Position numbers and translations under genes: made by a program
The notes under the pieces: model-generated
What the model saw: only the letters and a program-made list of their open reading frames with translations
Databases searched by the model: none
Told to the model about the DNA's origin: nothing
Shown: positions 1 to 50,688 of the stretch, in pieces
Layout: each line of letters starts with the position of its first letter
Position numbering within the stretch: position 1 is the stretch's first letter
Virus record (IMG/VR): IMGVR_UViG_3300009159_005558
Coordinates: 1-50,688 of that record
Length of the DNA stretch: 50,688 bases
DNA from: a virus
Strand: one strand, 5' to 3'

Positions 1-648
1 ATTGCTGAAGAACTACAACGTCTTGGGCATTGGGAATTTGGCAGTACACTGGAAATACTCAACATATATCAACGCTACTATGCCAACAAGTCTGGGCACA
101 TGCTGGACGTTGGCTGTAACATTGGCACCTGGACTGTACCATTAGCACAGCGATATCCGCAAAATACTATATTGGCCTTTGATTGTCAGCCACCGCTGGT
201 TGAATGCGTACAGCAAACTATACAACTAAATCAATTAACTAACGCACAAGCAACTTGTTGTGCAGTGTCAGACGCTTGCGGTACAGCAACCTATAACAAA
301 ATAGACTATGAATGGGGAGCAAATTTTGGCGCATATGAATTTGAACCACCTTACGCACAGTCTGACTTTAACGGACAAACACTAGCGGTAACTGATACCA
401 TAGCAACCAGAACCATTGACAGTTTGAATCTTGATTCGGTGGTGTTTATTAAATTAGATATAGAAGGTATGGAGTTCAAGGCCCTTGAAGGCGCTGTCAA
501 TACTATACAACGCTGTGGACCTTTTGTGGCATTTGAACATCATAAAACTGATAGAAAAGCGGCCGAACAATTGTTACAGGATTTAAACTATACAATACAT
601 CACATGACCATTGGGCAAATGACTCTAGCTACGCCAGCTGATTTGTAA
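1..648 (+). CDS. FkbM-type SAM-dependent methyltransferase, 5' truncated by window edge
   Basis: The frame is open from base 1, so the gene begins before the window; the internal ATG at 100 lies too close to the SAM motif to be the start. About 215 codons are visible. DVGCNIGTW (visible codons 36-44) is the glycine-rich SAM-binding motif I. KLDIEGMEFKALEGA (from about codon 150) matches the DVEG-E..VL.GA block typical of FkbM methyltransferases, which usually O-methylate sugars or polyketide-like hydroxyls. It is the only plus-strand gene at this end and converges on the SGNH-like gene, overlapping its 3' end by 24 nt. With the downstream glycosyltransferases and carbamoyltransferase it fits glycan or small-molecule decoration, which is inference. 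The family call is fairly secure; the substrate is unknown. Confidence 0.85.
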   Translation: MAEELQRLGHWEFGSTLEILNIYQRYYANKSGHMLDVGCNIGTWTVPLAQRYPQNTILAFDCQPPLVECVQQTIQLNQLTNAQATCCAVSDACGTATYNKIDYEWGANFGAYEFEPPYAQSDFNGQTLAVTDTIATRTIDSLNLDSVVFIKLDIEGMEFKALEGAVNTIQRCGPFVAFEHHKTDRKAAEQLLQDLNYTIHHMTIGQMTLATPADL

Positions 649-1224
649 ATCGTTTTTATCACTGGCTAGACAATCTAACACTTGTTGGGCAAACAGTTGA
701 TTTTGCTCTGTGCTAAAATGATTTCTTCTATCATCATTTATAAGAGCTGACCCTGAGTGGTCAGCACCTAGACTTAATTCAACCAATGGTGTTGAGACTT
801 TGGTGCCTGACAGCAGTTTAAACGGCTCTTGACTGCTGCTAAATGATTGGAAGTGCAACACTTGACGTCCTGCCAACAGTTGATTCAGTTCTAAATACCA
901 ATGTTTTACTGCCCACAAGCTGATTTCGTCATCAGCAAAATATTTAAGATACTGTTGTTTGACCTGTTCAGCTTCGTGATTCTTAAACAGTTTTTGAGCA
1001 CTGAGTGGTCTATGCGGGTTGGTATGGCAAAAGATAAACGTCTGCATATCTGGAAAGCTGGCCAAATTCTCTAAGAGATTTTTTCTAGTCAACCACCAGC
1101 TGTCGCCGGGAAATCCTCGTCCACGTAGTTCACAACCTAATTTAGCAGCAACTGCATTGGGCCAATCTGTAACTTCCTTGCGATAATAACAAAAGCTATC
1201 ACCACCTATGTATAAGCGTTTCAC
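625..1224 (-). CDS. SGNH-hydrolase-like protein
   Basis: 199 residues. The N-terminus reads YIGGDSFCYY, where GDS corresponds to block I of SGNH/GDSL hydrolases and holds the candidate nucleophile Ser. GRGFPGDSWW (about residues 35-44) sits where the block II glycine is expected. Near the C-terminus, DDRRNHFS resembles the terminal D..H block. Such enzymes hydrolyse esters, often acetyl groups on carbohydrates. The start is GTG, forming a GTGA overlap with the carbamoyltransferase stop, so the two are translationally coupled. It is the last gene of the minus-strand operon. No signal peptide or membrane segment is visible. Sequence identity to characterised SGNH enzymes looks low, so the fold call is moderate and the substrate unknown. 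Confidence 0.6.
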   Translation of the reverse strand: MKRLYIGGDSFCYYRKEVTDWPNAVAAKLGCELRGRGFPGDSWWLTRKNLLENLASFPDMQTFIFCHTNPHRPLSAQKLFKNHEAEQVKQQYLKYFADDEISLWAVKHWYLELNQLLAGRQVLHFQSFSSSQEPFKLLSGTKVSTPLVELSLGADHSGSALINDDRRNHFSTEQNQLFAQQVLDCLASDKNDLQISWRS

Positions 1225-2696
1225 GAGTGTACCCGAACGCCGTACAGTTGTTCAAAGCGATCTGCGTCAGCACGGTCATTGACCATGGGTTCGCCACGTA
1301 TGTTCAGGCTGGTATTGAGTAACACAGGGCAACCAGTCTGTTCCATCCAGGCTTCTAACAGTCGCCTTATACCTGACCCGTCTTTGGGCACTGTTTGTAT
1401 GCGACTGGTTCCATCTATGTGAATGACTGCTGGGAATACATCAGGATACTTACAACGTCCAACAATCTGCATGTAACGGCTATCACTCCACCCTGAGGGC
1501 ATTTCAAAATAAAGATCAGCATATTCCTCTAACACCACCGGAGCAAACGGACGGAACTGTTGACGACGTTTGATCGCATTTACTCTATCTTTTATATCCG
1601 GTCCCCTGGGGTCGGCGAGGAGACTTCTATTTCCAAGAGCTCTGGGTCCAAACTCTGCCCGACCGCTAGCGACACCGCAGATTCTATCACTGAGTAAACT
1701 ATCGACGATGGCATCAACAGGATATTCTCCTGTGATTTCATGGCCAAGGTACGCATCTCTCCAGTTAATTCTGTGTCCGTATGCCAATGCGGCAGCGCCA
1801 AGACTGCTACCAGCGTCACCAGGACAAGGCATAATCCAAATGTTTTCAAAAAATTCACCAAGTTTTCTATTAGCAAGACAGTTTAAAGCAACGCCACCCA
1901 TGTAGACTAAATTAGAGCTCCATCCAAACTCTCGGGCGTAACGCATTATATTATATATCAGTTGTTCTGTTAAAACCTGCGCACTAGCAGCAATATCTTC
2001 ATTACTGGCCTCAGGTAAGAATCCAGGATCAATACCTATGTGTAGATTTTCACTGAGCAAAGGGCGTAGTTCTTCAACATAACGAGGTTCACCCCAAGCT
2101 GCCATGCCCATGGTAATGTATTCTTCATCCAACGGGTGTAGGCCAATACGCTGAGTAACAGCACTGTAAAACAGGCCTATTGAGCGTGGGTAGCGTTGTC
2201 CCCATAACTTGTGATATTGTGCCAGACCCGTTTGATCATAATGTGCGGCATATATTGATACAGTATCAAACTCACCAATGGCATCTATTACAACCACTGT
2301 GGCCCGGTTGTAAGGGCTGGTCTGAAAGCCAGCGGCCGCGTGACTAAGGTGATGATTATAACTTTTAATATGTTTGGGTAGATATTGTAACCAAGCACCC
2401 AATTGTTGTTTAAGTATTTGTCTAGTGGTCAAACTGCCAAAATCAACACCTTCTCCTGATCTTAAACGACGCAACTGTTTGATCAATGGACGTTCATAAT
2501 ATGCTATGGTGTCTATAGGGTATTCACAAAACTCATTCAACATGCTGGAATGAATATTGCTATCATTCTTGCGTTTACTGTAGCGTTCACTGTGTCCAGC
2601 AAATACAATATCACCGTGCGTGTCGATCAAGGTGGCAGCGGCATCGTGAAAGCCTGCACTGATACCAAGTATATGTTGAACTGGTGCTAGTTTCAT
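1221..2696 (-). CDS. Carbamoyltransferase, NodU/CmcH/TobZ family
   Basis: 491 residues. The N-terminal Kae1-like domain starts HILGISAGFHDAAATLI and carries HHLSHAAAGF near residue 115, the metal/nucleotide-site motif of the family. YMGGVALNCLANR lies near residue 265. The C-terminal domain contains the signature GRAEFGPRALGNRSLLADPR near residue 343 and LLNTSLNIRGEPMV near the end. These enzymes use carbamoyl phosphate and ATP, via a carbamoyl adenylate, to carbamoylate hydroxyl groups on sugars or antibiotics (NodU, CmcH, TobZ). The length is slightly short of the usual 550-600. Its ATG overlaps the stop of a 33-codon gene (ATGA) and its stop overlaps the SGNH-like start (GTGA). Both domains look intact, so it is probably functional; the acceptor is unknown. 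Confidence 0.93.
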   Translation of the reverse strand: MKLAPVQHILGISAGFHDAAATLIDTHGDIVFAGHSERYSKRKNDSNIHSSMLNEFCEYPIDTIAYYERPLIKQLRRLRSGEGVDFGSLTTRQILKQQLGAWLQYLPKHIKSYNHHLSHAAAGFQTSPYNRATVVVIDAIGEFDTVSIYAAHYDQTGLAQYHKLWGQRYPRSIGLFYSAVTQRIGLHPLDEEYITMGMAAWGEPRYVEELRPLLSENLHIGIDPGFLPEASNEDIAASAQVLTEQLIYNIMRYAREFGWSSNLVYMGGVALNCLANRKLGEFFENIWIMPCPGDAGSSLGAAALAYGHRINWRDAYLGHEITGEYPVDAIVDSLLSDRICGVASGRAEFGPRALGNRSLLADPRGPDIKDRVNAIKRRQQFRPFAPVVLEEYADLYFEMPSGWSDSRYMQIVGRCKYPDVFPAVIHIDGTSRIQTVPKDGSGIRRLLEAWMEQTGCPVLLNTSLNIRGEPMVNDRADADRFEQLYGVRVHS

Positions 2697-2794
2697 TTAT
2701 AGATAAACGGATCTCTTTTGCGTAGTTCTTTAAGCTTCTTACGATAGCGTATTTCCAATCGAATACGACTGATTATGTTTTTTATCCAAGACAT
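2693..2794 (-). CDS. Small basic protein, 33 aa, coupled to carbamoyltransferase
   Basis: An ATG at 2794 opens a 33-codon frame ending in TGA at 2693. The protein begins MSWIKNIISRIRLEIRYRKK and ends with KELRKRDPFIYK. It is strongly basic, probably helical, with an N-terminal Trp/Ile-rich amphipathic stretch. Support for it being real: it fills the otherwise empty space between two genes, overlaps the upstream gene by 13 nt, and overlaps the carbamoyltransferase start exactly as ATGA. A GGAG lies 11 nt before the ATG, slightly far. The aromatic DPFIYK tail looks constrained rather than random. The function is unknown; it could be a small partner of the carbamoyltransferase or an unrelated phage peptide. 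Confidence 0.6.
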   Translation of the reverse strand: MSWIKNIISRIRLEIRYRKKLKELRKRDPFIYK

Positions 2795-3834
2795 GATATT
2801 TGTTTCTCCATATAATCTGCGTCCCACCAATGATACGGGTACTGCACTTGTGCTTCATTGGTTCTTATTGCACAAACATTTAAGTGAGTATTTAACTGTG
2901 CCCAGATCGCCTGGCAATCTTCTGTGCCAAAGCTACGTTGTAAGTCCACTTGTCCCACCTGCGGGTGTCCTATTGTTAAACTTTTATCTTCTGGGTCAAA
3001 GTTGTTGTCACGGAGCCATCCTCTAAATTCTTTAAGGTGATTGATCTGCCAGGGCCTGTTGGATGGGTCTACTCCCCACTCTATATCAAAGTCTCCGGCA
3101 GCTTCGGTTTGTGCTTTGAGGCTAGTTGTGGTTAGTTCACCTATTCTACTGTCACGCCCTTCATCGTTGAACACTTCCCAATGGTGTTTGCCCACTGCTT
3201 TGTTAACGCCCACATATACTCCGCCCAGTGTACGATTGATAGTTTCTACGCCAAACAATTCATAATCTGCTTCATCCAGAGTAAAACGTGGTGCCCGTAA
3301 CCAACACATGAGTTGACTGGGTCTTTCCCACTCGGGTGCTGTGTGTTTTTTACGCCAGCTCAGTTGCCACGATTCAAACTCGTGACACAACAGATTTAAC
3401 TGTCTAATATGCCAGCGTGTGGTGTTGTCTGCCCGCCAATAGTAGTCGCTGATATGCCCGCTACTGCCTTGTAAGTCTTCAAAATAACGATGTAGCTGAT
3501 TAAAATGTGCATGGTCAACACCCTGATCCTCTGCTACACTGTTGGCCAGACTAAAGTGATCGTTGATTTGATAACCAATATTGGCTCGGTTAATGGCCTC
3601 AATGCTTTGGTTTATTTTTTCCAGTATATAAGTGCCATTTCTAACACTGTCAGCAAATCCTAAAAAACAAAAGTTCTTTTCTAAATGATATTCTTTGGCA
3701 ATCAACTCATTCAGGGCTTGAAGCCATTTGCGACTCAATGTATTATCGGCCACGTTGATGTACACAGTCAGGGCATCTGTGCCTGTGCCTAGATCTATTT
3801 CAACAACATCAAGCAATTGAGTTGTACCATTCAT
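2782..3834 (-). CDS. Unknown phage protein, possibly paralogous to the protein at 5097-5897
   Basis: 350 residues from the chosen ATG at 3834 (MNGTTQLLDVVEIDLG). The frame stays open upstream, but that extension lies inside the preceding radical-SAM gene; AGGA precedes the ATG by 11 nt. I do not recognise a catalytic family. It is rich in Trp, His, Asp and Tyr, with no membrane segment or signal peptide. The middle (HEFESWQL, then GGVYVGVNKAVGKHHWEV and FNDEG) resembles the 266-aa protein on the other side of the radical-SAM gene (ELHHCLHAIQ, NPYVGHNPLQIYREND). I infer a distant paralogous pair bracketing that enzyme. The order pair member, radical SAM, pair member suggests joint function, for example as substrate or partner. 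Confidence 0.7.
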   Translation of the reverse strand: MNGTTQLLDVVEIDLGTGTDALTVYINVADNTLSRKWLQALNELIAKEYHLEKNFCFLGFADSVRNGTYILEKINQSIEAINRANIGYQINDHFSLANSVAEDQGVDHAHFNQLHRYFEDLQGSSGHISDYYWRADNTTRWHIRQLNLLCHEFESWQLSWRKKHTAPEWERPSQLMCWLRAPRFTLDEADYELFGVETINRTLGGVYVGVNKAVGKHHWEVFNDEGRDSRIGELTTTSLKAQTEAAGDFDIEWGVDPSNRPWQINHLKEFRGWLRDNNFDPEDKSLTIGHPQVGQVDLQRSFGTEDCQAIWAQLNTHLNVCAIRTNEAQVQYPYHWWDADYMEKQISCLG

Positions 3835-5104
3835 AAATTTCTGGATCCTGTTGTAGTATATCCGACAGAGTATGGGTATCTTTGCGGATCTGTTCCAACT
3901 GTAATATGCGACGTTTGCCCTTGGCAAGCCCAGCTTGATAAGTGTCGGGCCATTGCTCTGAAAACACGGGTCGATTTTTTAACTGTAACAGTACGTCTCG
4001 TAATGCTCCTGTATTTACATTGGCCACCAGCGTGTCTACTTTTTTGTCTAATAGCTCTCTTGGCAAGGCCAATGGACTCAGCACAATATCTGGGCTGAAA
4101 CTAAACACCACTTTGGCCAGGATGTCAACTCCAAATTCTTCTGCAAGTCGTTGTATGTTTTCAACTTCAAACAGGCCTGGCAGGGTAAGGGTAAAATCAA
4201 TACGCATTTGTCGACGATGCCGGGCAATTGCCACGCCGTGGGCAAAATTATCTCGCCATGTACTATAGTCAAGTCCAGTACGGATGTATTCGCCAGTGGC
4301 TCCTGTTCCGTCAATGCTGGCACAGATTTGCCAGTCTCTGACATGCGCTAGGATATCCGTAAACAGATCAACACCACCATAACGGGTGCGACTAAGATTA
4401 GTATTGTACCTGGCATAAACACGTGGACCATCTCCTAATTCAATTATACGTTTCATGTAACGCCAGTGCTGTTCATACATCAACGGTTCACCACCAACCC
4501 AGTATACTTCTTCTACTCTGTGTTGTTCTACTGCTTCAGCAAATTCTGCTTCTACTTGTGTGTCTTGAAATGCACTTATTTGCTCGCGCACTTCGGGTCG
4601 CATCCAGTTGTTTTTGGGATTGTCCCAGTTGATCATGTTGTGCTGACGTTGCTCGCTTTCCCATGCGCTGCTCAACATGTCGCCGCAGGTACGGCATTTA
4701 AAATTGCACAAGTTACTGAAGCGATAGTCCCAGCTGACAGGTTTCATGGTGGTACGACCAGTTGTGTCCGTTGTGTCCCATAAGTCTGCTAACTTATGCC
4801 CAAATAGTCGATTAAAATAGTTTCGATATACGTCTGTGTTTAATAATTTGCTATTGCACACATCGCACTCGGGCAGGGTTTCGCCCGCCATCATACGACG
4901 TCGAACATCACGCATATGATCTCCATTCCAGTGTTCGTCTAGTGTGATAGGAATGTACTTGCCTGTGCCTGAACTGGTATCTATGTACTGTTCAAAACTC
5001 TGTGCCGGCTCACGACTTGCACAACACATACGTCGTTCTGTTTGTGGACTAAGATAGGTATGAGTCCACGCGGCCATACACAGTGTTTTAGGAACTTTAT
5101 TCAT
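3809..5104 (-). CDS. Radical SAM protein with N-terminal twitch-type Cys domain (copy A1)
   Basis: 431 residues from ATG 5104; an in-frame TTG three codons upstream lacks a ribosome site. The radical SAM motif CNFKCRTC supplies Cys 133/137/140, which bind the SAM-cleaving [4Fe-4S] cluster. WVGGEPLMYEQH near residue 203 is the GGEP SAM-amino-group motif. A separate N-terminal set (Cys 9, CC 27/28, and C..C 80/83) follows the pattern of a SPASM/twitch auxiliary-cluster site but lies before the barrel. This matches what I know as 'twitch domain-containing radical SAM' proteins of phages and bacteria, none of known reaction. It overlaps the unknown gene before it by 8 nt and the one after it by 26 nt. 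Confidence 0.9.
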   Translation of the reverse strand: MNKVPKTLCMAAWTHTYLSPQTERRMCCASREPAQSFEQYIDTSSGTGKYIPITLDEHWNGDHMRDVRRRMMAGETLPECDVCNSKLLNTDVYRNYFNRLFGHKLADLWDTTDTTGRTTMKPVSWDYRFSNLCNFKCRTCGDMLSSAWESEQRQHNMINWDNPKNNWMRPEVREQISAFQDTQVEAEFAEAVEQHRVEEVYWVGGEPLMYEQHWRYMKRIIELGDGPRVYARYNTNLSRTRYGGVDLFTDILAHVRDWQICASIDGTGATGEYIRTGLDYSTWRDNFAHGVAIARHRRQMRIDFTLTLPGLFEVENIQRLAEEFGVDILAKVVFSFSPDIVLSPLALPRELLDKKVDTLVANVNTGALRDVLLQLKNRPVFSEQWPDTYQAGLAKGKRRILQLEQIRKDTHTLSDILQQDPEIYEWYNSIA

Positions 5105-5897
5105 GGAATTCAACTTGATCTAGTACCAAAGGCGTAGTGGATTGCTTTACTTGTTTTAATATATCGAGATCCACAGCATGCCCTATAACTGCGGTGCCAG
5201 CATAATATCTAATTTTTTCTTCTCCGTGTAGCTCAACAAATTCTGGATCCTGTCGTTTAAATTCTGCTACAATTTCATCTTTGGTATCTACCAAGTTGTC
5301 AACATGACCAAGGCCGGTCAACACTATACCAGGTTTAATAACGTCATGAAAACGACAAGTGGTGTTTAGCGAACCAAAATCGTTTTCTCTATATATCTGT
5401 AGTGGATTGTGCCCCACGTAGGGATTAATCAACAGTGCGTCACCAAATTGACTATATTCTTTGAATTCAAATGACGCTGGCAACGGAACCGATTGATCAG
5501 TTAACCATTCAATTTGTAAATTGTCTAGTCTATGAGGAGAAGTTTTTCCAAATTGTATAGCATGTAAACAGTGGTGTAGCTCATACAGTAGCGTGTCGTG
5601 TTGTTCTGGAATGTTTTCAAATCCAATTTGACCCACAGAGTTTTCTAGATCTTTATGCAACTGTGCTGTGATAGATATATCATAATGGTCTGTAAGCCAT
5701 TCCCAACCAAAGGCTGTTTTAGCTCGATGCGCCAGCTCAATCATATAGTCAGGTGTGTATGTGTTGGTATCGCGATAAAACGGCGGTTCTTGCTTGTTTT
5801 GTAATTGAGTCAGATCAAAATACAAACGCCCTGTTTCTGTATCGTCTACTACTACTTCTATCACAGGTTGATCGTGGAACTTGATTGATATTTTCAT
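5097..5897 (-). CDS. Unknown phage protein upstream of radical SAM copy A1
   Basis: 266 residues starting at ATG 5897 (MKISIKFHDQPVIEVVVDD). I do not recognise the family. It appears to be a soluble alpha/beta protein: a beta-rich N-terminus, a helical His-rich segment around residues 95-115 (LLYELHHCLHAIQFG), then a beta-rich half with NPYVGHNPLQIY. Similarity in this second half to the protein at 2782-3834 suggests common ancestry; that is a reading by eye. The ELHHCLHAI segment has closely spaced Glu/His that could bind metal, but no HExxH motif is present. It overlaps the radical SAM gene by 8 nt and follows the 332-aa gene with a 9-nt gap, so it sits inside the same operon. Confidence 0.7.
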   Translation of the reverse strand: MKISIKFHDQPVIEVVVDDTETGRLYFDLTQLQNKQEPPFYRDTNTYTPDYMIELAHRAKTAFGWEWLTDHYDISITAQLHKDLENSVGQIGFENIPEQHDTLLYELHHCLHAIQFGKTSPHRLDNLQIEWLTDQSVPLPASFEFKEYSQFGDALLINPYVGHNPLQIYRENDFGSLNTTCRFHDVIKPGIVLTGLGHVDNLVDTKDEIVAEFKRQDPEFVELHGEEKIRYYAGTAVIGHAVDLDILKQVKQSTTPLVLDQVEFHE

Positions 5898-5906
5898 GTG
5901 TATTGA

Positions 5907-6905
5907 TTAACCAAGTATAAAATTTTTCACTGGCTCAACAATTTCATCAAGCCACAATTGTTCTACTGTTTTAGCATCATAGAACTTTTCAAAATTGTGT
6001 TGTATTTTTTGCTGGCTCTCAGCATCTTGGAACAAGGGACGACCAGCTTTGAACTCAGTGTGCAGTCGATCAAGCTCGGCAGCAATTGCACGTAATCGTT
6101 TTTGATCATTGTAGATGTTGTCATAGCTTTCGTCAATCACATGCCCAAATGTTTCAAATCCTAAATCTTGAAAGAACTTCAAAGTATAAGGTGTTCCATA
6201 GGTCATAAACGGATGTCGAAATGCAAACGGTTTAAAACTTTTTTCACTAATAAACAAACGTTGTCCAGGTGGCGGGCACAGTGACTCATCACGGCAAATG
6301 CCCAGAGTTGTTTCTACTACCAAACTGAAGTTGGTGTTGGTGTACCAGTCTGGATTGTAGTGACGGTCATTGCTGACACCCTTGTCGGCCCAGGGCGATT
6401 CGTTGGCATCACGCATGGGTGCATCGCCAGCAATATAGTGTCCGCGTTGCACATAACTGTACAAGCTGTCTGACAGATACGGTGTGGCAACGTTGAACAA
6501 AGCGTCACGATGATCGCGGACCATGTTCATTAACAATAGAAAAAACTTGTCAGGACCTGATGGCGTGGTATTGTACTGCAAGTCTTGATCACTGTATATA
6601 AAATTTTCATTGATCCACATCCAGTTACGTGAACGCAGGGTCATTATGTTATCAACCACTGTGGTGTTTTCGCAGATATAACTGTCCCAAAGATGATTGA
6701 TAATGATCTGGAATCCCAAGTCAGTCCAGTGTTTTATTGTGGCCGCGTCTACATCTCTGTAATCAAAACAAATCACATACTGTGCTGGATCATAAGTGAC
6801 ATTGGGCTTTACAAATTCATGTTGAAAATGTGGTACCCAGTGACTGGCCAATTTGGATCCAAGAAACTCCCAATTACGATCGCAGAGTAATATTTTATTA
6901 GCCAT
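5907..6905 (-). CDS. EK..KP-family protein, possible glycosyltransferase (copy 1)
   Basis: 332 residues from ATG 6905 (MANKILLCDRNWEFLG); the preceding in-frame TTG is not needed. The C-terminal half holds SLVVETTLG, then FISEKSFKPFAFRHPF, then LGFETFGHVIDESYDNI. The same block recurs at 11269-12456 and 49970-50512. KFFLLLMNMVRDHRDALFN mid-protein matches the FLNGRTRPHRKYLL segment of the second copy. The E..EK..KP..HPF arrangement recalls the nucleotide-sugar-binding end of fucosyltransferase-like (GT10) GT-B enzymes, where TEK is conserved. I therefore suggest a glycosyltransferase-like role with modest confidence. It overlaps the preceding radical SAM gene by 8 nt. Confidence 0.65.
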   Translation of the reverse strand: MANKILLCDRNWEFLGSKLASHWVPHFQHEFVKPNVTYDPAQYVICFDYRDVDAATIKHWTDLGFQIIINHLWDSYICENTTVVDNIMTLRSRNWMWINENFIYSDQDLQYNTTPSGPDKFFLLLMNMVRDHRDALFNVATPYLSDSLYSYVQRGHYIAGDAPMRDANESPWADKGVSNDRHYNPDWYTNTNFSLVVETTLGICRDESLCPPPGQRLFISEKSFKPFAFRHPFMTYGTPYTLKFFQDLGFETFGHVIDESYDNIYNDQKRLRAIAAELDRLHTEFKAGRPLFQDAESQQKIQHNFEKFYDAKTVEQLWLDEIVEPVKNFILG

Positions 6906-8115
6906 CAAATGTATATCCTATTAGTTGAGCAAATTCAGGTTGTACCGCTGATAAATCTTGTTGGCGCTTGCGATCCAAGTCGGCTATCTTCATGCGTGTC
7001 ATAAAGCCGTCGGTGCTGGCGCCGCGATTCATAAAATCTCTTATACGGTCAAAATCGCCACGATAACAGGTCACCACTGAGTCCAAGTATTCTGTAATGG
7101 CCTGTTTGGCTGTGTCGGGCAAACAAGCAATTGAAAAATACCAAGCATCGTGCATCATGTTCCAATAAACAAAATTAAAACTTGATTGATTTTGTTCTAA
7201 CCAAGTTGCCACTTCGCCCAGGTAACGTACATTGAACACATTCACAGTGGTACACACCTGCAGTTCAATGTTAGAGTATATTTCTTTAAGATCTTTAAAG
7301 CGATCCAGGTTGGCACACACTTCAGTCCATACGGCGTTGCTACGTTGATATTCAAACCGGGCACCTACATCGTCGATGCTGAATGCAATTTCTACTGTTT
7401 TAAAGTGACGCCATATAGCTTCGCCGCGTTCAGGATACTGTGTGCCATTGGTGTTGTAGTGTATTTCTATGTTGCCTGCAATGCCGCGATCTATTAGACC
7501 CTGCAACATGTCAAAGTGCTCGGCAATCATAAACGGTTCGCCGCCAGTGAATTCAATGTAGCGTATTTGATCTACCACTTGTTCTATTTCGTTCCAAAAG
7601 GTAGGATTGTTTCTGGGCCAGGCGCCTTGCCGTAGCATTTGATAGTGATGATTGCTTTTTTTATCTTCGTCTCGACTCAGGTTAGCAAGTTCTTCTGTGG
7701 CAAATGTACTACTTGACCATGAACCACAGATACGGCATTTGAGATTACAGATATTGCCTAATTTTAAATCCAAGAACATGAGTGGTTTGGCATCTGCTGT
7801 CCAGTCAGCATCAGGGATCATATGTTTGAGTCGATCCAAAGTATGCATACGTTTGCTGGTACGACCACTGCGTTCTTCTCTGAAACATTTACGACAAGTC
7901 TGCGGTTGTTCACCACGGATAAACTGTTGCCGTAGTTCGCGCATACTTGTGCTGTTTTGTATGTTGACAAAGCTGGCTGTGGCCAAGTTAAACTTTTCTC
8001 CGGAGTTGTCTACCAGCTCATCTTCGGCCAAACAGCAAGGGCGCACAGTGCCTATAGGGCTAGCTTCCAAGCTGACCCAAGGCAATACGCAAAATTTATT
8101 GTGTGGTATTTTCAT
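6898..8115 (-). CDS. Radical SAM protein with N-terminal twitch-type Cys domain (copy A2)
   Basis: 405 residues, ATG 8115. The N-terminal Cys domain reads FCVLPWVSLEASPIGTVRPC with Cys 9, 27, 28, then C74..C77 (CRKC), a SPASM/twitch-like pattern. The barrel begins at about 113, with CNLKCRIC giving Cys 123/127/130. EFTGGEPFMIAEH lies near residue 190. The protein therefore likely binds the catalytic cluster and possibly one auxiliary cluster. It is most similar in plan to the proteins at 3809-5104 and 8680-9939. Its start overlaps the end of the SGNH-like gene by 20 nt and its end overlaps the 332-aa gene by 8 nt. The reaction and substrate are unknown. Confidence 0.9.
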   Translation of the reverse strand: MKIPHNKFCVLPWVSLEASPIGTVRPCCLAEDELVDNSGEKFNLATASFVNIQNSTSMRELRQQFIRGEQPQTCRKCFREERSGRTSKRMHTLDRLKHMIPDADWTADAKPLMFLDLKLGNICNLKCRICGSWSSSTFATEELANLSRDEDKKSNHHYQMLRQGAWPRNNPTFWNEIEQVVDQIRYIEFTGGEPFMIAEHFDMLQGLIDRGIAGNIEIHYNTNGTQYPERGEAIWRHFKTVEIAFSIDDVGARFEYQRSNAVWTEVCANLDRFKDLKEIYSNIELQVCTTVNVFNVRYLGEVATWLEQNQSSFNFVYWNMMHDAWYFSIACLPDTAKQAITEYLDSVVTCYRGDFDRIRDFMNRGASTDGFMTRMKIADLDRKRQQDLSAVQPEFAQLIGYTFDG

Positions 8116-8683
8116 TTACTAGTCCATATAATCTTTGTGCCCATTGTCTGTGACAAACAGCACTATGATGCAGTTTATCGCTGGCTGCGTTGTCCATTAA
8201 CCATGTTTCGTCAGGCAATTTTCTATCTACGTGCAACACAATCTTCTCAGCGGCCAGCATGTCATGATATTCTTGAGATATATCCTCAATCAGTATGTTT
8301 ATAATAGGCACAGAGGCAATTTGACACAATAAATTACACACAATAATTGTGTCAATCCAGGCACAATAAAAGTTTTTTTCTCCTGTGCGTAGTAACTCCT
8401 TAAAGGCAGTACTAGAATTCATTATGTTTTCTTTTTTAGGTATGTTATTGTGCCACATGGTACGTCTAATAGGATTAGGCCATTGTGCTATGACAAAATC
8501 CGGGCGCTGAGTGTGTGTTAGTGCTTGTACCAAATTTGATTGCACATCGCCTGCATTGCCTGCAGGCACGCCTTGGTTGTCAATATCCACGGCCAGAAGC
8601 GCACTCAACACACTTACATAGCAGTCTGCAACAGCAATGCCCACCCCAGCAGTATGACTACAACCCAGTGCTAGTGCTGTCAT
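8096..8683 (-). CDS. SGNH-hydrolase-like protein, second copy
   Basis: 195 residues. ALGCSHTAGVGIAV at the N-terminus resembles SGNH block I with the usual Asp replaced (GCSHT instead of GDS.T). NQGVPAGNAGDVQSNL (about residues 36-51) supplies Gly and Asn at block II/III-like positions. ASDKLHHSAVCHRQWA near the C-terminus fits the D..H block. The order and spacing match a compact SGNH fold, so an esterase or acetyl-transfer role on a carbohydrate is plausible. It is not closely similar to the copy at 625-1224. The start overlaps the stop of the preceding radical SAM gene (ATGA), and the end overlaps the next radical SAM gene by 20 nt. No export signal is seen. Confidence 0.55.
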   Translation of the reverse strand: MTALALGCSHTAGVGIAVADCYVSVLSALLAVDIDNQGVPAGNAGDVQSNLVQALTHTQRPDFVIAQWPNPIRRTMWHNNIPKKENIMNSSTAFKELLRTGEKNFYCAWIDTIIVCNLLCQIASVPIINILIEDISQEYHDMLAAEKIVLHVDRKLPDETWLMDNAASDKLHHSAVCHRQWAQRLYGLVNENTTQ

Positions 8684-9939
8684 TTTAAGGCCACCAATTC
8701 AGGAATTGCATCTAATAGGCTTTCTTTTCTAATACTATCTAAATCGTATGTCTTGCGCCAGAATGAATCGATCAGTTGTGTGTTATCAGTGGCCATCATA
8801 AAGGTAATGGCACTTTCGAATCCCACAGTGGCACGATTTAACGGATCCAGTGGGCGTAGCCACTCCAGGTGTTCATCATACGCTACTCGTACACGTTGTT
8901 TATATTTGATAGGTGCAATATCAATACGCAAATGTGCAGGGTCTTGCAGGATGTTTACATTTAGGTCTTGAGCACGGATAAAACCTTGTTTGACCCAGGC
9001 ACGATGGAACTCTGGCAGGTGTAGGGCATTCATTATGCTTAGTGTAGGACTTATGTAAAAGTCCACATTGGGACATGTTTCAAGCATTTGCATACGGTTA
9101 CGTTCTACAGTATCCCAATCGGTGCCCTTGCGTATGTACTCTGCACGTGGGCCCATGGCATCCAAACTGGCACCAACTGCTACACTTTTAAATCGTTTCC
9201 AATAATCAAACACAGTGCGATCTTTTAGTTTGGTGTGTGTAAAGTTGGTATTGTATATAAGACGTACATCAAAGCGTCCACGGCGCTCTAGCTCGTCTAG
9301 GATGTTATAGTGTTCCTTCATCATCAAGGGTTCGCCACCAGCAAAGTATATCTGTTCAACATAATCCAAGTGCGGAACCAACTGTTCCCACATGTCGGTT
9401 TCGGTACGACCAGCATAGTTCAATACTGTGTGTTTCTCGGCCCAGTCACCGCCGGCCAACTTGGCTTGGTCTTGATACCAATTACTACTGAAAATGTGCC
9501 CACAACTGCGACAACTTAGATTACACAAGTTACTAAATCGTATGTCCCAATAGGTCATTTCAAACGGGTTGGCATCTAGTTTCTTTATATGATGCCCGTG
9601 ATGTTTGTTAGCACTTTTACGCCCAGAGAAAAATCCTGACTCTTCTTGTTCGTAACAACGAGTACAAGCGGCATGTGGTCGTTCGCTCAGCATGTCTGCA
9701 CGTAGCTGTTGCATGGGTTTGCCGCGCCAGATTGCCTCGAGGGTATCGGTTTTACAGTTGCCCACAACACCTGGTTTCATTTCAGCATGGCAACAAGGAT
9801 ATGCTTCACCTGTGGGATAAGCATGTAGGTGTATCCACGGATAGATGCAGAATGTTTTTGAATCTTTTAATAAAAATTCTTCGCGCTCGGTCAGCTCCAC
9901 TGGCTTTACTAAATCGGTACTGTTGTAATTGTATGACAT
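8680..9939 (-). CDS. Radical SAM protein with N-terminal twitch-type Cys domain (copy A3)
   Basis: 419 residues from ATG 9939. This ATG forms TAATG with the preceding stop; an upstream TTG in the same frame is unlikely. The N-terminal domain is the clearest of the five: FCIYPWIHLHAYPTGEAYPC with Cys 31, 49, 50, then GNCKTDTLEAIWRGK and an LR..M stretch to C92..C95 (CTRC). That is very like a SPASM domain moved to the N-terminus. CNLSCRSC gives Cys 139/143/146, and FAGGEPLMMKEHY is the GGEP motif. It resembles family members annotated as twitch-domain radical SAM proteins. It lies between a type-B radical SAM gene and an SGNH-like gene, with 1-nt and 4-nt overlaps. Confidence 0.9.
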   Translation of the reverse strand: MSYNYNSTDLVKPVELTEREEFLLKDSKTFCIYPWIHLHAYPTGEAYPCCHAEMKPGVVGNCKTDTLEAIWRGKPMQQLRADMLSERPHAACTRCYEQEESGFFSGRKSANKHHGHHIKKLDANPFEMTYWDIRFSNLCNLSCRSCGHIFSSNWYQDQAKLAGGDWAEKHTVLNYAGRTETDMWEQLVPHLDYVEQIYFAGGEPLMMKEHYNILDELERRGRFDVRLIYNTNFTHTKLKDRTVFDYWKRFKSVAVGASLDAMGPRAEYIRKGTDWDTVERNRMQMLETCPNVDFYISPTLSIMNALHLPEFHRAWVKQGFIRAQDLNVNILQDPAHLRIDIAPIKYKQRVRVAYDEHLEWLRPLDPLNRATVGFESAITFMMATDNTQLIDSFWRKTYDLDSIRKESLLDAIPELVALK

Positions 9940-11276
9940 TATAGTGAATCGTACCAATCTTTTAACACAGGAAATGTCTTAACAAAGTCTTTGCCTCTAC
10001 GTTGATCGTACTGAGTATGGAATTGCTTGAAGTCGTTGTGTAGCTTGGGCATTTCAAATGTGTCGCTGTGCGGAGTCTTGACACGATCCAAATATTCAAT
10101 CAATCTATTTACATGGTTAACTTCATGTTCGTGTATGTAGTCTGCTGTGCGGTGTTGTTCCAACCACATGATCAGGCGATTACGATAATAAAGTAGCAGG
10201 TGCTCCGGCAATACCAATGGGCTTTGGAAACTAGGAAAGCGTAAGATATTAAGTGTAAAACTTACACGTTCTTTACCGTAGACTCGTTTTAGTTTTACTA
10301 GTTGGTCTAACAAGTGATCTAAACTATCCAAGCACAACGCATTAATGGTACACATACAGTGTACCGCTTTGATTGAATCATGCTCCAACAACTCTTGAAC
10401 ATTGTGCATCCATTGACTATAGTCCAGACCGTCACGAATATACTCGGCCTGCCCATCTACAGCTTCCATACTGGTGTATATTTCTAAATGTGGAATGTCC
10501 GCAACTTTCTCAATGAACTCTTGTAGCTTGATTGAGTCCATGCCTAGGTTGCTATTGATTGCCAACTTGGTCGTACTACGACCTTTGTTGTCTTTGAACC
10601 AATCAATCAGCTTCCAGGTCTCGCCTGACATCAATGGCTCGCCGCCAGTAATTCTTAATTCTTGGAGTGTTTGGTGGAGGTCTGACTCCCACCAAGCAAA
10701 GAACGCTTCAACATACGGATTTGTTTCGCCAAAGCGGTATAGTTGACTATGATCGTGAGCGTGAGTAAAGTGGTTACGCCCATCAGACACCAGGCGCTCA
10801 TAGGCACCGTTGGATCGTATGTCTTTAACCCATGTGCTACTGAAAGCAGGGTTACAATAGCTACAAGCGAATTGGCAAGTGCGATCGAATGCAATTTCAA
10901 GCGTACGAAGATTGACATCTTCTTGGCTGGGTGTGTTGTATGCTTCATTTAATGCCTCCAGTGGATAAATTTTACTTTTATATACACGGTCGCTTATAGC
11001 ATCCACGCCCATGTCTTCAATCTTCCAACAGTATTCACAACCACTAGGACGATTGCCTGCCTGCATCATAGCACGATCCAATTTTTTAGTTGGAGTATTG
11101 TGTATGGCTTTAGGATTTGTTTTTAATGCTTCTGTATCAATTGCGTGTGCCGGTGGATGATGGCACGAAGTAGTTTGCCCTGACCCTAGCCAGATAGTGG
11201 CATTGTACCATTTGGCCGCACAGAAGCTGGCACTTTTGGTATCTAATACCTGTTGACGGAATTCTAGTTCATTCAT
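9939..11276 (-). CDS. Radical SAM protein, N-terminal Cys domain subtype B (copy B1)
   Basis: 445 residues from ATG 11276 (MNELEFRQQVLDTKSASFC). The frame is open for 42 more codons upstream, but that lies inside the previous gene. The N-terminal domain differs from the A copies: FCAAKWYNATIW (C19), SCHHPPAHAI (C38), then GCEYCWKIEDMG (C80/C83). It is shared only with the protein at 12440-13855. CQFACSYC gives radical SAM Cys 134/138/141, and RITGGEPLMSGETW lies near residue 209. The C-HHPP-HAI motif with adjacent His could ligate a metal or cluster (inference). It overlaps the EK..KP gene by 8 nt and the next radical SAM start by 1 nt. Confidence 0.9.
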   Translation of the reverse strand: MNELEFRQQVLDTKSASFCAAKWYNATIWLGSGQTTSCHHPPAHAIDTEALKTNPKAIHNTPTKKLDRAMMQAGNRPSGCEYCWKIEDMGVDAISDRVYKSKIYPLEALNEAYNTPSQEDVNLRTLEIAFDRTCQFACSYCNPAFSSTWVKDIRSNGAYERLVSDGRNHFTHAHDHSQLYRFGETNPYVEAFFAWWESDLHQTLQELRITGGEPLMSGETWKLIDWFKDNKGRSTTKLAINSNLGMDSIKLQEFIEKVADIPHLEIYTSMEAVDGQAEYIRDGLDYSQWMHNVQELLEHDSIKAVHCMCTINALCLDSLDHLLDQLVKLKRVYGKERVSFTLNILRFPSFQSPLVLPEHLLLYYRNRLIMWLEQHRTADYIHEHEVNHVNRLIEYLDRVKTPHSDTFEMPKLHNDFKQFHTQYDQRRGKDFVKTFPVLKDWYDSL

Positions 11277-12456
11277 TGATATATTGACAGATAAATTGTT
11301 TGAAACGGCCAGAAAATTGACCAGGCACTTGTGTTCTAAGTTCTGTGTAATGTTGCTGGTTGTATTTACATATATTATAACACTCTTTAAGGAAACTTGC
11401 AAGGTCTTGTTGACATAAATCTTCTACAACTTTGGCCACACGTTCAATACGGTCTTGACTGTTTTCAATTTGATCAAAGCTCTCATCAATCAAGTGGCCA
11501 AATGTTTGAAATCCCAAACGGTGTAGGTCTCTGTAGTAGCCAGTATTGGCCACCACTACAAACGGGTGTGCCATGGCAACGGGTTTCCAAATCTTTTCTG
11601 TCCTAAAACTATAAGGATAGTTGAACACTGTTTCGGTCACTACACTAAAATAGGTATCAATATAGGGCAAAGGATTCACATAGATCTCTCCCCACTCTTT
11701 GTCAAACAAGTGGTCATCCATAAATGTGGTGTTTGGTAACGGCAAATCAACGCGATGTTGATAACGATCCACTTCGTACTGTTTGGGAAGATAATGAATA
11801 TCGCGAGGAACGTACATGAGATTTTGATTGTTGTGCAAAAACTGTATGTTTATTTCTGCCAAGGCTTGATCAGTGTACAAGTATCCACCGTTGGGTTGTC
11901 GTATCAGTTGTAGTCCTCTATCCAAATTGGTCCACAATGCTGACTGTAATAGACCGTTGACATCAAATCTTTCCAATAGATATTTTCTGTGTGGGCGAGT
12001 GCGGCCATTTAAAAATAAAAACTTGTAGGGCTTGACTGTTTTTGTAAAGATTTCTTTGGCCTGCTCAGCGGCCAAAACATTTTCATCAAAGTCAAATACC
12101 TTGGGTAAAAAATACTCATGCAGTATGTGTGGCCAACCCGCAGGTAAATCGCCACCAGTGACCAACAGAATCTTTTGATCCTCAACCAGTTGTTTGATAC
12201 CTTTGAGCAGGCACAGTGTGACCAGTGTTTCAGACCCTTCGCCTGGAATGCTTAATACAATTTTGGCTGAACCGTCGGCAGCTATTTGTTTAATACGTTC
12301 GGTATTGAGATTGAACTGGTTGCGACCAATTACATACACAGCATCGTTGATCAGTTGGTGTTGATTAAAATCCCAAAATTCTGCATCAGCGTATGATTTT
12401 AATTCATTGTATACGTCGCATAGTGTGTCTAGTACTAGTTTACGATTGTTGAGCAT
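11269..12456 (-). CDS. EK..KP-family protein, possible glycosyltransferase (copy 2, full length)
   Basis: 395 residues, ATG 12456. The N-terminal half has alternating strands and helices (KIVLSIPGEGSE; KILLVTGGDLPAGWP) like a Rossmann-type domain. FLFLNGRTRPHRKYLLERF, about residues 143-161, is the shared middle motif. The C-terminal half contains SVVTETVFNYPYSFRTEKIW, KPVAMAHPFVV and LGFQTFGHLIDESFDQIEN. Two-lobed organisation plus the E...TEK motif suggests a GT-B-like glycosyltransferase, but this is inference. It is the best reference for the family in this window: copy 1 (5907-6905) and the split copy (49407-50512) both align to it. It lies between the two B-type radical SAM genes, overlapping them by 17 and 8 nt. 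Confidence 0.65.
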   Translation of the reverse strand: MLNNRKLVLDTLCDVYNELKSYADAEFWDFNQHQLINDAVYVIGRNQFNLNTERIKQIAADGSAKIVLSIPGEGSETLVTLCLLKGIKQLVEDQKILLVTGGDLPAGWPHILHEYFLPKVFDFDENVLAAEQAKEIFTKTVKPYKFLFLNGRTRPHRKYLLERFDVNGLLQSALWTNLDRGLQLIRQPNGGYLYTDQALAEINIQFLHNNQNLMYVPRDIHYLPKQYEVDRYQHRVDLPLPNTTFMDDHLFDKEWGEIYVNPLPYIDTYFSVVTETVFNYPYSFRTEKIWKPVAMAHPFVVVANTGYYRDLHRLGFQTFGHLIDESFDQIENSQDRIERVAKVVEDLCQQDLASFLKECYNICKYNQQHYTELRTQVPGQFSGRFKQFICQYINE

Positions 12457-13855
12457 GATACCTGCACTCGGTCCACCAGGCCGTCATTTCTGGGAACACA
12501 CTCAAAAAGTCTGTGCCATGACGTCGATCTGCTTCTGAGAAGAATCGATAGCAGTCAGCTTTGTTCCGGTTGATATATGCTGGATCTAATCGTTGTCCAT
12601 CACGCATCCAGGCAATGTCACGATCCAAGCGGGCTATTTCATAGTCTTTGAATCCTTGCAGTCTAGTCTCTTCGGTTTCAATTTGACGTATCATCCAGGC
12701 CCATAACTGTTCAAGTTGATCTACATAGCTTTCTGGCAACAGTTGTAGACTTTGCCACGTGGGCTGACGTAGTACCGGAGTATCGAACCAAACACGTTGG
12801 TAAGTCGTGCTGTACAATTTACGCAGTCCAAGAATGCCAGCAAACAAGTGTGGCAATCCAGTGACACTTAGGTTGTTCATTGTAATGATAAATGTTACCG
12901 AGTTGCGTCCTGGAATATCTGTTAGGAATTGATTGACACGATCCCATACCAAATTGAAGTCCATGCCATGGCGAATATATTCTGCTTGTGGGCCAAAACT
13001 GTCAAGACTCACATACTGCATAAAGTGTTCAATCTTCTCGCCTTCACATAGTTCTTTGACATAGCCTTTGTATTTCTGCCACGACTTTTCATCCACACTA
13101 AAGTTACTTGTTACATTAAGATGTAAGTCGGGCTTAGGGTTAGCTAATACATAGTCAAACACACGATAGGTATTCTTGTCCAACATGGGTTCGCCACCGG
13201 TCATGCGGAAGTGTTTGAGTTCTGGATACAGTGTGGGCCACCAATCCCAAAATGCATCTACATAGGGATTGTGCTCGCGAACTGGAATAGGACGATTGCG
13301 GCCCACAAAGTGACCGGGATCATTATGAATAGTGCTTGTAGGATATCCGCCCCATTTATCGACTTCTTGTTGCCAAGTCGAACTAAATTGTGGACTACAA
13401 TAGCTGCAAGACAAATTGCAGGCATGATTAAAATTAACTTCCACATAACTAGGAACAACATCTTCATCTCCGTTTGAATTCATTATACTATCAAAGTCTT
13501 TAGCGGCCCAAGGCTCACCACTACGATAATGGCGATCGCTTAGTTTACCATTGTCTTCCATAGTCCAGCAATAACTACACTCGCCGGGACGTTCTTGCTT
13601 TAGCATAATCTTGCGCTGTTCTTTTTTGTGTGGGGTGTTATGTAATGCTGATGGATTATCTTTTAATAATTCTGCTGGTATTGCGTGTAGGGGCGGATGA
13701 TAGCACGAGTTATTAAGTCCAGTGGGCAGGTGTAGGCTAACTTGTTTCCATTTGGCCAAGCACAGTGCGTGTCCAAGATTCTCTTTCATGAACTCTGCAT
13801 CGCCCAGAAACTTTGATTTAAAGTCTGTTACAACTTCATCGCCTTTGTTTTGCAA
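12440..13855 (-). CDS. Radical SAM protein, N-terminal Cys domain subtype B (copy B2)
   Basis: 471 residues. The start is TTG at 13855: AGAAGG lies 8 nt upstream, and the next in-frame ATG would cut into the N-terminal domain shared with copy B1. That domain reads LCLAKWKQVSLHLPTG (C32), SCYHPPLHAI (C51), HNTPHKKEQR and ECSYCWTMEDNG (C93/C96). CNLSCSYC provides radical SAM Cys 146/150/153, and FRMTGGEPMLDKNTY follows around residue 220. The C-terminal part after the barrel is long and acidic/aromatic. The B copies conserve C..AKW, C.HPP.HAI, HNTP.KK and C.YCW..ED, so they form one orthologous subtype. The substrate is unknown. Confidence 0.9.
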   Translation of the reverse strand: MQNKGDEVVTDFKSKFLGDAEFMKENLGHALCLAKWKQVSLHLPTGLNNSCYHPPLHAIPAELLKDNPSALHNTPHKKEQRKIMLKQERPGECSYCWTMEDNGKLSDRHYRSGEPWAAKDFDSIMNSNGDEDVVPSYVEVNFNHACNLSCSYCSPQFSSTWQQEVDKWGGYPTSTIHNDPGHFVGRNRPIPVREHNPYVDAFWDWWPTLYPELKHFRMTGGEPMLDKNTYRVFDYVLANPKPDLHLNVTSNFSVDEKSWQKYKGYVKELCEGEKIEHFMQYVSLDSFGPQAEYIRHGMDFNLVWDRVNQFLTDIPGRNSVTFIITMNNLSVTGLPHLFAGILGLRKLYSTTYQRVWFDTPVLRQPTWQSLQLLPESYVDQLEQLWAWMIRQIETEETRLQGFKDYEIARLDRDIAWMRDGQRLDPAYINRNKADCYRFFSEADRRHGTDFLSVFPEMTAWWTECRYHAQQS

Positions 13856-13856
13856 G

Positions 13857-14786
13857 TTACCAACCTTCTTGTTGACGTATTACATCCAGCTCTCGCACTG
13901 TGACACCACGATTGTGCCAGTTTGATCTATAGTGTTTCTTAAAAAATGCACTCTCTGGTGCCAACATAGTAATCATGGGCAGATCCAGTTGTGTGGTCAA
14001 ATCCTCGGCCACGCGGCCAGCCAACATTTCTGGGTTTGAGTCTTTGACTGTGTCCCAAAGTTTTTCTAATTCAGCAAAGTCCTGCACCACACGATGGTCC
14101 CATTGCGGAGTGATCATGGTCATATAAGTTCCCATTCGTGCTCCAGCAATACTCCAAATACCGTGATCCGCATCGCGTCCTATATTATGCCATATGGTCA
14201 AGTGATCTAAATTACGATGATGTACTCGTTGCTTAAATTCAGCCAAAGTTGGGCGAGCGCCTTTGTTCAAACACATTTTTACACCCTCACGGAATCCAGC
14301 TCGCCAAGCATGAAACGCTGATCCATTGGGGTAAGTGGTGCTGTAACAGTCATGCATGGGCCAGTATAGTGGGTCAAAACAAAACTCCACTTCAGTTTCA
14401 GCAGAGCCGTCAGTGGCTTCGTGAGTACGCATGTTGTTGACAAAAGTTCGAGTCCATGAACTCAATCCGCCATTGCCATACATAAGGCCATTGACATGAT
14501 TACGGGCTCGCCACCGAAACACTGCACTTTCCCATTGTGCATCTGGCAGATCCAAGGTAAAATTAAAAAATGCAGGGTCTGGTAAGTTGTCACCGTCGAT
14601 CAAAATAAAACGTTCAGTTTCGCTGACTTCGGCCGCGGCTTTGTGTGCGGCATCCGATCCCTTGACTCCGTCTACGCGGTGTGCCCATGGGATTATATTT
14701 TTTATTTTGAGCCAAAACTCTTCTTTCTTAGGTTCGTCATAACTGAGATATACACAGTCAAGATCTGCAATGTCAATTCGGGTCAT
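13857..14786 (-). CDS. GT-A-like glycosyltransferase
   Basis: 309 residues, ATG 14786. The N-terminus VYLSYDEPKKEEFWLKIK followed by RVDGVKGSDAAHKAA and FILIDGDNLPD (DGD at 64-66) fits a GT-A nucleotide-sugar fold with a D.D metal site. VFRWRARNHVNGLMYGNGG continues the acceptor side. Similar proteins are common in T4-like aquatic phages and are annotated only as glycosyltransferases. The start overlaps the previous 114-aa gene by 14 nt. Its TAA at 13857 is one base from the TTG of radical SAM copy B2. It probably transfers a sugar to a glycan, DNA base or virion protein; which one is not determinable here. Confidence 0.7.
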   Translation of the reverse strand: MTRIDIADLDCVYLSYDEPKKEEFWLKIKNIIPWAHRVDGVKGSDAAHKAAAEVSETERFILIDGDNLPDPAFFNFTLDLPDAQWESAVFRWRARNHVNGLMYGNGGLSSWTRTFVNNMRTHEATDGSAETEVEFCFDPLYWPMHDCYSTTYPNGSAFHAWRAGFREGVKMCLNKGARPTLAEFKQRVHHRNLDHLTIWHNIGRDADHGIWSIAGARMGTYMTMITPQWDHRVVQDFAELEKLWDTVKDSNPEMLAGRVAEDLTTQLDLPMITMLAPESAFFKKHYRSNWHNRGVTVRELDVIRQQEGW

Positions 14787-15117
14787 GTTTTTTTAAACTC
14801 CATTTGGTATGAGGACTAGCGTGGTTGACTACAATGCAAACATCATTAACTGCGCATGGTGTGCCGTAGTCACCGGGCATAAGTTTTGCAATTGGATTCA
14901 TGGTCAATACTTTGAGTTTACCATCAACAACTCGCACATGAGTTGGAGGATTAGCATAAGTTTCATGATCAATCTCTATGTAATTACCAGGATCTTCTTG
15001 CATACTGTAAAATAATGGCAAGCCTTGATCATCATAGTACAAACGATAGATTGGAACAGGCAACGAAGTTGTTGGTGCCAGTGCGGCCCAAAACTCTTCG
15101 GGTGTCATTTCACTCAT
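14773..15117 (-). CDS. Conserved small phage protein, unknown function
   Basis: 114 residues, ATG 15117, with a second ATG at codon 4. It is compact, acidic and Pro/Tyr-rich, with the segment IYRLYYDDQGLPLFYSM, then PGNYIEIDHETYA, then VRVVDGKLKVL. The style is that of small conserved proteins seen in T4-like aquatic phages; I know of no function. No Cys motif, signal peptide or membrane segment is present. It overlaps the 94-aa gene before it by 8 nt and the glycosyltransferase after it by 14 nt, so it is co-transcribed with both. The beta-rich YYDD..G..LFYS pattern could be a small binding domain, but that is a guess. Confidence 0.7.
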   Translation of the reverse strand: MSEMTPEEFWAALAPTTSLPVPIYRLYYDDQGLPLFYSMQEDPGNYIEIDHETYANPPTHVRVVDGKLKVLTMNPIAKLMPGDYGTPCAVNDVCIVVNHASPHTKWSLKKHDPN

Positions 15118-15394
15118 TTATACCTTTTTGATTGTTACGACGTTCTTGCACTGTTAGTTTATCATCACCTTTTCTGGCCTTGTTGTGCCGAGGATTGCCA
15201 CACAATTTGCAATTTGGTTTACCGCAATCCATTGCGTGTTTTTTAGCCAAGCGGTGCGGTTGTGCTTCATCAATACGTTTACTTGCTTCGCCAAAGTTTT
15301 GATGTGTTTTAATAATGCCAAGTTGTTTTTTAATTGCTCTCCACGCACGATGCATACGTGTACCGTGTTTAAATTTATCTTCTTCTTTACTCAT
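15110..15394 (-). CDS. Small Cys-motif (putative zinc-binding) phage protein
   Basis: 94 residues. ATG 15394 is chosen because GGAGG lies 5 nt upstream; the longer frame would need a TTG. It is strongly basic. The centre reads RLAKKHAMDCGKPNCKLCGN, giving C-x4-C-x2-C (Cys 57, 62, 65) with His 47 and His 53 before it and His 70 after it, a plausible single zinc site. The N-terminal half (MHRAWRAIKKQLG) is helical. Proteins with an ...A.DCG.P.C.LCGNPR motif are familiar in aquatic T4-like phages but uncharacterised. Its start overlaps the glycosyltransferase stop as ATGA. A nucleic-acid-binding or RNA-polymerase-modifying role is possible but unproven. Confidence 0.75.
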   Translation of the reverse strand: MSKEEDKFKHGTRMHRAWRAIKKQLGIIKTHQNFGEASKRIDEAQPHRLAKKHAMDCGKPNCKLCGNPRHNKARKGDDKLTVQERRNNQKGINE

Positions 15395-16164
15395 TGCATC
15401 CTCCAATTTTTAGTGTGATAATGTACAAACCCTGATTGTGCTACCGTCTGTATTCTTAATCCAGGCTGGGTATTTTCCCAAACCATTTCATTGGTCCAAT
15501 TATCCGACAACAACGGCACCATTTCTTTTTTCATATGCACTATGTTAGGGCCTAGTCCTGCAGGCAGTGTAACAAGCTCTGGTCCTAAAATCACAGCGGC
15601 CATTGCATAAACTACATCAGTGGTGGCTTGCTCATCCGGCACTTGTAGTAGTTTTTTAAAAGAATCCCATTGTTCAAATATCTTACGCACCAACTTAAAA
15701 AAATCCTGGGCAGTTTTACTAACACGCCAATAGGTAACAGCATTGTACACATCAGGCAAATGGTTGTGGTCAAATATTTTACGATACTTTCGCGAACGGC
15801 CAGGTTGATTGTAGATATCTCTACAGCCGGTACTGATTACCACATCACGACATTCAAACAAGGCCCACCAATGATCAATTGGGCTGGCCGCAACCATATC
15901 TGCTTCTAGTTTAATTGTTTCTCTATAAGGACTGGCCGCAAAACATTGCCAATCGTTGACGAATCCACCCAAGTTGCCATAGGGCAACGGTATTACATGA
16001 TTGAATACTGGATCACTGCACCGTTTTACTGTTAACACAGAAATATTAGCATCTGGGTGCCATTGGCGAATAGATTGAGCCAATTCAATGGCACAACTCA
16101 AGTAGTCAACACCGTCGGTATCAATGGCTGGTATCAAGTATCCACGTTCAGAGAGTATTGGCAA
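15391..16164 (-). CDS. GT-A-like glycosyltransferase
   Basis: 257 residues. The start is TTG at 16164, supported by GGAG 6 nt upstream; there is no ATG nearby. The N-terminus GYLIPAIDTDGVDYLSCAIE followed by ISVLTVKR is the strand-helix-strand of a nucleotide-sugar-binding domain. TIKLEADMVAASPIDHWW (E.D at 87-89) takes the place of the D.D metal motif. Later segments include DVYNAVTYWRVSKTAQDFF and GFVHYHTKNWRMQ, with a terminal His/Lys-rich strand typical of GT-A enzymes. It overlaps the following gene as ATGA and the preceding glycosyltransferase by 17 nt. The two adjacent enzymes share the same overall plan and may act in sequence. Confidence 0.7.
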   Translation of the reverse strand: MPILSERGYLIPAIDTDGVDYLSCAIELAQSIRQWHPDANISVLTVKRCSDPVFNHVIPLPYGNLGGFVNDWQCFAASPYRETIKLEADMVAASPIDHWWALFECRDVVISTGCRDIYNQPGRSRKYRKIFDHNHLPDVYNAVTYWRVSKTAQDFFKLVRKIFEQWDSFKKLLQVPDEQATTDVVYAMAAVILGPELVTLPAGLGPNIVHMKKEMVPLLSDNWTNEMVWENTQPGLRIQTVAQSGFVHYHTKNWRMQ

Positions 16165-16951
16165 CTATGTCTCCAAGATGTCGTTTGCCCATGGCATGAA
16201 AATCATGATTTAATATGAGCCATTTGTTTTTGTTATCTGCGTCAACAAAATCAACACGATAGGTGTCTTGATCCAACTGTGTCAACGGATGTCCAGCATC
16301 TACACTGACCAAGGGCCAAGGTATAGCAGGCATGCTCAAGGTGTGTCCATCTACTATGTTCATTGCAATACTTAATGCCATGTCGTTGCGATAGGTGTAT
16401 TTTGGAATGCCATACAATTCTACATAATGGCGCCAATTTTTACGTATCATCTGCATGGCGTTAAAAATCAATTCTGCAGTTTGACTGCGACGAAAGATCA
16501 TAACTGTGGCCCAGCTCATAGGCATTTTGTGACGGCCAAAGTAGTTGTTTTCATCAAAGTTGTTGAGACCTGTTACTTCATAAGCATATCTATGAGCTAA
16601 AAAATCTTGATCAACTTCAAACAGAGTACGCAATTGATCACTGGCTACAACATAGTCTGCATCCAATACCAGGGTATGATCCCATGGACTCAGTTCATAA
16701 GCATCTACACGGTTGCCATTGTACCAGGTAGCACTCTTTTCAAAATCTCTAAAATGTCTCCAGTGCGTGTCTGTGGCCACAGCATGCACCACGTGGTCAA
16801 ATGTATAGTTGCTGGGTATGGTTGTTTGATCGGTAATTACGCATACCGGCAAGTCCAAGTGACGATGCACATTTCGCGTGGTCCATTCAGCCAAGGCTAG
16901 ATAATCTATCTGTTCATTGTTGAAGGCAAAGATTACAACGCCAGCGGTCAT
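16148..16951 (-). CDS. GT-A-like glycosyltransferase
   Basis: 267 residues, ATG 16951. The N-terminus TAGVVIFAFNNEQIDYLALA followed by LPVCVITDQ is a typical GT-A start. LVLDADYVVASDQL (D.D at 97-99) is the metal/nucleotide-sugar motif, and MSWATVMIFRRSQTAELIF follows. KWLILNHDFHAMGKRHLG near the end gives the conserved terminal His. The general layout matches the neighbour at 15391-16164, and both may descend from a duplication, although identity is low. Its start overlaps the 100-aa gene as ATGA. It belongs to the operon led by that gene. The acceptor is unknown. Confidence 0.75.
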   Translation of the reverse strand: MTAGVVIFAFNNEQIDYLALAEWTTRNVHRHLDLPVCVITDQTTIPSNYTFDHVVHAVATDTHWRHFRDFEKSATWYNGNRVDAYELSPWDHTLVLDADYVVASDQLRTLFEVDQDFLAHRYAYEVTGLNNFDENNYFGRHKMPMSWATVMIFRRSQTAELIFNAMQMIRKNWRHYVELYGIPKYTYRNDMALSIAMNIVDGHTLSMPAIPWPLVSVDAGHPLTQLDQDTYRVDFVDADNKNKWLILNHDFHAMGKRHLGDIVANTL

Positions 16952-17250
16952 CGTTTTTTGTTCAATTCTTCATATTCTACAAGCCAAGCATTGAGTTGTT
17001 CTTGCCAGCGTTGTAGCACTTGTTCACGGAACTCTTCGGCATTAACTTGCACTGGTGCTTCATACAAGTCTAAAATAACCACATCGCCTGCACAGCATTT
17101 TAATGTAGTCAGCAATTCTGGACCAGCTTGCCATAGACCACCTGCGTGGGCAAATGTAAATTTGGCTTGATATTTTTCTTTTAGTACTCGTCGGGCAGTG
17201 GCGTGATCAAAACGAGCACGGCTGTGGGAAATAAGTTCGTTGGTATCCAT
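16948..17250 (-). CDS. Conserved small phage protein, first gene of the accessory operon
   Basis: 100 residues, ATG 17250. MDTNELISHSRARFDHATAR and FTFAHAGGLWQAGPELLTTL with GDVVILDLYEAPVQVNAEEF and WQEQLNAWLVEYEELNKKR form a compact alpha/beta protein that I associate with a conserved, unassigned family in T4-like phages. No catalytic motif is obvious. It is the most upstream gene of the minus-strand accessory operon, directly after a sigma70-like -10 box and with no visible Shine-Dalgarno sequence, so its mRNA may be leaderless. It is followed with a 4-nt overlap by a glycosyltransferase gene. Linkage to that enzyme may be positional only. Confidence 0.75.
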   Translation of the reverse strand: MDTNELISHSRARFDHATARRVLKEKYQAKFTFAHAGGLWQAGPELLTTLKCCAGDVVILDLYEAPVQVNAEEFREQVLQRWQEQLNAWLVEYEELNKKR

Positions 17251-17256
17251 AGGTTT

Positions 17257-17285
17257 ATTATACTACAAAAAGCGGATAAGGTAAA
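17257..17285 (-). promoter_or_regulatory. Sigma70-like promoter for the accessory operon, predicted leaderless
   Basis: Read on the minus strand, TTTACC (-35-like) is followed by a 17-nt spacer and a perfect TATAAT (-10). The bases after it are AAACCT and then ATG, so the usual start distance puts +1 on the A of the ATG at 17250. The -35 overlaps the base of the terminator hairpin. No late-promoter box is present here, in keeping with early or middle expression by host polymerase. Confidence 0.5.
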
Positions 17286-17305
17286 GGGGCCTAAGCCCCT
17301 TTTGG
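17283..17305 (-). terminator. Hairpin terminator after the tail-fibre genes
   Basis: AAAGGGGC, loop of 4, GCCCCTTT forms a perfect 8-bp stem. On the minus strand it lies 19 nt after the stop of the 321-aa fibre-like gene and is followed by a short T run (TTTA). It probably ends late virion transcripts before the accessory operon. The symmetric stem could also act on the plus strand (TTTT tail). Confidence 0.75.
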
Positions 17306-17323
17306 TAATACTGATTGCAAGGC

Positions 17324-18289
17324 TTATACTACTGAGGCAGCAATTGCAGGGGTGCCGCAGCTATTGGTCAGATAAGTTGTTTCTGGCGCATAATAGGTCA
17401 CAACGCAGGCCGGAGCAGTACCAAACGTGATACCAGTTGTGGCTGTACCACCTGAAATGTTATTGGTTGAACCGAACGGTGTTGCGTCGCCGGCATCAAA
17501 CCATACTGTGGTCAGGGTGATCACACTACCAGTATAACTGGCACTGGTTTGAATATAGTTACTGGTATAGCTGTAGGTGTTGTCTAACTGTTTCCAAATT
17601 ACCACTGGACTAGCTGTTAACTGATTAAAGCCGGTGGCATCTAGCAATGTTGTAGGATTCCCTGATCCACCAATGACTTTGGTGCCTAAATAAGTAGTTC
17701 CTGCAATGACCTTGCTGGAGCCGTCGGATGTAAGGTAAACCTGACCAACCACGTTGGTGGCCAAGTTGTTCCATTCAGAGTCAGCGTCAGTGCCAACCGA
17801 ACTCTTGTTCTGTTGAATCTTGAGATAACCACCAGAGTTGAAGAAATTGGTAGCTGCTGTGGCGTTGGCAAACGTCACAGTGTGAGTAAATGTAATAGTC
17901 CAACTGGTTGAGCCGCTACCAGTGGCACTGGTTTTACTTACGTTGCCTGTCCAAGCAGTGAATTGAGCACCGCTGGCGTAGGCACTGAAACGATTGGTCC
18001 AGCAATTGCCAATATCTGAACTTAGATTGCTAAGAACTGCAATGGTATTACCAGCAACTGGGCTGGTTCTGGAAGTAATTGATGTGGCCTGGTGGTTTCC
18101 TAAACTGTTTACTGTATTGTTAAGACTAGACCATTGTGTAGCTGTAACTGTACCGCCACCAGAAACAGTACTCAATGCTGTTTGCCCATACGATGTATTC
18201 CATGTGGCGTTGACGTTGGCATTTGCTGTGGTGCTAACGAAACCGTTGTAATCGGTTGCCTGTATTAATCCGCCTTGGCTGTAAGTCAT
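17324..18289 (-). CDS. Phage tail fibre/adhesin-like structural protein
   Basis: 321 residues, ATG 18289. It is very rich in Thr, Ser, Gly, Asn and Ala, and the N-terminus MTYSQGGLIQATDYNGFVST followed by NATWNTSYGQTALSTV is a pattern I associate with virion proteins encoded beside tail fibres in aquatic phages. The centre (TWTITFTHTVTFANATAATN, FFNSGGYLKI) and C-terminus are beta-strand rich. Three Cys lie near residues 94-320. There is no membrane segment. It is the last gene before the terminator, downstream of the 426-aa fibre gene with an 80-nt gap. It probably forms part of the tail-fibre or tip assembly that contacts the host; the exact role is unknown. Confidence 0.65.
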   Translation of the reverse strand: MTYSQGGLIQATDYNGFVSTTANANVNATWNTSYGQTALSTVSGGGTVTATQWSSLNNTVNSLGNHQATSITSRTSPVAGNTIAVLSNLSSDIGNCWTNRFSAYASGAQFTAWTGNVSKTSATGSGSTSWTITFTHTVTFANATAATNFFNSGGYLKIQQNKSSVGTDADSEWNNLATNVVGQVYLTSDGSSKVIAGTTYLGTKVIGGSGNPTTLLDATGFNQLTASPVVIWKQLDNTYSYTSNYIQTSASYTGSVITLTTVWFDAGDATPFGSTNNISGGTATTGITFGTAPACVVTYYAPETTYLTNSCGTPAIAASVV

Positions 18290-18356
18290 TTTGTTCTATT
18301 TCCCTTTGTATTAGTTGATCAATTTCAACGCGGGTTTTGCCGCTGGGTGATTTCAA
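18234..18356 (-). other. Possible 40-codon frame overlapping the fibre gene start
   Basis: In the 80-nt gap before the 321-aa gene, a frame beginning at a TTG reads KSPSGKTRVEIDQLIQREIE and continues 55 nt into the next gene in another frame. Its composition looks protein-like, but there is no ATG, and the only Shine-Dalgarno-like AAAGGA touches the TTG. It could be a remnant of a longer gene or chance. Confidence 0.2.
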
Positions 18357-18369
18357 TCCTTTTTTTATG

Positions 18370-19650
18370 TTACTTAATTGTTACGATGGCTTCAACAGTA
18401 CCTTCACCGGAATCCACTTTATCTCTTAAAGCTCGGCCAATCACATTAAATGCTGTGGCTTCACCTGGCAGTGCTCGACGAGCTAATCCATTTCCTGCTG
18501 CAACCAGTCTGTCACCTTTGGTAACAGATCCAACAACTTTAACAGGAACTCGGCCTGTCATTGCAACTGGGGGATGTGTAACGTCAGAACCGGCAGCACT
18601 GTTCATCAAATATGCTGCTCGTGTACTTATGACGCCAAACACATTTTCGCTTAAATCGTCGGTAACTAAAGTAATTTCTGCTGAACCACCTAGCTCAACT
18701 ACTGTACCTGCATCATACTCTGTGTCTGCGGCAAAACGTTCTGCCATGTCAGCATATTGAGCTGAAATTCTTGTGCCGCTTACATAACCGTTGGCTCCAA
18801 AAATAGTCAATGATGGTGAAACGTTTCCTGCCACATTGACCCCAAAATAAAGATTGCCACCTGATGTTTGATTTCTTATTGTTACATCGGTGCCAGCTAC
18901 CGAAGCTCTGAGATCACTGTTAGAACCCACTGACAAACCAACGTTGTTAAGTACGCCCACTGTGCCCGAAGTACTGGTGTTGGCATCTGTACGCATAAAC
19001 GAAGTGCTACTCAAACTGTTTAGTGTTTGTGAATCAGTTGCTGTGCCTTGGAACAAAGGTACTTGTGACCCAACCAATGTAGACAGGGTGATACCAGGTC
19101 TGACTGTGGTAAATCCACTGAGTGCTATTTGTGGAGTAAAGGTAGCATCTTTGCTGATGATACCTACAATACTGTCGTTAACCCACAGTTCAACAACCAC
19201 GTGTTGGACACTTACGTTATCTGTGATGGTGGTCACAATAGCACCAGATACGCCTTCGCCGGCACTGAACTGTGGTCCTACCAGCAACCATGATGAACCT
19301 GTGTAAACTTTAAGCTGTTGATTTACAGTGTCATACCACAAGTCGCCGGTGACATTACTAACCGGAGCTGAACTGCTGGCGGTAGCACTGCTGATAGTTT
19401 TCCATGTGGTGCCATTGTAGGCTTTCATTAAACTGTTGCCGGAGTCCCACCAAAGTTGACCTGTAAGCGGAGCACCAGGTGCAGTGGTGTTTGAACTGTT
19501 TTCAAGCAGGTGAATAAAGTTGGTATCTAAAAACTCGCCGTAACCAGCATAGTTTTTACCTACCAAAACCATCGAGCTGGAGGTATTGATTGTACCGTCT
19601 GCTATGGTAGCAAATAGCGCACCATCCGTTAAGTTAATTGTATATGACAT
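18370..19650 (-). CDS. Tail fibre protein with a C-terminal chaperone/protease-like domain
   Basis: 426 residues, ATG 19650 with ACGGAG 8 nt upstream. The N-terminus contains NYAGYGEFLDTNFIHLLEN and two copies of a short motif with GQLWWDS...KAYNGTTWK and GDLWYDT...KVYTGSSWL, repeats typical of phage fibre shafts. The C-terminal block YADMAERFAADTEYDAGTVV then DDLSENVFGVISTRAAYLMN and GRVPVKVVG resembles the terminal domain of many aquatic phage fibres, related to self-processing intramolecular chaperone (peptidase G2-like) domains. It is likely a receptor-binding or side fibre. A late-type promoter box precedes it by 14 nt of leader. Cleavage is inferred from the family, not visible here. 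Confidence 0.8.
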   Translation of the reverse strand: MSYTINLTDGALFATIADGTINTSSSMVLVGKNYAGYGEFLDTNFIHLLENSSNTTAPGAPLTGQLWWDSGNSLMKAYNGTTWKTISSATASSSAPVSNVTGDLWYDTVNQQLKVYTGSSWLLVGPQFSAGEGVSGAIVTTITDNVSVQHVVVELWVNDSIVGIISKDATFTPQIALSGFTTVRPGITLSTLVGSQVPLFQGTATDSQTLNSLSSTSFMRTDANTSTSGTVGVLNNVGLSVGSNSDLRASVAGTDVTIRNQTSGGNLYFGVNVAGNVSPSLTIFGANGYVSGTRISAQYADMAERFAADTEYDAGTVVELGGSAEITLVTDDLSENVFGVISTRAAYLMNSAAGSDVTHPPVAMTGRVPVKVVGSVTKGDRLVAAGNGLARRALPGEATAFNVIGRALRDKVDSGEGTVEAIVTIK

Positions 19651-19665
19651 TTATTGCTCCGTATT

Positions 19666-19676
19666 CAAGTATTTAC
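19666..19676 (-). promoter_or_regulatory. Late-promoter-like box GTAAATACTTG
   Basis: Read on the minus strand, this box lies between the 201-aa gene and the fibre gene. If the last A of TAAATA is at -6, the leader is about 14 nt and carries ACGGAG before ATG 19650. Confidence 0.55.
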
Positions 19677-19692
19677 CGCATAGTAATATACA

Positions 19693-19702
19693 CATATTTA
19701 TG
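19693..19702 (-). promoter_or_regulatory. Second late-promoter-like box CATAAATATG
   Basis: It overlaps the TAA stop of the 201-aa gene, 17 nt upstream of the box at 19666-19676. It is the nearer of the two to the T4 consensus TATAAATA. It could be an alternative start for the fibre transcript or a chance match. Confidence 0.35.
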
Positions 19703-20303
19703 CCGCACTCAGGTTAGTTAAAGTTTGGATACGCAAGGTATAATCTATCTGTATCTGACGATTCAAACTTTTTTGCACCGGGTGGAAAATCACATGGGTA
19801 ATTAATAGCAAATTAGTAGCACTTCCGTTCCAACATTGTAACCCTAATTCATCAAAAACATATTCACCATTGAAATTGGTGCTGTTATCAAATGCCTGTT
19901 GTCCAGCAGGTTCGCCGTAGTCTAACAAGCAAGTGGTTATAATGTCGGTGTAGACCTGTCCAGAAGTGTGTACTACAGTTAGATAATTGTTGGCAGGATC
20001 TGTGTTAGAGGCTGAATTATCATCTACTACTTTGGCGTAGGTCTCATTGTATAAACTGGCATTTTGTCCAGTAGTGTTTGGGGGCAAGTAGGTAATAACA
20101 CCAGTAGGATCTACTGCGCTACCGCCATTGCCAAAGGCCATTTTATAAATGTATCCTGTGTTTCTATCAGCTAGAGTATTGGCCATACAAATACTGATAT
20201 TTTCATAGTGTATGGCGTTCTTTTTATCTAATAAAACTTCACCAGTGGCTGGATCTGTGATTTTAACAAAACCTTCAATTTTGCATAGGCCGGGCTGAAT
20301 CAT
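19698..20303 (-). CDS. Virion structural protein, conserved, unassigned
   Basis: 201 residues, ATG 20303. The N-terminal segment CKIEGFVKITDPATGEVLLD and KKNAIHYENISICMANTLAD is followed by GYIYKMAFGNGGSAVDPTG, a beta-rich middle and a terminal LNRQIQIDYTLRIQTLTNL. I associate this pattern with tail proteins of T4-like aquatic phages that lie near the fibre genes; a collar, tip or fibre-attachment role is possible. Its first 30 residues match the C-terminal half of the 49-aa protein encoded directly upstream, with which it overlaps 4 nt (ATGA). No Shine-Dalgarno sequence is obvious, so translation may depend on that coupling. Confidence 0.7.
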   Translation of the reverse strand: MIQPGLCKIEGFVKITDPATGEVLLDKKNAIHYENISICMANTLADRNTGYIYKMAFGNGGSAVDPTGVITYLPPNTTGQNASLYNETYAKVVDDNSASNTDPANNYLTVVHTSGQVYTDIITTCLLDYGEPAGQQAFDNSTNFNGEYVFDELGLQCWNGSATNLLLITHVIFHPVQKSLNRQIQIDYTLRIQTLTNLSAA

Positions 20304-20449
20304 GCTCGTTTCTCCACAAATACTTGCTTGGTAGCAGGATCAAAAATCTTCACAAAACCTTGCACTGAAATTGAGCCGGTTTCGTTGGGTCGTTTGGCCG
20401 CAGTGTTGGGTGCGGGATTGGGTTGCTTGGGCATGATATTTTCAGTCAT
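20300..20449 (-). CDS. Short 49-aa protein related to the N-terminus of the next gene
   Basis: ATG 20449 opens a 49-codon frame ending in a TGA that overlaps the next ATG (GCATGA). The first half is Pro/Asn/Lys-rich and disordered (MPKQPNPAPNTAAKRPNETG). The second half reads SVQGFVKIFDPATKQVFVEK, which matches CKIEGFVKITDPATGEVLLD of the 201-aa protein. So this is a real coding segment, apparently a short paralogue of one domain. A late-type box ends 2 nt before its ATG. A second in-frame ATG lies 5 codons in. It may serve as a competitor, linker or oligomerisation piece for the larger protein (inference). Confidence 0.7.
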   Translation of the reverse strand: MTENIMPKQPNPAPNTAAKRPNETGSISVQGFVKIFDPATKQVFVEKRA

Positions 20450-20451
20450 AC

Positions 20452-20460
20452 ATTATTTAC
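20452..20460 (-). promoter_or_regulatory. Late-promoter-like box GTAAATAAT
   Basis: This box lies in the 16-nt gap after the giant gene. The predicted +1 coincides within a base with ATG 20449, so the transcript of the 49-aa and 201-aa genes would be leaderless or nearly so. Confidence 0.5.
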
Positions 20461-20465
20461 CTTGG

Positions 20466-23400
20466 TCATAGGCCCCGTAAAAACCTTGCGGCTGGTGTAT
20501 TGGTAATTTGCAACGGGTCACCATTGCTTGGAGTATCAATTCCGGGTGCATACCAGGTTACTCCGTCACGTACCAATATATCAATTTCTACACCCGATGG
20601 CGGTGCTATATCAAACAGCACAGTTACAGTATCCAACGAAGTTACAGTGTATCCAATGTTGGTAAGAAGTTCAATTCCGCCTACATATACACGTACTGGA
20701 ATTGATAAATCTATTGTGGTTGCAAATGTTGTTTCTACACCGTCTGCAAACGAGAACTCAAATTGGGTTTCCGCACCGCGTTGGTTTCTAATATACACAA
20801 CATGTCCCACTGTGGGTGCAGTATCAAACGTAATAATCAATGGTTTAAAGCTGTCAAGAACATAAGTGCTCGAAGCTTGTTCTACCAATCCAATATCAGT
20901 GGTAGTTACAAATCTTGCACTAGATCCTGTTGCAGTAATGCTTGTGATGTATTCTGTACTGTCTGGATGGGTAACAACAATCTCAACCAAACGACCGGCA
21001 GTAGGAATGTTGTTGAACACCACCACAACTGGTTCAACTTGTGTTACTGTGTAAGTGGATGCGGACACCAAAACAGAATCAAGGTAAACATCCACTGTTC
21101 CACCGATGTACACAATTGGACGATTATCGACCACAATATCAGTTATAAATTCTGTAGTGGTATCGTCACCTGTAAATGTATTGCTGTCAATATAATCTTG
21201 ATAGTCTTGAGGTAATAAATTACTTCTACCCATGTTGTAAACCGTAGAGCCGTTGTCATGAGCGGTGATTGCTGTGCCAGCAGTGCCTCTTAACAACCCA
21301 CTAATAGTATTGTCAACTATGTTTCTTTCGCGATACATGATACGTTCAGCATTGATAGTTACCACTCCCCATACATTGGTAGCAAAGTCTGGCTCTGGCA
21401 GGGCGCTGGCGTTGGCCACATAAATGATGTCATCAATAATTGCCACTGCCTCTGTGGTGGTAGTGGTGGTTGCTGGAGTAATTCGATAAGTGGCCTGTAC
21501 ACCGCGCATGTCTTGGAATATGCGGAAAGCCATACTTTCAGGAACCACAAAGTTGGTAAACTGCGTGATCATGACCACATCAGCGGCATTCATGATGCCG
21601 GAAGTAAGTATGACTTCGGTGCCGCTCACAGTGAATCCTTGATTGTTAAACAGTCTACGGCCATTCAATGATACCCATAACCTAGACGGATCAGTTATTA
21701 TAGTGTCTAAAAACAAATTGTTTGTGGTTGTAGTTGTGCCGTCAGTGTAGTCATAACTTCCTATGCTACCGGTAATAGTGCCCACATCAAAGTCAGTACT
21801 GTCGTATGGTTCATTTACTACCACACCTGTAGTAACTGGTCCCACAAAGCACTGGCTCAGGACCTGTTGTTGGCGTGTATCGTTCCAAGTTGTAACTGCT
21901 ATAATATCACTGTCGTTTGGCACCAATCCATTGAGCGGATTGAACACAATTTGGTCATCGTTGACATAACATTGTGTATTGGTTGTCACATAAATCAATA
22001 TTGTTGAACCAATCTCTGGCTCTGTGGCAAATATTACTTCGCGTGGAGTAACGTCTGACGTTTCAAGTACAAAATCAACTCCTAAAATTTGAGCAACACC
22101 GTTGACGTACACAAAAACTTCGTTGTCAACAATTATGCTTTGATCAACTCCTATTCTCTCGGGTAAAGTGTAAGCAGTGCTACCGTCACCAATATGACGT
22201 ATTCCTGCTGCAGTTTTGGCACGTACTCCGTTGACTGTAATAATTAAGCAATCAGAATTTTCATAACTTAAATTGTTATCAAGCGTGTAACTTAACACAC
22301 CAGTAACACCAGGAATTATTTGTGTCTGTGGAGCACTCCAACTGTAGTCAATTGGTGTATCTCCAACTGCGATCACAGTAGGAGCCAGTACATACAAGGC
22401 AATACTGTCTGTAAATGTGTAGCTGGTACCAAATGTAACTGTTGTTGCCATATCGCCGGTGGCTTCGTAGGTATAGTTGGTGGTTACGACACCATTTACA
22501 AAAATTACAAACTCTTGTATTTGCGGAGTTGATCCGTCAATTTGATAATATGCCACAGGAACTGTAATAGTATTGCCAACATCGGCACCGTTGTAGACGT
22601 TCTTGTAAAGTTGATTTCCGCCACCAATTTCGTAAACGGTAATTGAAATTACGTCACCAACTTGAACATTGCCGCTAGGAATTACAGTTACTATTTGAGT
22701 GACGTAATTTACCAGGTAGTCTGTGCCCAAGTGTAAATCTAAACCTTGAGTTTGATTGGCCACCATTACTAATGCTGGGTATGGCAATAAATTAGCAAAA
22801 CTCAATGTCAGGTCTGACAAACTCAACGTGTAGTTGATCACTACCGATGGGAATCCGTGCCCACGTTGCAACCAATCACTGCCTGGTCGGGTGTACACAC
22901 GCAGATCTAATGTATCAAACTCGCTGCCAGGAATCAATTCTTCCGGAGCATGACTGCTGTAAGGTCCAATGTATACTCCGCCGTCTACATTGATGTCTGT
23001 GGGTCTGGTGCCCAAATACGGATCTAAATAGGCGCTGGAATATTTGGCATCTAAGATTCCAGGATCGTAAGTGGGTCGACCTTCGGCATCGTAGGAAATG
23101 TTATCAAATGGGTTGATGTCATAGTTGCCTACATCGAATCCAGTGTTTTGATTAAAGTCAGGAGCATCTACTTGTACACCAGGGTAATCTATGCCATCTA
23201 TCAACAAAGGTAAACTGAGTCCTGGCATGTTCACTGTGGGCACATAGAATCCCATGGTACGGTCTACACCACTTAGCGAACTAGCTTCCACTTGAGTCCA
23301 CTGGTCTACATTAAAATTGCTGTAAAAGTTTATTGAAGCATTTGTCAACGAGCTTAATAATTCTTTGGTTAATGTAATTGCAGTCCCGTCAATTTGGCCG

Positions 23401-26400
23401 ATAATGGTGTTTTCAGGAATGCCTGATGCCACTGCCAACAATCCCTGCACTAAATTTGTGTCTGAAGCCACAGTAAGGTTGTATGATCCAGTTGTTCCTG
23501 TGGCAGTTGTTGCGATTGGAACATTGTTGATTGTGGAGTTTGCCTGCCACACCAGATCACGATATCTAACCAGTACACCGGTAACATACTCGGGCACAAG
23601 ATATGACCATTCAGTCACATTGCTTTGGTATTCATAACGATCGTATTTGATAGTGGTCTTGATACTTCTAACCAAATTATTGCCCATTACTGGCACTACT
23701 CTAACAGGTATGGTTTCAAAGTTTGGATATACTCCGTCTACAGCTATAAGCGGAGTAGTCAGGTAGCCAGATCCATTAACTGTGACAGTGACTGTGAACA
23801 AAGTTCCGTTGGCTCGTAAAATAGACGTGGCCTGTGCTTGTTGCCCTGAATATGTTAGTGTAGCGGTACCGTTGGCTAGACTACCAGAAGTAAATGCTGG
23901 GAACGTGGTACCAGTAGTACCTGCACCGGTCACTGTGTATAAATTATTGCCATAGAAAATTTGATCGCCGGTATTGTATGCTGTTGACTCGGTCCATTGA
24001 TAGCCAATAGTTATAGTTGGTGGGGCAACGTAACTGGTTGTAGTATCAATGATTGTGATATCTTCCACACTCATAGTGTAATTGTTAAACCATTGATCCC
24101 AAGGCTTCTCTAACCAAAGTTGTGAAGTTGATGGAGTATCACTTGTATACGATTGAGTTACACTGTCACTGTAAGTGTAAGGAGTCAACACAGGACTTAC
24201 AAATTGTGCCGGGGCTAAATCAGTATTCCAATAGGCCGGTAAATCATAGTCAGTAAGTGATCCAGCAAAGGTGTCTAGTCCGTTGTAAATTAAATTAAAT
24301 GCAAGATTTTGCACATGATACGGTTTGACTTCGTTGAGATAATCTAACACAAAGGTTTGATTATCTGGTTGGTATAACTGATAAGGCAACAATCCACGAA
24401 TCACGTGATCAACTGTGATGTAGCTGGTTTTAATTAACCAACTTGGGCTGGTAAATTCAGTGTAGATAACCTGGAACACCAACATTAAACATTGATTACG
24501 TTCAATTAACAAATCATCCACAAACAATTCTTCGTTGATAGCACGAATGATGTTACGAGTTTCAATGGTAGGACTTTGGTCAAAGTATCTAGAGTCAAAT
24601 ACTTGAGCATCAAATCCATAACCACCTAACGGATAATTCCATAATGTTTCACTGAATTCAATAGTGCCATCTTGGAGTGCTACACGATCCCATCCAAGAT
24701 CGGTTCTCAAATAGATTTCAAATTTGCCTTGGCCATTGGCTGAAACTTTGACGCTACTGCCGACTGGTGCGGTAGTGAAATTTAAAGTTTGTAGTCCAGC
24801 TGTGTTGGCCACAGTGGCCACTGGTTGTATACTGCTGTTGTACCCTGGAAGATACCAGTTAACATAACTCCAATACAACGGAGTATCGTATGTTTGAACT
24901 TGTACTAGGTCTAAAGTTAATTGGCCTGGTACTGTTCCTTCGACCACTTGATATATGGTCCAACGACCGTTTTGACCAGCGTCGTTCAACACTAGATATT
25001 TGTAGCCCAAAGGTACAACATATAAATCTTGATAATATAATACTTCAAGATTTGGTACTTCAAAATTCCAAGTGCCTGAGTTAGAAGCTGGAGTAGGCTC
25101 TGCACTGTTTAATAAATTAAAACTGCGAATTTCGCTGATGGGGTATCGAGCCAATATACTGTTGACACGGGTCAAATAATTTTCCAAGGCGCTGAAACGA
25201 TCAAGGAACATGCTTTGACGTGGACGGAATTGAACTCCGTACTGCATACCAGGACTCAACAATGGATCCGGTACTACTGCACCTGTTGTGGTTGCTCCAG
25301 AGAAACTGTCTAGTAATTTACGATACAAGTTGGCATTTAAGAATGAATCGGCTCGGCCGTCGGCAATAAATTCGTACTGAGAATGTATATCAGCAGTGCC
25401 ACCTGCTACCTGACGGTCGTATTCTACGTGTAACACAGTGTTGTTTGCTGATAATAAACTGCTGGCATTATAAAGAGCAACTGCGTTGGCTGTCAGTGCG
25501 GCCATGTAAGGCAAACCGCTACCACCAGGATTTAAAATATAACTGGCAATGGTAGAAGGGCTGAGAGTTTTTTGAGCCTGTGTAGCCACTGTGGTAATTC
25601 CACGCACCCAGAAATAGTAGGTAGTAGTTAAAAATCCTTGCTCGTTAACTGCTGAATCTATAGTATAACTGATAGAACTAAATGGTGTTCCGGTACCGGT
25701 GTAACTTGCTGGTGGTACATCGCTGGCTGTCCATTGGTAAACGTCAATGGTACTACCCGGAAACACTTGTCCCCATCTACGACTGGCATAGACAATGCTG
25801 TCTTGATTGGCATCAATAAATCTTACTGAGTTGGTGTCCCACCAAATTTCACCTTCGTGTGCTGGGCCCCAACTTGTGCCTATATTATGTATTGCGCCAC
25901 TATTGTAACTGGCTGGGTCAACAGCTCCAATATAGTCAATATTTCTACGGGCCACACCTAGGATTTTGCCCTGGAGCGGATCAATATAATCAAAATAAGT
26001 TTGTGTGCTGGACAACAGTTTGTCATAGGAGTAAACAGAATTGATCAAGTTTACATCTACCATTGGTTGTTGTGCGTGTATTACTTTCCACACAGAATCG
26101 TCATTGGGGTTGTCTAATACAGACACACTACCATAATTTAGGCTACTGTCTCCGAGATCACTGCCAGGTGCTCCTACCAGTAGTCTACCGTTACGGTAAT
26201 TAACTGCGGCACCGAATTGGTCACCGGCAAGCATTGGCTCGGTGTATACCTGTTGTCCAAAGACAAATTTGCCCGGATTGGACAATGTAGAATTGGAACT
26301 GGGCAAGTAATCAAATGTGTAGACTACACCTGAATTGGCAACCGAGTTGAAGAATGTAGTGCTACGATCATCAAAATATGTTTGACCTGCATCAAATGTA

Positions 26401-29400
26401 GTGGGTTCATATACATCGCCGTTGGGTGATCCAACTACCAAATTAACAGCACCGGTGTTTACGTTAACAGCAGCGCCAAATTGAGCATAGTCTGTAGGGT
26501 TTGGACTTACAATGGTTTGTGTGTAAGCATAGGTTGTGAATCCAAGATCATAAAAAGCTGTGCCAATGGCGCTGTCGTCTGCAGTCAATCCAGGCAATAC
26601 AGAAAGTTTATTGAACTCTACCGCGGCAGCGGCATTGATTACGCTGACTGTTAATCGACCAGAAATTACTAAAATTGTACTTTCAAATGCTGGTGTTGAT
26701 ACAAATGCAATTTGTTGTGTGGCGTTGTTATAAGTGTAATCGACTCCTTCAGTTTTCAACACATCATCTAGGTAAACTATTGCAGTATAGGCATCGGCTG
26801 ATGAATAGATGTTGCCAATATCAAATATTTTTGTAAGCCCGTCACCAATTAGCACAACATTGGCGCTGGATACTGCTCTGACATTTGGAATTCCAGCTGT
26901 GTTGATGGCAGAGACTAGCCCTGCTACTGTATTGGCTGGTGAGGCTGGCACTGACACTTCCATGTTGTTGATGCGGATAGTATCTCCGGGTGTCAAGTCT
27001 GGGTTGGCCACATTGCTGGTAATAATTCCATAGATCTTGGATTGATTAACTTGACGTTGCACCATACCAGCTTGAGGAATTCCAGTAGCATAAGAATCAA
27101 GCGGAGCACCAACATACACACTGCAACTGTTAGAACATATATCCAGGCTTTGGCCAAACTGTGATTCATCAATCACAGTGTTGGCTATGAATTTTTGTAC
27201 AAATTGGAATTGATTGGTTTCAATTTCTAAAGTGTCGCCCACTGTCAAGGTCACAGAACTGGACAACTCAATGTTACTTCCGCTTACAGTAAATTGACCG
27301 TTAATAAACTGATCTGTATTGGTCAAATATTGATTGTTCAGCATTACTGCCACTGGATCCGCATATGATCCTGGAATAGCATAAGTCATCTGTGTGCTGT
27401 CAGTAATGATATATTTGACCACTCCACGATCAAAAGCATACACAGCACCAGCATTGGTAATGATATCACCTTCGGCATCTGGAGCACTGTCGTACGGAGC
27501 TCCTATCAACAGTTGGCGACCCAGTAGATCTGTAGTGATGCTGGTTCCAAGTCCGGCATCTATGTCAACATTGTTGGTTGTGATAGTTGATACATATTGC
27601 CAGTATGCTCCAACCGTGGCTGATTGTACTAAAATAACAGCGCCTGGATCTGGCAGTGTATCAAATGTTAGTGTGCCACTGCTGAATGTGTAATCAATGT
27701 ACGGACGTTGTAATACGCCATCAACGGTTACTGTAAATGAATAGTAATTGGTAGCAGTGTACAGGTACTCAGTAAGCGCGAATACCGAGGTGTTGTCAAC
27801 TCCATCACCTGTGTAGGTAAATGCTGTGATTCCACCATCGTTAACATTGGTCACTGTGACTGTTATGTTGTTTGCCGCACTACCAGTTGGGTCGACTTGT
27901 GTGTAACTAATGGTCAATTGATCATTTATTGCGTAGTCAACTCCAGGTGCTGTTAGCCCTACATTGTATACTCCACGTGTATTGGTAACTGTGAATGTGG
28001 CTCCAGATCCAGATCCAGTTGTACTATTCTGTGTCACACCATAATAGGTGTTGGCATCTAACTGTATTGAAGTACGTCGTGCAATGATAACTGTTTGACC
28101 GGCAGTAGGAGCTGTTACAAATTGCACAAGATTTGTAGTAATGGTATAATCTACGCCATACTGTGCTTTTAAATTGTTGACAATTACTGTTAATTGATCT
28201 GGGTAGATTGAATCAATTGAAATATCATTGTAATATTCAAAAGTTGCTGTGGTTCCGTCAGCTGTATACTTGACTGATTGAACTGGGACATCAACTCGAC
28301 CATAAGCATACACTTGATTTGCACCCGGGGCACCAATATACATCCATCGCTCGTTGCTGCTGATTTGTACTGCTGTACCAAATCCAATGGCTGTGGAATC
28401 TTCATTGGGTTCCAGCAACAACTGTGTTTGTATGTAATTGTTTGATCCGGGAATTAGATAAATTGTCGTGGCATATCCTGCTCCGGAGTTACTGGTGTTG
28501 GCGCCGGCCACAGACCAGGTACGATCTCCAAAGTCTACACTGCAACCATACCCACTTGCGTCAGTCGCTGTCAAATACAGTGTTGTGTTGTTTACATAAT
28601 CGTTGGTGTTGCCCAATCTAAAAGTGTATACCGCGCCAAGGCCTGCGTCATAATTTGGGCTACCAACTATTAATGCATAGTGATCGTGACTTTGACTTAG
28701 ACTAGCACCAAAATGTGCATTTGGTTGGATGTTGTCGGCTTTTAAAAAGTCAATTGATGCAAATGGATCAGTCTTTTCCAATACTTGCCAATGTCCAGAT
28801 CCGTCATTGTCTACCCAGGCTGCTGCGCCTGGAATAAGTTGTGTGGCATAGGGTAAGTTAATAATGTCGCTGGCCTGACTTACCCGCATGGTCTGCAGGT
28901 AAAACACAATACCTGTGCCGGTAATGGTTGTTTGATTAGAGTTAGTAAATGCAAATTCAATCACAACGGTGTCAATAGTTGGACGGCTCAACACACGGTA
29001 CACACCATCCACAGCAGTGCTAAAATATCTGATAATAATTAAATCACCCACTGCTAAATTTATTGTGTCAGAAAATTGAGCCCGACTAGTGCCATTCAGA
29101 TTGTCTGTCAGTTGTGTTAATCTACCAGGTACTTGCTCGCATTGATAAATGTTCCAGTTATAACTATTGTCCTGGGCTACCCAAATTCTAGTTCCGTTAC
29201 CAATGGTTTCAAGATTGGCGGCTATTGACGCAGGATTGTTGAGATTGAATACTGTAATGTCTACATCATTGATGTTGACGTATCCAGCGGAAGGCAATGC
29301 AGTATCTGTATTGGTTGTATAGGTCGTTGGCAGAATATCAGTGTTGGGGATTTTATAACTTTCTGCCCAGAGATTACTTAACAATACTGTTTGGTCAGCC

Positions 29401-32400
29401 ACACTGGCATCGCCTGGCTGAATAATTTGCACGGTGCTAGGGTTACCAGTTAATAAAGACTCATTCAATACCACTTCAAACCAACTACGGTTGGCATTGG
29501 CACCATACGTTCCAGACAAAATTCCCCAGTTTTCGTAAATTTTATATTGTGCAGTTAACGGATTAAAATCAACTTGTGTGAATAAGTCCGTGGCCTGAGT
29601 GCTGCCTTTGGATTTAATAAACTGTTGATATAAATTGACCTGGCTGGTGTCGCTTATATTCAAGTCCACCATGTATTGTCTTGGTCTGAATCCAATCAAC
29701 CCAAATGCTAATAAATCAGTGTCTGTATTGAGATTAGCATTTTGTGTATCGTAACTGTTGGCCAATTGATCAGCCTTGGTTGATATGTTCTGCAATAGAC
29801 CTTGCTCAATGCGATCATAGTTGCTCTTGTACCAATCTGCGTACTCAAATTTGGCCTTGGGCTGTATAATTGCATTGGCTTGCCAATAGGTATTTTTGTA
29901 AAGAACAATTTGACCTTTGGTGTATTTGGTATTGGCCGCCCACTCTATTACATTATTTTGATTTAAAATAAAACCTTGAGCATTTAATGTGCCGTTCCAT
30001 TCAGACGACGTGGCCGCTATTAATTTAATACGACTTTGTCTTTCGCCTGTGATGTTGTTATAGATCAAATCATTGAATATAGTCTTGTTATCAAACACAA
30101 CCATGTTTTCATAATCTGTAAATTTCAACTGCAAGTAACTGATGGTTTGACTTCCGCCTGGCGCAGGTCTAACTATGAACGTGTTGCCTTGTCTGCGGAT
30201 GATCAAGTTTCTAGCATTAAACGCTTGACGATTTTGATCTAAGATTAAATTTTCAGGTGTATAAGTTATAATAGAATCTACCACCGCACCAGCTCTAAAA
30301 CTCAAGACTTGCGACGCTGACGGATTCAAATTGATAATTGTTCCTGTTGCCCATCCTTGGTTGGCAAAATACAAGAACTCTTGAGCCATTTGTATCCAGT
30401 TCAACGTATAATTGTTTTGCCGTGCTGTAAATGTAAGGCCTTGGCTGGTCAAATATTCGCCGTAACTTAACAAGAAATCAACTACACCGGCCAAATTGGT
30501 AAATGTATATCCATAAGGTATTTGCACTACCTTGTCTGAATACTGTGAAGGTACTGTAATTGAAATATTTCCACCGCTTAGTGTTTGTTGCAAGCCTGTC
30601 ACACGACTGTCTAAGGTTGGAAAATATGGATCAGTAGAGTTGTATCCATACACACTGTAGCCACCGTCAACCACTTCTACAATTACCGCACTGTAGGATA
30701 TTCTGTTGAATGGTTGATTTTTGTACAATAATAAATTGTAACTTTCTGGAGGAATCAACAAACTGCTGTTTTGACTTTGTGGCGCACTTTTTTCCAAGTA
30801 CATGGCCAAATTTTCTTGGGCCATAAATGATGCTGCACGATAGCACAGGCGTACATCTAAATTGGCCAAATCTGTGGTCAGCGCATCAGTACTATCAATA
30901 CCTAATTGTTGATTGTAGTCTACAATCCAGTCAATGTAACTGGCTTTACTGACACCATTGCCATAGACTTCAATATTTTGTGGTTGTATTCTATAACGAC
31001 CGTTGTAAAGATATTGGTCGAATTCAGCATTGTATTTGTACAGATCGCGATCAGCAAACAGGCTAAAGAATTCTGCTGGGCGTGTTAGTATTAACAAACG
31101 CATAACCGCAAATGGATAGCTACTACTTGACCACCAACTTGCTTCTACTGGTCCGCCATCGCCCACTTGCCAGCTCTTTTGGAATCCTTGAGGATTGTAT
31201 GCGCCCATTACACTATAGAAAGGTGGCAATAGTTCGCCTTGGCTGTCTACAGGAATTACTGATGTCAATCCAGGACGACGATACTTGGGTATAATATATG
31301 GTGCTATAGGATCTGCCACTAGGCCTGCTTGTAGATCATCCCACAGGACCAAGTTGTCACTGGTGTATGGTGTAGGACCGTATCGGTCTGTCCACCAAAC
31401 AGGCATTTCTCCAAACCCTAACATTTCCCATGGTGTAAGATTAGGAGTTATTGTGTCATAGAACCAGCGATAGATACCGCGCCAAGCACCCAATAACGGT
31501 TCTTGATCAACTCTGTTACCAGCTTGGCTATAGTTGTAAGTAAATTCATTGTTGGCTATGTAGGTCTGTGAAGTATAGTCTAACTTGTTGGCGCCGGCCC
31601 AGGCCAAGAAACTTTCACCAAGAATTTGATTAATTTCAGCCTGTGTGTAATCCGTAGTGCGGAAGTAGCCAGGAATTACGTCTTCGGCAACCAATGGAGG
31701 AGGATTGTCATCGTTTTTAAGGTTGCTAAAAATTCTAGTTTCAAATTCTAACAACACCTGGTCACGTATGTCTCCAAATGCCACTGTGATTGACCCATCA
31801 TGGCCTTGTATCACTGGTGTAGGATTTACATAATCTGTGTCTAAGAAAATTTTAGGTTCGTACTTGGGATACAATCCTAGTTTAGTTGGAGTGTTGGGGA
31901 CAAAATTGCCAGCGGTATCAGGATATTCGTTAATGAGAACCACGTCGCCTACTACCAATGGTAACAATATAGTCAGTGTTGGTCCTTCGGTACTGACCAC
32001 ATAATCATACCCACGTTTTAACAACACGTCGTTTATATACACACACAGGCCAAAATAATTTGATTCCGTAAAGGTATAAGTCTGAACTGTGTTAAATCTG
32101 TTGGTAGTTATAGGATTAACTGTATAGCTGTTTGAAGTAAACACTGTGCCGGTAGGCACCATATCACTCCAGTAGAATGGATTTAGATTGGTCCTACCTG
32201 CAGTAATTTGCGCGATAGACCTATCTAACAACTGTGCTATAGTCCAGTTATCGTAGTCAGCAATACCAAATGTGGTTACTGCATTCAATAACTGTGATTT
32301 AAATTTAATATATTCTGTGCTGTTGTAGGCCAAAGACGCAAATATATTGTAGTTGGCGTCACGCATGAAATAACCAGTCAAGGTCAATGGCGAGCTTTGT

Positions 32401-35400
32401 TGTAATATTTGTAAGCCGTAAGGAACAATATTGCCAAGGTCACGGGTATTGTTAGAGCCAATAGGAGGACCTTCTAATGCTATAAGATTTTCTGCAAGTC
32501 CAATATAATGATTACGTATGGTGCCCAGAGTAAATTGTTCACTGTTGCCATTTAATGGATTGTTTTCTAAATTAATAGGTACTTCGTAAAACCCTACAAC
32601 ACTATCTTGGTCACTCAACACAGAAACTTCAATCAAATCGCCTGGCACATACGTGGTTAATAAATTGATTGTGGTTGTGTTGGTTCCAATTGTGTATTGA
32701 TAATTGTAAGCTTCTTGGAAGGTGCCGTTGGCGTATATTTGTACAGCCGGAACAGTGTTATTTTGATTGACTGCCACATCCAACAACAGCGGTGCGCCAT
32801 CATAGGTAAATTGGAACTGTTGGCGTATCAAGCTAGGAGTTACTGCTGTTTGCCAGCCAATCTCTCGTTCAAATATGACTCTAGTACGGTATTGACGTGC
32901 AAATCCAGTACTGAGTGCAACAGTTTGTCCTGTGTTGTTTATGGTATAGCTGAATGAATCTTTATAAAAATTATTATCAAAAAGAATGTCGCCAATGTTG
33001 GTCAGACTCAAATAGGTCAATGGGAACCCCAACACCAAGTCAGGTGCAGCATCACCAATGGCATAACTGAATAAAGGACTGCCTCTAAAATTTGAACTAG
33101 GGTATATAACTCTATTACCAAAACTGATACCATTGGTATCATAGATATCAAATAACGGTGGCTGGTTTACACTAATTTTTTGTTGTGCTTGAATCCAATT
33201 TACACCATCAAAATAATAAGACAATCCTTGCTGTGTAAGTCCACTGAGTACAACCACAGATTGGTCTACCAGTGCTGTTGCAATTGGAATGAGAACAATT
33301 ACTGGCACATCCACAATTGTGGAATCTTCAACGTGTGTATTGGTGACGACAAATTGCACCTGATAAACTTTGTTGCGTACCTCTGGATCGTTGTCCGCAG
33401 AAAAAATAATTGTGCTACCATTGAGTAAATTGTAACCATCAACACTGTATCCTAGTGCTCCGTTGACATTGCTCAATGCATCAGTCTGTACAGTATCAAC
33501 AATGTCTACAGGTGCCAGGCCATCAGTACCAGAATCAAACAGCCGTGTACCGGCACGGAATTCTAGGATAGGTCGGCGGGCCCGGAAGGCATTGTTTAAC
33601 ACCGGAGTAACATTGTTGTATCCAGCACTGGCTGTAATTACATCAAGGTGGAACCATCGGTTACTACGAGTCCACGCATTGCGATCTAGACTGGCACGAT
33701 TAATGGTCAAGTAGTCTGGTACAGTGGGTTGATTTAAACTGCCATCAAAATTGCTGGAATCGTAAGGGGTAGTATCAAAAGGAATTGTTAAACTTTGTGT
33801 ATAAGTTTCTGGTGTTACAAATTCAGTAACTGGTAATAGTTGTATAGCTGTGCCTACACCCTCTACATAATATTCATTATTTTGATAGCTGATAGGGTAA
33901 ACATTTCCACGGAATACCACTTTCATGCCGTTGGTGAATGTCACTCCGTTGGGACTGATATAGTTAGGCGCTCCTATAATAGCATCAACATCAATGGAGT
34001 CAGACAAGGTCTGATCAATAATATTAAATCTTCCAAAAATTTCTGGGTCAGTGCCATCTTGATAAAACAAAACATTTTTGTCAGCAGTCAGCAACGGAAT
34101 CTGTTCAAAGAACCCGTTTGTGTTTTTATACCATCCGGTACTGGAATATTCAGTTCCAAATCCAACTGTAAATTTATTTTCAACATCTACACTTTGTACC
34201 AATTGCAATGACATATAGACGCCGCCACCAACAGCAGTCAAATACTGTATGCGCCATACGCTGTACTGTGTAACCGGATCTGTAATATACGTTGTTTGAT
34301 CAAACGTGGTAGAATCATAGGATCCTGTGTTGCTGATTACGTTGCCAGCAGGTGCCAAGGGATCAAAAAATGTAGTTTGTTGCCAGCCACCGGTCTCGGG
34401 ATTAGAATCCTGATTGATAAATGCTATGGTGCGATCTTGTAAATTTGTAATTCCGTCAATGCCATTTGAGTTGGCCTCAAAGAATGGAATTATAAATTGA
34501 TTGTTAATCTGGTCAAATTGTAATGTAGTAACCAAGTCCACACTGCCAATACTGGGCATGTTGTAATAAAAATTCTGTGCCGTGGCCAATGGTACATCAA
34601 ATGTAACTGTTCCTAAATCTTCTCCGTTGTTGCTTACACCCAACACGTCTCTACTGCTGATGTTTGGTGTGGCAATTACCTGACCATTGACGCCAGGATC
34701 TGATTGTATCCAAAAGCCAGGGCCTGTACCAGGTGTGCCATCAACAATGTTGATTTGCCCACGTAGATTGAATTGTATGTCGTTACAGTAGTACAAAACG
34801 TCCGGAGCATCCTGTGGAACTGTAAATGTGATTAGGCCGTCGCTGCCGCCGTTGTTGAATACTCCGTCTGAATAAAGATTAGTTGTGCCTAAGCTAAGTT
34901 CTGTTTTAAAATAAAATGCCCACGGAAATGTTTGTGAAAGATTAAACACATAGGTGTTGCCACGAGTTAACGTTAAGGTAGGATTGGGTGAAAAATCTAT
35001 ATTCCAACTACTGGTATCGTTGTTGGTTACCCGAAAGTTAACAGTTTCACTTTGATTTTGTGCCACTTGGAAAGTATATGAACCACCGCGTACTAATGTG
35101 ATTGCAGGATTGGTGCCACCTACTCCTGAAAATGTGTATGATCCATTGGCGCGGGTCACTGTAAAATTATCAGTAAGTGGCACTGTGGTGGCTGATACAT
35201 CCACTGACAACGGACCACTAGGTAACCAGTAGTACTGGGCATAATTAACAAATTTATCAAAATCAACAAATGGATCCCAGGTATAATAGTCACTGGTGTA
35301 CAGCCTGTCATCGTTGTTGGTGAATGCGCCTTGCACCTGCAAGGCATCGGTAATCCCAGGATAAGTTATAGCATCAACTATTTTGGTAGAGTCTGCTGGA

Positions 35401-35636
35401 TTGATCTGCACTACACCAGGTTCAAGCTGATAGCTTGTACGAGTTTTTGTAGGTTCAACCACATAGCCATCATTGGCATTGACACCAGGACCAACACTAC
35501 GACCAATGAATCCTTGAGTTTTTGTATATACAGGATTTTGAATTAACTGGTCAAGTGTGGCTGCTAGAAACTGCTGGTTAACCGGCGTTTGAAATATTTC
35601 TGGTAGAAACTCTACACTACGAATTTGTTTTGCCAT
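20466..35636 (-). CDS. Giant 5056-aa virion structural protein with FG-GAP propeller and repeat arrays
   Basis: A single uninterrupted frame, ATG 35636 (TAATG overlap with the gp6-like stop). The N-terminus VEFLPEIFQTPVNQQFLAAT is a conserved opening of very large tail proteins in aquatic T4-like phages. About residues 160-300 look like a cupredoxin-type sandwich (LTLTRGNTYVFNLSQ; VPQDAPDVLYYC). Residues about 2300-3175 hold seven FG-GAP/VGSP/IGAP blades, as in integrin-like beta-propellers, interspersed with other modules. Recurrent '.VYVNGV......DYT...F...P..G..I.I' beta modules occur throughout and are packed at the C-terminus (about residues 4280-5040). A TIRINNMEVSVPASPANTV segment near 2880-2930 resembles a hook-associated IN motif. 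It lies downstream of gp25/gp6 in baseplate order, so a baseplate-peripheral or fibre-like role is likely. It is not clearly homologous to T4 gp7. Confidence 0.8.
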   Translation of the reverse strand: MAKQIRSVEFLPEIFQTPVNQQFLAATLDQLIQNPVYTKTQGFIGRSVGPGVNANDGYVVEPTKTRTSYQLEPGVVQINPADSTKIVDAITYPGITDALQVQGAFTNNDDRLYTSDYYTWDPFVDFDKFVNYAQYYWLPSGPLSVDVSATTVPLTDNFTVTRANGSYTFSGVGGTNPAITLVRGGSYTFQVAQNQSETVNFRVTNNDTSSWNIDFSPNPTLTLTRGNTYVFNLSQTFPWAFYFKTELSLGTTNLYSDGVFNNGGSDGLITFTVPQDAPDVLYYCNDIQFNLRGQINIVDGTPGTGPGFWIQSDPGVNGQVIATPNISSRDVLGVSNNGEDLGTVTFDVPLATAQNFYYNMPSIGSVDLVTTLQFDQINNQFIIPFFEANSNGIDGITNLQDRTIAFINQDSNPETGGWQQTTFFDPLAPAGNVISNTGSYDSTTFDQTTYITDPVTQYSVWRIQYLTAVGGGVYMSLQLVQSVDVENKFTVGFGTEYSSTGWYKNTNGFFEQIPLLTADKNVLFYQDGTDPEIFGRFNIIDQTLSDSIDVDAIIGAPNYISPNGVTFTNGMKVVFRGNVYPISYQNNEYYVEGVGTAIQLLPVTEFVTPETYTQSLTIPFDTTPYDSSNFDGSLNQPTVPDYLTINRASLDRNAWTRSNRWFHLDVITASAGYNNVTPVLNNAFRARRPILEFRAGTRLFDSGTDGLAPVDIVDTVQTDALSNVNGALGYSVDGYNLLNGSTIIFSADNDPEVRNKVYQVQFVVTNTHVEDSTIVDVPVIVLIPIATALVDQSVVVLSGLTQQGLSYYFDGVNWIQAQQKISVNQPPLFDIYDTNGISFGNRVIYPSSNFRGSPLFSYAIGDAAPDLVLGFPLTYLSLTNIGDILFDNNFYKDSFSYTINNTGQTVALSTGFARQYRTRVIFEREIGWQTAVTPSLIRQQFQFTYDGAPLLLDVAVNQNNTVPAVQIYANGTFQEAYNYQYTIGTNTTTINLLTTYVPGDLIEVSVLSDQDSVVGFYEVPINLENNPLNGNSEQFTLGTIRNHYIGLAENLIALEGPPIGSNNTRDLGNIVPYGLQILQQSSPLTLTGYFMRDANYNIFASLAYNSTEYIKFKSQLLNAVTTFGIADYDNWTIAQLLDRSIAQITAGRTNLNPFYWSDMVPTGTVFTSNSYTVNPITTNRFNTVQTYTFTESNYFGLCVYINDVLLKRGYDYVVSTEGPTLTILLPLVVGDVVLINEYPDTAGNFVPNTPTKLGLYPKYEPKIFLDTDYVNPTPVIQGHDGSITVAFGDIRDQVLLEFETRIFSNLKNDDNPPPLVAEDVIPGYFRTTDYTQAEINQILGESFLAWAGANKLDYTSQTYIANNEFTYNYSQAGNRVDQEPLLGAWRGIYRWFYDTITPNLTPWEMLGFGEMPVWWTDRYGPTPYTSDNLVLWDDLQAGLVADPIAPYIIPKYRRPGLTSVIPVDSQGELLPPFYSVMGAYNPQGFQKSWQVGDGGPVEASWWSSSSYPFAVMRLLILTRPAEFFSLFADRDLYKYNAEFDQYLYNGRYRIQPQNIEVYGNGVSKASYIDWIVDYNQQLGIDSTDALTTDLANLDVRLCYRAASFMAQENLAMYLEKSAPQSQNSSLLIPPESYNLLLYKNQPFNRISYSAVIVEVVDGGYSVYGYNSTDPYFPTLDSRVTGLQQTLSGGNISITVPSQYSDKVVQIPYGYTFTNLAGVVDFLLSYGEYLTSQGLTFTARQNNYTLNWIQMAQEFLYFANQGWATGTIINLNPSASQVLSFRAGAVVDSIITYTPENLILDQNRQAFNARNLIIRRQGNTFIVRPAPGGSQTISYLQLKFTDYENMVVFDNKTIFNDLIYNNITGERQSRIKLIAATSSEWNGTLNAQGFILNQNNVIEWAANTKYTKGQIVLYKNTYWQANAIIQPKAKFEYADWYKSNYDRIEQGLLQNISTKADQLANSYDTQNANLNTDTDLLAFGLIGFRPRQYMVDLNISDTSQVNLYQQFIKSKGSTQATDLFTQVDFNPLTAQYKIYENWGILSGTYGANANRSWFEVVLNESLLTGNPSTVQIIQPGDASVADQTVLLSNLWAESYKIPNTDILPTTYTTNTDTALPSAGYVNINDVDITVFNLNNPASIAANLETIGNGTRIWVAQDNSYNWNIYQCEQVPGRLTQLTDNLNGTSRAQFSDTINLAVGDLIIIRYFSTAVDGVYRVLSRPTIDTVVIEFAFTNSNQTTITGTGIVFYLQTMRVSQASDIINLPYATQLIPGAAAWVDNDGSGHWQVLEKTDPFASIDFLKADNIQPNAHFGASLSQSHDHYALIVGSPNYDAGLGAVYTFRLGNTNDYVNNTTLYLTATDASGYGCSVDFGDRTWSVAGANTSNSGAGYATTIYLIPGSNNYIQTQLLLEPNEDSTAIGFGTAVQISSNERWMYIGAPGANQVYAYGRVDVPVQSVKYTADGTTATFEYYNDISIDSIYPDQLTVIVNNLKAQYGVDYTITTNLVQFVTAPTAGQTVIIARRTSIQLDANTYYGVTQNSTTGSGSGATFTVTNTRGVYNVGLTAPGVDYAINDQLTISYTQVDPTGSAANNITVTVTNVNDGGITAFTYTGDGVDNTSVFALTEYLYTATNYYSFTVTVDGVLQRPYIDYTFSSGTLTFDTLPDPGAVILVQSATVGAYWQYVSTITTNNVDIDAGLGTSITTDLLGRQLLIGAPYDSAPDAEGDIITNAGAVYAFDRGVVKYIITDSTQMTYAIPGSYADPVAVMLNNQYLTNTDQFINGQFTVSGSNIELSSSVTLTVGDTLEIETNQFQFVQKFIANTVIDESQFGQSLDICSNSCSVYVGAPLDSYATGIPQAGMVQRQVNQSKIYGIITSNVANPDLTPGDTIRINNMEVSVPASPANTVAGLVSAINTAGIPNVRAVSSANVVLIGDGLTKIFDIGNIYSSADAYTAIVYLDDVLKTEGVDYTYNNATQQIAFVSTPAFESTILVISGRLTVSVINAAAAVEFNKLSVLPGLTADDSAIGTAFYDLGFTTYAYTQTIVSPNPTDYAQFGAAVNVNTGAVNLVVGSPNGDVYEPTTFDAGQTYFDDRSTTFFNSVANSGVVYTFDYLPSSNSTLSNPGKFVFGQQVYTEPMLAGDQFGAAVNYRNGRLLVGAPGSDLGDSSLNYGSVSVLDNPNDDSVWKVIHAQQPMVDVNLINSVYSYDKLLSSTQTYFDYIDPLQGKILGVARRNIDYIGAVDPASYNSGAIHNIGTSWGPAHEGEIWWDTNSVRFIDANQDSIVYASRRWGQVFPGSTIDVYQWTASDVPPASYTGTGTPFSSISYTIDSAVNEQGFLTTTYYFWVRGITTVATQAQKTLSPSTIASYILNPGGSGLPYMAALTANAVALYNASSLLSANNTVLHVEYDRQVAGGTADIHSQYEFIADGRADSFLNANLYRKLLDSFSGATTTGAVVPDPLLSPGMQYGVQFRPRQSMFLDRFSALENYLTRVNSILARYPISEIRSFNLLNSAEPTPASNSGTWNFEVPNLEVLYYQDLYVVPLGYKYLVLNDAGQNGRWTIYQVVEGTVPGQLTLDLVQVQTYDTPLYWSYVNWYLPGYNSSIQPVATVANTAGLQTLNFTTAPVGSSVKVSANGQGKFEIYLRTDLGWDRVALQDGTIEFSETLWNYPLGGYGFDAQVFDSRYFDQSPTIETRNIIRAINEELFVDDLLIERNQCLMLVFQVIYTEFTSPSWLIKTSYITVDHVIRGLLPYQLYQPDNQTFVLDYLNEVKPYHVQNLAFNLIYNGLDTFAGSLTDYDLPAYWNTDLAPAQFVSPVLTPYTYSDSVTQSYTSDTPSTSQLWLEKPWDQWFNNYTMSVEDITIIDTTTSYVAPPTITIGYQWTESTAYNTGDQIFYGNNLYTVTGAGTTGTTFPAFTSGSLANGTATLTYSGQQAQATSILRANGTLFTVTVTVNGSGYLTTPLIAVDGVYPNFETIPVRVVPVMGNNLVRSIKTTIKYDRYEYQSNVTEWSYLVPEYVTGVLVRYRDLVWQANSTINNVPIATTATGTTGSYNLTVASDTNLVQGLLAVASGIPENTIIGQIDGTAITLTKELLSSLTNASINFYSNFNVDQWTQVEASSLSGVDRTMGFYVPTVNMPGLSLPLLIDGIDYPGVQVDAPDFNQNTGFDVGNYDINPFDNISYDAEGRPTYDPGILDAKYSSAYLDPYLGTRPTDINVDGGVYIGPYSSHAPEELIPGSEFDTLDLRVYTRPGSDWLQRGHGFPSVVINYTLSLSDLTLSFANLLPYPALVMVANQTQGLDLHLGTDYLVNYVTQIVTVIPSGNVQVGDVISITVYEIGGGNQLYKNVYNGADVGNTITVPVAYYQIDGSTPQIQEFVIFVNGVVTTNYTYEATGDMATTVTFGTSYTFTDSIALYVLAPTVIAVGDTPIDYSWSAPQTQIIPGVTGVLSYTLDNNLSYENSDCLIITVNGVRAKTAAGIRHIGDGSTAYTLPERIGVDQSIIVDNEVFVYVNGVAQILGVDFVLETSDVTPREVIFATEPEIGSTILIYVTTNTQCYVNDDQIVFNPLNGLVPNDSDIIAVTTWNDTRQQQVLSQCFVGPVTTGVVVNEPYDSTDFDVGTITGSIGSYDYTDGTTTTTNNLFLDTIITDPSRLWVSLNGRRLFNNQGFTVSGTEVILTSGIMNAADVVMITQFTNFVVPESMAFRIFQDMRGVQATYRITPATTTTTTEAVAIIDDIIYVANASALPEPDFATNVWGVVTINAERIMYRERNIVDNTISGLLRGTAGTAITAHDNGSTVYNMGRSNLLPQDYQDYIDSNTFTGDDTTTEFITDIVVDNRPIVYIGGTVDVYLDSVLVSASTYTVTQVEPVVVVFNNIPTAGRLVEIVVTHPDSTEYITSITATGSSARFVTTTDIGLVEQASSTYVLDSFKPLIITFDTAPTVGHVVYIRNQRGAETQFEFSFADGVETTFATTIDLSIPVRVYVGGIELLTNIGYTVTSLDTVTVLFDIAPPSGVEIDILVRDGVTWYAPGIDTPSNGDPLQITNTPAARFLRGL

Positions 35637-38600
35637 TAAATTACTCCACTACCGGGAGCTGTTTGCAGATTAGTGCTGGTCAAGGCTGTGATAACTTCTA
35701 TGTCGTTGACCGTGGCACCATTGACAAAAATCTGATTTGGAGCACAACGAATTTCATACAAGTCACCAAAACTCTTTTGTGTGTTTAAAGGAACCAACAC
35801 TACACTACTTACAACATTTCCAATGTTTTGATGTATGTAAGAAGCCAGTTCACTAAAATAGAAAGTGTCTCCAAAATTCCAATTGTCAAGATTAAAATAA
35901 GCATTCATGTTGGACACTACTAAATTTTTAATAGTACTGACACTGGCTGTGCTGCTAGCAGAACGTATGACTTTGATTGTGGCTCGCAGTGCCGGGTCTG
36001 CTTTTTGTCCAAACAACGGTTGAAAATCTACACAGTTAAGAATCATGTTGTCAGATATCATTTTAAAATTCTGAAGGCCTTGATAGGCCGTGGTTAAATT
36101 ATTAATGGTAGGTGGGGTTGGCTCAGTTACGGTGCCAGTTACATCTTGTAACCAATTGGTGTAGGCTGTGTAGTAGGCATTGGTTACCACATACACATCA
36201 ATAATATTAGTTGATCCAGGATCAATTCTACTGGTCAATGGGCTGTTATGGCGATATTGGAAATACAAGCCCTGGCGTCCTGTTCTGGCCACATACTCGT
36301 AGGTCAGAGTCAATGTAGGATTGTCCAGGCTATCTACACCAAGTATGTAAAATGCGTTTTCACTGTAAGCATAAAATACCTGGCCAACTATGTATTGAGA
36401 TTGTTCTACTTGAATTGACGGCAACGTTGGATAATCACTGTTGACTATGCCGGCTTCAATTAAAAGATAACGTTGTAAATTATCAAAGTCCACAGTGGCC
36501 TGGAAGAATACATATTTTTGGTTGGCGTCAACTGCGGGTGCCACAATGTCGTCAAAGAAATCTGGGTTAACTGGTGTTGTATCACCGGCACGGGCAAAGC
36601 TGACCAACACTTGGAAATCATCTACTAGGCCATCACTCAATACTGGTTGATCAATGATTGTCAACACATTGTCTGATCCCATGGGTGCTGGATTATCAGG
36701 TTGACTGTTGACTTTGAGTACGTTGACAAAATCACGAATCACTGTGCCAGTTCTGCTGTCGTAGATAGGATCGCTGGTGTAAAAGAAAAATCTAGTTTGC
36801 AGTACACTACCAAATGAATATTCTAAACTTCTAGAAACCACAGTATAGGTAACACCATTGAAGGTTGCTTGTACTAACCATGACGCATCAAGATTGGTGC
36901 CAGCAGTGCTTTGTGCATTGCTAAGACTAAAGTCGGCATCTACAGCAAGATTACTGGCAGTAATCACATACCAAGTATTGGTAAGATTGTTGTATCCTAT
37001 ACCAAAATTTTGATTCAATGCAATTTGTCCAACTATGCTTTGTTGTACACTGGTAGGAATGTCGGTAGTAAACACAGGAATAACCTGTGTAGGAATAGCA
37101 CGACTAGGTACAAAATTGTTCAACACCACTGGACCTACACCCGATGGCAAATTGCCCAGGCCTTGTGCTGTGCCTGATAGATAAACTGCTGAAGGGCTAG
37201 CCCAAATCTCAAGCTTCTCGTCAGACTGTGTAGGTGTTCCTACTACCAGTCGATTGTTGGCATCAAAATATTCACCAGCAGGTGCTGCAAATTTTACCAG
37301 GCTACCTTCTGTAATATATTTGCCGTTGTTGCTGGCATAGGTACCAATGGCTACAGGATTACCAAGGGCATTTTCAAAATATCCAGTGGTTTCGTTGGTG
37401 ATAGATGTGCTTTGATGCCAGGTGTAATTCAATACTGCCAAGTTGGGACGAGGAAAATTGGCATAATAAAATTGTTGTAGACCTGCCCGTATAGTCAACG
37501 GGGTAATCTGATTGGTCACCGTGTCTGAAATGTCGTTGGTAGTTAACCATGAGAATCTAAATGTGTACAAATCATTTGATTCCCACAAGGCTCCATCACT
37601 GGAAAAAATATTTGTACTAGAATATTTGCCGGTGCCATCCACTAGGTCAAGATACCGGCTAGTTCCAATGCTGGCACGGTTGATAGCAGTGCTCTTAAGA
37701 ATACTGCTGTATTGTGTAAACGGAAATTGACTATAGTCTTCGCCGTTGACCATTCTATTTTGTGTGTAATACTGTGCCGGAGCTCGTTGTTTGATCTCAG
37801 CAATGGTTTCACGTGCCTGAGCATTGGTCACCGGCTCTGTGATTCCGCAAGTGAATGTCAATGTTTCAATCTGGCCTGTGCGACTTACATAACTGATAGG
37901 TACTGACACACTTTGCATTTCTACTGGATTGATAATGTAGGTCAGGCCGTTGCTGGCTCGTACGTAGTTACGGAATGTTCCCACAGGAATTGTGGCAAAT
38001 ATGCCATCGCCAAAGTTTAAAGTAATTTGGTCATTGGTTCTACTGGTCACACTGTAGATATCTCTTGTACCCGGTGCCAATTGTTCTACCGCGGCAGCAT
38101 ACACGCTTTGGACTTTCTCCCAATAATTGGAAACATTTCCTACGTTGTCTAATTGATATAACCAGATATCAGTATTGTTGATACCTTCAATGTTAATGGC
38201 CACAGCACGATTACTGACCCGTTCTGGCAAATTAAAATCTTGACTTTGCAGTACACCTTGTTTGAAGTAAAAGAAAAATCCTGTGTTGTTGCTAAGATAT
38301 CCCTGTTGGTCATTACGGAACAACATGTTAAATCGACCGTTGGGCAAAGGCGGGGGTTCGTAAACAAAATCTGCGCCCACCGAAGTTGCATTGACCACTT
38401 CAAATGGCATGTTAACTGTGTCTATGGTGGCAGTGTATGGAATTACTGGAAGGAACCCAGGTACCAGGTTAATGGTGTATTCCTGCGTGTCTACGCCTAA
38501 CAGTGTTTGTCGGTTGCCAGGATTGCCAAATTTTTGTGTGTTAATCAAGCTGGCATTGATAATGGTAGCAAACTGTTCTTGCCAATCAATATTGGTAGGA

Positions 38601-39037
38601 TCTGCCCAATTTATAGTAATATTGGCCAAGTTAATGCCGTTGTAGTCAGTGAGATTTTCTGTAGTTGAAATAGAAAATACTTTGAGATATCCACTGGCTT
38701 CTGTGTTGCGTTTTGGAGTGTAGCTGACCAAATTGGCCAATTTAACCACACTGTCTCTACGTTCGGCAGTGTCTAGATAATTTTCACGTGTGTTTAAATC
38801 TGTGCGGAAGGCCAAACTTTGACCCATAAACGCCATGACATCCAGCAGGGCAATAAATTCTGAACTTTCAATGTAATCATTGAATGTTTCTGGGTAGTAC
38901 AGACGCAAATAATCCACGAAACTCTTGCGCAGAGTTTCAAAGTCATAGCTTTGAAAGTTAGCTTCTTGGTAGGCCTGATAGATACGTTTCCAATCTTCTA
39001 CCCCAAAAATTGCTGTTTGTCTTGACGTTGTGGCCAT
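35636..39037 (-). CDS. 6: Baseplate wedge protein, gp6-like
   Basis: 1133 residues, ATG 39037. The N-terminus has WKRIYQAYQEANFQSYDFET, then SFVDYLRLYYPETFNDYIES, SEFIALLDVMAFMGQSLAFR and DLNTRENYLDTAERRDSVVK, the classic start of gp6/J-type baseplate wedge proteins, which form the inner ring that holds the wedges around the hub. A late-type box (ATAAATACT) lies about 14 nt before the inferred leader. It is longer than T4 gp6 (660), as is usual for aquatic relatives. It follows the gp25-like gene by 46 nt and ends in a TAATG overlap with the giant gene. Confidence 0.93.
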   Translation of the reverse strand: MATTSRQTAIFGVEDWKRIYQAYQEANFQSYDFETLRKSFVDYLRLYYPETFNDYIESSEFIALLDVMAFMGQSLAFRTDLNTRENYLDTAERRDSVVKLANLVSYTPKRNTEASGYLKVFSISTTENLTDYNGINLANITINWADPTNIDWQEQFATIINASLINTQKFGNPGNRQTLLGVDTQEYTINLVPGFLPVIPYTATIDTVNMPFEVVNATSVGADFVYEPPPLPNGRFNMLFRNDQQGYLSNNTGFFFYFKQGVLQSQDFNLPERVSNRAVAINIEGINNTDIWLYQLDNVGNVSNYWEKVQSVYAAAVEQLAPGTRDIYSVTSRTNDQITLNFGDGIFATIPVGTFRNYVRASNGLTYIINPVEMQSVSVPISYVSRTGQIETLTFTCGITEPVTNAQARETIAEIKQRAPAQYYTQNRMVNGEDYSQFPFTQYSSILKSTAINRASIGTSRYLDLVDGTGKYSSTNIFSSDGALWESNDLYTFRFSWLTTNDISDTVTNQITPLTIRAGLQQFYYANFPRPNLAVLNYTWHQSTSITNETTGYFENALGNPVAIGTYASNNGKYITEGSLVKFAAPAGEYFDANNRLVVGTPTQSDEKLEIWASPSAVYLSGTAQGLGNLPSGVGPVVLNNFVPSRAIPTQVIPVFTTDIPTSVQQSIVGQIALNQNFGIGYNNLTNTWYVITASNLAVDADFSLSNAQSTAGTNLDASWLVQATFNGVTYTVVSRSLEYSFGSVLQTRFFFYTSDPIYDSRTGTVIRDFVNVLKVNSQPDNPAPMGSDNVLTIIDQPVLSDGLVDDFQVLVSFARAGDTTPVNPDFFDDIVAPAVDANQKYVFFQATVDFDNLQRYLLIEAGIVNSDYPTLPSIQVEQSQYIVGQVFYAYSENAFYILGVDSLDNPTLTLTYEYVARTGRQGLYFQYRHNSPLTSRIDPGSTNIIDVYVVTNAYYTAYTNWLQDVTGTVTEPTPPTINNLTTAYQGLQNFKMISDNMILNCVDFQPLFGQKADPALRATIKVIRSASSTASVSTIKNLVVSNMNAYFNLDNWNFGDTFYFSELASYIHQNIGNVVSSVVLVPLNTQKSFGDLYEIRCAPNQIFVNGATVNDIEVITALTSTNLQTAPGSGVI

Positions 39038-39054
39038 AGTTATTCCAATGTTAA

Positions 39055-39063
39055 AGTATTTAT
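39055..39063 (-). promoter_or_regulatory. Late-promoter-like box ATAAATACT before gp6-like gene
   Basis: Lies in the 46-nt gap after the gp25-like gene, read on the minus strand. The predicted leader is about 14 nt and includes TTGGAA before ATG 39037. Confidence 0.55.
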
Positions 39064-39083
39064 GGAATTAATAAAGTGGGTAG

Positions 39084-39458
39084 TTAAACGTAAGTGGCCG
39101 TGCGTTGTTGTTGGTCGAAAAACAGACTCAACTGTTGTGCCTGTGTACTGGGTACTACTGCTAGTCCGAGCTGTATTAACATGCCATTTTCTTGAGGAAA
39201 TACCTGGATCCCGCTGATATAAACTCTAGGATCTCCGGCACATACACGTTGTATTTCTGCATAGATCAGTTCTTGTGTTTCAGGAGTTTGATTTTCAAAC
39301 AAATAGTTCCAAAGCACTGTGCCATATCCAGGACGGCCTACCAGTTCACCTTGCCGTATATTAAAGGCGTTGAGTAGGTCAATTTTGATCAAATCAAAAT
39401 CCACTGCTGTGAATTTTTTGTTTTGATTTATAGTGTTAAATCCAATGAATGTAGGCAT
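39084..39458 (-). CDS. 25: Baseplate wedge protein, gp25-like
   Basis: 124 residues, ATG 39458. MPTFIGFNTINQNKKFTAVD, then IKIDLLNAFNIRQGELVGRP, GTVLWNYLFENQTPETQEL and RVCAGDPRVYISGIQVFPQE match the gp25/GpW-type baseplate wedge family in order (G.R....G....LWDYLFE). Gp25 anchors gp6 at the baseplate centre and interacts with the sheath initiation site. The length matches the usual 130. The motif box GTAAATATA lies 2 nt before the ATG, which suggests a leaderless transcript. There is a short gap of 15 nt to the upstream 600-aa gene. Confidence 0.93.
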   Translation of the reverse strand: MPTFIGFNTINQNKKFTAVDFDLIKIDLLNAFNIRQGELVGRPGYGTVLWNYLFENQTPETQELIYAEIQRVCAGDPRVYISGIQVFPQENGMLIQLGLAVVPSTQAQQLSLFFDQQQRTATYV

Positions 39459-39460
39459 GA

Positions 39461-39469
39461 TATATTTAC
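39461..39469 (-). promoter_or_regulatory. Late-promoter-like box GTAAATATA before gp25-like gene
   Basis: Only TC separates this box from ATG 39458. With the last A of TAAATA at -6, +1 falls at the ATG. The same 9-mer occurs at 47383-47391. Confidence 0.5.
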
Positions 39470-39473
39470 TCTA

Positions 39474-41276
39474 TTAAGCCAACTGGCCCAGTGACGATGT
39501 GACTTGCCCTGCCAGTGCCGATGCTTGCCCTTGTGCTTGAGCAATCAAATCTGTTCCTTGCTGTTGTAATGCCTTTAATTTATCTTGGGCAGCACTGATA
39601 TCAAGTATAGCGGCCACTGTAGGCGAGCTGGGATCAGGGTAACCAAAACTAGGTGTAGGTATCTTGCTACTGCCAAATATTTTAGCTGTGGCCACATCCA
39701 CAGTGGCACGATTTACGGTGTTGCTGAATCCAGCGGCTGGTTGGGTAGCCGCTACTAAACTGTCGCTGACACCGCCTAGAATTCCACTGGCACCGGAACC
39801 TAACAAATCAGTCAACTTGGATAGGCTACTAAAATTAGGCAGACCTGCAGTCAAGCTCCCTAGACTGGGCAAGCCTGTTGTTAAACTATTCAGACTAGGC
39901 AAGCCTGCGGTTAAACTATTCAGACTAGGTAGACCAGAGGTTAGCCCGCTTAGGCTAGGCAAGTTCACACCACCAAGATTACTCAAACTGGTCAACGGAT
40001 TGGTGGCACTGGTGGCAAACTGTGAGGCTTTGCCTAGAGTGTCCATGGCAGTTCGCACACTAGGTAAGCCTGGAACAACTCCTTCGATTAATGTTCCTAG
40101 ACTGGGTATCCCGGGCAACTTGGAAGTTAGTGCGCCAATTGATGGCAAACTTGATGTCAGTGAACTGATTGATGGTATGCTACTGGCCCACTGTGCTGTG
40201 AGTTCTGTGCCAAACTTACCAGCATTGCCAACCAATGCACCCACACCTTCATTTACAGTGCTTTGAATTTTGTTAACCACACCAGAAAGGTCTTGCAAGC
40301 TGGCACCCACACTGTTTACAGCACCTGATGCAAGAGATTGTAAATTGGTCACCGAGGATGTGGCCAATTTGCCCAAGGGCGAGTCCTTTAAGGCCGATGT
40401 TAACTTACTGACATCAGGCAACCCTGCAGTCAAACTACTAAGGCTAGGCAAGCCGGATGTCAAACTAGATACGTCAAACGACAATCCAGTGGACGCACTC
40501 AATTGTGATAATGATAATAACCCGCTTTGTGTAAACACCTGGCCTTTGAGCGCCGATAAGGATGCAGTAACAGGAGGAGATATCACACCCGCCGCAGCTA
40601 ACCCGTCAAATCCATTTTTCATTAAATTGGTCATAGCACCGGCTTGCGCCGATGCACTGTTAAGAAAATCTTTAGCACTGTTGATGCCATTGAGCCCGGT
40701 GAATATTCCTGGTGCCGACAGTACATCAGTCAACGGTGCTGGGTCAAATATAAATTGTTGCCAAGTGCCAGGTTTTACATAACCAGCTTGTTCCAACTGT
40801 TGACAGCTCAATCCAAATTGTCCAACACCTTTTTCATTGGTCATTACATTGGCGGGTTGATCTACAGAGTTAGATATCTGTGCCATGATGCCTTGGACCT
40901 GCCCGGAGCTCAAAGACCCAATTGCCGGGCTGGTAAATCCAGACGAGTTGATTGTGGCAATGTTGGCCTGTGTTATAGGGTCGGTCAACGGTGTGTTGAT
41001 CAATGATGGGATCCCGGCCACTTGTGGCAATCCATTGACAATGGCCAAAACTACAGTATCGTCAACACCGGCAGTGCCGCGATCCAATCGACTCAGTGCA
41101 AATTTTGCCGCGTTTGATGTGGCTGTGGTAATACTTTGCCCGGCAGTAAATCCAGCAAAGGTTCCAGCAGCAACTTGACCGTAAAAAATAATATCAGCCT
41201 GTGTCTGCGTGGTGCCAGCTGGTGCTTCCATAGTAAATGCGGCACCTGACGGAAGAGTATAGTTGAATTGACTCAT
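39474..41276 (-). CDS. Baseplate/tail protein with 10-residue repeats, unassigned
   Basis: 600 residues, ATG 41276. The N-terminus (MSQFNYTLPSGAAFTMEAP) leads to a 200-residue domain containing VGQFGLSCQQLEQAGYVKPG and TWQQFIFDP, a motif found in several phage hub- or lysozyme-associated proteins. The rest is low-complexity Ser/Leu/Gly/Thr: tandem GLPSLNSLTA-type units around residues 440-480 and diverged copies before. It is probably an extended helical or collagen-like spacer. No lysozyme catalytic residues are recognisable. It lies between the gp5-like and gp25-like genes with an ATGA overlap to the former, so it is likely part of the hub or spike assembly. Function is inferred from position. 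Confidence 0.6.
   Translation of the reverse strand: MSQFNYTLPSGAAFTMEAPAGTTQTQADIIFYGQVAAGTFAGFTAGQSITTATSNAAKFALSRLDRGTAGVDDTVVLAIVNGLPQVAGIPSLINTPLTDPITQANIATINSSGFTSPAIGSLSSGQVQGIMAQISNSVDQPANVMTNEKGVGQFGLSCQQLEQAGYVKPGTWQQFIFDPAPLTDVLSAPGIFTGLNGINSAKDFLNSASAQAGAMTNLMKNGFDGLAAAGVISPPVTASLSALKGQVFTQSGLLSLSQLSASTGLSFDVSSLTSGLPSLSSLTAGLPDVSKLTSALKDSPLGKLATSSVTNLQSLASGAVNSVGASLQDLSGVVNKIQSTVNEGVGALVGNAGKFGTELTAQWASSIPSISSLTSSLPSIGALTSKLPGIPSLGTLIEGVVPGLPSVRTAMDTLGKASQFATSATNPLTSLSNLGGVNLPSLSGLTSGLPSLNSLTAGLPSLNSLTTGLPSLGSLTAGLPNFSSLSKLTDLLGSGASGILGGVSDSLVAATQPAAGFSNTVNRATVDVATAKIFGSSKIPTPSFGYPDPSSPTVAAILDISAAQDKLKALQQQGTDLIAQAQGQASALAGQVTSSLGQLA
39841..39960. repeat. 30-bp tandem repeat, four units, within a coding region
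   Basis: Four adjacent 30-base units, for example 39871-39900 and 39901-39930 identical except at three positions (two near the middle of the first 10 bases and the last base). They encode the 10-residue unit GLPSLNSLTA of the 600-aa protein. More diverged copies occur near 40090-40190 and 40400-40480. They suggest recent slippage or duplication. Confidence 0.85.
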
Positions 41277-42775
41277 TTTGTTTTGGTAATGGTTACCCCA
41301 GCAGGTACAGCAGGTGCAGCCGGAGGAGGACTAGCAATGCCGTCACTCAGTGTAGTGGCCGAAGGAACGCCCATGTTATGATACGGATATGGTTCGTGGG
41401 CAGGAGCACGGGTTACGATGCTTTCTGTGCCAGTTGGGTTGACTACCCATCCTGTGGTATTGTTAAAACTAGAACTGGGTTGAAGATACTTGGTCAGTCC
41501 AGCTGGTGTATCTACTTCAATGCGTTGGCCGCCATTGAGCTGTATTCGACTGCCGTTGAAACTCAATTCAGAACTGGTAGCCCAGCTGCCTAACTGACTG
41601 GTTATGGCCAACACACCTGGAGTTTTCAATCCAATACCTCCTTGACTGAACATGGTCAATTTGCCTTTGTTTGATATGCTCATGTCAGCATTACTTTGCA
41701 TGGTTGTGCCTTTGGTGCTTTTCATATTGATCTTGCCGCCGGCGAACATGTTGATATCTTCGTCGGCATGTAAATTTAATGTGCCTTGTGTACGTATGTT
41801 TACACTGTTAGTAGTGTACACATCCAGTGTGCCTTCTTGTCCTAGTTCAATCCAGGCTTGACCATTGGCGTGACAAATGTACAAACAATTGCCATCGTCA
41901 CTCATGGTAATCTGATGACCTTTGCTGGTGCGTATACGCACAAGATTATCTTTGCCTGTCAAGTCGCCATCGTCCATGACAAAAGTATGACCGCCACGAC
42001 GAGCAATCACTGTGGCAGAGTTAGGAGCCGCTGCCTTTAAATCTTTGCCAGTAATTCCTGCTTCGCCTGTAGCGGTGGCTCCAATGCCACCAAGATAGAT
42101 AGCACGACCCGGCGTACTGATGCCGTAGCAATTGCTAGGACTTTCTCGTTGACTGCTACTGCCAATACTGCCGCGCACTTGGTCGTTGATCAGACCTTGT
42201 TGAAACAGTATACCAGCTAGATAGCTGTGTACTGGTTTGGGTTGTTCAAAGAATTTAGGGTTTTGACTAATTTTAGTATCTGTTACGTTGATTTCTGTAA
42301 CAGGCAATCGTTCTGATCCGGTGAAATAACTGGCCTGGGTAGCATTTTGTGTCACTGCTTGAGCTTTAGGAACGGATCCTATGGCTGGAATCATGTGACT
42401 GGCATACAGGGTAGGTATACATCCTACATAGTACGGCATTGCTTCGCCCTTGACCTGCAAGATTAAAACTTGGGTTCCTAGGTCAGGCGGAGTAAACCAC
42501 ATGCCATAACTCTGTGGATTGCCTTGTTCAAATGCTCCAGTTCCAGCATTGGCACCAGTAGGAGTAGTTCCATAAAATGGAGGACAATAAACTACTGTTT
42601 TCCAATTGCTTTGATCGTTGGGGTCCGTTGCACCGCGATTTTGTATGTAAACTTGTAGTCGTCCAGAACGACTTGGGTCTACGTTGTTTTTGACCACGCC
42701 AATATACGAACCTGGCGGCAACGGATCTTTGTAATTGCTTGGTACTTGTGAACCTGATGGTGTTGATTCTGCCAT
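41273..42775 (-). CDS. 5: Baseplate central spike protein, gp5/VgrG-like
   Basis: 500 residues, ATG 42775. PPGSYIGVVKNNVDPSRSGR then LQVYI is the N-terminal OB-fold opening of gp5/VgrG spikes. Residues about 265-400 form repeated beta-helix strands (GHTFVMDDGD, IELGQEGTLDVYTTNSVNIR, LNLHADEDINMFAGGKINMK) typical of the needle. Residues 1-15 and the last 60 are Pro/Ala-rich, flexible tails. Gp5 makes the central trimeric spike that crosses the outer membrane. No T4-type lysozyme insertion is seen, unlike T4 gp5, so any peptidoglycan-cutting activity must be elsewhere. It overlaps the next gene ATGA and the previous one TAATG. Confidence 0.88.
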   Translation of the reverse strand: MAESTPSGSQVPSNYKDPLPPGSYIGVVKNNVDPSRSGRLQVYIQNRGATDPNDQSNWKTVVYCPPFYGTTPTGANAGTGAFEQGNPQSYGMWFTPPDLGTQVLILQVKGEAMPYYVGCIPTLYASHMIPAIGSVPKAQAVTQNATQASYFTGSERLPVTEINVTDTKISQNPKFFEQPKPVHSYLAGILFQQGLINDQVRGSIGSSSQRESPSNCYGISTPGRAIYLGGIGATATGEAGITGKDLKAAAPNSATVIARRGGHTFVMDDGDLTGKDNLVRIRTSKGHQITMSDDGNCLYICHANGQAWIELGQEGTLDVYTTNSVNIRTQGTLNLHADEDINMFAGGKINMKSTKGTTMQSNADMSISNKGKLTMFSQGGIGLKTPGVLAITSQLGSWATSSELSFNGSRIQLNGGQRIEVDTPAGLTKYLQPSSSFNNTTGWVVNPTGTESIVTRAPAHEPYPYHNMGVPSATTLSDGIASPPPAAPAVPAGVTITKTK

Positions 42776-44649
42776 TATGCATCATCCTTTTGTATTTTTT
42801 GTGGCCCTACCGGAGTGGCACCACTGGCCACTGCCCTATCGTACCTTGCTTGATCTGTTGCATAAAAAGAAGCAACTCGGCCATTATTTAATTGGAGTTG
42901 GCCAATCAGTGGAGGTGCTTGGTAAGTGCCATCTGGGTTTTGCGTTGGGGTATATGTGGTAGGATTTACTTCTCTGGTGATTATATCAGCGTTTGCTGGT
43001 GGTGATATATCGCCGCTAGATGTTGGAGTTGCCGGCGGTGCGGCCGGTTGTGGTTCTGCTGGGTAGTATAAGTCACCATACTCATTTTTTCTAATATTAG
43101 ATACCTGGCCAGTTTCATCTTGTATGGCGTAGCCGCGAGAACCATCATCTGGAATAGTGACCTCGGTGCCTGTATTGGCACCATTTTTTAAATCTTGGGC
43201 TTCGTTTTGTGCGGTGGCACGGTCTCTACTTCCGGCTGCAGTAGGCACACCACCAGCTGTGGCTGGTCTGCCGTTGGCACCAGTGGGCGTTGGTATCTTT
43301 TTCTCAATTATAAGTTTACCCACCAGTTCCTGTTCAAAGCGACCTTTACTAAAGATATTTTTAACTGTTACGGCTTGATATGTAAAGTATTCTTGTGGTT
43401 GTCCGTTACGAGTGTTGGAATTTACGTTGACTATGCCGGTATTAAAATCATAGTCAGAAGGAGCATTAAATGCCACACTGAACATCACAGCCCGAGACTC
43501 AAAATTTATACCGCCGTCGGCATTGAATGGACTAAAGTCAAATGTTTTAGCATTTACGCCCAGTCCTGCTTCTCCTTGTTGCATCCAGGCTGGGTCGCCT
43601 ACTATACGCATTCTAACCGTGCTCAACGACGAAGGGTCATACAAAAAACTGGCGCCGTTGTTTGCAGGTTCATTGGCATAGTTCTTTGCACCTACCGCTT
43701 GGTCTCGACTGGTGGCCATGTAAACATAGCGATTTTGATCACGAAAATCTGTAGTAGTATTTTTTTGTTGATCTTGGCCAATTCCGGTAAACATCAGATG
43801 AAAAGCATTGTCGTATTTTTGTTCGTAACTTAAAATTTGTGTGTTGCCACCAGTAAACCAATATTGGTACGCTTTGTGAACGCCTTTGTACTTGCTGTCG
43901 GGAAAATATTGACTGATCATTTGTGCTACAGCATAGGGTGTGACAATAAAAGTCATGCGGAATGCATGATCTCTTATGATATTGTCAAATCCAAGTTGCG
44001 TAGCGGCCACACTGATCTTGAACCATTTCATATCCCCAGTACCGGCCTTGGCACTGACTTTTTCTGTTTGTAAACCGGTTACTGGATCTGTGGCTGTGGT
44101 AATTTCAACATTTTGTTGTTCGGTAATAAAACTACTGTTGCGCATGACACTGTCAATCACTTTGAGTATTTGTGTCCCTGCTTCGATAGGCCAAGTTTGT
44201 ACATCACGGTTTACACTATTTTTAGCCGTGTCAAGTTTCTCAGCTGTGGCATTGCTTTGCATAGGTGCTGTGGTTGCGTCCTGGGCACCGGGGCGTTTGA
44301 TTGTGGATGCGCCCATGTATGCTGGCGCAAATTCAATGGAGTATTGATCTGGAATTTCGCGTTTCTTTTGTTTGACTAAATCTCGTTGATGTTTGTTAAG
44401 CGCATCGCATAGGCCAGTGAAAATACTTTCTTTACCGGCCACTGGGGCTGCTGATGCTTTGGGCGGGCCTTGTGGCAGTTGCGGTGCATTTTTTACTTGT
44501 GTTGCTCCAGCCCTTACTCCTTGATTGGAAATGGATTGATTAAATGTCTGAGCAAATTGGCCGCTGGCCGCTGCTGCTTGATCTCGTGCGCTTCCATTTT
44601 CTGCTACGGCTTTTGCTTCTTCTGGGGTGAGTTGATATCCTCTTGCCAT
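42775..44649 (-). CDS. Tail/baseplate structural protein, unassigned
   Basis: 624 residues, ATG 44649. The N-terminal 90 residues are Ala/Gln/Pro-rich and probably disordered. The folded centre includes DQYSIEFAPAYMGASTIKRP, QTWPIEAGTQILKVIDSVMR, DHAFRMTFIVTPYAVAQMIS and YFPDSKYKGVHKAYQYWFTG, beta/alpha segments that I know from conserved virion proteins of aquatic T4-like phages without assigned T4 equivalents. The C-terminal 180 residues are again Pro/Gly/Thr-rich. It sits directly upstream of the gp5-like gene and downstream of a 423-aa protein; hub (gp27-like) function is a possibility from position. Not proven. Confidence 0.6.
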   Translation of the reverse strand: MARGYQLTPEEAKAVAENGSARDQAAAASGQFAQTFNQSISNQGVRAGATQVKNAPQLPQGPPKASAAPVAGKESIFTGLCDALNKHQRDLVKQKKREIPDQYSIEFAPAYMGASTIKRPGAQDATTAPMQSNATAEKLDTAKNSVNRDVQTWPIEAGTQILKVIDSVMRNSSFITEQQNVEITTATDPVTGLQTEKVSAKAGTGDMKWFKISVAATQLGFDNIIRDHAFRMTFIVTPYAVAQMISQYFPDSKYKGVHKAYQYWFTGGNTQILSYEQKYDNAFHLMFTGIGQDQQKNTTTDFRDQNRYVYMATSRDQAVGAKNYANEPANNGASFLYDPSSLSTVRMRIVGDPAWMQQGEAGLGVNAKTFDFSPFNADGGINFESRAVMFSVAFNAPSDYDFNTGIVNVNSNTRNGQPQEYFTYQAVTVKNIFSKGRFEQELVGKLIIEKKIPTPTGANGRPATAGGVPTAAGSRDRATAQNEAQDLKNGANTGTEVTIPDDGSRGYAIQDETGQVSNIRKNEYGDLYYPAEPQPAAPPATPTSSGDISPPANADIITREVNPTTYTPTQNPDGTYQAPPLIGQLQLNNGRVASFYATDQARYDRAVASGATPVGPQKIQKDDA

Positions 44650-44652
44650 AGT

Positions 44653-45924
44653 TTACAATCCTCCTCCGCCAAAGGCCATACCTTGGTCATTGACTGCGTT
44701 AGGGTCTGTTCCAGCAGCAATGGCGGCCTGTTCCTTCATAGGCAAGTCCTTTACCAACACAGGAGGTCGTTTCGGTGGTGCTCGTTTTGGCGTTGGACGA
44801 GCACCAGGATCGGCGGTATTTGTTCCAGCGGAGGATGCCGCTGGATTGCCATTTAATAATTGGTCCACAGTTTGTCCGGTCATGTTGAACGAAAATGGCA
44901 CAGTGCCACGGTCAGTGCTACCGGCATAAGAATACGGAATGGCCACGCCAGATATTTGGTATTCAATAGCTCGATTGGCTATTGAAAATTTAATATCCAA
45001 TAAACGGAAAGGATAATATTTAACAATTACTGCTTTTTGTCCATACCCGCTGTCAGATCCTTTGGCCGGTGCTACTAAATTTCCGTTGCTGTCATAACCG
45101 TAAAATTCTATAATTAAACAATACTGGGCTTCTAGGTAGTTGGGTGTGCCGCTGGCACTTGCACTTGTGCTGAGTTGTTGAGAGTTTTTATAAACCAATG
45201 TCACTGCATTATAAAGACTTTGTATCAAGGTAATCCCGTTGGGTTCAGTGACTTTGAAACGTATCTTGTTGGCTGAGTTGGCTCCAGGGTTACCACCAAA
45301 AGGTATTACACTTTCAATTTCAAGATCGTCCATGTAATAATCTACTGGGAAAGCCGGACTACGTCCTTTTACAGGTGCGCCGGCACTTTGCATGAGCAAT
45401 TGCCAGCCAGAGACATTGGCCACCTGGGTGGCAATTGCGTTATTGTATTGTGTTGGGCTCAACACATACCAGCTGATACTATAAGTGTAACTGGCATACT
45501 GATCTAGTTGATTAGGCTGGGTAGAAACAAATTGATCAAGTGACGCTGCCGATGTACTGACAGCAAGTTGTCTTGTTGGGCCAGTAGGAGTTGGACTGTC
45601 ATCAGGATTGACACTGGTAACTGGGTTTGTGGTCTTACCGGCTCCAGTACCACTCCGGGTTGGTGCTTGCACAGGTGAGTCATTAGACGGCCCACCTTGA
45701 TTCCCTAATGCATCAACATTCTGTGACGAAAATATACTATTATTTTCAGGTCCGGTTGGGGCAGCAAACCAACTTCTTAAAAATCCGCCAGCTGGTGTGG
45801 CCTGCGTTTGGCCAATGTCTCTGGCCGGCATAGTTCCAATTGGATTTCCATTAACATCGTATTCTATTTCTGTTATCCCGGCACCACTAAAAAAGTTTGG
45901 GTTTTTTTGACGATTGGCTGGCAT
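44653..45924 (-). CDS. Tail/baseplate structural protein, unassigned
   Basis: 423 residues, ATG 45924. The first 130 residues are disordered (Pro/Gly/Thr-rich). The folded part has YASYTYSISWYVLSPTQYNN, YYMDDLEIESVIPF, IRFKVTEPNGITLIQSLYNA, YCLIIEFYGYDSNGN and YPFRLLDIKFSIANRAIEYQ. The tail is Lys/Pro-rich (PKRAPPKRPP). Similar blocks occur in unassigned virion proteins of aquatic T4-like phages. It adjoins the 624-aa gene by 3 nt. The two may form one assembly, or be halves of a protein that is single in other phages (inference). It follows gp53 by one base. Confidence 0.6.
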   Translation of the reverse strand: MPANRQKNPNFFSGAGITEIEYDVNGNPIGTMPARDIGQTQATPAGGFLRSWFAAPTGPENNSIFSSQNVDALGNQGGPSNDSPVQAPTRSGTGAGKTTNPVTSVNPDDSPTPTGPTRQLAVSTSAASLDQFVSTQPNQLDQYASYTYSISWYVLSPTQYNNAIATQVANVSGWQLLMQSAGAPVKGRSPAFPVDYYMDDLEIESVIPFGGNPGANSANKIRFKVTEPNGITLIQSLYNAVTLVYKNSQQLSTSASASGTPNYLEAQYCLIIEFYGYDSNGNLVAPAKGSDSGYGQKAVIVKYYPFRLLDIKFSIANRAIEYQISGVAIPYSYAGSTDRGTVPFSFNMTGQTVDQLLNGNPAASSAGTNTADPGARPTPKRAPPKRPPVLVKDLPMKEQAAIAAGTDPNAVNDQGMAFGGGGL

Positions 45925-45925
45925 G

Positions 45926-46222
45926 TTAGAATCCTAACACTGTTTTTAATGTTTCCAATTTAGGCAAGTAAATTGTGGCACCTGCTTCAAAATCCATAGG
46001 CGGTGTTGCTAAAGTATTAGGATTGCGTTGATAGAACACCCACCATAGACCAGAGTTGCCATACAAGTCGTGCGCCAACAGATCAGGTCTGTATTGAAAT
46101 GTAGTGTTGATGGTAAACAAAATGTCGTCAGTACTTTTAGGTATAGGTCTGTTGACCATAACATCTAAAAAGAACTGGCTGTATCCTGTGGCAAAATATG
46201 GGCTGGTTGCGTCATAACTCAT
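45926..46222 (-). CDS. 53: Baseplate wedge protein, gp53-like
   Basis: 98 residues, ATG 46222. MSYDATSPYFATGYSQFFLD, VMVNRPIPKSTDDILFTINT, FQYRPDLLAHDLYGNSGLWW and VFYQRNPNTLATPPMDFEAG then TIYLPKLETLK give the known profile of gp53-like proteins: YRPD.LA.D.YG...LWWVF..RNP and a C-terminal LysM-like strand-helix. Gp53 binds the baseplate wedges near the sheath. The length is short compared with T4 gp53 (196), but normal for the compact form in other phages. It starts in a TAATG overlap with the 381-aa gene. Confidence 0.87.
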   Translation of the reverse strand: MSYDATSPYFATGYSQFFLDVMVNRPIPKSTDDILFTINTTFQYRPDLLAHDLYGNSGLWWVFYQRNPNTLATPPMDFEAGATIYLPKLETLKTVLGF

Positions 46223-47367
46223 TACCAGAACCCTCCCTTGAGCAATTGACCGTTGGCAAATCCTTTGAGACTAAATTGTGTGCTGACTTGTTGACGGCTC
46301 TGTACTGGTAGCAAGGTAATTTGCACATCTAACTTGCTGGGCACGTAGGTAGGATTATTCAACAATGATTGCAATGGCGCCAGTGCAGGATTTTGTGCTC
46401 CTGCTGGCAAGAAGGCTGCGGCCAGTCTGGTCACTGTGGGCGACACAGCATTTAGTGTTGTAGAATACAAATTCTGTAAGGGTTGTAAATTTAATCCCAG
46501 GTTATTGGGTGAGCCAGAGCTGATGTAATCAACATCGTTTGGTAAAGTGTAACTGAATTGACTGACTAAGCAAGGATGGTTATTGTACTGATAGTCACCC
46601 AGGCCACTGAGGAATACCAACGGAGGAGGTGATCCACGTTGTGCATCTTGACCGTAAAACATTTTTGTCACACTACGGAAAAAATGTATCACTGCTAGTA
46701 CATAGGCCGCATCTGCGGTGCTTTGGGCAGTGAATGTGGCAGTTACGGTAAGTGCATCAGTGTAACTGTTGTTGTAAAAATATCCACGATAGTTTGAGTG
46801 GGTCAGATCGTAATTGCTGTAGTTGGCCTTGTAGGCATTGGTAATCTGTGGAGTGTACGGAAACACTACTCCGTTGGTTGTTTTCAATGGCTGTAACAAT
46901 CCGGCATCGGCGGCCTTGTACAAATAATTGGCGTTTGGCGCCAATCTCAACATTACACGCCAATCGGTATTGATTGGAGGCTGTGCTGACAGGTTGCTGG
47001 TTGTCTGTTGGGCTTGGGCTTGGCCCACCATGGCTTCAGTGCGGCTGGCGTCAGCTGATGCTTGTGTTGCAGGTTCTACAAACCCGTTGCCCACAAAAAC
47101 TGGATTGTTTCCTTCATCTAACGAGTAGCCTGGCAGTAAAAATCCGTTGTCGTCGTAGGCTATTTGTCCGCTGGCCGGACCAGGTTGAACTGGATTTGCT
47201 TCGGTCTTGACATCACTTATAGGAACCGCAGGTTGTTCGCCGGCGCCAGCTTGTGGATCGGGTGGATTGCCAACGGGCGCTGCAGAACGATCAACTTGGT
47301 TAGCTGATATCGGTGGGTCGTTTTGTTCGCCGTAACCTGATGTGTTTTCTACTACTGGATCTGCCAT
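46222..47367 (-). CDS. Baseplate/tail protein with tail-tube-like domain, first gene of the late virion operon
   Basis: 381 residues, ATG 47367 with AGGA 7 nt upstream. The first 150 residues are acidic/Pro/Gln-rich and disordered. The folded part begins WRVMLRLAPNANYLYKAADA and continues with FPYTPQITNAYKANYSNYDL, SNYRGYFYNNSYTDALTVTA, FTAQSTADAAYVLAVIHFFR and LVSQFSYTLPNDVDYISSG. The order and strand pattern resemble tail-tube-like baseplate proteins (the gp54/gp48 type that starts the tube). I know close relatives only as 'virion structural protein'. It leads the operon with gp53, gp5 and gp25 behind it, which fits a tube-baseplate connector. A late-type box precedes it. Confidence 0.6.
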   Translation of the reverse strand: MADPVVENTSGYGEQNDPPISANQVDRSAAPVGNPPDPQAGAGEQPAVPISDVKTEANPVQPGPASGQIAYDDNGFLLPGYSLDEGNNPVFVGNGFVEPATQASADASRTEAMVGQAQAQQTTSNLSAQPPINTDWRVMLRLAPNANYLYKAADAGLLQPLKTTNGVVFPYTPQITNAYKANYSNYDLTHSNYRGYFYNNSYTDALTVTATFTAQSTADAAYVLAVIHFFRSVTKMFYGQDAQRGSPPPLVFLSGLGDYQYNNHPCLVSQFSYTLPNDVDYISSGSPNNLGLNLQPLQNLYSTTLNAVSPTVTRLAAAFLPAGAQNPALAPLQSLLNNPTYVPSKLDVQITLLPVQSRQQVSTQFSLKGFANGQLLKGGFW

Positions 47368-47382
47368 GTTAGTTTCCTATCC

Positions 47383-47391
47383 TATATTTAC
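47383..47391 (-). promoter_or_regulatory. Late-promoter-like box GTAAATATA before the virion operon
   Basis: On the minus strand, predicted leader about 12 nt including AGGA, ATG at 47367. It is the same 9-mer as before the gp25-like gene. Confidence 0.6.
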
Positions 47392-47426
47392 CGAGAAAAT
47401 AAACCACCCAGATAATGATTAAGAGG

Positions 47427-47461
47427 TTGACCTTTGTGGTTTTTGTGCTACAATAAATATA
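47427..47461 (+). promoter_or_regulatory. Overlapping sigma70-like and late-type promoters of the sigma-factor operon
   Basis: TTGACC (47427-47432), a 16-nt spacer and TACAAT (47449-47454) form a good sigma70 promoter. ATAAATATA (47453-47461) overlaps the -10 and matches the late-box family. AGGAG then follows, 6 nt before the GTG at 47478. The operon could therefore be read early by host polymerase and later by the phage sigma. Confidence 0.6.
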
Positions 47462-47477
47462 CTAATAGGAGAATTTA

Positions 47478-47852
47478 GTGTCAATTACACCCACAAGGAC
47501 CCCGTCAAAAACCAATTATCTCAACAACAGAGATATCTTAAAAGAAATACATCTCAGCAAAAATTCCTACTGTGCATACCTAGATCCCGTTAGAGATCAT
47601 CAGTATGATATTATCCTGCCCAGCCTGGCCAAAATTAATCAGCGCACTGTGGCCGAAGCCAGACGCAATCGTGCAGATCGACTCAAGCGTGAAGGCACTA
47701 TTGTTGAGCCAAAAAAGATTCCAAACACTGAGTTAGTGTTCCGTATTACCTGCTGGGAACACATACCAATGGCGCCTAAAAAAGTGTCAAAAGCACAGGC
47801 CAAAAAGAAAAAAATTGAAGATATTTTTGAGCTAGATCTAATAGAAGAATAA
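47478..47852 (+). CDS. Small conserved phage protein upstream of gp55-like sigma factor
   Basis: 124 residues, GTG 47478 with AGGAG. MSITPTRTPSKTNYLNNRDI, LKEIHLSKNSYCAYLDPVRD, then INQRTVAEARRNRADRLKRE and CWEHIPMAPKKVSKAQAKKK, ending KIEDIFELDLIEE. It is basic in the middle with an acidic, hydrophobic tail. In T4, gene 33 encodes the late coactivator that works with gp55 and ends in a hydrophobic/acidic clamp-binding tail, so a gp33-like role is attractive but rests on position and tail composition only. Its stop is in frame with the sigma-factor gene five codons downstream. Confidence 0.65.
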   Translation: MSITPTRTPSKTNYLNNRDILKEIHLSKNSYCAYLDPVRDHQYDIILPSLAKINQRTVAEARRNRADRLKREGTIVEPKKIPNTELVFRITCWEHIPMAPKKVSKAQAKKKKIEDIFELDLIEE

Positions 47853-47867
47853 GATCCCCTGGCCGAG

Positions 47868-48383
47868 TTGTTGGAAATTCCAGTCTTGGATGAAAAACAT
47901 GTTAGATTAAATTTTCCTCCGTTTTATCATTATCGTCTAGACGACAACAAACAAACATTTCAAGTGGGCAAAAGCCATTGGATCGGCGACTTTGAAAACG
48001 GGTCTTTTTCCAAGGATCACGGACAGATGACTCGCAAGTTGGCTCACATGTTTATGAAACTGTGTGAGCGTTATGCTACTCGTAGTAACTGGAGAGGATA
48101 CACCTACAATGAAGAAATGCGTGGTCAAGCCCTGCTACAACTCAGTCAAATTGGATTGCAATTTGATGAATCAAAATCGCAGAATCCTTTTGCGTATTAT
48201 ACTGCTGCTATCACTAACAGCTTTACTCGTATCTTGAATTTAGAAAAGAAAAATCAAAATATTCGTGACGACATGTTGGAGATGAACGGACTCAATCCTT
48301 CGTGGACTAGACAGAACGCTGGCAAGAAAGATCCAAACTTTGGCTCAGTAGTGGTTGTAACCTCAGGGGAAGACCTAGTATAA
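47868..48383 (+). CDS. 55: Late-transcription sigma factor, gp55-like
   Basis: 171 residues from the TTG at 47868; no ATG exists near the N-terminus. LAHMFMKLCERYATRSNWRG, YTYNEEMRGQALLQLSQIGL, QFDESKSQNPFAYYTAAITN and SFTRILNLEKKNQNIRDDML match the conserved core of T4 gp55 (NF..YTW..EM..., FD..KS.NPFAY.T.I...F.R....EKK). It redirects host RNA polymerase to late promoters. There is an in-frame TAA 15 nt upstream that ends the preceding 124-aa gene, so the true start could be CTG/TTG or readthrough. It precedes the gp47-like gene by 8 nt. Confidence 0.93.
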   Translation: MLEIPVLDEKHVRLNFPPFYHYRLDDNKQTFQVGKSHWIGDFENGSFSKDHGQMTRKLAHMFMKLCERYATRSNWRGYTYNEEMRGQALLQLSQIGLQFDESKSQNPFAYYTAAITNSFTRILNLEKKNQNIRDDMLEMNGLNPSWTRQNAGKKDPNFGSVVVVTSGEDLV

Positions 48384-48390
48384 TCTATAG

Positions 48391-49407
48391 ATGACAAATC
48401 TATTTAAAAAAGCCGCGGTGTTTACCGACATTCACTTCGGCTTAAAATCAAACAGTTTGGTTCACTTGCGTGATTGCGAAGACTTTGTTGACTGGTTCAT
48501 AGACACAGCCAAAAAGAACAACTGTACCACTGGATTCTTTTTGGGTGACTGGCATCACTCCAGAGCCGCTATCAACATGCAGACCTTGCATGTTAGTCTG
48601 CGCTGTTTGGAAAAGCTCAGCGCCGCGTTTGATCATTTTTACTTTATTCCAGGTAATCACGATCTCTACTATCGTGACAAACGTGATATCCACGGAGCAG
48701 AATGGGCCAGACACTTGCCCAACATCACCATTGTTAACGATTGGTTCAGTGAAGGTGACGTGGTTATTGCGCCGTGGCTTGTGGGCGATGATCACAAACG
48801 TCTACACAAATTATCTGGACAATACATGTTTGGACATTTTGAATTGCCGCATTTTAAAATGAATGCCATGGTAGAAATGCCAGACCACGGAGAAATCCAA
48901 GTCAGCAACTTTGCCGGCTTTGACAGTGTGTTCTCCGGGCACTTTCATTTACGGCAACAGAAAAAGAACATCAACTACATTGGCAATGCGTTTCCACACA
49001 ACTTTGCCGACGCCGGAGATACTGCCAGAGGCATGATGATTTTAGATTGGGGCCAGGAACCAGAATATCATGCTTGGCCCAAACAGCCACTATATAAAGT
49101 ACTTAAACTAAGCCAAGTGATTGATGGTGCTCCACGACTGTTGGCACCTAACATGCATGTTCGAGTAGAGCTGGACATTGATATCAGTTACGAAGAAGCT
49201 AACTTTATCAAAGAAACATTTATTAAAGACTACACTCTACGTGAAATGGCTTTGATTCCTGTTAAAAATACCGCAGTAGACTTGGACTTGGCGCCAGGTG
49301 AAATCAAGTTTGAAAGTGTAGATCAAATTGTCACAGATCAAATTACCAACATTGAATCTGAATTCTACGATCCTAAATTATTGTTAAAAATATATCAAAG
49401 TTTATAA
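48391..49407 (+). CDS. 47: Recombination nuclease subunit, gp47/SbcD-like metallophosphoesterase
   Basis: 338 residues, ATG 48391. The calcineurin-like metallophosphoesterase motifs are in order: TDIHFGLK (D13, H15), LGDWHH (D53), PGNHDLYY (N89, H90), FGHFELPHF (H149) and SGHFHLR (H184, H186). In T4, gp46/gp47 form the Rad50/Mre11-like complex for recombination-dependent replication and host DNA breakdown. The length equals T4 gp47 (339). Its start lies 8 nt after gp55, and its stop overlaps the next ATG (TAATG). The partner gp46 is not in the window. Confidence 0.95.
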   Translation: MTNLFKKAAVFTDIHFGLKSNSLVHLRDCEDFVDWFIDTAKKNNCTTGFFLGDWHHSRAAINMQTLHVSLRCLEKLSAAFDHFYFIPGNHDLYYRDKRDIHGAEWARHLPNITIVNDWFSEGDVVIAPWLVGDDHKRLHKLSGQYMFGHFELPHFKMNAMVEMPDHGEIQVSNFAGFDSVFSGHFHLRQQKKNINYIGNAFPHNFADAGDTARGMMILDWGQEPEYHAWPKQPLYKVLKLSQVIDGAPRLLAPNMHVRVELDIDISYEEANFIKETFIKDYTLREMALIPVKNTAVDLDLAPGEIKFESVDQIVTDQITNIESEFYDPKLLLKIYQSL

Positions 49408-49973
49408 TGCACAATGTTATACCAGACCACAGCCCCGGATCAATCTATCCAGACTGGCTGCAAACTTTGGAAAAAAAATACAACATTGTAGATGTGTTTA
49501 ACTTTGTTCGATATGATTATCAGTTGGACCAATTGAAACAACGATTGCTGGCTGTTAAAAAGCCTGCGTTCGATGCGCATGATCGCATTGTTGCTGTGCA
49601 TTTTGATACAGATTATTATATTCAAGGGCGTGTGGGTGTAAATCTTACCAACTTGTTTACCATATGGCAAGAAGCAGACATTCCGTTTCACACCATGTTG
49701 CTGTATACCAACCACACAGGAATCCAAAAAGAAATCGATGTGCTGTGCCAGCATCGTCCTGCAATAGATCGCCCGACCATTGTTGAAACTGTTATCAATC
49801 AGCTGAGTTACCTTCCAGACACCTATGATGCAGAACCGGAATTAGATGTGGATCAGATTGAATATCACGGGCTGGCATTGATGGGTGCTCAACGCAGTCA
49901 TAGGTATGCCTTGTACAATCATATAAAACAACACTGTGATCAAATAGCCATGGTAATCAAGGCTGCCACATGA
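49407..49973 (+). CDS. EK..KP-family protein, N-terminal half (split copy 3)
   Basis: 188 residues, ATG 49407. NIVDVFNFVRYDYQLDQLKQ, DRIVAVHFDTDYYIQGRVG, then IEYHGLALMGAQRSHRYALY near residue 150. The last segment lines up with KPYKFLFLNGRTRPHRKYLL of the full-length protein at 11269-12456, so this is the N-terminal lobe of that family. The C-terminal lobe is encoded next, in a different frame, with an ATGA overlap. This looks like a natural or mutational split of one ancestral gene. It is located after the gp47-like gene and before an amidinotransferase-like gene. The role is unknown; a glycosyltransferase-like fold is possible. Confidence 0.6.
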   Translation: MHNVIPDHSPGSIYPDWLQTLEKKYNIVDVFNFVRYDYQLDQLKQRLLAVKKPAFDAHDRIVAVHFDTDYYIQGRVGVNLTNLFTIWQEADIPFHTMLLYTNHTGIQKEIDVLCQHRPAIDRPTIVETVINQLSYLPDTYDAEPELDVDQIEYHGLALMGAQRSHRYALYNHIKQHCDQIAMVIKAAT

Positions 49974-50512
49974 CGCTGATCAAATTAGACCCGTTTACTC
50001 GAGTAAACGACAGTTTTGTTCAGACTGATCGTGTTGATGCAACTCCAGTCTTGCAAGATGTGTCGCATCCACTGATAACCACCGGGCCTTCTGCTGGCGC
50101 AAATACTACACATTATTCTGCAGACTTTTATAAAAAAATTGCCTTGGATATTGTAACTGAAACTGTTTTTAACTATCCGTATCCTCGTATTTGTGAAAAA
50201 ACTCTTAGGCCAATTAATTGTAAACGAATGTTTATCATTGTCGGTCCGGCGCACTCACTAAAGCTGTTGCAGTCCAGAGGGATTATGACCTTTGGAGATA
50301 TTATCAATGAGTCGTACGACACCATTGAAAATCCCGAGGAAAGATTTTTGTCAGTGGTGGATGCAATTGATCAATTTTGTAAACTTGACCTAGACAAGAT
50401 AAAAAACTATTACCGCAACAATCGTTGGAAATTTGATCACAACTGGCAAACAATGAAAAACTTGTTGCAGGTAGAACTACAAAAATTTGAACAGGAAAAT
50501 AATAATGTATAG
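49970..50512 (+). CDS. EK..KP-family protein, C-terminal half (split copy 3)
   Basis: 180 residues, ATG 49970. The first 55 residues are variable. Then IVTETVFNYPYPRICEKTLR, PINCKRMFIIVGPAHSLKLL and RGIMTFGDIINESYDTIENP match the C-terminal block of 11269-12456 (VVTETVFNYPYSFRTEKIWK) closely. The Glu-Lys pair is kept (CEKTLRP) while the following residue changes from Lys to Arg. It ends with a Lys/Asn/Tyr-rich helix. The overlap with the preceding half is ATGA and with the next gene 8 nt. Function as in the other copies, if the two halves associate. Confidence 0.65.
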   Translation: MTLIKLDPFTRVNDSFVQTDRVDATPVLQDVSHPLITTGPSAGANTTHYSADFYKKIALDIVTETVFNYPYPRICEKTLRPINCKRMFIIVGPAHSLKLLQSRGIMTFGDIINESYDTIENPEERFLSVVDAIDQFCKLDLDKIKNYYRNNRWKFDHNWQTMKNLLQVELQKFEQENNNV

Positions 50513-50688
50513 CGTATATCAACACTGGGATCCGTTAAAGGTCTGTTTGGTCGGGCGCACTTACCCGCCAGAGTTTTACAGTTGGATCAAGGACGCAGCC
50601 ACACGAAAACGATTTGAAACCCTAGCTGAAGAAACTGAAGAGGACTATCAAGGTCTTATCAAGTTGCTGACTGAACGCTTTGGTGTTC
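50505..50688 (+). CDS. Amidinotransferase-like protein, 3' truncated by window edge
   Basis: ATG 50505 with AGGA 8 nt upstream; 61 codons are visible. MYSVYQHWDPLKVCLVGRTY, then PPEFYSWIKDAATRKRFETL and AEETEEDYQGLIKLLTERFG match the N-terminal part of amidinotransferases and related guanidino-modifying enzymes (W.PL..V.VG..., ETEED...L...L...GV). These act on arginine-like guanidines by a Cys nucleophile that would be near the C-terminus, beyond the window. The gene overlaps the EK..KP half by 8 nt, so it is in the same operon. The call rests on the N-terminus only. Confidence 0.65.
   Translation, partial: MYSVYQHWDPLKVCLVGRTYPPEFYSWIKDAATRKRFETLAEETEEDYQGLIKLLTERFGV

Follow-up and report, generated by a model that had tools for sequence, protein, structure and literature searches.

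A fixed nine-gene core with five radical SAM genes, set beside the tail-fibre genes of phages that lack close cultured relatives, may encode a modified-glycan pathway

The analysed stretch (the window) corresponds to a whole IMG/VR contig, a linear fragment of 50,688 bp, in which positions 625-17250 are occupied by 18 minus-strand ORFs, g01-g18, that mostly overlap and, after start correction, are spaced by overlaps or by gaps of at most 85 bp (Table 1). From the lengths of relatives, the start of g03 was placed probably at 3834 rather than 3927, and that of g10 near 11276; all the core ORFs are unbroken. Upstream of g01-g18, and in the same direction, lie fibre-like genes, the gene of a structural protein of 5,056 aa, and T4-type baseplate genes. 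The structural protein is a single minus-strand ORF at 20466-35636 between the baseplate and fibre genes, and its counterparts are shorter (about 4,480 and 4,850 aa in two contigs) and differ in internal segments. On the plus strand, a mini-cluster at 49407-50687, behind a gp47-like nuclease gene, encodes a protein of 188 aa and a GT-B EK..KP protein of half size, and ends with the beginning of a second amidinotransferase gene. The T4 late promoter TATAAATA was looked for and was absent, so the timing of expression is not readable from it.

Table 1. Features of the locus and its borders in the window. Counts out of 45 refer to non-identical IMG/VR loci with full flanks.
Feature	Position	Strand	Class	Evidence and occurrence
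FkbM-type methyltransferase	1-648	+	accessory	PF05050 1.6e-13; 3/45 loci; 5′ end cut by contig
g01, SGNH-like	625-1224	-	accessory	GDS motif only, no family match; 7/45 loci
g02, O-carbamoyltransferase (NodU/TobZ type)	1221-2696	-	core	PF16861 5e-48, PF02543 5e-36; 45/45 loci
g03, phage-only protein	2782-3834	-	core	AF2 pLDDT 87, no PDB fold match; 45/45 loci
g04, N-twitch radical SAM	3809-5113	-	core	NF033640 281 bits; own clade, support 1.0
g05, 266 aa, no assigned function	5097-5897	-		0/45 loci
g06, EK..KP protein, GT-B type by homology to g11	5907-6908	-	accessory	17/45 loci
g07, N-twitch radical SAM	6898-8115	-	core	NF033640 331 bits
g08, SGNH-like	8096-8683	-	accessory	motif only; 5/45 loci
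g09, N-twitch radical SAM	8680-9957	-	core	NF033640 394 bits
g10, N-twitch radical SAM	9939-11276	-	core	NF033640 303 bits
g11, EK..KP protein, predicted GT-B fold	11269-12456	-	core	AF2 pLDDT 92.6, Foldseek; 42/45 loci
g12, N-twitch radical SAM	12440-13855	-	core	NF033640 300 bits; at expected place in 12 gp6-seeded contigs
g13, GT-A candidate (DGDN motif)	13857-14786	-	core	mean column identity 77%, 34 relatives
g14, 114 aa, conserved, no assigned function	14773-15117	-		38/45 loci
g15, 98 aa, basic, CxxC	15110-15406	-		weak phrog_4499 match, 4e-3; 3/45 loci
g16, GT-A candidate (invariant AD of E-A-D motif)	15391-16164	-		phrog_1903 8e-6 (no assigned function); conservation
g17, GT-A candidate, g16 paralogue	16148-16951	-		g16/g17 profiles cross-match in relatives
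g18, 100 aa, conserved next to fibre genes	16948-17250	-		27/45 loci
g19-g21, tail-fibre-like virion genes, fixed slot border	17324-20303	-		adjoin g18 in relatives and in both cassette-less contigs
Half-size GT-B EK..KP protein	49970-50512	+		GTBx profile 3e-24
Second amidinotransferase, 5′ fragment	50487-50687	+		profile 1e-11; cut by contig end

The initial annotation had described about 19 overlapping minus-strand genes at this place; the common strand and the mostly overlapping arrangement stood, and the count became 18. The five radical SAM proteins that it named all belong to NCBIfam NF033640 (N-terminal twitch), scoring 281-394 bits against a cut-off of 170. Their catalytic cysteines are intact: seven are invariant in all five paralogue sets (~340 sequences), three in the SAM-cluster motif (CxxxCxxC) and four for an N-terminal auxiliary cluster, at a mutual identity among the paralogues of only 18-33%. 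In the tree (midpoint rooting), g04 and g07 form clean clades (support at least 0.99), g10 and g12 form one group with no clean split, and g09 is not resolved. The NodU/CmcH-type carbamoyltransferase was confirmed as g02, which matched a novobiocin-type carbamoyltransferase, GdmN and TobZ in the PDB and belongs to a set of O-carbamoyltransferases with conserved HHLSHA and GRAEFGPRALGNRS stretches; the adjoining methyltransferase and the amidinotransferase-like gene beyond the structural block were likewise recovered (Table 1).

The other named classes held in part. Both EK..KP proteins, g06 and g11, are present. The top Foldseek matches of the g11 model were GT-B enzymes including the fucosyltransferase 2nzw, at a moderate level (TM 0.3-0.5, best E 1e-3), which points to a GT-B glycosyltransferase by fold; a Pfam scan of the g11 family gave nothing consistent, and g06 matched the GT-B profiles of the locus at 2e-26 to 5e-19. 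The three proposed GT-A glycosyltransferases, g13, g16 and g17, are weakly assigned candidates at the motif level (D-x-D type) only: g13 had no Pfam family match and no PDB sequence match, and g16/g17 had no PDB sequence match and no consistent Pfam match across 27 relatives. The two SGNH-like proteins, g01 and g08, are weakly assigned at the motif level, and it is a related protein of the same locus, not g01 or g08 themselves, that matched PF13472. The g03 model found no fold match in the PDB, and its fold relatives are phage proteins only, one of them from Agrobacterium phage Atu_ph07.

IMG/VR scans seeded with g09, g02 and g03 each matched more than 200 stretches, and the best-80 lists are biased towards close relatives. 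Among the 45 non-identical loci, the order of the nine core genes (g13, g12, g11, g10, g09, g07, g04, g03, g02) was the same in 43, and the complete set was present in 41. Because these loci had been seeded on the cassette itself, an independent scan was seeded on the baseplate gene gp6. Fifteen contigs were tested and one, ending just after gp6, was left out; g12 followed the fibre genes, in the same orientation, in 12 of the 14 informative contigs, one of these 12 being cut by the contig end. Pairwise dN/dS medians of 0.06-0.12 for every core gene indicated strong purifying selection. The longest close relatives measure 315-364 kb, and 12 large relatives (G001-G012, 236-364 kb) carry 10-15 NF033640 N-twitch matches each, five of them within the cassette; about half of the matches per genome are dispersed outside it.

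Neighbourhood clustering of 1,920 proteins from 100 non-redundant loci (ORFs of at least 90 aa) showed that the conserved unit extends past the window. Beyond g02, relatives carry a convergent operon of an amidinotransferase, two GT-B genes, a 659-aa g13-like gene (other strand), a DegT sugar aminotransferase and a nucleotide-sugar SDR, usually followed by ThyX. Among loci with enough flank, each of the first six genes, up to the SDR, was present in 78-92% (amidinotransferase 48/61, GT-B 55/60 and 47/60, DegT 34/38, SDR 34/38). For the window's own phage the amidinotransferase is supplied by contig L086, which overlaps window positions 1-5018 at 99.5% identity and continues with a complete FkbM gene (252 aa, at 4371-5129 of that contig) and a complete amidinotransferase. 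The amidinotransferases of the locus, from L086 and relatives, matched human AGAT (4e-17) and StrB1 (5e-11), had no Pfam match, and kept the active-site cysteine stretch in all 67 sequences. The best PDB match of DegT was a glutamine--scyllo-inositol transaminase (2e-44), and the best solved match of the SDR was dTDP-glucose 4,6-dehydratase; no sugar nucleotidyltransferase was found among the near-universal locus members. ThyX occurs in all 12 large relatives tested and near the locus in many relatives, and was rejected as an obligatory pathway member because it lies more than 100 kb from the cassette in two of them, G008 and G009. A carbamoyltransferase and radical SAM enzymes together with an amidinotransferase, DegT and SDR are a gene set typical of amino-sugar or aminocyclitol decoration.

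Collectively, the cassette is a near-universal core pathway within its phage group, and the strictly conserved set beside the fibre genes comprises about 15 enzyme genes. The initial annotation had proposed a biosynthetic cluster, which is borne out by the conserved order, the purifying selection and the DegT, SDR and amidinotransferase genes of the same locus; it had also called the operon accessory, and that description was not supported. The expected co-occurrence of the set in related phages was found, and the scattering, independent gain and loss or inactivation that it had named as counterevidence apply to the accessory g01, g05, g06, g08 and FkbM and not to the core.

Other gene sets can occupy the slot. 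The two gp6-seeded contigs without g12, G031 and G021, still keep g13-g21. The G031 slot, seen in L325 (G031 1-20000), holds a different set: an orthologous SDR, several other radical SAM proteins, a g03-like protein (2e-8), three SGNH-like proteins, a g13-like protein and a possible protein of the 2OG-Fe(II)-dioxygenase type, with no recognisable carbamoyltransferase or amidinotransferase. In G021, where only ~3 kb past g13 is visible, SDR-like, GT-B, different radical SAM and SGNH-like genes were found. The cassette is thus swapped for another set in one of the 14 informative contigs (G031) and apparently in a second (G021), unless the partly seen slot of G021 holds it farther on. A slot with alternative gene sets is the pattern of serotype-like loci.

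The baseplate genes agree with the T4-like label given earlier, and by gp6 the nearest cultured phages, Phosso and 121Q among them, are jumbo phages that share only ~34% identity; no cultured phage stands close to this group. In cultured phages, tblastn found no homologue of g13, g03 or g11 and radical SAM matches of only 24-27%, and none of the jumbo relatives Phosso, SCTP-2, 121Q and Atu_ph07 has an N-twitch radical SAM protein above the NF033640 cut-off. Vibrio phage K566 (L166, 254,938 bp) has four clustered radical SAM genes related to the N-twitch family, two of them over or near that cut-off, and may serve as a culturable model. The single-cell marine virus AG-345-D19 (L338, L339) arranges such genes differently: besides more than one amidinotransferase it has a carbamoyltransferase that shares 52% identity with g02 and a radical SAM gene, and a single contig of 8 kb holds these two together with an amidinotransferase. 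In bacterial and archaeal genomes, exact-pattern seeding, which misses distant relatives, found no relative of g03 or g09, so there is no cellular version of the cassette from which to read its function.

We consider it probable that the locus encodes a modified-glycan pathway, and if it does, the virion is favoured as the target, with somewhat less assurance. The two together, namely a single pathway of many enzymes whose product, a sugar or cyclitol unit with heavy modification, is transferred most likely onto the phage's own tail fibres or baseplate, are put forward tentatively, at a little under an even chance. The substrates and the order of reactions that we infer are these. The SDR and the DegT aminotransferase would yield an amino sugar; the amidinotransferase would convert an amine to a guanidine with arginine as donor; the GT-B enzymes (g11 and relatives) and the candidate GT-A enzymes (g13/g16/g17) would build or attach the sugar unit; the five radical SAM enzymes may perform C-H chemistry on it (dehydrogenation, epimerisation or deoxygenation); and the carbamoyltransferase would cap a hydroxyl. 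The predicted product is an amino/guanidino/carbamoyl-modified glycan, most likely carried on the tail fibres and otherwise on the host surface. Tail fibres and baseplate are preferred because the locus is fixed beside their genes as a co-directional continuation; this adjacency could instead mean shared late expression or a recombination hotspot. Also weighing against the reading are the failure of the GT-A candidates to match any family or structure, the lack of a sugar nucleotidyltransferase among the near-universal genes, a core gene (g03) whose fold matches nothing known, and the LPS/O-chain interpretation that others gave to comparable genes.

If the proposed pathway is real, it would rank with the richest modification pathways that phages encode and would provide new enzymes. 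An abundance of radical SAM genes in phage genomes has been remarked on since 2010, to our knowledge with no function assigned to them, and we know of no description of the product of such a cluster. A fixed, selected radical SAM set with recognisable sugar chemistry at its edges turns this puzzle into testable predictions, the expected signature being an amino/guanidino/carbamoyl mass shift on fibres, host surface or DNA. We hold it possible, but doubtful, that a lineage of uncultured jumbo phages has evolved aminoglycoside-type chemistry of its own, in which five dedicated radical SAM enzymes, with amination, guanidinylation and carbamoylation, give a new class of decorated sugar on virion fibres (or released), the slot in related phages encoding alternative versions.

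The main rival, which we regard as unlikely though worth serious attention, is that the enzymes alter the host surface polysaccharide (LPS/O-chain or capsule) during infection and mask the receptor from competing phages. The sugar-nucleotide enzymes, the glycosyltransferases and the SGNH, methyl- and sulfotransferase genes that come and go as accessories do look O-antigen-like; large cyanophages have LPS-type clusters (PMC3037559), pelagimyophage glycosyltransferases have been given a host-surface reading (PMC7029224), and both groups of authors read comparable genes as LPS/O-chain functions. However, the locus sits within the virion-gene block, none of its recurrent gene families was recognised as a flippase, polymerase or acetyltransferase, and the core is strictly conserved whereas host surfaces vary. 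Twitch/SPASM radical SAM proteins often modify peptides, and the fibre genes adjoin the locus, so that the radical SAM enzymes might act on peptides or proteins (RiPP-like, for example on fibre proteins) while the sugar enzymes serve a separate product. This appears improbable: the radical SAM genes are near-completely co-conserved with the sugar enzymes, and no small conserved ORF was recovered in the block in a clustering of ORFs of at least 90 aa. A RiPP precursor was rejected, because g02-g13 are packed too tightly, with gaps of 85 bp at most, to hold an ORF for a precursor peptide.

Hypermodified DNA had been named earlier as a substrate beside antibiotics and glycans, and a locus that carbamoylates or guanidinylates phage bases is now judged very unlikely. 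A known phage carbamoyltransferase of the superfamily shared with g02 makes 5-carbamoyloxymethylcytosine, but it requires 5-hydroxymethylcytosine and pairs with a thymidylate-synthase homologue (PMC8670742), whereas none of the 18 large relatives, of which ten span 317-364 kb, had a PF00303 enzyme (thymidylate synthase/dCMP hydroxymethylase), which argues against this kind of modification. The nearness of ThyX in many relatives would fit DNA chemistry, but not its distance in G008 and G009; moreover, sugar aminotransferase and glycosyltransferases are unneeded for such chemistry, and the closest solved relatives of g02 are antibiotic carbamoyltransferases. Least probable of all is that infection or lysis sets free a diffusible product, either aminoglycoside-like or a signalling molecule: aminoglycoside biosynthesis does use DegT, amidinotransferase, carbamoyltransferase and auxiliary-cluster radical SAM enzymes, and an inositol transaminase and StrB1 are among the matches of DegT and of the amidinotransferase, but the conserved locus, whose position is fixed beside fibre genes, showed no recognisable gene for cyclitol synthesis, export or self-resistance.

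The likeness to aminoglycoside biosynthesis (StrB1, DegT inositol transaminases, TobZ) is one of composition only: amidinotransferase, DegT, O-carbamoyltransferase and auxiliary-cluster radical SAM are shared, whereas none of the recurrent gene families was recognised as a cyclitol (DOI or myo-inosose) synthase. Large T4-like cyanophages (PMC3037559) and pelagimyophages (PMC7029224) likewise carry glycan genes, glycosyltransferases and sometimes radical SAM cassettes; the cyanophages also have carbamoyltransferases, and the pelagimyophage host-recognition cluster lies beside tail-fibre genes. Those clusters are variable with little synteny, whereas in the cassette here nine core genes, five of them radical SAM paralogues, stand in fixed order. 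The marine T4-like genome TARA_ERS488813_N000010 has 12 radical SAM genes, comparable to the 10-15 N-twitch matches per large relative here; its authors note those genes only under Fe-S metabolism (PMC5332604). The closest precedent, by analogy, is the interchangeable module of Campylobacter phages CP220 and CPt10, described in 2010 with five radical SAM genes and a putative glycine amidinotransferase, and there called likely non-essential metabolic genes (PMC2853527). Its gene order was confirmed here: the module lies beside baseplate lysozyme and PAAR genes, also has in CP220 two nucleotide-sugar-transferase folds, and, like the cassette, is a radical SAM and amidinotransferase cluster near baseplate genes that is swapped as a unit between relatives. 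In contrast to the cassette, none of its radical SAM proteins reaches the NF033640 cut-off, the annotation of the clusters includes no carbamoyltransferase, DegT, SDR or GT-B gene, and only the amidinotransferase is clearly, if distantly, related to that of the locus (5e-13). Since CP220/CPt10 and AG-345-D19 carry comparable sets, this kind of module has been noticed before; what is new here is the size, the fixed order, the enzyme complement and the ubiquity of this version.
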